Positions 1 to 36,122 of a stretch of DNA of 36,122 nucleotides are shown here, piece after piece; the stretch's first letter is position 1; the number at the start of each line of letters is the position of its first letter. This stretch comes from Acetobacteraceae bacterium (lineage in GTDB: Bacteria; Pseudomonadota; Alphaproteobacteria; Acetobacterales; Acetobacteraceae). The notes under the pieces were generated by a model that did not search any database, had not been told where the DNA came from, and was given only the letters and a program-made list of their open reading frames with translations. A program made the position numbers and the translations under genes. The stretch lies in NCBI GenBank assembly GCA_025354865.1, contig JANXMB010000130.1, positions 1 to 36,122 on the forward strand, written 5' to 3'.

Positions 1-768
1 CGCAAGCTGACCGCGCGCGATGTCGGGCTGGCCGCCGCGGCCAATCACCCCTGGTTGAACGTGCACCGCCGCCCTCGGGTCGGGATCCTCGCGACCGGCG
101 ACGAAATCGCCATGCCCGGCGATCCGATCCCGACCGGGGGCATCGTCAGCTCGAACTCCCACGCCCTCGCGGCGCTGGTGCGTGCGGCCGGCGGCGATCC
201 GGTGGTGCTCCCGATCGCCGCCGATACCAAGGAGGCGGTCGCCGCCGTGGCCGATTCGGTGCTGGGCCTGGATTTGTTGGTGACGACCGGCGGTGCGTCG
301 GTCGGGGACCACGATCTGGTCATCGCCGGGCTGCAAACGCGCGGATTGAGCGTGGATTTCTGGCAAATCGCCATGCGGCCCGGCAAACCTCTGCTGTTCG
401 GCAAGATGGGCGCGCTGCCGGTGTTGGGCTTACCCGGCAATCCAGTCTCGGCGATGGTTTGTTCGATCTTGTTCCTGCTGCCGGCTTTGGCTCGCCTGTC
501 GGGCCTACCCGCCGCGCCGCCGCCCACCACGACGGCGATTCTGGGCGTAGCGGTGCGGGAAAACGACCGCCGCGCCGACCATTTGCGCGCCACGGTGGAA
601 GTCGATGCGCTCGGTCGCATGGTCGTAACGCCGTTTGCGGTGCAGGATTCGGCGATGCTGCGTCGGTTGGCGCAGGCGGACGCACTGGTGCTGCGCCCGC
701 CGCATGCGCCCGCTTTGCCCGCCGGGGCGGAAGTACCGATTATCCGTTTGGATTCGCTGGGTTTGTGA
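1..768 (+). CDS. moeA: Molybdopterin molybdenumtransferase MoeA, C-terminal part (5' end outside window)
   Basis: MoeA inserts molybdate into adenylylated molybdopterin to give the molybdenum cofactor, in the cytoplasm. The reading frame is open from base 1, so the 255 visible residues are the C-terminal part of a protein usually near 400 residues. The MoCF-binding (MogA-like) domain is clear: VGILATGDEI, then TTGGASVGDHD, the AMRPGKPLLFGK loop and GLPGNPVS, followed by a C-terminal beta-barrel domain IV. The TTG at 55 lies inside conserved sequence and is not a start. lexA follows 173 nt after the stop with its own promoter. The order moeA-lexA-comEC is known from other alphaproteobacteria. 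Identification is secure; only the start is missing. Confidence 0.95.
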   Translation, partial: RKLTARDVGLAAAANHPWLNVHRRPRVGILATGDEIAMPGDPIPTGGIVSSNSHALAALVRAAGGDPVVLPIAADTKEAVAAVADSVLGLDLLVTTGGASVGDHDLVIAGLQTRGLSVDFWQIAMRPGKPLLFGKMGALPVLGLPGNPVSAMVCSILFLLPALARLSGLPAAPPPTTTAILGVAVRENDRRADHLRATVEVDALGRMVVTPFAVQDSAMLRRLAQADALVLRPPHAPALPAGAEVPIIRLDSLGL

Positions 769-863
769 GCGTTCGGGCGGCGGCGGTGCGGCTACGCGAC
801 CGTTGGATCTGGACCTCGGCGACATATCAACGTATGGTTGTGCATGTTTTCCACAGGTTGTGC

Positions 864-892
864 TTGACGGCAGGATCGGAACCTACGTAGAA
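864..892 (+). promoter_or_regulatory. Candidate lexA promoter (-35 TTGACG, -10 region inside the SOS box)
   Basis: TTGACG at 864-869 is a good -35 match. A 17-nt spacer leads to GTAGAA at 887-892, a weak -10 that overlaps the second half of the LexA operator, so LexA binding would block the polymerase. The -10 assignment is tentative; the operator is much clearer than the promoter. Confidence 0.5.
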
Positions 893-893
893 C
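879..893 (+). promoter_or_regulatory. SOS box (LexA operator) of the alphaproteobacterial direct-repeat type
   Basis: The sequence GAAC-CTACGTA-GAAC is a perfect GAAC-N7-GAAC, the reverse complement of GTTC-N7-GTTC, which is the LexA operator known in alphaproteobacteria. It lies 48 nt upstream of the chosen lexA start, as expected for autorepression. It ends directly before an in-frame ATG at 894, which argues that 894 is not the start of lexA. Confidence 0.88.
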
Positions 894-941
894 ATGCGGG
901 TTGCCGCTTTGTTCCGAATCACCGTCGGGGGGAAACCCAAA

Positions 942-1652
942 ATGCTGACCCGCAAGCAGTACGAACTGCTCGTCTACATTGATAGACACCTGAAGCGCAC
1001 CGGCTTTTCCCCGAGCTTCGAGGAGATGAAGGAAGCCCTGCTGCTGAAATCGAAGTCGGGTATTCACCGTTTGATCTCGGCGTTGGAAGAACGCGGATAC
1101 CTCGGACGGCGGCATCATCGAGCCCGAGCGCTGGAGGTGTTGCGACTGCCGGACAATCTGGATCAGCGACCGACGGTGCCCGACCGTGACGCCATGCCAT
1201 TTGCACCCAACGTCATTCGCGGCGATTTCTCCGGGCGCCTGCCGGGCGTGCATACCGCGCCGGACTCGGTCGCCGTCGCGCTGCCGTTGTATGGCCGCAT
1301 CGCCGCCGGGCTGCCGATCGAAGCGTTGCGCGATACCGGCGCGACCGTGGATGTGCCGACGGCGCTGCTGGGCAACGGCGAGCACTACGCGCTGGAAGTT
1401 GCCGGCGATTCGATGATCGAAGCCGGCATTCTGGACGGCGATACCGTGCTGATCCGCAAAGGCGAAATCGCCGAGACCGGGCAGATCGTCGTTGCCTTGG
1501 TGGACGACAGCGAAGTCACGCTCAAGCGGCTGCGTCGGCGCGGGCAATCGGTGGCCTTGGAACCCTGCAATATCCGCCTGAAGCCGCAGATTTACGCCGC
1601 CGATCGGGTGAAGGTGCAGGGCAAGCTGGTCGGGCTGATCCGGCACTACTGA
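942..1652 (+). CDS. lexA: LexA, SOS response repressor and self-cleaving protease
   Basis: LexA represses DNA-damage genes and cleaves itself when RecA filaments form. The 236-residue protein starts MLTRKQYELL and has an N-terminal winged helix-turn-helix (about 1-65, with SKSGIHRLISALEERGYL as the recognition region) and a C-terminal S24 peptidase domain. The cleavage bond is A122-G123 (GRIAAGLPIEA). The catalytic dyad is S157 (AGDSMIEAG) and K195 (EVTLKRL). I chose ATG 942 over the in-frame ATG 894 because GGGGGGAAA lies just before it, LexA proteins normally begin this way, and 894 abuts the SOS box. Expression should be autoregulated. The gene meets comEC tail to tail with only 4 nt between stop codons. 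Confidence 0.96.
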   Translation: MLTRKQYELLVYIDRHLKRTGFSPSFEEMKEALLLKSKSGIHRLISALEERGYLGRRHHRARALEVLRLPDNLDQRPTVPDRDAMPFAPNVIRGDFSGRLPGVHTAPDSVAVALPLYGRIAAGLPIEALRDTGATVDVPTALLGNGEHYALEVAGDSMIEAGILDGDTVLIRKGEIAETGQIVVALVDDSEVTLKRLRRRGQSVALEPCNIRLKPQIYAADRVKVQGKLVGLIRHY

Positions 1653-1656
1653 CCGG

Positions 1657-3828
1657 TCACGGCCGCAAGTCCGGACCGGGCGCATCCAACGTTGCCGGGG
1701 GCAGGCTCGGTATCGGTTTCGGCCGGGGTTGCGGCGGCGGTGGCACCCAGGGGCGATCGCCGCGCTCCATCCGGTCGGTCACGACCACGGCACCGTCCGG
1801 TCGCAACCAGATCGCGGCCGCCCCTTCCCGCCAGACGGTGAACCGATCCGCCAGCTTCGGCCAGGGGCGCGTGCACAGCCCCCGAGCCGGTTCCGCCGAC
1901 ACAACAACCGACACCCCAACACAGCCATTCGGCCGCGACGGCCCACGCACCAGCAACGCCGTCCCCGCATCCGGTTGCGGTCGCAAACGGCAGAAATCCT
2001 TGTCGCAATCGATCGCGCCTGCTGCGGCCTTGCCCTGTCCCGGCATCGGTTTGGCAACGGGCTCCATCCATAATTGCAACCAGGCATCCCGCACGAACGC
2101 CGAACCGCCCTGATTTTGCTGCACGAATACCCCGGCTGGGGTTCGCACCCCAATCAGGCGAGCATCGGCGGAAATCAGAATATCCGGCGGCTGCTCCGCG
2201 ATCGGGGACAGCAGGCCGATCGCCATCGGTAGCAAACCGAACAGCCGCAGCCGCGTGCGCCAGATGCCGAGCCAGGCCAATCCGACGGAGAATACCGACA
2301 AACCCCACGCCGGAATATGCGGCACCGGTGCCGTCGCCGCCGGCCAGGACGATGTCGTGGTGGCGATCCAAACAACGGCTTCCGCGCCCCACCCCATCGG
2401 CACCAGAGCGATCCACTCCAACCCGAACGGCATCAGCGCCAGGGCGATCAAGCCGGCGGGCATCACCCAGATCGCGGTCAAAGGCACTGCGACCATGTTG
2501 GCGACGACGAAATAGGCCTGGATATGCCCGAAATGGTATGCACCGTACGGGGCGGACGCCGTGCCGGCCAACCCGCTGGTCAGCGCCAACGCCACGATGT
2601 GCGACGCTAGGCGCCGTTGCCAGGATTTTCCGTGCAGCCGGCGCAGCCATGGGCGCAGCGCCTCGTAACCGGAAATCAGGGCCAGCACCGCAGAAAAACT
2701 CATTTGAAAGGAAACGCCCGGCACCTCCTGCGGTTCCAGCAGCATCAGCACCACGCCGGCAAAACCGAGGCCCCGCAGCGACACGACCCGCCGTCCAGCG
2801 ACGATCCCCAGCGTGAAAAGGCACGCCATGGTAAAACTGCGCACGATCGGCACGTGCATGCCGGTCAGCACCATGTACAATCCGCCGATCGTCAACGCGA
2901 CCACCGCCGCCAAGGTCTTCGCCGGCCAAAACAAGCTCGCCCGCTCGGAGCACGCGAACCCGAATCGGGCGAGGCTCAGCGCGAATCCCATGACGATCCC
3001 GATATGCAGCCCGGCCACCGCCAGCAAATGGGCCAACCCGGAGTCGCGGAAGGCCTGATGCTCCGCCTCGGGGATGCTGGTCTGGCCGCCGGTCAACAAC
3101 GTCGTGCTCACGGCCCCCGCCGCGCCGGGCACGACGGCGGCGATGCGGGTGGCGATCGTCTCCCGCAGGCGTTGCATGAAGCGGGCCGCGCCGGACGGCG
3201 TCGCTTCGGTCACGCGTTCGATGGAGCCGAGCGCATAGCCGGATGCACCGAGGCCGGCGTAGAAGGCGTCGCGTTGCAGGTCCCAGCCGCCGGGATAGCT
3301 GGGGGGCGCGGGGGTACGGATCACCGCACGCAGCCGCACGCTATCGCCGGTTGCGACCGGCATTTGATCAGTCTTGCGCAGGCGCACCCGCACGGTCCGC
3401 CGCAGCGGCTCGCCGGCATTATCCAATCGCACCGCCTCGATGGCGACGCGGCGGCCTTCTGGCAACCGCTCCACCCCCTTGATCGTGCCTTCGATCGCGA
3501 CGGCATGGGTTGGCAGCCCCGTTTCCAGCGGTAGAGCCCGCGACGTTGCGAACTGCGCGCTGGCAAAGCCGATGCCTGCCGCCAGGATCGGGGCGAACGG
3601 GATACGAAACCGCCAGATACCGCAAAGGCCCAGCGCCGCGACGGCGGGACCGGCCCAGACGGGCGGTTCCACGCGCAAGGCGTAATACGCCAGGACGCCG
3701 GCCCCCATGAACACCGGCAGCCACAACGCGCGCCGATCGGTTTCGGCATCCAGCAGGGATGCGAGCGCCTTCAAGCCCGCCGGCGGCAAGCGGACAGCAA
3801 CACCAGCGGCACAGCCCAGGCGATCCAT
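1657..3828 (-). CDS. comEC: ComEC/Rec2-family inner-membrane DNA-uptake channel
   Basis: ComEC forms the inner-membrane channel for single-stranded DNA during natural transformation. The 723-residue frame has N-terminal membrane segments and a soluble DUF4131-like region (about 35-200), then the Competence domain with the hallmark SGLAHLLAVAGLHIGIV at 263-279 and many hydrophobic segments up to about 530. The C-terminal 150 residues (from DILISADARLIGVRT) show no HxHxDH metallo-beta-lactamase motif, so the nuclease-like domain of Gram-positive ComEC seems absent or diverged, as I recall for alphaproteobacterial members. The start is uncertain. ATG 3828 overlaps the upstream PEP-CTERM gene by 58 nt, while TTG 3774 would give a 4-nt TTGA overlap with its stop and a 705-residue protein whose N-terminus fits the family better. 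Competence itself cannot be inferred from this gene alone. Confidence 0.9.
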   Translation of the reverse strand: MDRLGCAAGVAVRLPPAGLKALASLLDAETDRRALWLPVFMGAGVLAYYALRVEPPVWAGPAVAALGLCGIWRFRIPFAPILAAGIGFASAQFATSRALPLETGLPTHAVAIEGTIKGVERLPEGRRVAIEAVRLDNAGEPLRRTVRVRLRKTDQMPVATGDSVRLRAVIRTPAPPSYPGGWDLQRDAFYAGLGASGYALGSIERVTEATPSGAARFMQRLRETIATRIAAVVPGAAGAVSTTLLTGGQTSIPEAEHQAFRDSGLAHLLAVAGLHIGIVMGFALSLARFGFACSERASLFWPAKTLAAVVALTIGGLYMVLTGMHVPIVRSFTMACLFTLGIVAGRRVVSLRGLGFAGVVLMLLEPQEVPGVSFQMSFSAVLALISGYEALRPWLRRLHGKSWQRRLASHIVALALTSGLAGTASAPYGAYHFGHIQAYFVVANMVAVPLTAIWVMPAGLIALALMPFGLEWIALVPMGWGAEAVVWIATTTSSWPAATAPVPHIPAWGLSVFSVGLAWLGIWRTRLRLFGLLPMAIGLLSPIAEQPPDILISADARLIGVRTPAGVFVQQNQGGSAFVRDAWLQLWMEPVAKPMPGQGKAAAGAIDCDKDFCRLRPQPDAGTALLVRGPSRPNGCVGVSVVVSAEPARGLCTRPWPKLADRFTVWREGAAAIWLRPDGAVVVTDRMERGDRPWVPPPPQPRPKPIPSLPPATLDAPGPDLRP

Positions 3829-4430
3829 CCCGCCGGTTCGGGTGCCGCTTGCGCAAACGTGTAATGGCCTTGGGCCTGGCTCAACTCGAAGGCATCGCCA
3901 GGATCGAATCCCCAGGGATCGCCACCTTGCAGGACGAAACTATCGGTCGATAGTCCAGAGGGTGCCACGCGTACGACGCCGGAGTGGATGTCGGCATCGG
4001 CGACCAGCAGGTCGATCGGTGCCGTCTGCCCTCCCAGCGAGACGAAGCCACGCACCCGGATCTCGACGCCGGGTCGGGCAAAATAGGCCGGACCGTTGAA
4101 GCCGCCGACGTCGCTGGCGTCGTCGGGAATGGCAATGGACAGGCTATCGCCGGGCGCCAGCACGATCCCCGTTGTGGCGAACGACAGGTCGCCGGCAAAA
4201 ACCGAGACCGCGACGGTGCCGACCGACCCGACGAAGGTTGAATCGCCGGTATTGGCGATTTGCACATAGCCGGTATCGGGTTCCACGAACGCCGCGTCCA
4301 CCCGGTTCGGGAAAGGATTGGTGGATGCGTAGGCTGTGGCGATGGAAATGGCATAGGCGACCGGCCCGGCCCGGCCGGACATCGGCCGCAGCGCGCAGAG
4401 GACAAGGAGCAGGCAAAGAAAAACGCGCAT
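3771..4430 (-). CDS. Small secreted PEP-CTERM sorting-signal protein
   Basis: The 219-residue product has a hydrophobic signal peptide (about 1-21, ending ...SGRAGP), a Ser/Thr/Gly/Asp-rich middle without recognisable enzyme motifs, and a C-terminal tripartite signal: PEP at 197-199, a short hydrophobic stretch (about 201-214) and RRR at 216-218. This is the PEP-CTERM pattern, which an exosortase recognises to process surface or extracellular proteins, often linked to exopolysaccharide. No exosortase gene is in the window. An AGGGA lies about 9 nt upstream of ATG 4430. The 3' end overlaps the comEC start region, so the two genes are probably co-transcribed. The middle part has no family I can name; a beta-sandwich is plausible from its alternating hydrophobic pattern. 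Confidence 0.8.
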   Translation of the reverse strand: MRVFLCLLLVLCALRPMSGRAGPVAYAISIATAYASTNPFPNRVDAAFVEPDTGYVQIANTGDSTFVGSVGTVAVSVFAGDLSFATTGIVLAPGDSLSIAIPDDASDVGGFNGPAYFARPGVEIRVRGFVSLGGQTAPIDLLVADADIHSGVVRVAPSGLSTDSFVLQGGDPWGFDPGDAFELSQAQGHYTFAQAAPEPAGWIAWAVPLVLLSACRRRA

Positions 4431-4473
4431 GACAGGGGTTCCCTAGCATGCGCGTGGTTAAGAAATCGTTAAC

Positions 4474-4505
4474 GCCCCGATGGTTTTCCCATTCGTTTTT
4501 GGGGC
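4474..4505 (-). terminator. Possible terminator hairpin after the ABC importer operon
   Basis: On the minus strand GCCCC pairs with GGGGC, and an inner ATGG pairs with CCAT, in the 82-nt gap between the ATPase stop and the PEP-CTERM gene. Only a broken T-rich tract (GTTAACGATTTCTT) follows, so this is a weak candidate. Confidence 0.35.
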
Positions 4506-4512
4506 TTTGGGG

Positions 4513-5619
4513 TCAGTAGATGACCTTCCCGGTGTCCTTTTCCATGATGTGCATCTGATTCATATCAGCAGTCAGACCCAGCATCTTTTCCGGTTCGGCG
4601 TTGGTCGCGGGATCGAGGCGGGCGCAGATCGGCGCGCCATCGACGAAGAAATGCACCATGGTTTCCATGCCCATTGGCTCCACGACATCGACCAGAAGGT
4701 CCAAGGGTTCGAAGCCCGGGCGGTCTTCTTCTTTGCGCTGGGTCAGGTGCTCCGGGCGGATGCCGAACACCATTTCCTTGCCCTTGAACGGCATATAGCG
4801 TGCCGTGCGTTCGGCTGGGATCGCGACCTGGATTGCGCTGTTGACCCGCACCGACAGACCGCCGCCGCCGGCTTCCTCGATATGGCACGGCAGGAAATTC
4901 ATCGCCGGGGAACCGATGAACCCGGCCACGAAACGGCTGGTCGGGTGATGGTAAACCTCGGCCGGGCTGCCGACCTGTTCGATGATGCCGTGGTTCATGA
5001 CGACGACGCGATCGGCGAGAGTCATTGCCTCGATCTGATCGTGGGTCACGTAGACGGTGGTGGTTTTAACGGTCTGATGCACTTTTTTGATTTCGGTGCG
5101 CATCTGCACCCGCAGCTTGGCGTCCAGGTTCGACAAAGGTTCGTCGAACAGGAAGACTTTGGGGTTGCGAACGATGGCGCGCCCCATGGCGACGCGCTGG
5201 CGCTGGCCGCCGGACACGGCCCGCGGTTTGCGTTCCAAAAGCATCCCGATATCGAGGATGCGGGCCGCTTCGTCGACGCGGCGCTTGATTTCCTCCTTGG
5301 GGAATTTCCGCAATTTCAGGCCGAACGCCATGTTGTCGAAGACGGACATGTGCGGGTACAGCGCGTAATTTTGGAACACCATGGCGATATCGCGGTCGCG
5401 CGGGGGAACATCGTTGACCACGTCGCCGCCGATCCAGATTTCGCCGCTGGTTATTTCCTCCAGCCCGGCAATCATCCGCAGCGTGGTGGACTTGCCGCAG
5501 CCCGAAGGCCCGACGAGCACGACGAACTCATGATCGGCGATGTCGAGGTCGATCCCCTTCACCGCTTGCACACCCCCGTCGTATTCCTTGACGACTTTGC
5601 GGCAGGACACTTCAGCCAT
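4513..5619 (-). CDS. ABC importer ATPase, MalK/UgpC type (CUT1 carbohydrate family)
   Basis: This subunit hydrolyses ATP on the cytoplasmic face of a carbohydrate-type importer. All motifs of the 368-residue protein are intact: Walker [10 protein letters not shown] (37-45), Q-loop Gln83 ([12 protein letters not shown]), signature VSGGQRQ (135-141), Walker B VFLFDEP (155-161) and the H-loop His193 (YVTHD). A C-terminal regulatory TOBE-like domain follows from about residue 235. It is the last gene of the module made of two binding proteins (10766 to 7876) and two permeases, 36 nt after the second permease. AGGGAA precedes ATG 5619. The substrate cannot be read from the ATPase; sugars or glycerol-3-phosphate are typical for UgpC/MalK relatives. 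Confidence 0.93.
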
Positions 5620-5655
5620 GGTCGTTCGGTTCCCTGTTTTAGCGGTTGGCTTTGT

Positions 5656-6549
5656 TTAACCCTTGGTCGCACCGGCGGTGAGGCCGGCCACGTAGTAGTC
5701 CATCAGGAAGGCGTAGATCACGATCGGCGGCAAGGATGCCAGCAGACATGCGGCCATGATCTTGCCCCATTGGAAGACGTCCCCGCGGATAAGGTCGGAG
5801 ATGATACCGACCGTCAACACCATCTGGCTCGATGTATAGAGGTATGCCAGCGGATACAGGAATGCGCCCCAGGCCACGGTAAAGGCGAAGATGGTTGCAG
5901 CGATAATGCCTGGCATCGCCACAGGGATGAAGATTTTCAGCAGAATCTGGATATACGATGCACCGTCGATCAGAGCGGCCTCGTCCAGTTCCCTGGGGAT
6001 GGAGCTGAAATAGCCGATCATGATCCAGGTGCAGAACGGCACCGCGAGGGTCGGATACAGCAGCGCGAGGCACCAGAGATTGTTGATGAGCCCCATCATC
6101 CCGACGATCTGGAACAACGGGATGAACAGCAGGGAGGGCGGCACGAGGTAGGTCAGGAACACCCCGGTCGAAAGCGTCTGACTGCCCCAAAATCCCATAC
6201 GCGACAGGCTGAACGCCGCCATGACCGAGATCGTCATGCTGACCACGACCGTGACGGCGGTGATCATAGCGGAGTTCAGATAGTAGGTCTGGAAGTTCGG
6301 ATAGGTAATCAGATACCAGAAATTATCCAGCGTCGGATGGTTGACCATCCACGGGCTGCCGACCTGGGCGGAAATCTCGGCCGACGACTTCAGGCTGGTA
6401 ACGACCGTGTAAAACGGCGGCACCAGGAAGATGACCACGAAAACCGCCAGGGCGGCATAGCTGCCCCAAAGCGCCCACAGCCGCTGACTGTGCAGGCTGG
6501 TTTTCCGCCGTTTGGCTGACGCACGAGCGTCGAGCGTCGTCGTGCTCAT
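5656..6549 (-). CDS. ABC importer permease, MalG/UgpE type
   Basis: This is a 297-residue inner-membrane subunit with a basic cytoplasmic N-terminus and six predicted membrane segments (the first about 27-52, others near 95-115, 130-150, 160-180, 210-230 and 265-285). The EAA loop that docks on the ATPase is at 190-209 (EAALIDGASYIQILLKIFIP). Its ATG overlaps the stop of the preceding permease by 4 nt (ATGA, 6546-6549), and AAGGAG lies just upstream, so the two permeases should be translationally coupled and made in equal amounts. It belongs with the family-1 binding proteins and the MalK-type ATPase on either side. Confidence 0.93.
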   Translation of the reverse strand: MSTTTLDARASAKRRKTSLHSQRLWALWGSYAALAVFVVIFLVPPFYTVVTSLKSSAEISAQVGSPWMVNHPTLDNFWYLITYPNFQTYYLNSAMITAVTVVVSMTISVMAAFSLSRMGFWGSQTLSTGVFLTYLVPPSLLFIPLFQIVGMMGLINNLWCLALLYPTLAVPFCTWIMIGYFSSIPRELDEAALIDGASYIQILLKIFIPVAMPGIIAATIFAFTVAWGAFLYPLAYLYTSSQMVLTVGIISDLIRGDVFQWGKIMAACLLASLPPIVIYAFLMDYYVAGLTAGATKG

Positions 6550-7487
6550 GCCGCGATCTCCTTGGTTCGTTGGGTCACGCCACGCAGCACGAAGAACGCC
6601 GCGCAGGCCAGGATCGGGAACATGAACAGACTATCCGAGGCCCCCAGCGGAATGTCGCCGGACTGGATGCCGACCTGGAAGGCGTAGGTGGCGAAGACAT
6701 GCGTCATATCCTGCGGCCCGCCCGAGGTCAGAATGCGCACGATATCGAAATCGGCGAATGTCGTGATCAGGCTGAACAGGATGGTGATCGAAATGATGTT
6801 GCGCATCATCGGCAAGGTGACATGGACCAGTTTCTGCCGCGCCGTCGCTCCATCGATCGACGCCGCTTCGTAAAGCTGCTCGGGGACCGATTTCAGGGCG
6901 GCCAGATACATGATCATGAAGAACGGCGTGCCGAACCATATATTGACGGTGATGGTGCAGAGCCGAGCGATCCAGCCGACGCCCAGCCAGGGTACGTTGG
7001 CGAGTCCGAATTGATTGAGGACCCAGTTGAAGGCCGAATAGGACGGATCGAACATCCACCACCAGGTCAGCGTGGACAGCGCCAGGGGAATAACCCAGGG
7101 TACCAGCAGCAGCCCGCGCCAGATCTTCTGATTGCCGCTGGGAATATTGTGCATCAAATGCGCCAGGATGAAGCCCAGCAGCGCCTTCATCACCACGGCG
7201 GTGATGGCGAACAGACAGCTTTGGAAAATCACCAGCTGGAACGTATGGCGTTTCAGCAAGAAGGCGAAATTGCCCAGCCCGACGAAGGCCGTCATCTTCT
7301 TGTTCAGCATGCTCAGGTAAATGGCATAGAACGCGGGATAGATAACGAACACCGCGACCAGCAAAATCAACGGCAGGCAAAGCAGGAAAGCCGTGGTCGA
7401 TCGCCGCTGGGCGAACCGTTTCATACTGCTCGTGCGCGTGGCACCCGCCGCCGCGGAGCCCACCGAGATACTGGAACTCTCAGCCAT
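6546..7487 (-). CDS. ABC importer permease, MalF/UgpA type
   Basis: This is the partner inner-membrane subunit of 313 residues. It has a cytoplasmic N-terminus with many Ser and Ala residues, a first membrane segment about 33-58, five further segments, and the EAA loop at 207-226 (EAASIDGATARQKLVHVTLP). I chose ATG 7487 rather than the longer frame from 7520 because GGGAGGA lies at 7493-7499, the right distance upstream, while the 11 extra residues have no such site. The gene is separated from the upstream binding protein by a 388-nt hairpin-rich gap and overlaps the following permease by 4 nt. Confidence 0.93.
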   Translation of the reverse strand: MAESSSISVGSAAAGATRTSSMKRFAQRRSTTAFLLCLPLILLVAVFVIYPAFYAIYLSMLNKKMTAFVGLGNFAFLLKRHTFQLVIFQSCLFAITAVVMKALLGFILAHLMHNIPSGNQKIWRGLLLVPWVIPLALSTLTWWWMFDPSYSAFNWVLNQFGLANVPWLGVGWIARLCTITVNIWFGTPFFMIMYLAALKSVPEQLYEAASIDGATARQKLVHVTLPMMRNIISITILFSLITTFADFDIVRILTSGGPQDMTHVFATYAFQVGIQSGDIPLGASDSLFMFPILACAAFFVLRGVTQRTKEIAA

Positions 7488-7875
7488 TCGAATCCTCCCA
7501 TCCCGAGTCAAACCTGCCAAAAGCCGAGCACCGCTCGGTTTCCAGAGTCCCGATTTGTCGGGGCGATTTTGACCGAGGACCCGCCTTGAGGCGGTCCCCG
7601 TTTATGACACTTACACGCATCGCCCGACCCGCTCCACCCACTTGTCGCCACAATCCAGCATTTCGGGCAGCGTGCGGAGGATATAGTCGCTCTAAATCCC
7701 CCGCATCGATCAGCACGATAAAGCCAGCCCTGTTCGCGACTTTTCGCCGCGTGCCGCGCGTTCGCCGATTTCACGGCGCCGTCCGTGCCATTTGCAACAC
7801 AGTCATGAAGCTAGCGGGGGGTTCGATCCGGCGCAACGCCGAACCGCCCCCGCCGCGACAGTTTTTTGCCGATTT
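7488..7875 (-). other. Gene-free 388-nt intercistronic region with a hairpin cluster
   Basis: No convincing coding frame lies between the binding-protein gene and the permease genes of the same operon. The region holds several stem-loops: CCGAGC/GCTCGG at 7524-7538 (followed on the minus strand by CTTTTGG), CCCGA/TCGGG at 7549-7562, an imperfect GGAC(C)CGCC/GGCGGTCC at 7577-7597, and a two-part hairpin with outer GGTTC/GAACC at 7820-7845. Such hairpins between a binding-protein gene and its permeases often stabilise the upstream message or attenuate the downstream one, giving more receptor than channel. That role is inference here. Confidence 0.5.
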
Positions 7876-9228
7876 TTAGCGGGTATAGCCGCTGATTTCG
7901 TCTTCCGCCCAGGCGACGACTTCCGGAATGGATTTACCGTCGCGCAGACGCGCCAACATCTGGTTGTGCACCGCACGTTGATAAATCTGCACCGCGATAT
8001 CGGGCGATGCCTCGGACCCCGTCAGGCTGGCAATCTGGCCGGAGGACGGGCGCGGCGGATAGTTGAACACCGTGCCGGTGGGCGGGCCGACTTCGTCCCA
8101 GATCTTGAAGTCGAGCATTTTCGCATACGGCGGCAAGTCGTAGCCGTCGCTCGCGATGCCACGGGCTTCGACGTTCTCGCGCTGCATCAGATGTGCGAGC
8201 AGATCTTTCGACGCCGATTGATTTTTGCTGAATTTGTAGACGCCCCAATAATAGTTCTGGGTCGGCACAAAACGGCCCTTCGGCCCTTTCGGCGCCGGGA
8301 AGGTCCAGCAATCCGACGCAACCGCAATGTTGTCGCGCTTGGCGACCGCCCAGGCCGACGGCGGATTGAAGATCAACGCCGATTTACCGGAAATCAGCGC
8401 CCGGTTGTTCGACGCGTCGTCGTAGCTGACCGCATCGACCGGATAGAATTTCAGCAGCTTCTGGAAGTATTCGAGCACTTCCCGGGTCTCGTTCGACTTC
8501 AACTGGCTCTTGCCGTCGCGATCCACCAACTTGGCACCGTAGGACTGGAACATCGCACCGTGCAGATCGGTCGCGTCGGTGTTGATGCCGCCGCCCGCGC
8601 CCAGGCCCAACGCGAAGGTCAGGTTATCCTTCTGCGCCAGCTCGGCGTATTTCGTGAACGCATCCCAAGTCCAGGCATCCTGCAACGCATTGTGCTCGTC
8701 GTGCGTCGGATACATCGCCTGCAGGTCGAGGCCGTGCTTCTTGAACCAGCTGATCCGTGCGCAGGGCGGCTTCGTCTGGCTGCCGCTGCTGGACGGCACG
8801 CCGAACCAGGCGCCTTTTTCGCTGCCGAGGTAAGTGGCTGCATCGTTCGGCGTCCCGGCGAAAGAAATCAGGCCCTTCACCACGTCGCTGACGTCGGTCA
8901 AGGAATCGGCGTAGTTCCGCACGTCCCAATTGACGAATGTCATGATGTCGTGGCCGGCCTTGGCCTGCGTTTCAGCCGCCGGTGTCAGATTGAGCTTCCC
9001 GCCAGAGGAGGTGATGAAGTCGGCCGTCACTTCGACCTTGTTCTTCTCGGCCCAGACGTTGACCTGCTTTTGCATGACGTCGTTGGCGCCGGGCACCCAA
9101 TGGTCCCAGAACCCGACATTGATCTTTCCAGCCGCGCCAGCGGTGCGGATATGCACCAGCGGCAATGCGGCACTTGCTGCGGCGAGTTTCATCGCACCGC
9201 GACGGGTCATTTCAGGCAAATTTTTCAC
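7876..9228 (-). CDS. Extracellular solute-binding protein, family 1 (second of a tandem pair)
   Basis: This periplasmic receptor captures substrate for the importer encoded downstream. The start is GTG 9228, preceded by AGGAGG at the ideal distance; the frame could run to 9402 but the added sequence is arginine-rich and has no ribosome site. The 450-residue product carries a Tat-like leader with R9-R10 (MTRRGAMKLA) and a hydrophobic ASAALPLVHI stretch, then the mature protein beginning near GKINVGFWDHWVPGAND. It is a close paralogue of the protein encoded just upstream: both contain the block SYDDASNNRALISGKSAL and the same WTFPAPKGP segment. Family-1 proteins mostly bind sugars, but the ligand cannot be told from the sequence. 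Confidence 0.92.
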   Translation of the reverse strand: MKNLPEMTRRGAMKLAAASAALPLVHIRTAGAAGKINVGFWDHWVPGANDVMQKQVNVWAEKNKVEVTADFITSSGGKLNLTPAAETQAKAGHDIMTFVNWDVRNYADSLTDVSDVVKGLISFAGTPNDAATYLGSEKGAWFGVPSSSGSQTKPPCARISWFKKHGLDLQAMYPTHDEHNALQDAWTWDAFTKYAELAQKDNLTFALGLGAGGGINTDATDLHGAMFQSYGAKLVDRDGKSQLKSNETREVLEYFQKLLKFYPVDAVSYDDASNNRALISGKSALIFNPPSAWAVAKRDNIAVASDCWTFPAPKGPKGRFVPTQNYYWGVYKFSKNQSASKDLLAHLMQRENVEARGIASDGYDLPPYAKMLDFKIWDEVGPPTGTVFNYPPRPSSGQIASLTGSEASPDIAVQIYQRAVHNQMLARLRDGKSIPEVVAWAEDEISGYTR

Positions 9229-9422
9229 TGAATAGCCTCCTGGTATGAGAAGGCGTATAGTGATCGCTACCATCGGCTGCAACAACGATATCGGCCGATC
9301 ATCGTACCGGCATCGTATTGCCGTTTGCATCCGCCTGCGATCGTAGGCCCCAGATAGTACGAAGCCCGATCCGCTCGCCTTCGCGCACGAACCGGGCTCC
9401 AACCATGTATCGAACCGTAGGC

Positions 9423-10766
9423 TTAGCGGGTGAAGCCTTCGATTTCGTCCTGCGCCCAGTCCATCACCTGCGGAATCGACTGACCGGACTGCAATTTCGC
9501 AAACATCGTCGACAACGTGCCACGGTTATAGATCTGCACCGCGATGCTCGGCGGGGCCGGCGCCAGTGCGATGTGGGTCTTTTCGTTGTGCGATTTGCGA
9601 ACGGGGTAGTGATAAACCGTGCCCTTCGGCGGGCCGACTTCGTCCCAAACCTTGAAGTCGGACATGCTGGTGAACGGTGGCACGTCGTAGCCGAGCGAGG
9701 CGTTGCAGCGGGCTTCGACATTTTCGCGTTGGGAGAGGAACGTGATGAGATCCTTGGCAGCGGTTTTGTTCTTGGCGAACTTCCACACCCCCCAGGAGAA
9801 CGCCCCCATCGGCATGAACCGGCCGGCCGGGCCTTTGGGTGCGGGGAAAGTCCAGCAATCCTCGGCCACTTTCGGCGCATCGCGGCGGGCGACCGCCCAG
9901 GCGGACGGCGGGTTCCAGATCAGCGCCGACTTGCCTGAAATCAACGCGCGGTTGTTCGACGCGTCGTCGTAGCTGACCGCATCGATCGGCAGGAACTTCA
10001 CCAGACGCTGGGCATATTCCAGCACCTGACGCACCTTGTCGGTCTTGACGGTGATGTCGCCCTTGGCATTGACCACTTCGGCGCCGTAGGCCGCGAACAT
10101 CGCGCCTGCGGTATCGACCGAGTCAGCTGTGGTGCCGACACCGATCGCGAAGGGGAAGCCGGCCTTATGGCAGGCCTCGGCCGCCTTCAGCATCGCCTCG
10201 TAGGTCCAGTGCTCCGCCTCGGCCGAGGGATCGGCGCTGGCGGGGTACATTTTCACCACGTCGAGACCGGCGGCTTCCTTCAGGATGGAAATACGCCCGC
10301 ACGGACCCTTCATCTGGTTGCCGGCGCTGCAGGGAACTGCGATCCAATGGCCGTCGTTTTTGAACAGGTACTCGCTCGCGGTCTGCACCTCCCCATACTG
10401 CTTGGTAAGCCCTGCCATGACGTCGTCCATCGGCTCCAGGCTTTCGATGGCATTTGGCGCTTCCCAGCCCGGGAATTGCTGCACATCGTGGCCGACCTTG
10501 GCCTGTGCCTCGGCGGCGATCGTCAGAATATTCTTCGATCCGACCGAGGTGATGAAGTCGGCCTGCACATCCACCTGATGGGCTTTACCGAAGGCTTCGC
10601 ACTGCTTCTTCATCACTTCGTTGGCGTCTGGAACCCAATGGTCCCAGAAAGCAATCGAAACCTTTCCGGCCGCGTGACCGGTGCGGATATGGACGAGCGG
10701 TAGAGCCGCGCTGGCGACACCGAGCTTGAGCGCCGATCGGCGCGAGAATTTCGAACGAGTAGGCAT
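9423..10766 (-). CDS. Extracellular solute-binding protein, family 1 (first of a tandem pair)
   Basis: The 447-residue paralogue of the next gene has a Tat-like signal with R9-R10 (FSRRSALKLG) before a hydrophobic ASAALPLVHI core, and the mature part starts near GKVSIAFWDHWVPDANE. AAGGAG lies about 11 nt before ATG 10766. It shares SYDDASNNRALISGKSAL and the carboxy-terminal WAQDEIEGFTR pattern with its neighbour (WAEDEISGYTR), but differs in the middle lobe, where ligand contacts are expected. It is the first gene of the second importer module, after a 194-nt gap that may hold a promoter. Whether both receptors serve one channel is inferred from there being only one permease pair. Confidence 0.92.
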   Translation of the reverse strand: MPTRSKFSRRSALKLGVASAALPLVHIRTGHAAGKVSIAFWDHWVPDANEVMKKQCEAFGKAHQVDVQADFITSVGSKNILTIAAEAQAKVGHDVQQFPGWEAPNAIESLEPMDDVMAGLTKQYGEVQTASEYLFKNDGHWIAVPCSAGNQMKGPCGRISILKEAAGLDVVKMYPASADPSAEAEHWTYEAMLKAAEACHKAGFPFAIGVGTTADSVDTAGAMFAAYGAEVVNAKGDITVKTDKVRQVLEYAQRLVKFLPIDAVSYDDASNNRALISGKSALIWNPPSAWAVARRDAPKVAEDCWTFPAPKGPAGRFMPMGAFSWGVWKFAKNKTAAKDLITFLSQRENVEARCNASLGYDVPPFTSMSDFKVWDEVGPPKGTVYHYPVRKSHNEKTHIALAPAPPSIAVQIYNRGTLSTMFAKLQSGQSIPQVMDWAQDEIEGFTR

Positions 10767-10897
10767 GGGGTCGTTTGCTCCTTATGACGGCGCGTTTCGT
10801 GCGGCTACCATGGCGCGATCGTCGCGGGCAAGCTGCCCGAAACGCCGACCGCGCCCCTCAAACCGAGGCATCGAGACCGCTACCGCAGTTGCCGTTC

Positions 10898-10909
10898 GGT
10901 TCGCGAACC
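10898..10909. promoter_or_regulatory. Candidate operator upstream of the second importer module
   Basis: GGTTCGCGAACC is a perfect 12-bp palindrome about 130 nt upstream of the first family-1 binding-protein gene, in a 194-nt gap without genes. Such palindromes are typical of LacI- or GntR-type regulator sites, but no regulator gene is adjacent, so the role is a guess. Confidence 0.3.
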
Positions 10910-10960
10910 CGATCCGTCGAGCCTATGGGACCGGCGGGGCCGGAGCAAGTGTAACCGGTA

Positions 10961-12052
10961 TTATTCGACCGCGATTGCCGATGCCGCTGCGAAATTCAAT
11001 CCAACCTCGGTGCCCGGCGCCAACATTTGCTCCGCCGCGCCGACGACCCGGACCACGAGGTCGCCGACAGCGATATCGTAGCGCGCCGACCCGCCGAGGA
11101 AACTGGCGGCGCTTACGGTCCCGCGCAACGAACCGCTGCCGGGTGCGGTCAGCACGATGCTCTCCGGCCGGACAGACACCGTTGTCGCCGCCCCCGCCGC
11201 GCCGCCGTTCGGAAACAAGCAACCGATCGCGGAACCGTCGGGCAGCCGTACCGCACCTTCCGCCCCCGCCGCAACCGCGCCGTCGCACACCCCGCGCATC
11301 AGGTTCGCCGCGCCGATGAAGCTGGCCACGAAGACGCTGGCGGGGCGGAAATAGATCGTGCGCGGGTCGCCCATCTGCACGATGCGCCCCTTTTCCATGA
11401 CCGCGATGCGATCGGACATCGCCAAAGCCTCGCTTTGATCGTGCGTTACATAGATCGTCGTCACGCCGATCTGCTGCTGCAAGCGGCGCAATTCGATGCG
11501 CATTTCCTCCCGCAGGGCCGCGTCGAGGTTGGACAGCGGTTCATCGAGCAACAATAATTTGGGGCGATGCACGATTGCACGAGCCAAAGCGACGCGCTGC
11601 TGCTGGCCGCCGGACAGGCGAGTGGCCGGGCGATCGCCGTAACCCGACAGACCGACCGTCGATAATGCCTGTTCGACCAGGGATTTGACCTCCTCCCGCC
11701 CCGGCCGTTGGCCTTTGGCGACCCGCAACGGAAAGGCGATATTCTCGAACACCGTCATGTGCGGCCAAATCGCGTAGGACTGAAACACCATCCCGATGCC
11801 GCGTTCGTTCAACGGCACAGCGATCCGCTTTTCGGAGTCGAACAGCACCCTTTCGCCGACCGATATTGTTCCGGCATCCGGCCGTTCCAACCCCGCCACG
11901 CACCGCAGCGTCGTTGTTTTTCCGCAACCGCTCGGTCCCAACAAGGTAAAGAACGTGCCATCGGGCAGGTCGAACGAAACCTCCCGCACGCCGCCGGCTT
12001 GGGTATCGAAACGATTGGCGTAGATTTTCGTCAATGCGCGGATGGTCAACAT
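10961..12052 (-). CDS. ABC importer ATPase, FbpC/PotA-like
   Basis: The 363-residue nucleotide-binding subunit energises the first importer module. Motifs are Walker A GPSGCGKTT (39-47), Q-loop Gln91 (VFQSYAIWPHMT), signature LSGGQQQ (146-152), Walker B LLLLDEP (166-172) and H-loop His204. A TOBE domain occupies about 285-360. I chose ATG 12052 because the protein then begins MLTIRALTKIYANRF, as in this family; the same frame stays open to 12847 but only as a shadow of the permease. The start lies 2 nt after the permease stop. FbpC/PotA-like ATPases serve iron(III), polyamine or phosphonate importers. Confidence 0.92.
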   Translation of the reverse strand: MLTIRALTKIYANRFDTQAGGVREVSFDLPDGTFFTLLGPSGCGKTTTLRCVAGLERPDAGTISVGERVLFDSEKRIAVPLNERGIGMVFQSYAIWPHMTVFENIAFPLRVAKGQRPGREEVKSLVEQALSTVGLSGYGDRPATRLSGGQQQRVALARAIVHRPKLLLLDEPLSNLDAALREEMRIELRRLQQQIGVTTIYVTHDQSEALAMSDRIAVMEKGRIVQMGDPRTIYFRPASVFVASFIGAANLMRGVCDGAVAAGAEGAVRLPDGSAIGCLFPNGGAAGAATTVSVRPESIVLTAPGSGSLRGTVSAASFLGGSARYDIAVGDLVVRVVGAAEQMLAPGTEVGLNFAAASAIAVE

Positions 12053-12054
12053 GG

Positions 12055-13767
12055 CTAATTTCCAAACACATCGGTGCCGCCGCGGCGACCCTGGACGAAA
12101 AAGATGCAGGCGATGACGGTCATCAACAGCGTCCAGATCAGGCCAAACGCCGCGAGTTCGCCGCCCTGGCCGTTGACCCATTGGTCGAAGATCGACACCG
12201 CGATGACCTGCGACCCGGGGCTGGCCAGCAACACCGCGATGGCGAGTTCCTTGTTGGCCACGAGGAAAATGAACAGCCAACCGGCAACGATGGCGGGCGA
12301 AAGCAACGGCACGACAATGCGGCGCAAGGTGGTCAGCGCCCCTGCCCCGGCCACGCCCGCCGCTTCTTCCAACTCGCGATGCAATTGCAGCACGCCGGAA
12401 TACACGTAGCGCATGCCGTAGGGCATGAAGCGGATGACATAGGCGATGGCGATGATCCACAGGGATCCGTAAATCGGCAGCGGCACGCGCAAATAGACCT
12501 CCATCACCGCGACGCCGAGGCAGATGCCGGGGAACACTAGCGAGAGCGTCGCGAGTTGATCCAACGCCCAGCCGCCGGGGCCTCGGCGTGCGGCGATCCA
12601 ACCGGCAAGGGCGGTGATCGCCATGATGACGGTGGCGGCGGCGGCCGCAACCAGCAGGCTGTTGGTTGCCAGTTCGACATAGCCCGGCGCGGTGAAGACG
12701 GTGCGGAAATTCTTGAACGACAGCATCGGGATTGCTGCCATCGAGAAACTGCGCAGGAACGGCAGCAACGACATCCACAGCAATGCGATCATCGGCAGCA
12801 CCAGCACGATGCAGAAATTGACCAGGACGATGGCCCCCGCCACCCAACGGCCGGCGCCCAGATCGAACGGCCGCGGACGGAAGCCTTTGCCAGTCACGGA
12901 ATGGTATTTCTCCGCGTTCTTCGACAATCGGCTATAAAAATACAGCAGGACCGCGACGATCGCGACCATCGCGACGGAAAATGCCGCAGCGTAGCCCAGA
13001 TCGGGCGGCACCACGATCGTTGCCTCATACACATCGGTTGTCAGCACGTAGATACGCCCGGGCATGCCGACCAGCGCCGGCACTTCGAACCCGCCGATGG
13101 CGCGGATGAACACGAACAACGCCAAAGCCAGGATGGCCGGCATCGCCAGCGGCAACGATACCCGGCGGAGGGTTTGCAGAACGGTCGCGCCGCTCATGCG
13201 GGCGGCTTCTTCCATATCGGCATTGGCCGCACGAAACGTCGATCCCAGCAACAGAAAAACCAGTGGCGACCAGAGGAACCCCTCGATCAGAATCATTCCA
13301 GCCATGGAATTCACGTTGAACAGATTGTCCGTCCCGCCGGTTGCCATCCGATACAGATCGTTCATCGGTCCGACCTTTCCCAGCAGGAACAGCCAGGCGA
13401 TGACGTGCAGAATATAGGGCGTGCCGAGGGAAATGATCGTTGCGAGATACGCCAGGATTTTGAACGGCGTGTTGGTCCGCTCCACCAGCCAGGCCAACAC
13501 CCCGCCGACTACCAACGACAAAGCGGTGCTGCCGGCTGCGAAAACAAGGCTGTTCCAGATGCTGCGCAATGCGTCCTTATCGGTGAACATTTTGCCGAAA
13601 TGACCCAGCGTGAAGCCGGTGACATCGCCGATCGCGTCGGTGGTGGTGATGCTATCTTGCAACAGAATATACAAAGGCGGCAGCATCAGCAGTGCGAGCA
13701 CCAGCCCGATCGCCGCTGTGATCGGGCGGCGCGCGTCCTGTCTCACCCATGCCGCGATAGTCGTCAC
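12055..13767 (-). CDS. ABC importer permease with two fused transmembrane domains (FbpB-like)
   Basis: This 570-residue inner-membrane protein carries two BPD_transp_1 domains in one chain, with about 12 membrane segments. Each half has an ATPase-docking EAA loop: EEAARMSGATVLQTLRRVSL in the first and EEAAGVAGAGALTTLRRIVV in the second. The start is GTG 13767, whose GTGA overlaps the stop of the preceding binding-protein gene by 4 nt; the upstream extension of the frame to 14049 is the antiparallel-free shadow of that gene in another frame and has no membrane character. Fused permeases of this kind are typical of ferric iron and related importers and pair with the single ATPase that follows. 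Confidence 0.92.
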   Translation of the reverse strand: MTTIAAWVRQDARRPITAAIGLVLALLMLPPLYILLQDSITTTDAIGDVTGFTLGHFGKMFTDKDALRSIWNSLVFAAGSTALSLVVGGVLAWLVERTNTPFKILAYLATIISLGTPYILHVIAWLFLLGKVGPMNDLYRMATGGTDNLFNVNSMAGMILIEGFLWSPLVFLLLGSTFRAANADMEEAARMSGATVLQTLRRVSLPLAMPAILALALFVFIRAIGGFEVPALVGMPGRIYVLTTDVYEATIVVPPDLGYAAAFSVAMVAIVAVLLYFYSRLSKNAEKYHSVTGKGFRPRPFDLGAGRWVAGAIVLVNFCIVLVLPMIALLWMSLLPFLRSFSMAAIPMLSFKNFRTVFTAPGYVELATNSLLVAAAAATVIMAITALAGWIAARRGPGGWALDQLATLSLVFPGICLGVAVMEVYLRVPLPIYGSLWIIAIAYVIRFMPYGMRYVYSGVLQLHRELEEAAGVAGAGALTTLRRIVVPLLSPAIVAGWLFIFLVANKELAIAVLLASPGSQVIAVSIFDQWVNGQGGELAAFGLIWTLLMTVIACIFFVQGRRGGTDVFGN

Positions 13768-14783
13768 CGGAACAACTCGCGATAGATCGCCACCCATGCC
13801 GGCAGATCGTCGCGCGCCATTTCGGGCGTTACCACGTTGACTTTGAAGCCGCCGGCTTCGGGTTTGTTTTCCGGCACCTTGGCGGCCACGCGCGGGCTGG
13901 CCGGCAGATAATCGTTGTCGGACATCACCTTCTGGCCCTCGTCCGACAGCATGAATTCGGTCAAAAGCCGAGCGGCGTTGGGGTGCGGCGCGTCCTTGAC
14001 GACGCTGACGAGGCTCATGGATTGCAAGAGCGGTTCCATTCGCAACCATTTTATCGGCGCGCCCTGCCCCTGACTGATCGTTGCGTGATAATTCAAAATC
14101 ATCACCGCCAGGGAATACTCGCCCGACACCACTTTATCCAGCACCACCCGTTGCGCAGCGGGGATGACCACGGGTTCCTGTTTGGCGAAGGCGCGCAGAT
14201 ACGCCATGCCTTTATCCTGCCCCATCGTGGTCAGGATATTATGGATGAACCCGGGCGGCCCGCCGGGGGTCAGATCGTAGGTCCAAGCAATCTGGCCTTT
14301 CCACCGGGGATTGAGCAGATCCGCGAAAGTCTGAGGAATATCGGCGGCTTTCACCGTGTTGGTGTTGACCGCTGCGGTCCAGTAAAACAGATTGAGTGCC
14401 GTCCAATGGCCTTTGGTATCGCGCAACGATTGCGGCCAATCCGCCGCCGCCTTCGGTTTATAATCCGCAACAAGGCTGGCATCTTCCAACAAAAACACCG
14501 TATTCGACCCATCGAAGATATCCGCTTGCACCCGTTTCGCTCGGGCTTCGTTACGAATTTTCAGTGCCACATCCGACGACGTCGCCCGCGAATATTGCAC
14601 TTTTATGCCGGGGTATTTCTTCTCGAACGCTTCGCTCATGGGACGCACGATCTGGTTCACGATCAAGGTCGAATACCAGTTCACGCTGCCCTCTTTCCGA
14701 GCAGCGTCGATCAGGGCTGTATCGGGTTCGGCGGCTTGGGCGGCACCTGCAAGCAGCAAAATTGCAACGAATAAGGCTTTCAT
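13764..14783 (-). CDS. Periplasmic solute-binding protein, FbpA/AfuA-like (second of a tandem pair)
   Basis: The 339-residue product has a Sec signal peptide (MKALFVAILLLAGAAQAAEP, cleavage expected after AQA) and a bacterial binding-protein fold with the family block IVNQIVRPMSEAFEKKYPGI. ATG 14783 overlaps the stop of the upstream paralogue (ATGA, 14780-14783), and its own stop overlaps the permease start. Known ferric-binding members use adjacent tyrosines; I do not see a Tyr-Tyr pair at the expected place (NYHATISQG), so iron as ligand is doubtful. It shares the C-terminal block LLTEFMLSDEGQKVM...NDYLPA with its neighbour. Confidence 0.9.
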   Translation of the reverse strand: MKALFVAILLLAGAAQAAEPDTALIDAARKEGSVNWYSTLIVNQIVRPMSEAFEKKYPGIKVQYSRATSSDVALKIRNEARAKRVQADIFDGSNTVFLLEDASLVADYKPKAAADWPQSLRDTKGHWTALNLFYWTAAVNTNTVKAADIPQTFADLLNPRWKGQIAWTYDLTPGGPPGFIHNILTTMGQDKGMAYLRAFAKQEPVVIPAAQRVVLDKVVSGEYSLAVMILNYHATISQGQGAPIKWLRMEPLLQSMSLVSVVKDAPHPNAARLLTEFMLSDEGQKVMSDNDYLPASPRVAAKVPENKPEAGGFKVNVVTPEMARDDLPAWVAIYRELFR

Positions 14784-15799
14784 CGAAATACCTCGCGATA
14801 GATGGAGATCCATTTCGTCAGGTCGTCTTTTGTCATATCGGGGGAGATATAATTGACCGCGAAATGGCCGGCTTCGGGTTTTAGTTGCGGAATCCGAGCG
14901 GGAATATCTGGATGGGCGGGCAGGTAATCGTTGGCTGCCATGACTTTCTGGCCTTCGTCGGACAGGATATATTCCAGCAGCAGGCGCCCGGCATTTGGGT
15001 GCGGTGCATCTTTCAAAATCCCGATCATGCTGAACAGGGCAACCAATGGTTCGATCGGTGCAGCGGCGATCGGTGCCCCCTGCCCGGCGCTGATGGCGAT
15101 GTGATGGTTGTACATCATCAATCCCAGCGCATATTCCCCGGCAATCGTCTGATCCAGCACCGCCCGGGGGGAGGCCGCGACCGAAACCGGCGCCTGTCCG
15201 GCAAATTGTTTCAGGTACGCCATGCCTTTATCCTGGCCCATGACGGTCAGAATATTGTGGATGAAACCGGGTGCGCCTTGCACCGCGAGTTCCGATGTCC
15301 AGGCCATGCGTCCTTTCCATCGGGGATCGAGCAGATCGGCGAAACTACGCGGCGGTTCCTTCACCAGGTCGGTGTTGTAGGCGACAGTCACGAAATACAG
15401 ATTGCTGGCGGTCCAGTATCCGTCTTTATCTTTCAGGATATCCGAATAGCGGGCCACGGCCTTGGCTTTGTAGGATGCCAGCAATTTCGCATCGGTCAGC
15501 GCATGGATGCCGCTGGTGACATCGACGACATCGGCCTGCATCCGCTTGGCCCGCGCCTCGGTCAGCAATTTCACTGTCGTATCGGTATTGCTGGCGCGGG
15601 AATATTGCACCTTGATGCCGGGAAACCGCGCCTCGAAGGCTTCGGCCATGGGGCGGGCGATCTGGTTGACGATCAGGCCGGTATACCAGACGGCGACGCC
15701 TTCCTTGCGGGCGGCCTCGATCGTTGCAGGATCGAAGTCCGCAGCCCGCACGCCGCTGGCCGCCAGCAGCAGCACGAGCACCGTCCATATTCCGCGCAT
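14780..15799 (-). CDS. Periplasmic solute-binding protein, FbpA/AfuA-like (first of a tandem pair)
   Basis: The 339-residue product has a Sec signal peptide (MRGIWTVLVLLLAASGVRA, then ADFDP) and a mature part closely related to the next gene, for example IVNQIARPMAEAFEARFPGI and HPNAGRLLLEYILSDEGQKV. The equal length and conserved blocks point to a tandem duplication. AGGGGAA precedes ATG 15799. It heads the first importer module and is divergent from the aminotransferase-like gene, so a promoter should lie in 15800-15889. The two receptors differ near the presumed ligand region (YNHHIAISAG here, NYHATISQG in the neighbour). Confidence 0.9.
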   Translation of the reverse strand: MRGIWTVLVLLLAASGVRAADFDPATIEAARKEGVAVWYTGLIVNQIARPMAEAFEARFPGIKVQYSRASNTDTTVKLLTEARAKRMQADVVDVTSGIHALTDAKLLASYKAKAVARYSDILKDKDGYWTASNLYFVTVAYNTDLVKEPPRSFADLLDPRWKGRMAWTSELAVQGAPGFIHNILTVMGQDKGMAYLKQFAGQAPVSVAASPRAVLDQTIAGEYALGLMMYNHHIAISAGQGAPIAAAPIEPLVALFSMIGILKDAPHPNAGRLLLEYILSDEGQKVMAANDYLPAHPDIPARIPQLKPEAGHFAVNYISPDMTKDDLTKWISIYREVFR

Positions 15800-15889
15800 T
15801 GCGTTTCCCCTGCTATCTTGCTGCCATTGTGGGCCGAGGACCCCGGTGCCTCAAGTCCCCGAACGCGCCCGACAGGCAGGAGATGCGAT

Positions 15890-17017
15890 ATGCGATCGGA
15901 ATGGCGGCTGGACCCGAATTTTCTGACCGTCAACCACGGCAGTTTCGGCGCCACCCCGCTTTCGGTGCGCGCGGCGCAGGATGCCTGGCGGGACCGGATG
16001 GAAGCGCAACCGACCCGGTTCATGCAGGCGCTCCCCGCTTTGCTGCGGGCGGCGGCGGATCGGCTCGCCGCATTCCTCGGCGCTGCGGGGCAGGATCTGG
16101 CCTTCGTCGACAATGCCACAACCGGCTGCAACGCGGTCATCCGCTCCCTCCTTTTGCAGCCCAACGACGAAATCCTTGTGCTCGGCCACGTCTACGGCGC
16201 CGTCCGCAACACGGTCCTGTATGCCACGGAACGCGCGGGCGCGACGATGACCGAGGCTGCGGTCCCCTTCCCCAACCTGGACGACGACGCCCTGGTCGCT
16301 GCGGTCGCGCGTGCGCTGACCCCGCGCACCCGGCTGGCGATCGTCGATCATATCGCGTCGCACAGCGCATTGGTCCTGCCGGTGGCGCGCATCGTCGCGG
16401 CCTGCCATGCGGCAAACGTGCCGGTGCTGATCGACGGGGCACATGCGCCGGGGCAGATCGACGTCGATCTGACGGCGACGGATGCCGACTACTACACCGG
16501 CAATTGCCATAAATGGCTGTGTGCGCCGAAGGGCAGCGCGTTCCTTTGGGTGCGGCCGGATCGGCAGGCGGGCCTGCACCCCACCACGATCTCCCACGGG
16601 TTGGGCGGAGGGTTTTTGGCGGAGTTCGATTGGACCGGCACGCGCGATCCCTCGGCCGTGCTGTCGGTGCCCGCCGCGCTGGATTTCCACGAACGCCTGG
16701 GCGGGGCGGCAATGCGCGCGCGCAACATCGCCCTGGCGGCGGAGGCCGGCGCCATGCTCGCCCGCCGTCTGGGTACCGAAGCCGTGGCGACCGGCGGCGC
16801 CATGGGGCTGGTGCGCGTGCCGTGGGACGGTCCGCCGCAGGAACTGCGCGCGCGTCTGCTGGCGGCGGGGACCGATGCCCCGGTGAACGCGCTGGCGGGG
16901 GCCAACTGGCTGCGGCTTTCCGCCTTCGCTTACAACGAGCCGGCGGATTACGCGCGTCTGGCCGATCTCGTCGCCAAGGTGCTGCGGTCTAACAGCGGGC
17001 AGAGTCTGCCCGTTTAG
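15890..17017 (+). CDS. Class V aminotransferase-fold PLP enzyme, isopenicillin N epimerase-like
   Basis: The 375-residue protein starts MRSEWRLDPNFLTVNHGSFG; the VNHGSFG motif is typical of the isopenicillin N epimerase-like branch of the class V (NifS-like) fold. The PLP-binding residues are D182 (LIDGAHAPGQ) and the Schiff-base lysine K208 (GNCHKW). GGAG lies 7 nt before ATG 15890; the open frame extends far upstream but only as an antisense shadow of a binding-protein gene. The reaction is unknown: family members act as epimerases, cysteine desulfurases or lyases, and no beta-lactam genes are nearby. Its stop codon TAG (17015-17017) is part of the inverted repeat that follows. Confidence 0.85.
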   Translation: MRSEWRLDPNFLTVNHGSFGATPLSVRAAQDAWRDRMEAQPTRFMQALPALLRAAADRLAAFLGAAGQDLAFVDNATTGCNAVIRSLLLQPNDEILVLGHVYGAVRNTVLYATERAGATMTEAAVPFPNLDDDALVAAVARALTPRTRLAIVDHIASHSALVLPVARIVAACHAANVPVLIDGAHAPGQIDVDLTATDADYYTGNCHKWLCAPKGSAFLWVRPDRQAGLHPTTISHGLGGGFLAEFDWTGTRDPSAVLSVPAALDFHERLGGAAMRARNIALAAEAGAMLARRLGTEAVATGGAMGLVRVPWDGPPQELRARLLAAGTDAPVNALAGANWLRLSAFAYNEPADYARLADLVAKVLRSNSGQSLPV

Positions 17018-17132
17018 ACCATGATCGTTTGAGGTCGCACGCGATCTCGGCGTTGGATCATGGTCTAAGCCTTTGTTTGAGAGGGTGATTCACGCCCGAG
17101 GTTGAAGTCAACCTCAAGCGATCACGCTCTAG
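17014..17132 (-). repeat. Two-hairpin palindromic repeat, family A, filling a convergent gap
   Basis: The whole gap between the aminotransferase-like gene and the SulP gene is this element. It has perfect 13-bp arms at 17014-17026 and 17056-17068 (TTAGACCATGATC and complement) and perfect 8-bp arms at 17098-17105 and 17108-17115 (GAGGTTGA and complement), enclosed by near-perfect AGAGGGTGAT/ATCACGCTCT. Read on the minus strand it runs TAGAGCGTGAT, hairpin, GTGAATC, CAAACAAAGGCTTAGA, hairpin, CTAA, the same plan as the elements at 21354, 34426 and 35866. The TAG at one end is the stop codon of the aminotransferase-like gene, and that at the other end is the stop codon of the SulP gene. Confidence 0.85.
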
Positions 17133-18763
17133 CCTTCCGCGTGCCGAGCGATCGCTTCCTCGACCGAACGAAAAATCCACTCCGGCCCGAACGCCCGCAA
17201 CAGCCCTGTCCGCTCCGCTTGCCGCAACGCGCGCTCGGCCGACAATCGGGCGACGGCAACGGCGATACCGCGCGCGCGCAGGACTGCGATGGTGCGGATC
17301 AGCATGCCGGCGCCGGTGTAGTCGATGTCGATCGTGCCGGACGCCTCGATCACCACCAGCCGGACCGGCTGCGGCGCGCGTTCGATCGCCGCCTTCAAAG
17401 CCCCCCGCACGAAGGCGGCATTGGTGAAAATCAGTGGCGCGGCGGGGGCGAAGACCAACACGCCGGGCACGTATTCGGCGCCGCCGTCGTCGGGCGGCCA
17501 CCAGACCGTGGTGCCGGGCGCGCGGGCCAATTCCACGCAATGCGGGCGGGCGACGACGTAGAAACTGTGCAATAGCGAAAATACAACGCCGAGCACGATG
17601 CCGGTTTGAATGGGCAGCAGCACGACAAGCAGCGCGCAAGCCAGCGCGAGCACGATCTCCGACCCGCCGCGCACCGCGATTCGCACCAACTCGCCCAGCC
17701 GGAACAGGCGCGTCGCGACGCCGATCAGCAGCCCTCCCAACGCCGCATGGGGGAGAAAGCCGAGCACGGCACCGCCGCCGAACAACAGCGCGAGGGCGAG
17801 GACGATGGCCACCAGACCGGCCCATTGCGAGCCGCCCCCGGCCTCGGCCACCACTGCTGTGCGCGGGGGGCTGGCATTGACCGGGAACCCGCCGATCAGC
17901 CCGGCGAGGATGCTTCCGGCGCCGATGCCGGCGAAATCGCGGGCGACGTGCAACGGCCCCTCGGGTTGGGAGGGATAGGCACGCAGGACGGCGGCGGTTT
18001 GCACCATGCACACCATCGCGATGAGAGGCACGAGCGGCAGCAGCGCATAGACATCGGCGAAGGTCGGCATTTCCACGACCGGCAGGCCCGCGTGCAGCGC
18101 CCCCAGCATGGCGACTTGCGGGTGCCACAGGGCGACAACGCAGGATACCACCACCAGCGCCAAAAGGGCGCCGGGCACCTTCGGCATGACGATTTCGGTC
18201 GTGCGCACGATCGCCAGCACCGACAGGCCGATCCCGACCGACCAGCGATCGGCGTCCCCGATGTGCTGCCAAATCGTCGCCATGCGGGCCGGTAGACTTG
18301 GATCGCCAGGCGGGAGAAACACGGATGCGGGCAAGCCGAGCACGATGGGCAGTTGGCCGACGACGATGTGAATGGCGACGCCGGTCAGGAAGCCGGTCAC
18401 CACCGGCAGCGACAACAAATCCGCCACCCAACCGGCCCGCAGCACCGCCGCGCCGATCAGCATCGCGCCCACCATGATGGCCAACAAACCGGCCAGGGCC
18501 GCGTAATGCGGGCTGCCTACCACCGCGATCGCCGCCAATCCCGCCGCGAAAATCGGCGCCACGGTCGAATCGGCACCGGCCGAGAGGAACCGGTTGGTGC
18601 CGAAAATGGCAAAGCCGATCCCGCCGGCTACGAAGGTGTACAACCCGGCCTCCGCCGGCATGCCTGCCAGATGCGCGGTCGCGATCTGTTCGGGGATCGC
18701 GATGGCGGCCAGGAGCAATCCCGCAACACCGTCTTGCATCCTACCGTGGCGGAGTCCGATCAT
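17129..18763 (-). CDS. SulP-family anion transporter with C-terminal STAS domain
   Basis: The 544-residue inner-membrane protein begins MIGLRHGRMQDGVAGLLLAA, then has the SulP core with about 12-14 membrane segments, including the conserved IPEQIATAHLAGMPAEAGLY region and GLIGGFPVNASPPRTAV. A cytoplasmic STAS domain fills about the last 110 residues (VLVFAPAAPLIFTNA to the end), with the DIDYTGA loop matching the anti-anti-sigma-like phosphorylation loop. SulP proteins move sulfate, bicarbonate, C4-dicarboxylates or similar anions; the substrate cannot be told here. The frame is open further upstream to 18970, but that part is the antisense of the crotonase-like gene. No good ribosome site marks 18763, so the exact start is less sure. 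Its stop lies in the family A repeat. Confidence 0.88.
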   Translation of the reverse strand: MIGLRHGRMQDGVAGLLLAAIAIPEQIATAHLAGMPAEAGLYTFVAGGIGFAIFGTNRFLSAGADSTVAPIFAAGLAAIAVVGSPHYAALAGLLAIMVGAMLIGAAVLRAGWVADLLSLPVVTGFLTGVAIHIVVGQLPIVLGLPASVFLPPGDPSLPARMATIWQHIGDADRWSVGIGLSVLAIVRTTEIVMPKVPGALLALVVVSCVVALWHPQVAMLGALHAGLPVVEMPTFADVYALLPLVPLIAMVCMVQTAAVLRAYPSQPEGPLHVARDFAGIGAGSILAGLIGGFPVNASPPRTAVVAEAGGGSQWAGLVAIVLALALLFGGGAVLGFLPHAALGGLLIGVATRLFRLGELVRIAVRGGSEIVLALACALLVVLLPIQTGIVLGVVFSLLHSFYVVARPHCVELARAPGTTVWWPPDDGGAEYVPGVLVFAPAAPLIFTNAAFVRGALKAAIERAPQPVRLVVIEASGTIDIDYTGAGMLIRTIAVLRARGIAVAVARLSAERALRQAERTGLLRAFGPEWIFRSVEEAIARHAEG

Positions 18764-18812
18764 AGGGCGACTTCTACGCCCCTTCCCCACCGCCGACGCA
18801 AAGGATTCCGCC

Positions 18813-19583
18813 ATGTCCGATCTGGTGTTACGCGACGACCGGGACGGCGTGGCATGGCTGACCATGAACCGACCGGCCGCACGCAACGCCCTGTCGATGG
18901 CGCTGATGACGGCGATGGAGGCCGAATTGATCGCGATCGAGGCCGATCCCTCGGTGCGCGTGGTGGTCATCGCCGGGGCCGGTCCGGCCTTCTGCGCCGG
19001 GCACGACCTGCGGGAGGTTCGGGCGACCCCGACGCGAGAAGCCTACACGGAACTGTTTGCCCTGTGCGCGCGGCTGATGCAGCGGATCGTGGCATTACCC
19101 AAGCCGACGATCGCCCGGGTCCATGGCGTCGCCACCGCCGCCGGCTGCCAACTCGTCGCCAGCGTCGATCTTGCCATCGCCGGCCAGTCCGCTCGGTTTG
19201 CCACGCCGGGGGTCGATATCGGCCTGTTTTGCAGCACCCCGATGGTGGCACTCAGTCGCGCGGTGGGGCGCAAGGCGGCGATGGAGATGCTACTAACCGG
19301 CGATCTAATGTCGGCCGAGCACGCGCGGTCGATCGGGCTGGTCAACCAAGCGGTGCCGGACGCGGACCTGGATGCCGCCGTCGCCGCCCTCGCCGCTCGG
19401 GTTAGCAATGGCAGCCCGACTGCAATCGCCATCGGCAAAGCCGTTTTCCAGCGTCAGGCCGATATGGATTTGCCGGATGCGTACGCTTTTGCGTCGGCCA
19501 CGATGACGGAGAACATGCTGGCCCGCGACGCGGAGGAAGGGATCGACGCCTTCCTGCAAAAACGCCCGCCGGTCTGGTCTTGA
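18813..19583 (+). CDS. Enoyl-CoA hydratase/isomerase (crotonase) family protein, ECHDC3-like
   Basis: The 256-residue protein has the crotonase fold: the oxyanion-hole blocks AFCAGHDLREV and GVATAAGCQLVAS are present, so CoA-thioester binding is likely. The two catalytic glutamates of true enoyl-CoA hydratases are not in their usual places; the segments read AAGCQLVAS and TPGVDIGLFCSTPMVALSRA, the pattern of ECHDC3-like proteins. Classical hydration is therefore doubtful. AAGGA precedes ATG 18813. It is divergent from the SulP gene and 35 nt upstream of the CbpA gene on the same strand. The specific substrate is unknown. Confidence 0.87.
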   Translation: MSDLVLRDDRDGVAWLTMNRPAARNALSMALMTAMEAELIAIEADPSVRVVVIAGAGPAFCAGHDLREVRATPTREAYTELFALCARLMQRIVALPKPTIARVHGVATAAGCQLVASVDLAIAGQSARFATPGVDIGLFCSTPMVALSRAVGRKAAMEMLLTGDLMSAEHARSIGLVNQAVPDADLDAAVAALAARVSNGSPTAIAIGKAVFQRQADMDLPDAYAFASATMTENMLARDAEEGIDAFLQKRPPVWS

Positions 19584-19618
19584 TGTTCCTCGAGCGGCCT
19601 ATTACCTGAAAGCGGCCC

Positions 19619-20569
19619 ATGAACGATCCGTATGCAATCCTCGGCGTGCAGAAATCGGACGACGCGGCGGCCATCCGCGCGGCGTATCGTAAACTCGCAA
19701 AAACCCATCACCCCGACCTCAATCCCGGCAAACCCGGAGCGTTGGACCGGTTCAAGGAAATCGCCAGCGCCTACGAATTGCTGTCCGATGCGGACAAGCG
19801 GGCGAAATTCGATCGGGGGGAGATCGACGCCGCCGGCAATGAAATCCACCGCGAGCAGCGCTTCTACCGCGATTTCGGCGACGATCATCGGCGCTACGGG
19901 GCGGCGCCGGACGATCTGGACGGTATTTTCGCTCAGGCGTTCGGCCAGCGCGGCGGGCGCGGCTTTAACGCGCGCGGGCGCGATGCACACTACACGCTGA
20001 CTGTCGGATTCGTCGACGCCGCCAACGGCACCACACGCCGGATCGCCTTGCCGGAGGGACGCACCTTGGATGTGCGCATCCCCGCCGGTTCGGCCGACGG
20101 GCACGTGCTGCGCTTGAAAGGCCAGGGTGCGCCCGGCATCGGCGAAGGCCCGCCCGGCGACGCACTGGTGGAGATCGCGGTGGCGCCGCACCCGTTGTTC
20201 CGCCGCGAAGGCGACGACATCGTGGTGGAACTACCGATCTCGGTCGCGGAAGCGGTGTTGGGCACCGCGCTGGAGGTGCCGACGATCAAGGGCAAAGTGC
20301 GGCTGGCCATTCCGCCGGGGTCCGGCAGCGGCACCCGCCTGCGCCTGCGCGGCCGAGGCATTCGCGACGGGCACCAGTTCGTGCAACTGCACATCGTCCA
20401 CCCGCCCGGGGAGGAGCCGGAACTCGCCGCGTTCCTGAAAGACTGGACTCCGAAGAACCCGTTCGATCCTCGCGCTGGCCTGAAAGACGCCGGCTTCGAC
20501 AGCCCCGCCGCAGACGCCGCCGGCTCGGCCGACACCGGACCCGACCCTTCGACCGGGGGTGCGGCATGA
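19619..20569 (+). CDS. cbpA: CbpA-type J-domain co-chaperone (DnaJ without zinc finger)
   Basis: The 316-residue protein stimulates DnaK-type Hsp70 ATPase activity. The J domain is residues 1-68 with the essential HPD at 31-33. A G/F-poor linker (about 70-120) follows, then the two DnaJ C-terminal substrate-binding beta domains (about 122-290), including IPAGSADGHVLRLKGQG and VPTIKGKVRLAIPPGSGSG. No CxxCxGxG zinc repeats are present, which separates it from DnaJ proper. The C-terminal tail is Ala/Pro/Asp-rich. The 4-nt overlap with the following modulator gene, as in cbpA-cbpM operons elsewhere, supports the assignment. Confidence 0.9.
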   Translation: MNDPYAILGVQKSDDAAAIRAAYRKLAKTHHPDLNPGKPGALDRFKEIASAYELLSDADKRAKFDRGEIDAAGNEIHREQRFYRDFGDDHRRYGAAPDDLDGIFAQAFGQRGGRGFNARGRDAHYTLTVGFVDAANGTTRRIALPEGRTLDVRIPAGSADGHVLRLKGQGAPGIGEGPPGDALVEIAVAPHPLFRREGDDIVVELPISVAEAVLGTALEVPTIKGKVRLAIPPGSGSGTRLRLRGRGIRDGHQFVQLHIVHPPGEEPELAAFLKDWTPKNPFDPRAGLKDAGFDSPAADAAGSADTGPDPSTGGAA

Positions 20570-20892
20570 TGCGTGCGACCACCATCGTCGCATTGTGCGA
20601 TGGACTGCGGGAAACCGATCTGCTGACCTGGGTGGAGCGCGGCTGGGTCCGCCCGGACGACGGCCTGTCGTTCCAGGATGCCGACGTCGCCCGCGTGCGC
20701 CTGATCCACGAATTGCTGTTCCGGATGGACATGCGGGAAGACGCGATTCCGCTGATTCTGTCGTTGCTGGATCAGGTTTACGACCTGCGCGGCGCGCTGC
20801 ATGCCGTGCTCGGCGCCATCCGGGACCAGCCGGCCCCAGTGCGCGGTGCGGTAACATTGCGCGGTGCCATCCTGGCGGGGCTGCGGCTTTAG
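20566..20892 (+). CDS. cbpM: CbpM-like chaperone modulator
   Basis: This 108-residue protein is small and helical, with a MerR-like N-terminal part (LRETDLLTWVERGWVRP, then FQDADVARVRLIHEL) and the CbpM-typical DAIPLILSLLDQVYDLR. In other bacteria CbpM binds the J domain of CbpA and inhibits it. The start ATG overlaps the cbpA stop (ATGA, 20566-20569); a second ATG at 20569 is also possible. Overlap and partner identity make the function likely, though the sequence alone is short. Confidence 0.85.
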   Translation: MMRATTIVALCDGLRETDLLTWVERGWVRPDDGLSFQDADVARVRLIHELLFRMDMREDAIPLILSLLDQVYDLRGALHAVLGAIRDQPAPVRGAVTLRGAILAGLRL

Positions 20893-20926
20893 CCGTATCC
20901 TCGGCCCGTTCGCGAGGGAGCAGGCC

Positions 20927-21349
20927 ATGCTGACCATCAAGCAAATCGACCATCTGGTGCTGCGGGTCGTCGACCTGCCGAAGATGCTGGCATTCTACAT
21001 CGACACCATCGGATGCAGCCTGGAAAAAACGCAGGAGGCGCTGGGGCTGTACCAACTCCGGGCGGGCAGTTCGTTGATCGATCTGGTGCCGGTGGACGGG
21101 CCGCTGGGGCTGAAAGGCGGTGCCCCGCCGGGGCGGGAGGCACGCAACCTCGATCATTTCTGCGTGCAGATCGACCCGTTCGATGCCGACGCTGTGATCG
21201 CGCATCTGAAGGCGCACGGAGCCGATCCCGCGCCGGTCGCATCCCGCTACGGGGCACAGGGTCAGGGACCGTCGATCTACGTGGCGGACCCCGAGGGCAA
21301 TGTGGTGGAACTGAAAGGCCCGCCCTGGCCGGACGGGGTCGCGCCGTAA
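20927..21349 (+). CDS. VOC (glyoxalase/dioxygenase superfamily) protein
   Basis: The 140-residue protein has one pair of beta-alpha-beta-beta-beta modules. The N-terminal module starts MLTIKQIDHLVLRVVD with a likely metal-binding His, and the C-terminal one has LDHFCVQI and ends with DPEGNVVELKG, whose Glu is the usual last metal ligand. GGGAG lies at 20915-20919, ahead of ATG 20927; the frame runs back to 20864 inside cbpM, but that has no ribosome site. Members act on glyoxal adducts, fosfomycin or aromatic diols; I cannot choose between them. Confidence 0.85.
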   Translation: MLTIKQIDHLVLRVVDLPKMLAFYIDTIGCSLEKTQEALGLYQLRAGSSLIDLVPVDGPLGLKGGAPPGREARNLDHFCVQIDPFDADAVIAHLKAHGADPAPVASRYGAQGQGPSIYVADPEGNVVELKGPPWPDGVAP

Positions 21350-21353
21350 CCGG

Positions 21354-21459
21354 TTAGAGCGCGATGACCGGAGGTGGAATCACCGGAGGTCTTAATCGCG
21401 CGACCAAACAATAGGTTAGATCGCGATACGTGAGCGAGAGCGAACGCATCGCGCTCTAA
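21354..21459 (+). repeat. Two-hairpin palindromic repeat, family B, copy 1
   Basis: The element is bounded by perfect 12-bp inverted ends (TTAGAGCGCGAT at 21354-21365 and ATCGCGCTCTAA at 21448-21459). Inside, GCGCGAT (21359-21365) can pair with ATCGCGC (21395-21401) to make a first hairpin, and CGCGAT near 21422 with ATCGCG at 21448 to make a second, joined by CAAACAATAGGTTAGA. Nearly identical copies lie at 34426-34530 and 35866-35970 in the same orientation. It starts 4 nt after the stop of the VOC gene, in the gap facing convergent folC. Confidence 0.92.
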
Positions 21460-21511
21460 TACCAGCCGACCGAACCTCTGACTCTCTCGCAAGCGGTCGG
21501 TCGGCTGGTAT
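21459..21511. terminator. Long perfect hairpin in the VOC/folC convergent gap
   Basis: ATACCAGCCGACCGA (21459-21473) is perfectly complementary to 21497-21511, a 15-bp stem with a 23-nt loop. It touches the end of the family B repeat. No T-run follows on either strand, so it may be a bidirectional barrier or folded element rather than a classical terminator. Confidence 0.5.
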
Positions 21512-21560
21512 CCTCTTGATTTCGCGCGCAGCCGCCACGCCAACCCTGCGCGCATACCGG

Positions 21561-22844
21561 TCAGCCGTTCGGCCGACCGGTATAACCGTCCGCTTTCAGC
21601 ACCTCGGCCGCCAGATACAAGCTGCCGCAGATCAACACCCGAGCAGGCGGCGCGTTCGGCAGCGCGGCCAAAGCAGCCAAAGCGGCGGCCAGGGTCGGGC
21701 CGGCTCGCGCGACGCCACCCGATGCCGCAATCGCTTCATCCACCGACATTGCCGCATGCTGTTCGGCTTCCGCGATCGCCCAAACCGATGCCGCCTCGGG
21801 GATCAACGGGCGCAGGAACCCGGCGCCGTCCTTCGCCCGATTGAGCCCCACCACCAGATGCGTCGGCCGATCCCGCCAACCCTGCAGGTGCTCGGCCAAC
21901 GCCGCCCCGGCGCCGGGATTGTGCCCGCCGTCCAACCACAACTCCCACTCCGGCGGCAGCATCGCCGCCAGTCGGCCGCGCAGATGTTGCAGGCGGGCGG
22001 GCCAGTCGGCGGCGGCAACCCCCGGCCCGATCGCCGCATCCGGCAACCCCAGACCGCTCGCTCGGAGTGCCGCGATCGCGATTCCGGCATTGTCCCACTG
22101 GTGCGCGCCGGGCAAGCCGAGCGGGGGAAGGGTCAGGGTTCCGTGGGAGTCGGTGAAGCGGAAGGGTTCGATGTCCCAATCGCGCCCGCGCACCACCGCC
22201 GGGGCGCCGATCGCAGCGGCGCGATCCAGCAGAACGCGCAGAACCTCCGGCGGTTGGGCACCGATCGCCACGGGCACGCCGGGTTTCAAGATCCCCGCTT
22301 TCTCCGCCGCGATCGCCGCGAGGGTGTCGCCGAGCAGTTCCTTGTGATCGAGGGATATCGACGCGATCGCGGTTGCGGCCGGCGGGGGGATGACGTTGGT
22401 CGCATCGCCGCGCCCGCCCAATCCGACCTCCAGCACGCAGAGATCGGCCGGGGTATTGGCGAACATGTGGAAAGCGGCGGCGGCGATGACTTCGAATAAG
22501 GTGATGGGGGTGTTGGCGTTCGTCGCCTCGATATGCGCCATCGCGGCGTTCAACACGGGATCGGACACGATTTGCCCGGCAATCCGAAACCGCTCGTTGA
22601 ACCGCACCAGATGCGGGGAGGTGAAGACATGCACGCGCCAGCCCGCAGCCTCGGCGATGGCACGCAGGAAGGCGCAGGTGCTGCCTTTGCCGTTGGTGCC
22701 GGCGACGTGGATGACCGGGGGCAGACGCCGTTCGGGATTGCCCAGCTTCGCCAGCAAGCCGTGCAGACGATCGAGGCTGAGGTCCATCAGTCGCGGATGC
22801 AGCGCGGTCAGGCGTGCGAGAACCGGGTCGGTATTGTCGCTCAC
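21561..22844 (-). CDS. folC: FolC, folylpolyglutamate/dihydrofolate synthase
   Basis: FolC adds glutamate to dihydropteroate and to folates in the cytoplasm. The 427-residue protein has the ATP-binding loop GTNGKGS (49-55), then FTSPHLVRFNERFRI, the Mur-ligase-like VLEVGLGGRGDATNVI with the carbamylated-Lys region SISLDHKELLGDT, and the C-terminal LWLDGGHNPGAGAAL. The start is GTG 22844, whose GTGA overlaps the accD stop; the frame to 22871 lies inside accD. It is the last gene of the trpB-trpA-accD-folC cassette, an arrangement shared with other alphaproteobacteria. Confidence 0.95.
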   Translation of the reverse strand: MSDNTDPVLARLTALHPRLMDLSLDRLHGLLAKLGNPERRLPPVIHVAGTNGKGSTCAFLRAIAEAAGWRVHVFTSPHLVRFNERFRIAGQIVSDPVLNAAMAHIEATNANTPITLFEVIAAAAFHMFANTPADLCVLEVGLGGRGDATNVIPPPAATAIASISLDHKELLGDTLAAIAAEKAGILKPGVPVAIGAQPPEVLRVLLDRAAAIGAPAVVRGRDWDIEPFRFTDSHGTLTLPPLGLPGAHQWDNAGIAIAALRASGLGLPDAAIGPGVAAADWPARLQHLRGRLAAMLPPEWELWLDGGHNPGAGAALAEHLQGWRDRPTHLVVGLNRAKDGAGFLRPLIPEAASVWAIAEAEQHAAMSVDEAIAASGGVARAGPTLAAALAALAALPNAPPARVLICGSLYLAAEVLKADGYTGRPNG

Positions 22845-23707
22845 GCTGCCGCCGGAAGGTCCCTGACACACAGCAGGCCGACGATCCGCGCCAAAGTGGC
22901 CCGCATGTCGGCGCGCTTGACGACCATGTCGATGATGCCGTGATCCAACAGATACTCGGCCCGCTGGAACCCCTCGGGCAGCTTTTCCCGCACGGTTTGT
23001 TCGATCACACGGGCGCCGGCGAAGCCGATCAGGGCGCCGGGTTCGGCGATCTGGATATCGCCCAGCATGGCGAAGCTGGCGGTCACGCCGCCGGTGGTCG
23101 GGTCGGTCAGCACCACGATGTAGGGCAGCCCGGCATCCTTGACCAAGCGGGTGGCGATGATGGATCGGGGCATTTGCATCAGGCTGATCGCGCCTTCCTG
23201 CATGCGCGCGCCGCCGGAAGCGGTGAACACGATCAGCGGCGCATCCTGAAGGACGGCAAGACGAGCGGCATCGACCAGCCCATTGCCAACGGCGGCGCCC
23301 ATGGAACCGCCGATGAAATCGAACTCCATAGCCGCCACGACGGCTTTCCGCCCGCCGATCGTGCCGTGCGCGACGGCGATGGCATCGTCGAGATGGGTTT
23401 TCTCGCGCGCTTCCTTCAACCGGTCGTTGTAGCGCTTGGTGTCGCGAAACTTCAGCGGATCGGCAACGGCCTTACGCAGTTCGATGCGATTGAAGCTGCC
23501 TTCGTCGAAGGTCCAAGACAGGCGTTCGAGCGCGCTGCCCCGCATATGGTGCCCGCAATGGCCGCAGACCTTCATCCCCGACAGAAGGTCGCGGTGGAAA
23601 ATCATCTGCTGGCACGACGGGCATTGATGCCAGAGATTGTCCGGCACCTCCCGCTTAGCGAACAGGGTCCGAATTTTCGGTCGAACGAACTCGGTGAGCC
23701 AGCTCAT
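22841..23707 (-). CDS. accD: AccD, acetyl-CoA carboxylase carboxyltransferase subunit beta
   Basis: AccD and AccA form the carboxyltransferase that makes malonyl-CoA for fatty-acid synthesis. The 288-residue protein has the N-terminal zinc ribbon with Cys29, Cys32, Cys48 and Cys51, and the carboxyltransferase core with GGSMGAAVGNGLVDAA, ASGGARMQEG and DPTTGGVTASFAMLGDI. Its ATG overlaps the trpA stop by 4 nt (23704-23707) and its stop overlaps the folC start, so synthesis is likely translationally coupled. Length and motifs are normal. Confidence 0.96.
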   Translation of the reverse strand: MSWLTEFVRPKIRTLFAKREVPDNLWHQCPSCQQMIFHRDLLSGMKVCGHCGHHMRGSALERLSWTFDEGSFNRIELRKAVADPLKFRDTKRYNDRLKEAREKTHLDDAIAVAHGTIGGRKAVVAAMEFDFIGGSMGAAVGNGLVDAARLAVLQDAPLIVFTASGGARMQEGAISLMQMPRSIIATRLVKDAGLPYIVVLTDPTTGGVTASFAMLGDIQIAEPGALIGFAGARVIEQTVREKLPEGFQRAEYLLDHGIIDMVVKRADMRATLARIVGLLCVRDLPAAA

Positions 23708-24534
23708 GCCTGCGCGCCCTTCCCCCGTACGCTGTCGGCGAGGGCCTTCACCTGCGCCAGGATCGCCTCGACGGTGCCGGGCCGAGCCTTGCCGTCGGCA
23801 TCGAGATTGTTTGCCATGGTTTCGATCAGGGCGGAGGCGACGACGGCGCCATCCGCAATGCGGGACGCTTCCGCCGCCTGCGCCGGGGTGCGCACCCCGA
23901 AGCCGACGGCGATCGGCAGATCGGTTGCATGCCGCACCCGGGGGATAGCCACCGCGAGGTCGGAAGAAGTGGCCCCGCGGGTGCCGGTGATCCCGGTGAT
24001 ACCGATATAATAGACGAACCCGGAACTGCCGTTCAGCACATGCGGCAGGCGGTCAGCATCGGTTGTCGGCGCCACCAGTCGGATGAAATCGATCCCGTTG
24101 GCATTGGTATGCGGCAGCAGAAGGTCGGATTCCTCGGTCGGGAGATCGACGATGATGAACCCATCGACGCCGGCCTTGGCGGCATCTTCGCAGAACGCCT
24201 GCACGCCGTACGACAAGATGGGATTGAGGTAGCCCATCAGCACGATGGGGGTATCGGCGTCCTCGGTGCGGAAGCTACGCACCATGTCGAGGACGAATCG
24301 CAGCTTCACCCCGGCCAGCAAGGCGCGACGGGCGGCGGCCTGGATGATCGGCCCGTCGGCCATGGGGTCGGTGAAGGGAATGCCGATCTCGATCAGGTCG
24401 GCCCCGGCGGCGGGCATGCCGCGCAGCAGCGCCATCGAAGTCGGGCCATCGGGATCCCATGCCTCGACGAAGGGGATCAGCGCGCCCCGGCCTTCTTTTT
24501 TGAGCGCGGCGAAGCGCGCGGCGATCCGGCTCAC
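23704..24534 (-). CDS. trpA: TrpA, tryptophan synthase alpha subunit
   Basis: TrpA cleaves indole-3-glycerol phosphate to indole and glyceraldehyde 3-phosphate and channels indole to TrpB. The 276-residue TIM barrel has both catalytic acids at their classical numbers, E49 (LIEIGIPF) and D60 (DPMADGP). One segment is unusual: [10 protein letters not shown] at 21-30, where most TrpA proteins read FVTAGDP, so Thr and Gly are replaced by Glu and Trp. The overlap with trpB (ATGA, 24531-24534) and with accD fits a coupled operon. Assignment is secure. Confidence 0.95.
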
Positions 24535-25775
24535 AGCTTCACCCCCAGATGGGCGGCAACCGTGAAAATGTCTTTGTCGCCGCGCCCGCAGAGGTTCATC
24601 AGGACGATCTTTTCCCGATCCAACGTCGGCGCCAGTTTCGTGACGTAGGCCAGCGCATGGGCGGGTTCCAGCGCGGGAATGATGCCCTCGGTCTGGGTGC
24701 AGAGCTGGAACGCGGCCAGTGCCTCGTTATCCGTCGCCGAAACGTACTCGACGCGCTTTATATCGTGCAGCCAGGAATGTTCCGGCCCGATGCCGGGGTA
24801 ATCGAGGCCGGCGCTGATCGAGTGTGCCTCGATGATCTGGCCGTCGTCGTCCTGCAGCAAATAGGTGCGGTTGCCGTGCAGCACGCCCGGCCGCCCGCCG
24901 GTCAAGGACGCCGCGTGCTGGCCGGTTTCGATCCCGTGCCCGCCGGCCTCGACACCGATCAGCCGCACGGATGCATCGTCGAGGAACGGATGAAACAGGC
25001 CCATAGCATTCGATCCACCGCCGATGCAGGCGACGCAAACGTCGGGCAGCCGTCCCTCGGCTTCGCGCATCTGCACCTTGGCTTCCTCGCCGATCACCGA
25101 CTGGAAGTCGCGTACCATCATCGGGTACGGATGCGGGCCGGCGACGGTGCCGATGATGTAGAACGTGTCTTCGACATTGGCGACCCAATCGCGCATCGCC
25201 TCGTTCATCGCGTCCTTCAGGGTGCCGGCGCCGGAGGTCACGGCCTTCACCTCCGCCCCCAGCAGCTTCATGCGGAACACGTTCGGCGCTTGGCGTTCGA
25301 CGTCGGTGGCACCCATGTAGACCGTGCATGGCAGCCCGAACAACGCACACATCGTGGCGGTGGCGACACCGTGCTGCCCGGCCCCGGTCTCGGCGATGAT
25401 GCGGGTTTTGCCCATGCGCCGCGCCAGCAGGATCTGGCCCATGCAGTTATTGGCCTTGTGCGACCCGGTATGGTTCAACTCGTCGCGCTTGAAATAAACC
25501 TTCGCCCCGCCCAGCCGCTCGGTCAGTCGCTTCGCATACCACAGCGGGCTCGGCCGCCCGACATAATGGGTCAAATGGGATTTCAGATCCGCCTGAAACG
25601 CCGGATCGATCTTGGCCTCGGCATAGGCTTGCTCGACCGCGAGGACCAGCGGCATCAGCGTTTCCGCCACGAATCGGCCGCCATATTCCCCGAAGCGGCC
25701 GCGATCGGTCGGGCCGGAGCGCAAGCTGTTCAAGGCGGCGGGGGGGAGCGGTTGGTTCACGCGGCGCGTCTCCAT
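24531..25775 (-). CDS. trpB: TrpB, tryptophan synthase beta subunit
   Basis: TrpB condenses indole with serine to give tryptophan, using PLP. The 414-residue protein has the Schiff-base lysine K107 in HTGSHKANN, the GAGQHGVA block, and the phosphate-binding loop GGGSNA (252-257 region). The start is uncertain: ATG 25775 has no good ribosome site, GTG 25760 has GGAG about 9 nt upstream, and the frame stays open to 25973 through the tandem repeat. Typical family length favours 25775 or 25760. No trpF gene lies upstream, where it is found in many alphaproteobacterial clusters. Confidence 0.95.
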
Positions 25776-25818
25776 TGGGTCGATAATCGCGCGCTTGTAG
25801 CCCAGGGACGCGGGTTGG

Positions 25819-25959
25819 TCACGCCCGGATCGGGCCGCGCCAAGACGATGCCACGTTTGCCGCCAAGGCGTGCCACGACGATCCCATGTTTGCCGCCAAG
25901 GCGTGCCACGACGATCCCACGAATATCGGGCATCCCGCCCGGCGCCACGCGGTGGCCAT
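25819..25959 (-). CDS. Candidate 46-codon Trp-containing leader ORF upstream of trpB (speculative)
   Basis: The frame starts at ATG 25959 and stops at TGA 25819-25821, 43 nt before ATG 25775. It would encode [10 protein letters not shown], then two SSWHALAAN units and a third SSW, with Trp at 5, 18, 29 and 40. An AGGTG lies about 10 nt upstream. Most of it is the 33-bp tandem repeat, which is open in all three frames, so the ORF may be accidental. Four Trp codons next to trpBA is the reason to record it. I see no attenuator hairpin with a T-run before trpB. Confidence 0.2.
25844..25920. repeat. 33-bp tandem direct repeat, about 2.3 copies, upstream of trpB
   Basis: Unit 1 (25844-25876) and unit 2 (25877-25909) differ at two positions, and 25910-25920 starts a third copy. 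The core is TTTGCCGCCAAGGCGTGCCA on the plus strand. The unit length is a multiple of three, so all minus-strand frames stay open: they read [20 protein letters not shown] and [10 protein letters not shown]. It sits in the 304-nt gap between trpB and pckA. Confidence 0.9.
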
Positions 25960-26007
25960 GTTGCACCGCACACCTACTATCTTGCGGATTCAGCAGAAAT
26001 AAGGCTC

Positions 26008-26037
26008 CTACTGTGCAGTAGCAGCCGATGACGGCTG
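26008..26037. promoter_or_regulatory. Two adjacent palindromes upstream of pckA (candidate operators)
   Basis: CTACTG-TG-CAGTAG (26008-26021) and CAGCCG-ATGA-CGGCTG (26022-26037) are both perfect and lie back to back, 43-72 nt upstream of the pckA start. The position suits binding of a regulator or a leader hairpin. They lie in the divergent trpB-pckA gap; which gene they serve is unknown. Confidence 0.4.
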
Positions 26038-26079
26038 GTCTGCCCACATTGCGACGCCTACCCGCCAGGAGCCTGCCAC

Positions 26080-27708
26080 GTGACCGCTGCCGCCATTAGC
26101 TTTCATCCCAACCATAAACCGACCAAATCCCAAGCCCTGGCCGGAACCGGCGTGCGCGCCTCGCGCTCGGTTCATGCCAACCTGCTGCCCCCCGCGCTGA
26201 TCGCCGAATCGCTCCGCCGGTACGAAGGGCAATTGTCGGCCGACGGATCGCTGATGGTACGCACCGGGGAACACACCGGCCGGTCGATGAAAGATAAGTT
26301 CGTCGTGGACGAGCCGTCGGTCAGCCAGGAAATCTGGTGGGGCGAAGTCAACCAGCGCATGTCGCCGGAACGCTTTGTCGGCCTGAAATCCCGGGTGCAA
26401 GCCTACCTGCAAGGCCAGGAATTATTCACCCAGGACCTTTATGCCGGTGCCGATCCGGCGCATCGGGTGCGCGTCCGGCTGGTGACAACCCAGGCCTGGA
26501 ACGCCCTGTTCGCCCGCAACATGTTCATCCGCCCGCCGGCCGAGGACCTGCCGGGGTTCGAGCCGGATTACATCATCCTGCACGCACCCATGTTCCACAC
26601 CGACCCCGCCGTCGATGGCGTTCGGTCGGCAACCACCATCGCGCTGTCGTTCGAACAGAAATTCATCGTCATCGCCGGCAGCGAGTACGCCGGGGAGATG
26701 AAGAAATCCATCTTCACCGTGATGAACTGGCTGCTACCCGCCAAGGGCGTGCTGCCGATGCATTGCAGCGCCAATATCGGCGACAAGGGCGACGTCGCGC
26801 TGTTCTTCGGCTTGTCCGGCACCGGTAAAACCACCCTGTCCTCCGATCCGAATCGCCAGTTGATCGGCGACGACGAGCACGGCTGGGGCGAAAACGGGGT
26901 CTTCAACGTCGAAGGCGGCTGCTACGCCAAGGTCATCAACTTGTCGCGCAAGGCCGAACCCGACATCTACGCGGCTTCCAACCGCTTCGGCACGGTGCTG
27001 GAAAACGTGATGGCCGATTCGCACGGGCACATCGACCTCGACGACGGCTCGCTCACGGAAAACACCCGGTCCTGCTATCCGGTGGACTTCATCCCGCGAG
27101 TCGAAATGTCCGGCCGCGGCGGCCAGCCCAAGAACGTGTTCATGCTGACCTGCGATGCGTTCGGGGTGCTGCCGCCGATTTCCAAGCTGTCCTCCGCCCA
27201 GGCCATGTACCATTTCATGTCCGGCTACACCGCGATCGTCGCCGGCACCGTGAAGGGCCATACCGGCGACCCGACCGCGACCTTCAGCACCTGCTTCGGC
27301 CACCCCTTCATCCCCCGCCCGCCGGAAGTCTACGGCAAGCTGTTCGCCGAACTCATCGAACGCCACGGCGCCGATTGCTGGTTGGTCAACACCGGCTGGA
27401 GCGGCGGTAAATTCGGCGTCGGCAAGCGCATGAGCATCCAGCACACCCGCGCGCTGCTCACCGGGGCGATGGATGGCAGCCTGACCAAGGTGTCGTTCCG
27501 CACCGAACCCTTCTTCGGTCTGTCGATCCCCGAATATGTCCCCGGCATCCCCGACGAAGTGCTGGATCCCCGCCAGGCCTGGGCCGACAAAATCGCCTAC
27601 GACAACACCGCCCGCGACCTCGTCGCTCGGTTCGAGAAAAACTTCGCCAAATTCGAAGGCGATGTCGGCGCCGACGTCAAAGCGGTGGCCTTGCGCGCCG
27701 CAGCCTGA
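26080..27708 (+). CDS. pckA: ATP-dependent phosphoenolpyruvate carboxykinase
   Basis: PckA converts oxaloacetate and ATP to PEP, CO2 and ADP, the first step of gluconeogenesis. The 542-residue protein has the RTGEHTGRSMKDKF block, the P-loop GLSGTGKT (244-251) and the kinase-2 metal site GDDEHGWG (263-270), all typical of the ATP-dependent enzyme. The start is GTG 26080, with AGGAG at 26067-26071. Length is normal for the family. It is divergent from trpB, with two small palindromes upstream that may serve its control. Confidence 0.96.
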   Translation: MTAAAISFHPNHKPTKSQALAGTGVRASRSVHANLLPPALIAESLRRYEGQLSADGSLMVRTGEHTGRSMKDKFVVDEPSVSQEIWWGEVNQRMSPERFVGLKSRVQAYLQGQELFTQDLYAGADPAHRVRVRLVTTQAWNALFARNMFIRPPAEDLPGFEPDYIILHAPMFHTDPAVDGVRSATTIALSFEQKFIVIAGSEYAGEMKKSIFTVMNWLLPAKGVLPMHCSANIGDKGDVALFFGLSGTGKTTLSSDPNRQLIGDDEHGWGENGVFNVEGGCYAKVINLSRKAEPDIYAASNRFGTVLENVMADSHGHIDLDDGSLTENTRSCYPVDFIPRVEMSGRGGQPKNVFMLTCDAFGVLPPISKLSSAQAMYHFMSGYTAIVAGTVKGHTGDPTATFSTCFGHPFIPRPPEVYGKLFAELIERHGADCWLVNTGWSGGKFGVGKRMSIQHTRALLTGAMDGSLTKVSFRTEPFFGLSIPEYVPGIPDEVLDPRQAWADKIAYDNTARDLVARFEKNFAKFEGDVGADVKAVALRAAA

Positions 27709-27720
27709 TTGGTCCCATCC

Positions 27721-27757
27721 TGCGTCGTCCCGGTATGCCATAATCGGGTACGACGCA
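27721..27757 (+). terminator. Hairpin between pckA and the PaiB-like gene
   Basis: TGCGTCGTCCCG (27721-27732) pairs with 27745-27757 apart from one bulged T, leaving a 12-nt loop. It begins 12 nt after the pckA stop and ends just before the ribosome site of the next gene. Without a T-run it could be a weak terminator, an mRNA 3' stabiliser or an operator. Confidence 0.45.
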
Positions 27758-27771
27758 CGGAGCACCGAGTC

Positions 27772-28407
27772 ATGTACATCCCGACTGCCTTCGCCGAAGA
27801 CCGCATTGCCGTGCTGCACGCGGCCATCCGCGAAGCCGGGCTTGCCACCCTGGTGACCATGACCGCCGATGGTATGGTCGCCAGCCATCTGCCGCTGCTG
27901 CTCGATCCCGACAGCGGACCGCAGGGGACGCTGATCGGACATTTGGCCCGAGCAAATCCGCAGATACAGGCGACGGATGTCGGGGTGAAGGCGATGGTCG
28001 TGTTCCATGGGCCGGAGGGCTATATCAGCCCATCCCTGTACGCGACCAAGGCGCTGACCGAGAAGGTTGTGCCGACCTGGAACTATGTCGCTATCCACGC
28101 CTACGGCACCATCGGGTTCTTCGACGATCCCGATCGCCTGCTCGCGGTGGTGACCCGGCTGACCGAACAGCACGAAGCCCCGCGCGCCCAACCCTGGGCC
28201 GTGTCCGACGCCCCCGCCGATTTCGTTCAGGGCATGCTGCGCGCCATCGTCGGCGTGTCCATCCCAATCGATCGGATCGAAGGCAAATTCAAAATGAGCC
28301 AGAACCGCCCGGCCGCCGACCAACCGGGCATCGTCGCCGGACTGGAAGCCGAGGGTAGGGCCGAACTCGCGGCGCAGGTTGCGCGGTCCCTCGCCAACCG
28401 GGCATAA
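27772..28407 (+). CDS. paiB: PaiB-like FMN-binding protein (putative negative transcriptional regulator)
   Basis: The 211-residue protein begins MYIPTAFAEDRIAVLH and contains the split-barrel flavin fold of the PaiB family: ATLVTMTADGMVASHLPLLL, the HLARANPQ loop, FHGPEGYISPSLY and TWNYVAIHAYG, ending with IDRIEGKFKMSQNR. In Bacillus, PaiB is linked to repression of protease and sporulation genes; in most bacteria the role is unknown, and a flavin- or haem-related enzyme is equally possible. GGAG lies about 9 nt before ATG 27772. It follows pckA on the same strand. Confidence 0.88.
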   Translation: MYIPTAFAEDRIAVLHAAIREAGLATLVTMTADGMVASHLPLLLDPDSGPQGTLIGHLARANPQIQATDVGVKAMVVFHGPEGYISPSLYATKALTEKVVPTWNYVAIHAYGTIGFFDDPDRLLAVVTRLTEQHEAPRAQPWAVSDAPADFVQGMLRAIVGVSIPIDRIEGKFKMSQNRPAADQPGIVAGLEAEGRAELAAQVARSLANRA

Positions 28408-28442
28408 GCGGCGCGAACAATTCCCGGATCGCACATCCGCCC

Positions 28443-29117
28443 ATGAACTCCATCTTCCGAGGCGATGTCGCCACCGCACGCGGGCGTGCTCTGGCTTGGG
28501 TGGATTCGCTGTTCATCGATCACGCGCTGTTTCGGCTGATCTGGAGCAACTGGGCGGCGGTGAAACCCGGTTGGCTGTATCGCTGCAACCATCCGACGCC
28601 GCAGCGTCTGGCCTGGGCGGCGCGGCGATATGGGATCGCGACCGTGATCAATCTGCGCGGGGCCACGCAATCCGGGTCCTACGCACTGTCGAAGGATGCG
28701 GCGCAGACGCTGGGCATGGAGATGCACGACATCTCCCTGGAAAGCCGGGGGGCGCCGCAGAAGGATCGCATCCTGCGGCTGTTCGGCATTTATACCGCGA
28801 TGCGCGGCCCCGGATTGCTCCATTGCAAATCCGGGGCCGATCGCGCGGGGTTGGCGGCGGGGTTGTTCGTGCTGTTCGAAGGTGGCACCGCCGCCGCTGC
28901 GCTGCGTCAATTGTCGCTCCGCTTCGGGCACATCGCGCAGGCGAAGACCGGCATTTTGGATGCGTTCTTCCTGCGGTTCCAGCGGGAGGGGGAGGCTGCG
29001 GGCAAATCCTTCCTCGATTGGCTGCACGAGGATTACGACGAAATCGCCCTGAAGCGGGATTTCCATGCGAACGGGCTGGCCAGCTTCATCGACGATTGGG
29101 TGCTGGCACACGAATAG
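28443..29117 (+). CDS. Tyrosine/dual-specificity phosphatase-like protein
   Basis: The 224-residue protein contains the cysteine phosphatase signature H127-C128-x5-R134 (HCKSGADRAG), preceded by VINLRGATQSGSY, a form also seen in bacterial proteins that remove phosphate from tyrosine or from other phosphoesters. A general-acid Asp is not obvious. There is no signal peptide; the N-terminal hydrophobic stretch around 20-40 is mild, so it is probably cytoplasmic. No strong ribosome site precedes ATG 28443, and the gap to paiB is 35 nt, so read-through or coupling is likely. The substrate is unknown. Confidence 0.82.
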   Translation: MNSIFRGDVATARGRALAWVDSLFIDHALFRLIWSNWAAVKPGWLYRCNHPTPQRLAWAARRYGIATVINLRGATQSGSYALSKDAAQTLGMEMHDISLESRGAPQKDRILRLFGIYTAMRGPGLLHCKSGADRAGLAAGLFVLFEGGTAAAALRQLSLRFGHIAQAKTGILDAFFLRFQREGEAAGKSFLDWLHEDYDEIALKRDFHANGLASFIDDWVLAHE

Positions 29118-29159
29118 CAATCGCGGCAAACTGCGCCACCCAAAACGGAGGACCGTTCC

Positions 29160-29942
29160 ATGGACGATAGAATGCACACCGAGATCGAGGGATCCGTCTG
29201 CGGCCTCGACGGCTGCACGACCGATAGCGCCGCGATTCAAAATACCACTGGGGCCATGCTCGACCGGGCCGGGGATGTCGGCACCCGCATCGACATCGTG
29301 TCCGATACGATCTGCCCGTGGTGCTATATCGGCAAGCGCAACCTGGAAAGCGCGTTGGCGACGCTGGCGGCCGAGGGGCTGCATTTCACCGTCCATTGGA
29401 ATCCGTTCCAACTCAATCCCGACATGGCGAAGGAAGGCCGGGACCGTGCGGCCTATCGCGCCTGGAAATTCGGCAGCGCGGAAAAGGCCAAGGCGATCGA
29501 CGCGCGCATCCAGGACGCGGCCGAGGGCGCTGGCCTGCATTTCCGCCAGGACCTGATGACCCGCACCCCCAACACGATCGACGCGCATCGTCTGATCTGG
29601 TTCGCCGGGCAGCACGGCGTGCAGGATGCGACGATGGAGATCGTGTTCGAAGCTTATTTCGAACAAGGCAAGGACGTGGGCGACCATGCGGTGCTGGCCG
29701 ATTGCGGGGCAGCGGCCGGCATGGACCGCGACGCGATCGTGGCATTCCTGGCCAGCGACCAGGCCGACCAGGAAATGCGGGCGGCCGATCAATCCGCGCG
29801 CGAAGCCGGGGTTAGCGGGGTGCCGTCGTTCTTCCTCGATGGATATTCGGTCTTCTCTGGCGCGATGCCCCCCGAGCAGATGGCGCAAGCATTCCGACGC
29901 GGCCAGCAGGTGCTGCGCGAACAAGCCGCGAAAGCGGCGTAA
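29160..29942 (+). CDS. DsbA-family FrnE-like oxidoreductase with a Cys-bearing N-terminal extension
   Basis: The 260-residue protein has the thioredoxin-fold active site C52-P-W-C55 (SDTICPWCYIGKRN) and an inserted helical domain, with the cis-Pro loop SGVPSFFLDG near the end, as in FrnE and 2-hydroxychromene-2-carboxylate isomerase relatives. No signal peptide is seen, so it should act in the cytoplasm. The usual FrnE protein begins close to TRIDIVSD; here about 42 extra residues (MDDRMHTEIEGSVCGLDGCT...) precede it, with Cys14 and Cys19. The start is well supported by GGAGGA 7 nt before ATG 29160. It is 18 nt upstream of the sulfhydrylase-like gene, suggesting co-transcription. Confidence 0.88.
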   Translation: MDDRMHTEIEGSVCGLDGCTTDSAAIQNTTGAMLDRAGDVGTRIDIVSDTICPWCYIGKRNLESALATLAAEGLHFTVHWNPFQLNPDMAKEGRDRAAYRAWKFGSAEKAKAIDARIQDAAEGAGLHFRQDLMTRTPNTIDAHRLIWFAGQHGVQDATMEIVFEAYFEQGKDVGDHAVLADCGAAAGMDRDAIVAFLASDQADQEMRAADQSAREAGVSGVPSFFLDGYSVFSGAMPPEQMAQAFRRGQQVLREQAAKAA

Positions 29943-29960
29943 ATAACAGGAGTCCCGTCG

Positions 29961-31253
29961 ATGACATCGAAGAACCCCGAAACGCTCGCCCTGCATGCCG
30001 GCTGGCGGCGCGATCCCGCGACCAACGCCGTGGCGGTGCCGATCTACCAAACCACGTCGTTTCAGTTCGACAGCAGCGAGCATGCGGCGAACCTGTTCGG
30101 CCTGAAAGAACTCGGCAACATCTACACCCGCATCATGAACCCGACGCAGGATGTGTTCGAGCAACGGATCGCCGCGCTGGAAGGCGGGGTTGCCGCCCTC
30201 GCACTCGCCTCCGGTCAGGCCGCTTCGGCGTTTTCAGTGCAAAACCTTGCCCGCGTGGGGGACAATATCGTGTCGTCCACCGATCTTTATGGCGGCACCT
30301 GGAACCTGTTTGCGAACACGCTGAAGGATCAGGGGATCGAGGTCCGGTTCGTCGATCCGACCGACCCCGAGGCGTTTCGCCGCGCCACCGACGACAAAAC
30401 CCGCGCCTATTACGCGGAAACCTTGCCGAATCCGAAGCTCATTCCCTTCCCCATCGCGGAAGTCGCCGCCATCGGCCGTTCCTTCGGTATTCCGCTGATC
30501 ATGGACAACACCGCAGCCCCGCTGCTGGTACGCCCGTTCGATCACGGCGCGGCGGTGGTGATGTATTCGGCCACGAAATACATCGGCGGCCATGGCACCT
30601 CGATCGGCGGCGTTGTCATCGACGGCGGCAATTTCGATTGGGAAGCCCATCCCGTCCGCCAACCGTTGCTGAACCAACCCGACCCGTCCTATCACGGCGC
30701 CGTCTGGTCGCAGGCCGTCAAGCCGCTGGGTCCGATCGCCTATATCCTGAAAATGCGGGTCACCCTGCTGCGCGACCTCGGCGCCGCGATCGCTCCGTTC
30801 AATTCATTCCTGCTTCTGCAAGGAATCGAAACCCTGGCGTTGCGCATGAAGGCGCATAGCGAAAACGCACTGGCGGTGGCGAAATTCCTTGCCGGACGCA
30901 AGGATGTTTCGCGGGTCATCCACCCGTCGCAACACACCGGCGCGGCGGCGGAACGGACGGCGAAATATCTGCCGAAGGGTATGGGCGGGCTGTGCGGCTT
31001 CGAGCTTGCTGGCGGCGCCGAGGCCGGGCGGAAGTTCATCAACGCCCTAAAGATGATCTATCATGTCGCCAATATCGGAGATGCCCGCAGCTTGGCCATC
31101 CATCCCGCCAGCACCACCCATTCGCAGTTGTCGGCCGAGGAACAGGCCGCCACCGGGGTGACGCCGGGCTATGTGCGTCTGTCCGTGGGGATCGAGCATA
31201 TCGACGACATCCTGGCCGATCTGTCGCAGGCGCTCGAAGCCGCAGCGTCGTAA
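29961..31253 (+). CDS. metY: O-acetylhomoserine sulfhydrylase (aminocarboxypropyltransferase) family enzyme
   Basis: The 430-residue PLP enzyme of the Cys/Met-metabolism family makes homocysteine from O-acetylhomoserine and sulfide, in the direct sulfhydrylation route to methionine. It begins with the family pattern ETLALHAGWRRDPATNAVAV and has the Schiff-base lysine K206 in YSATKYIGGHG and D182 in IMDNTAAP. Length near 430 fits MetY rather than the shorter MetB/MetC. AGGAG precedes ATG 29961. The FrnE-like gene just upstream suggests a shared link to thiol or sulfur metabolism, which is inference. Confidence 0.92.
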   Translation: MTSKNPETLALHAGWRRDPATNAVAVPIYQTTSFQFDSSEHAANLFGLKELGNIYTRIMNPTQDVFEQRIAALEGGVAALALASGQAASAFSVQNLARVGDNIVSSTDLYGGTWNLFANTLKDQGIEVRFVDPTDPEAFRRATDDKTRAYYAETLPNPKLIPFPIAEVAAIGRSFGIPLIMDNTAAPLLVRPFDHGAAVVMYSATKYIGGHGTSIGGVVIDGGNFDWEAHPVRQPLLNQPDPSYHGAVWSQAVKPLGPIAYILKMRVTLLRDLGAAIAPFNSFLLLQGIETLALRMKAHSENALAVAKFLAGRKDVSRVIHPSQHTGAAAERTAKYLPKGMGGLCGFELAGGAEAGRKFINALKMIYHVANIGDARSLAIHPASTTHSQLSAEEQAATGVTPGYVRLSVGIEHIDDILADLSQALEAAAS

Positions 31254-31264
31254 CACCGTGCCGC

Positions 31265-31295
31265 CGCGCGTCGCCTCGGTCGTAGGCGACGCGCG
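31265..31295. terminator. Strong hairpin after the sulfhydrylase gene
   Basis: CGCGCGTCGCCT (31265-31276) pairs perfectly with 31284-31295 across a 7-nt loop, starting 11 nt after the stop codon. There is no T-run, so it may stop transcription only partly or protect the 3' end of the message. Confidence 0.55.
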
Positions 31296-31315
31296 CGGAT
31301 TATGACACACTCGGA

Positions 31316-32182
31316 ATGATACCACTTCGTTCGGGACGAGCGGCGGTGCTGACATGTCTGGCGATGGCCGGGTTTGCCAGCATGGATGCGATCGGGAAAT
31401 TCCTGGTGCGCGACTATCCCATCGTGCAGACGTTGTGGATTCGCTACATCGTTTTCACCGCCTTTGCCCTCGCAGTCGCATGGCCGCACATTTCGTTACG
31501 CAGTGCTCGGCCATGGCTACAGGCCGGTCGCGGGGTCCTCGCGTTGGTGGAAAACGGGGTGTTCGTGCTGGCGTTTGCCTTTTTGCCGCTGGCCGACACC
31601 CATGCGATCGCCGCGACGTCGCCGTTGCTCGTGGTCGCATTGTCCGTCGCATTCCTGCGCGAAAAAGCCGGCCTGCATCGCTGGCTGGCGGTGTTGGTGG
31701 CCTTCGTCGGCGTTCTGGCGATCGTGCGGCCGGGGTTTCAGACATGGTCCTGGCCGTTGGCCATCCCCCTGGTGGGTGCGCTGCTTTGGGCGGTTTACCA
31801 AATCCTGACCCGCCTCGTTGCCGGTTCGGATCGGAACGAAATCACTCTGCTGTGGACAGCGATTTCCGGTCTGATCGGGACATCGCTGCTGGTCCCCTGG
31901 TTCTGGGTTCCCCCCTCCCCCACCGCATGGCTCTTACTCGTCTGTGTCGGGCTGCTCGGCTCTGCCTCCCACTACGCATTGATTGCCGCATTGAACTTCG
32001 CCGAGGCCGGGGCAGTTCAACCTTATGCGTATACCCTGCTGCTATGGGCGACGCTGCTTGGTTTCGCGGTCTTCGGCGACCTGCCGGATGCCTGGACATT
32101 GGCTGGCGCCTCGGCCGTGGTGCTGAGCGGTCTGTACACCTGGAATCGCGATCGGTTGGACGCACGGTCGGCCGGGCGGTAA
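31316..32182 (+). CDS. EamA (DMT-superfamily) transporter
   Basis: The 288-residue membrane protein has ten predicted membrane segments arranged as two EamA repeats, with FASMDAIGKFLVRDYP at the start of the first and family features such as PLADTHAIAATSPLLVVALS. Such proteins export metabolites or amino acids, and the substrate is unknown. No clear ribosome site marks ATG 31316; the start is chosen because it leaves a complete first membrane segment. The gene follows a strong hairpin, so it may have its own promoter in 31296-31315 or be reached by read-through. Confidence 0.88.
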   Translation: MIPLRSGRAAVLTCLAMAGFASMDAIGKFLVRDYPIVQTLWIRYIVFTAFALAVAWPHISLRSARPWLQAGRGVLALVENGVFVLAFAFLPLADTHAIAATSPLLVVALSVAFLREKAGLHRWLAVLVAFVGVLAIVRPGFQTWSWPLAIPLVGALLWAVYQILTRLVAGSDRNEITLLWTAISGLIGTSLLVPWFWVPPSPTAWLLLVCVGLLGSASHYALIAALNFAEAGAVQPYAYTLLLWATLLGFAVFGDLPDAWTLAGASAVVLSGLYTWNRDRLDARSAGR

Positions 32183-32332
32183 GCTCGTCCTGATCGCATC
32201 CTGTGCGGCAATGGGGTTTCGGCTTATAAACACTGGTATGCGGGATGCACCGAGCCGTTTGTTCGACCGGACTGCGCCGATAATCGGTCGGATAGTTCCA
32301 TTCGTGCCGGCACATAGCGGGAGTTCGGGTGC

Positions 32333-32767
32333 ATGGTAGACGATAATATCCGGATCGTATTCGAACCGTTGCCGGACGCGGATTTGCAACGTTATCTCGA
32401 AGACAATGTCGTCAACCTCAGTTTTGCCAAGACCGGTCTGACGGAATGGTTCCCCGTCGGTTTCTTCCTACGCTCCGATCGCGGCGAGTGGCTGGGCGGC
32501 TGCACTGGCCATCTCTGGGGCGGTTGGTTGCAGATCCGTTGGCTCTGGGTGTCGGAAATGCTGCGCCATCGCGGCTTCGGCACCGGCCTGATGGACGCTG
32601 CCGAGGCCTATGGGCGCGAACGCGGCGCCCACGATGCGACGTTGGAAACCCATAGCTATCAGGCGCCGGATTTTTATCGCAAACGCGGATATACCGTATT
32701 CGGAACGCTGCCGGATTATCCGATCGGGCACAGTAAATTGTTTCTACGCAAAAACCTGAAGCAATAA
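32333..32767 (+). CDS. GNAT-family N-acetyltransferase
   Basis: The 144-residue protein has the GNAT acetyl-CoA-binding motif A, LWVSEMLRHRGFGTGLMDAA, with the R-x-x-G-x-G pyrophosphate loop, and motif B near APDFYRKRGYTVFG. GGGAG precedes ATG 32333. It probably acetylates a small molecule or protein N-terminus; the substrate is unknown. It meets the cupredoxin gene tail to tail with 4 nt between stop codons. The 150 nt before it hold no further gene that I can see. Confidence 0.88.
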   Translation: MVDDNIRIVFEPLPDADLQRYLEDNVVNLSFAKTGLTEWFPVGFFLRSDRGEWLGGCTGHLWGGWLQIRWLWVSEMLRHRGFGTGLMDAAEAYGRERGAHDATLETHSYQAPDFYRKRGYTVFGTLPDYPIGHSKLFLRKNLKQ

Positions 32768-32771
32768 CCGC

Positions 32772-33116
32772 TTATTCGGTCACGATCGCCTTGCCCTTCA
32801 TATGCGGATGCAGACCGCAGATATAGTCGAAGGTTCCGATTTTATCGAATTTGTAGGAGAACGAGGCGTCGGTATCCATTGTCTTCGATCGCACGCCGGT
32901 TTTGATGAAAAGCACGGTATGCGGGATATCATCGTTGTTGGTCCAAGTGACTTCGGTTCCTTTCTGTATCTTCAATTCTGCCGGAGAAAAGGCGAAATTG
33001 TCGATATGCACGGCAACTTTACCGGTTTCCCCTCGGGCGCCGAGGGGAAGCACGCCAAGCAGCAGGGTGGATAAAGCGCGGCGGGTCCAAAGATGCGGGT
33101 TCGCAACAGCAGACAT
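32772..33116 (-). CDS. Periplasmic cupredoxin (plastocyanin/azurin-like copper protein)
   Basis: The 114-residue precursor has a leader with TRR and a hydrophobic core (RRALSTLLLGVLPLGARG), so it is exported, possibly by Tat. The mature domain, about 85 residues, has the type 1 copper ligands H66 (DDIPHTV), C100, H103 and M106 (YICGLHPHMKG), the pattern of amicyanin- and pseudoazurin-like proteins. GGAGAG lies directly before ATG 33116. It is 136 nt downstream of the metallophosphoesterase gene on the same strand, and the pair lies next to the ECF sigma genes, suggesting a role in an envelope stress or electron-transfer response. Confidence 0.92.
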   Translation of the reverse strand: MSAVANPHLWTRRALSTLLLGVLPLGARGETGKVAVHIDNFAFSPAELKIQKGTEVTWTNNDDIPHTVLFIKTGVRSKTMDTDASFSYKFDKIGTFDYICGLHPHMKGKAIVTE

Positions 33117-33159
33117 TCTACTCTCCGTGTACTGAATAATTGTGTGGAAGCATGCTGTC

Positions 33160-33193
33160 GGAGTGCGATACGATCGTCGAAGTATCGCACTCC
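33160..33193. other. Perfect hairpin between the phosphoesterase and cupredoxin genes
   Basis: GGAGTGCGATAC (33160-33171) pairs perfectly with 33182-33193 across a 10-nt loop. A smaller hairpin CCATCG/CGATGG lies at 33213-33230. Both are in the 136-nt space inside the presumed two-gene unit and have no T-run on the minus strand. They could stabilise or separate the two messages. Confidence 0.5.
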
Positions 33194-33252
33194 TATATTT
33201 ACTTCTGTCGCACCATCGTAGCTGCGATGGTTGCGCTTTCGATCGTTACGAA

Positions 33253-34179
33253 CTAGCCGGCGAGCGGGGTATCGACGACCGCCAGCGGTGCGTTGTTCGT
33301 TACTAAGGTGACTCTGCGGATACCGAGGTAGTCTTTCAGCGTGCCGGCAGCGACAGGCATCGGCCCCGGGCCTTTCGCCACCCCCGGAACGCCTTGCGGA
33401 AAGGCGGTGGAGCGGGCGGAATGGAATGCCACATGCCCCTCGATCTTCTGCATGACCTGATGGATATGGCCGTTCAGCACGGTGACGGAACCGAATTTCT
33501 TCAGATGGGTCAACGCCATCGCGCCATCCGCAGTGCCCCAGCCCCAATCCTGATAGGCGATCCACAGCGGCACATGGGCGAACACGACGATCGGGGTGCT
33601 GGCGCTTAGGCCGGCCACGTCCTTGGCCAACCAATCCAGTTGCGGCTTGCCGAGCGTGCCGAGGCCGGCGCCTTGGAGGTCGATGACGTTGACGAGGCCG
33701 ATGAAATGCACCCCGTGCGTGTCGAAACTATACCAACCATCGCCTTTCGTGCCCTTACCGTAGCGATTGAGGTAGCTTTTGCGATTTTCCTCCAGCACAT
33801 CGTGCTCCCCGGGCACGGTGTAGACCTGCAAGCCGGTGGATTTCAGCAATTGCGCGCCGTCGTCGAATTCCTTGGGCTTCGACAAATGCGTGATGTCGCC
33901 AGTGTGGATCAGGAAGGACGGCTTCTGCGGCTGAGCAACGACCTTGCGCAACGCCTCCTGAAACGTGCCGGTGACATCGGTGTTGACCGGCTTGTCGAAA
34001 CCCAGATGGCTGTCGCTGACCTGTGCGAAGGTGAATCCTTTGGTCTCCGCCGCTTCGGCTCGGCCGACGATGCGCGATGTCGGGATCCCCCCGGCGATCG
34101 ACCAGACGGCGGCGGCACCGGCCCATGTCATGCATTGCAGAAAGCCGCGTCGGTCGCGGTTGTCCGGTTCCTCGGTCAT
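33253..34179 (-). CDS. Tat-exported calcineurin-like metallophosphoesterase
   Basis: The 308-residue precursor begins MTEEPDNRDRRGFLQCMTWA, a canonical Tat motif (DRRGFLQ) followed by a hydrophobic stretch, so it should be folded and metallated before export. The metallophosphoesterase motifs are D56-S-H58 (QVSDSHLG), GD95 (HTGDITH), GEHD (124-127), FAHVPLW and NGHIH. The GEHD site replaces the usual GNHD, so the bridging Asn is Glu125. I chose ATG 34179 because AGGAGGG precedes it; the frame to 34332 has no such site. It faces the ECF sigma gene across a repeat-filled gap and is followed by the cupredoxin gene. The substrate is unknown. Confidence 0.9.
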   Translation of the reverse strand: MTEEPDNRDRRGFLQCMTWAGAAAVWSIAGGIPTSRIVGRAEAAETKGFTFAQVSDSHLGFDKPVNTDVTGTFQEALRKVVAQPQKPSFLIHTGDITHLSKPKEFDDGAQLLKSTGLQVYTVPGEHDVLEENRKSYLNRYGKGTKGDGWYSFDTHGVHFIGLVNVIDLQGAGLGTLGKPQLDWLAKDVAGLSASTPIVVFAHVPLWIAYQDWGWGTADGAMALTHLKKFGSVTVLNGHIHQVMQKIEGHVAFHSARSTAFPQGVPGVAKGPGPMPVAAGTLKDYLGIRRVTLVTNNAPLAVVDTPLAG

Positions 34180-34305
34180 GGAATATCCCTCCTGGCGGCG
34201 GGAACCACGATCGGCCCCGTCAGCGGCATTACCGGCCAAGGCTGCGGAATATTCCCGGCCGAGCGCATATTTCCACTTCGGGCTATTTTTTCGATTTTCG
34301 GGAAT

Positions 34306-34333
34306 AATGCCGGCGGTAAGCCGGTATGGCATT
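34306..34333. repeat. Short inverted repeat next to the family C element
   Basis: AATGCC at 34306-34311 is complementary to GGCATT at 34328-34333, with a further possible CCGGC/GCCGG pairing inside. It lies just before the family C repeat and may be part of the phosphoesterase promoter region. Confidence 0.4.
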
Positions 34334-34337
34334 TGGA

Positions 34338-34428
34338 CCTAGTGGTCAGAATCTGACCACTAGGCTTTAGATTTGGCGGGCCGATTCACCTAACGCTTGG
34401 GACTCAAGCGTTAGGATCGGACCACTAG
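34338..34428 (-). repeat. Two-hairpin palindromic repeat, family C
   Basis: The element has a perfect 13-bp hairpin with a 1-nt centre (CCTAGTGGTCAGA and complement, 34338-34364), a second perfect 11-bp hairpin (CCTAACGCTTG and complement, 34389-34415), and outer ends CTAGTGGTC (34339-34347) and GACCACTAG (34420-34428). On the minus strand the segment between the hairpins reads GTGAATC...CAAATCTAAAGCCTAG, which resembles the linker of the family A repeat. It shares its last three bases with the family B copy that follows. Confidence 0.85.
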
Positions 34429-34530
34429 AGCGCGATGACCGAAGGTGGAATCACCGAAGGTCTGAATCGCGCGAACAAACAATAGGATAGAGCGCGAGAC
34501 GTGAGCGAGAGCGAACGCATCGTGCTCTAG
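34426..34530 (+). repeat. Two-hairpin palindromic repeat, family B, copy 2
   Basis: This copy is nearly identical to those at 21354 and 35866, with ends TAGAGCGCGAT and ATCGTGCTCTA (one G-T pair instead of G-C), the block CTGAATC and the linker CAAACAATAGGATAGA. It directly follows the family C element. Its final TAG (34528-34530) is an in-frame stop 15 nt before the presumed sigma-factor start. Confidence 0.92.
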
Positions 34531-34545
34531 CAAAACAGGCACGGT

Positions 34546-35097
34546 TTGGCACACGACGATCGCAAACGCCGCTTTGAACTTCTCGCGCTGCCGCATCTCG
34601 ACGCGGCGTTCAATCTCGCGCGCTGGCTGGCCGGGAATAGCGCCGATGCGGAAGACGTGGTGCAGGATGCGTACCTCCGCGCCTATCGCTATTTCGATTC
34701 GTTTCACGGCGGCGAATTCCGGGTCTGGCTGCTGTCGATCGTGCGCAATTGTTTCCTCGACTGGGTCAAGGACAATCGATCCGGCCGACTGCTGTTCCAG
34801 CCCGAACCGGCGGGCGAGGCCGACGATATGCTGTGGTCCGAGCGTCCGCGCGACCCCGAGTCATTGTTGCTCGACAGCATCGACAGCCAGACCTTGGAGC
34901 AACTGATGTTGCGTTTGCCGATCGAGTACCGGGAAGTCCTGCTGCTGCGAGAGGTCGAAGACCTGTCCTATAAGGAGATCGCCGTCATCGTAAACACGCC
35001 TTTGGGGACGACGATGTCCCGCCTCGCCCGAGCCCGCCTGGCGCTGCGGAAACTCTGGTTGGACGCGCACCCATCGGAACCCGCCCATGGCCTGTGA
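34546..35097 (+). CDS. ECF-type RNA polymerase sigma factor
   Basis: The 183-residue protein has region sigma-2 (about 17-76: DAAFNLARWLAGN, then DAEDVVQDAYLRAYRYF) and region sigma-4 (about 115-170: LRLPIEYREVLLLREVEDLS with the helix-turn-helix YKEIAVIVNTPLGTTMSRL). The only start available after the upstream stop at 34528 is TTG 34546, with a weak AGG before it. It overlaps the anti-sigma gene by 11 nt, so the two are probably coupled and form a switch. The promoter must lie inside or upstream of the repeats. The target genes are unknown; the divergent phosphoesterase and cupredoxin are natural candidates. Confidence 0.9.
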   Translation: MAHDDRKRRFELLALPHLDAAFNLARWLAGNSADAEDVVQDAYLRAYRYFDSFHGGEFRVWLLSIVRNCFLDWVKDNRSGRLLFQPEPAGEADDMLWSERPRDPESLLLDSIDSQTLEQLMLRLPIEYREVLLLREVEDLSYKEIAVIVNTPLGTTMSRLARARLALRKLWLDAHPSEPAHGL

Positions 35098-35851
35098 TCG
35101 TTCCGCGACCTTGCCGGCGCTGTTGGCCGATGGCGCCTTTCGCCAGCCGCGCCGCTTTTTAGCCGAGCGGCATGTTGGTCGCTGCCCCGATTGCGCGATG
35201 GCTTTGGACGAACGCCACGCCGCAAAAACCATGCTGCGCACCAAACTGCCCTTCCACCGCGCCCCCCCGGGCCTGGCTGCTCGGATTGGCGCCGCACTGC
35301 CCCGCGAAACCCCGCCGGTCGTGGCGCGGCGGCGCGGTTTGTCCCAGACGTTTGCCGGCGGATTGGCCAGCGGAACGATCGGTGCCCTCGCCGGTGTTGC
35401 CGCAACCCTGCTGGCGGTGCTTCCGCTCGGCGCCCCCGATGCGGCGGTGCAAGGCGCGATCGACAGTCACATCCGATCCCTGATGGCGGATCACCTGACC
35501 GACGTCGCCACCAGCGACCAACACACGGTCAAGCCGTGGTTGTCCGCGCGACTGGATGTTTCGCCGCCAGTACGGGATATGGCCGATCTCGGGTTTCCGC
35601 TGGTGGGCGGGCGGTTGGATTATGTCGCGGGGCATAAAGGCGCGGCGGTGGTCTACCGCCATGCCAAGCATGTCATCAATGTCTTCGCCTGGGCTGCGCC
35701 GGGCAGCGACACCGGGTTTGCCGAACGGGCGCATCAGGGTTTCAACGTCGTGTCCTGGCGGCGAGGCGGCATCGCCTATTGCGCCGTTTCCGATCTGGAG
35801 CCGGATCAACTCGCCGCTTTCGCGCGTTTGGCGAGCGGACCGGCGTCGTAG
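35087..35851 (+). CDS. Membrane anti-sigma factor with zinc-binding (ZAS-like) N-terminus
   Basis: The 254-residue protein has a cytoplasmic N-terminal domain with C3 and H29-x3-C33-x2-C36 (ERHVGRCPDC), the zinc-binding anti-sigma pattern, then one membrane segment (about 88-112, from FAGGLASGTIGALAGVAATL) and a periplasmic domain with VVYRHAKHVINVFAWAA, a block common in anti-sigma factors of this class. It should hold the sigma factor at the membrane until a signal, perhaps redox or metal, releases it. ATG 35087 lies within the end of the sigma gene. The identity of the signal is not visible. Confidence 0.88.
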   Translation: MACDRSATLPALLADGAFRQPRRFLAERHVGRCPDCAMALDERHAAKTMLRTKLPFHRAPPGLAARIGAALPRETPPVVARRRGLSQTFAGGLASGTIGALAGVAATLLAVLPLGAPDAAVQGAIDSHIRSLMADHLTDVATSDQHTVKPWLSARLDVSPPVRDMADLGFPLVGGRLDYVAGHKGAAVVYRHAKHVINVFAWAAPGSDTGFAERAHQGFNVVSWRRGGIAYCAVSDLEPDQLAAFARLASGPAS

Positions 35852-35865
35852 CGGTGATCCGCTTT

Positions 35866-35970
35866 TAGAGCGCGATGACCGAAGGTGGAATAACCGGAGG
35901 TCTGAATCGCGCGAACAAACAATAGGTTAGATCGCGATACGTGAGCGAGAGCGAACGCATCGCGCTCTAG
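35866..35970 (+). repeat. Two-hairpin palindromic repeat, family B, copy 3
   Basis: The copy has perfect inverted ends (TAGAGCGCGAT and ATCGCGCTCTA), the block CTGAATC and the linker CAAACAATAGGTTAGA, and differs from copy 1 at only a few positions. It starts 14 nt after the anti-sigma stop and lies in the gap facing the convergent gene at the end of the window. Confidence 0.92.
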
Positions 35971-35982
35971 CGTTCGACCGAC

Positions 35983-36018
35983 ACGCCACCGGGTTCCGAT
36001 CGCCGAACCCGGTGGCGT
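35983..36018. terminator. Long perfect hairpin after the third family B repeat
   Basis: ACGCCACCGGGTTC (35983-35996) pairs perfectly with 36005-36018 across an 8-nt loop. It lies 12 nt beyond the repeat and 16 nt before the stop of the convergent partial gene. It may act as a terminator for either strand, though no T-run follows. Confidence 0.55.
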
Positions 36019-36034
36019 ATTGGTCGCTGCACGC

Positions 36035-36121
36035 TCACCCCGGCACGTAAGGCGCCGGCACGAAAAACCGGCCGCCGACCGTTTTCAGGGCGTTGTTCTC
36101 GCTCGTCATGGCCGCCGAACG
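36035..36121 (-). CDS. C-terminal end of an unidentified protein (partial, continues outside window)
   Basis: A minus-strand frame enters from the right edge and stops at TGA 36035-36037, giving 28 residues ending GGRFFVPAPYVPG. The placement just after a hairpin and convergent to the anti-sigma gene suits a real gene end. The fragment is too short for a family call, and the coding status is not certain. Confidence 0.45.
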   Translation of the reverse strand, partial: RSAAMTSENNALKTVGGRFFVPAPYVPG

Positions 36122-36122
36122 C

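Follow-up and report, generated by a model that had tools for sequence, protein, structure and literature searches.

The stretch of DNA analyzed here, referred to as the window, comprises 36,122 nucleotides of one contig from an Acetobacteraceae bacterium (genome G000, 4.76 Mb). It holds five copies of a short, non-coding element of about 90–117 bp, which fall into the three sequence families A, B and C (Table 1). Element A is flanked by two convergent ORFs, while C and B2 are joined through one common TA (34426-34427). The positions at which a first-pass annotation had placed the five copies were correct within 1–2 nt, and its reading of the GAATC block and of the linkers was also confirmed, the copy with TTAATC being B1. 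The same annotation described the stems as differing completely between families. This holds for C, which is distinct throughout and presents the end type TAGTGGTC, but not for A and B, whose left outer arms both read TAGAGCGYGAT. An Rfam scan of the window at gathering scores gave no match.

Table 1 Elements in the window, their parts and the adjoining ORFs.
Feature	Position	Strand	Remarks
ORF upstream of element A	called 15908-17017	+	aminotransferase-like (by eye)
Element A	17015..17131	-	117 bp including TA at both ends
Element A termini			left end TAGAGCGTGATCGC..., right end ...GATCATGGTCTA
A hairpin 2	17015..17067	-
TAG of element A	17015..17017	+	stop of upstream ORF
A hairpin 1 and linker	17065..17131	-	TGA-bulged; linker CAAACAAAGGCT-TAG
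Other TAG of element A	17129..17131	-	stop of convergent ORF
ORF convergent on element A	called 17129-19000	-	sulfate-permease-like (by eye)
Element B1	21355..21458	+
Element C	34339..34427	-	short second hairpin
C hairpin 1 and linker	34360..34427	-
Element B2	34426..34529	+	fused to C
Element B3	35866..35969	+
B3 hairpin 1 and linker	35866..35930	+	linker CAAACAATAGGT-TAG
B3 hairpin 2	35928..35969	+

All three families follow one plan, namely a TAG, a hairpin with a 3-nt TGA bulge, a linker, a further TAG, a second hairpin and a final CTA. When the core pattern TGAATCNNNNN{1,3}CAAAN{4,9}TAG was searched for in the 4.76-Mb genome, 131 matches were found (70 and 61 on the two strands), as compared to 0+0 for the reversed pattern in the same genome. 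The core pattern is thus not due to chance, the linker is conserved genome-wide, and the earlier proposal of one architecture with several sequence families is borne out. The arms of hairpin 1 span about 45–52 nt and mostly carry Y-TAG. The TGA bulge appears in the predicted fold of hairpin 1 in all 18 of 18 cluster representatives and GANTC is found at this bulge in 22 of 22 units, although it should be considered that TGAATC was part of the pattern with which these units were found; a second GANTC lies in the loop of 7 of the 22. Hairpin 1 shows compensatory change, and a covariance model matched 36 of 385 alphaproteobacterial genomes, such that folding is indeed kept beyond sequence, as had been suspected.

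The distribution of the elements is uneven. In a set of 33 genomes of the genus, own genome included, the pattern is matched at most nine times in 27 and not at all in 13, with at least 30 copies in six. Family A has 41 matches in G000, 40 of 65 first-look candidates being scored. Between 38 copies of family A in this genome and 12 of those in a second species, G412, identity is 98%, with 77 identical pairs; host DNA is about 76% alike at the one locus compared. Family A has spread recently. A BLAST search of plasmids with A, B and L274 found no match.

For the analysis of target sites, we considered those copies that their BLAST match covers out to both ends, from all loci collected at that point. 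In family A, a pyrimidine precedes the left TA in 46 of 47 copies and a purine follows the right TA in 46 of 47; for family C, both counts are 22/22. Family B presents a purine after the right TA in 38 of 39 cases and a pyrimidine at 31 of 36 left ends. The target consensus is Y-TA-R, and dispersed copies with unrelated flanks end at the same TA. Fused copies have a single TA in common. A search with joined flanks yielded two usable empty sites among the matches listed, most others being nested or tandem elements. In the first, a gene in G387 ends with GGC-TAA where its G412 counterpart reads GGC-TA-element-TA-A, with a 1-nt gap; the second, a pair of paralogous loci of G000 (L230 versus L208), has TTAG, and next to its junction there are gaps of 1 and 5 nt. 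The ends, the Y-TA-R target and these two slightly gapped sites fit an element that duplicates TA upon insertion. As is the case for IS630-type MITEs, the elements are short, non-coding and carry TA at both ends, as judged by the flank counts and the two gapped sites.

These same data bear on whether homologous recombination, slippage or gene conversion, and not transposition, was the main route by which the copies spread. Such processes could account for tandem hairpin-1 units of 52–64 bp, which occur in four genomes (G000, G412, G394 and G399), and for a first hairpin found joined to differing second hairpins. However, the dispersed copies share identical TA ends within unrelated flanks, and what separates the occupied from the empty version in the two empty-site pairs is the element together with 1 and 6 nt of further gaps. 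We regard this explanation as the most improbable of those considered.

The first-pass annotation tentatively linked the elements to repeats mobilized by RAYT transposases, which would make these REP/REPIN-like elements that are moved single-stranded by a Y1 enzyme (RAYT or IS200-type) reading the bulged hairpin and the TAG tag. The two hairpins each follow a TAG, several other families consist of an inverted hairpin pair with a common linker, and folding is strongly conserved, all of which could be expected of such a system. Nonetheless, our search of G000 and the genus genomes revealed no PF01797 (Y1_Tnp) in G000, although the same search was positive in 5 of 14 control genomes, and none in 28 of the 33 genus genomes, including all six with at least 30 copies. 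The five genus genomes that do bear Y1 hold 0, 0, 0, 1 and 5 copies; the difference in copy number between genomes with and without Y1 is not significant alone (p 0.16). Y1 transposases target a tetranucleotide on one side, from which symmetric Y-TA-R flanks are not expected. With flanks of the kind known from TA-duplicating DDE elements, and with family A matching the end of a resident IS630 (see below), the RAYT assignment was abandoned, and movement by Y1 seems very unlikely, if slightly less so than spread by recombination.

Rather, the elements are probably non-autonomous IS630 (Tc1/mariner-like) MITEs built on a two-arm-plus-linker plan of the Caulobacter CIR type. The ends of family A, as well as those of elements from several congeners, are similar in sequence to IS630 ends. 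In G000, an IS630 transposase gene is cut by the end of contig C95, and its remaining 3' part gives profile scores of E 1.5e-21 for NF033545 (below the whole-protein cut-off) and 6.6e-19 for DDE_3. A terminus, TAGAGCATGATTGTTTTAGATTG, starts 15 nt past the stop of this gene and, after TAG, agrees with the left end of A in 14–15 of 22 letters and with the right end in 16 of 22. Among 2208 background TAG sites, a single one scored 15, and the pair scoring at least 13 includes an altered A copy. G406 holds a 1082-bp IS630 with ends 20/25 alike between TA flanks. Its right end is matched at 15–20 of 22 letters by six of seven congener right ends (background maximum, 14) and at 12/22 by that of G397, but it should be noted that this IS630 is resident only in G406 and not in the other congeners compared. 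Family B resembles the IS630 ends found only weakly (7–13/22), and family C scores 2–8/22, i.e., at background level; for all three families, movement by an IS630 transposase is what we infer. Transposase number does not follow copy number among genomes: A DDE_3 search of G394 gave no match despite 41 pattern copies, while G390, G405 and G402 hold 8, 3 and 2 matches, respectively, without pattern copies. Folded IS ends do not show the bulged hairpin, and DDE transposases are not known to need one.

Two other candidates were considered. The first, a gene-bearing autonomous copy in G000 with ends of the A type, was set aside only provisionally. Of 104 end matches, 100 were listed, and most of these pair 117 bp apart; the pair on C155 spans 269 bp, as another small element sits inside. 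A-type ends without a listed partner are found at several contig ends and on C23, C73, C113 and C171, those of C23, C113 and C171 being altered (by eye). The other, an IS5-like element at L048 (family by eye), was rejected, its ends being unlike A, B or C (4–8/22).

The repeats closest in kind are the CIR (CcrM-associated intergenic repeats) of Caulobacter, reportedly first presented by Chen and Shapiro in 2003. Like them, the elements here are about 110 bp long with two arms, a linker and TA termini, conserve GANTC, have no copies inside genes and occur in several alphaproteobacteria, as CIR are portrayed in two sources (PMC2229807, PMC10969869). These place the CIR GANTC in the terminal loop of one arm, whereas here it lies at the hairpin 1 bulge (22/22) and in the loop of 7/22. 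The elements also differ in that their outer ends resemble each other, their target is Y-TA-R and an IS630 candidate exists, while the CIR entry of the 2007 review gives no TIR and an unknown TSD, and considers that CIR resemble MITEs only in part, with mobility unresolved and more work needed (PMC2229807). RUP of Streptococcus pneumoniae, 107 bp in size and with IS630-Spn1 as proposed mobilizer, has a comparable size and TA termini and, as family A does here, ends that resemble an IS630 of its own genome (PMC2229807, PMC3049150). The elements here differ from RUP in possessing two independent arms, a linker and a bulge, and repeats other than CIR are described in the review as lacking arms or linker, their stem arising from end-to-end pairing (PMC2229807). 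With REP/REPINs they share palindromes, inverted pairs, a TAG tag and high copy number, but the high-copy genomes of the genus are without Y1, the flanks are Y-TA-R and the palindromes exceed the 20–40 bp, with GTAG or CGTC tag, given for REP (PMC3733652). The two marks of REP/REPIN systems, a Y1 in genome or genus and tagged palindromes of 20–40 bp, do not fit the elements here. Finally, in the 350 of 1683 kb of Sinorhizobium pSymB that were searched, we found two-hairpin repeats of about 105 bp with TAGAGC...GCTCTA ends, presumably RIME-like, which are alike in size, ends and hairpins. The copies displayed, however, are without the TGAATC bulge (by eye), and model R1 had one match in this S. 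meliloti sequence, at E 0.52.

According to the IS630 reading, the element would be cut out between its terminal TAs by a transposase provided in trans, and insertion at Y-TA-R would then duplicate TA, which we take to be duplicated rather than carried. Since the element starts with G and finishes with C beside TA, each end supplies a TAG stop to an incoming gene, such that an insertion on a stop codon of the form YTAA or YTAG spares the upstream protein. Selection against gene damage would then retain intergenic copies and those located at stops. In a set of 93 copies, 0 fall within called genes, 36 coincide exactly with a stop codon, as do 4 of 7 annotated Azospirillum places, and 36 lie between convergent genes. 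Free YTAR sites number 29 at stops, 109 intergenic and 136 coding, which gives a stop-codon enrichment of 39% versus 21% (p 1e-4), a rough figure, as the background loci were chosen for holding elements and the gene caller was home-made.

The avoidance of genes, the placement of 36 of the 93 copies between convergent genes, the GANTC contained in TGAATC, with its second occurrence in some loops, and the retention of the bulge while stems change might also be expected of structures useful to the host, i.e., transcription terminators, RNA-processing sites or CcrM (GANTC) methylation sites. We find this unlikely. Placement is largely what YTAR targeting and gene avoidance predict, strands beside tandem genes are mixed (26 copies on the strand of the genes and 19 on the opposite one), the copies in the window show no T-run after the stems (by eye), most genus genomes hold few matches, and family A is near-identical across two species that differ far more at the compared locus. 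A broader proposal, which we consider unlikely, is that of an alphaproteobacteria-wide transposon lineage with hairpins selected as folded single strands. In it, each end would have become a foldback with a TGA bulge, the GAATC of which would be a CcrM site tying transposition to replication or methylation state, and the ends, by regenerating TAG, would render insertions at stops silent.

Among open-licence papers, we found no report tying CIR-type repeats to an IS630 mobilizer. For repeats of the CIR plan, a candidate for the mobilizing enzyme can now be named together with termini and a rule for the target, which opens the question of their mobility to laboratory test, and the siting of many copies on stop codons gains a simple reason. 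In the window, C and B2 sit between the pair GGGAATAA...CGGTATG, which we take to be of promoter-like type, and the start of an ORF at 34546. This ORF is ECF sigma factor-like by eye. The corresponding locus is without C+B2 in six relatives, of which five aligned on both sides and one (L101) on one side.

The five elements of the first-pass annotation were confirmed at its positions to within 1–2 nt, and every one of them carries TA at both termini, within a frame that runs from TAG to CTA. Folding of all five predicted two separate hairpins per element. In hairpin 1, GAT closes the 5' arm and the 3' arm reads TGA-ATC with the TGA unpaired (B1 has TTA instead). The pattern TGAATC, CAAA and TAG, with free spacing, matched the element-bearing genome (G000) 131 times and the reversed pattern 0 times. 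BLAST searches of G000 returned at least 43 matches for B, 41 of them near full length (91–100% identity; a lower bound, as 40 of 179 first-look candidates were scored), and at least 41 for A (96–100% identity; 40 of 65 candidates scored). Tandem arrays of units comprising hairpin 1 and linker, 52–64 bp, were also seen in G000, G412, G394 and G399.

Locations of the elements and of neighbouring features (L, individual loci; C with a number, contigs)
Feature	Location	Strand	Remark
Element A	window 17015-17131	-	
Element B1	window 21355-21458	+	
Palindrome TACCAGCCGACCG...CGGTCGGCTGGTA	window 21460-21510		directly 3' of B1
Leader with C and B2	window 34280-34546		~190 bp of folded sequence added to presumed 5' leader of ECF-sigma-like gene
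Element C	window 34339-34427	-	
Element B2	window 34426-34529	+	
Anti-sigma-like gene (by eye), then B3	window 35087-35969		
Element B3	window 35866-35969	+	
Window end	window 35982-36122		last 141 bp, identical to start of C76
Azospirillum lipoferum AZO_p4	L397 764-1604		element on stop codon of annotated ChrR anti-sigma gene
~150-bp element, CAGGCTGCTGAAAAA ends	L243 1281-1549 = G000:C155 14680-14948		within inner TA of an A copy
IS5-like element (by eye), GGGCCTGTCGTCAATT ends	L048 1528-2446		inserted at CTAG after B first hairpin
Tandem unit arrays	L041, L129, L232, L247, L248; G394 contigs C187, C52		second hairpin after some, not others

The earlier guess that folding, rather than stem sequence, is what is kept was borne out by compensatory changes. 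We grouped 101 hairpin-1 units into 18 clusters. The alignment comprised the representatives of 16 of these plus six additional copies, 22 units in all (one row has a letter error, confined to unpaired columns), and 79% of its cells pair on the named structure. Changes on both sides of a pair occupied 103 cells, a figure that none of 500 shuffles equalled (35 when shuffled), the covariation score was 0.50 as compared to 0.16 shuffled and at most 0.13 when the structure was slid, and double changes were present at 12 of 12 inner pairs. Two of the five measures, namely pairs with a double change (43/500) and further pair types (260/500), were not above shuffles. From the both-side changes and the covariation score, the stems thus vary and yet pair. 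Hairpin repair via template switching could also yield matched stems, although it would be expected to erase the bulge. As to why the bulged hairpin is conserved, single-strand recognition, RNA recognition and CcrM control are all possibilities. The window holds 66 GANTC sites in 36 kb, about half of the hand-calculated base-composition expectation, and eight of these fall in the five elements.

Both members of the fused pair C–B2 at the ECF-like sigma locus are absent from six relatives (five aligned on both sides, L101 on one), whose element-free loci have a spacer of ~26–32 nt (three by script, three by eye). Searching with joined flanks yielded two empty sites that could be used. At one, a G387 gene ends GGC-TAA where G412 reads GGC-TA-element-TA-A, with a 1-nt gap; at the other, a paralogous G000 locus has TTAG where the other copy holds A, and next to the junction there are two gaps, 1 and 5 nt long. 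A pyrimidine precedes the left TA and a purine follows the right TA in 46/47 cases each for A and 22/22 each for C, while for B the figures are 31/36 and 38/39, respectively. Where copies are joined, a single TA is common to both partners. Because A copies from G000 (38) and G412 (12) share 98% identity, both within each genome and across the two, with 77 identical pairs, while host DNA is ~76% alike at the one locus compared, family A looks, by sequence, to have undergone a recent species-crossing burst. The CAGGCTGCTGAAAAA-ended element in C155 shows an apparent TTAG duplication, and such an end also adjoins the 3' side of a B hairpin in L203.

Mobilisation by RAYT transposases, the nearest concept proposed earlier, was not supported, as the corresponding domain, Y1_Tnp (PF01797), was not found in G000. 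Five of the 33 genus genomes have this domain and hold 0–5 element copies each, and the copy-number difference between genomes with and without it is not significant alone (p 0.16). DDE_3, a transposase domain, was found in 8 of the 10 genus genomes searched. The end of G000 contig C95 encodes the C-terminal 101 residues of an IS630 transposase, which share 59% identity with the G406 enzyme over 99 residues, and the terminus TAGAGCATGATTGTTTTAGATTG lies 15 nt past the stop codon of this C95 gene. After TAG, this terminus agrees with the A left end in 15 of 22 letters (14 for the other A variant) and with the right end in 16 of 22, against a background mean of 5.1, with 1 of 2208 sites reaching 15 or more. 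G406 holds a 1082-bp IS630 with ends 20/25 alike, TA flanks and a transposase split over two ORFs. The right end of this IS630 agrees in 15–20 of 22 letters with element right ends from G416, G400, G415, G385, G409 and G406, and in 12 with that from G397, the background maximum, computed from G000, being 14. Two further IS630-type ends, in G412 and G409, likewise start TAGAGC. ISY100, of the IS630 family, is shown in PMC2170065 to insert into TA and to duplicate it.

Family A, and probably the families of several relatives, are best read from these sequences as MITE-like elements (non-autonomous mini-transposons) of the IS630 kind. C ends match no IS630 end found and B ends only weakly; B and C are best read as the same kind through the common plan and target rule. 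G394 has 41 copies, yet no DDE_3 match, and transposase number does not track copy number in the genus genomes searched. The plan corresponds to that of the Caulobacter CIR repeats as a review describes them: ~110 bp long, with two arms joined by a linker, TA at the termini and GANTC, absent from gene interiors, and with their mobility left open by the review. Sinorhizobium pSymB repeats have like size and ends, but do not match R1, our covariance model of hairpin 1 (one hit, E 0.52, in the 350 kb of pSymB searched). The palindrome beside B1 may be a second MITE family, since its end is like the terminus that follows another G000 DDE_3 transposase (L372, ...ATACCAGCC).

In the genus, 20 of 33 genomes (G000 included) matched the pattern, led by G412 (292 copies), G000 (131), G406 (86), G394 (41), G416 (35) and G409 (30), with at most 9 in the other 27. 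The class-wide pattern search matched 154 of 385 genomes, mostly one to six times, with controls positive too (102 control matches in one genome); beside G000, G277 alone stands out (12 matches vs 2 control). With a cut-off of E 0.001, the covariance model had matches in 36 of the 385 genomes; these represent 25 families (E-values rough, with 13 candidates scored for each genome). Four of the 36 genomes (G000, G051, G277, G327) supplied model rows, and the four other same-family genomes of the sample gave no match. The TGA bulge is visible in many of 27 printed covariance-hit loci, among which the fold is not clear in L281 and L288, and L279 and L285 were excised at the wrong position. Overlapping opposite-strand hairpin pairs sharing the linker (inverted pairs) occur in at least eight genomes. 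The C-type pattern matched 66 stretches in species genomes, under names including Rhodopila, Acidisphaera, Siccirubricoccus, Magnetospirillum, Telmatospirillum and Kiloniellaceae, and the G051 query matched 16 places in 9 Azospirillum plasmids.

Gene placement was analyzed with a codon-usage gene caller for 93 copies flanked on each side by 400 bp or more, those closer to a contig end being dropped. None of the 93 lay inside called genes; 36 lay between convergent, 45 between tandem and 11 between divergent genes, with 1 undetermined. The element TAG is exactly the stop codon in 40 of 117 sides facing gene 3' ends, while any other listed distance (up to 55 nt) accounts for at most 3 sides. By family, 17/31 A, 14/42 B and 5/20 C copies sit on a stop codon, and both convergent genes around window element A end exactly on its TAG. 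Free YTAR sites (pyrimidine before TA, purine after) in 103 non-overlapping loci number 29 stop-codon, 109 intergenic and 136 coding; against this background, therefore, genes are strongly avoided and stop codons are used about twice as often as by chance. An insertion at YTAA or YTAG gives the gene a TAG stop codon again, because the first element base next to the target TA is G. In publicly annotated Azospirillum plasmids, a CDS ends on the element TAG in 4 of 7 annotated places (H4, H6, H8, H9; one place per record, H2 and H4–H9, H9 being a partial match and the H1 record having no gene annotation), and at H6 this was confirmed by reading the letters. A comparable case is reported in PMC3049150 for pneumococcal BOX: of 58 CDSs that overlap the repeat, 36 have their stop codon encoded by it.

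With C and B2 in place, a CAGG motif still precedes the ECF-sigma-like start codon. The anti-sigma neighbours at B3 and in AZO_p4 are possibly a coincidence. Because of the 141-bp identity, the window contig and C76 may join at the window end.
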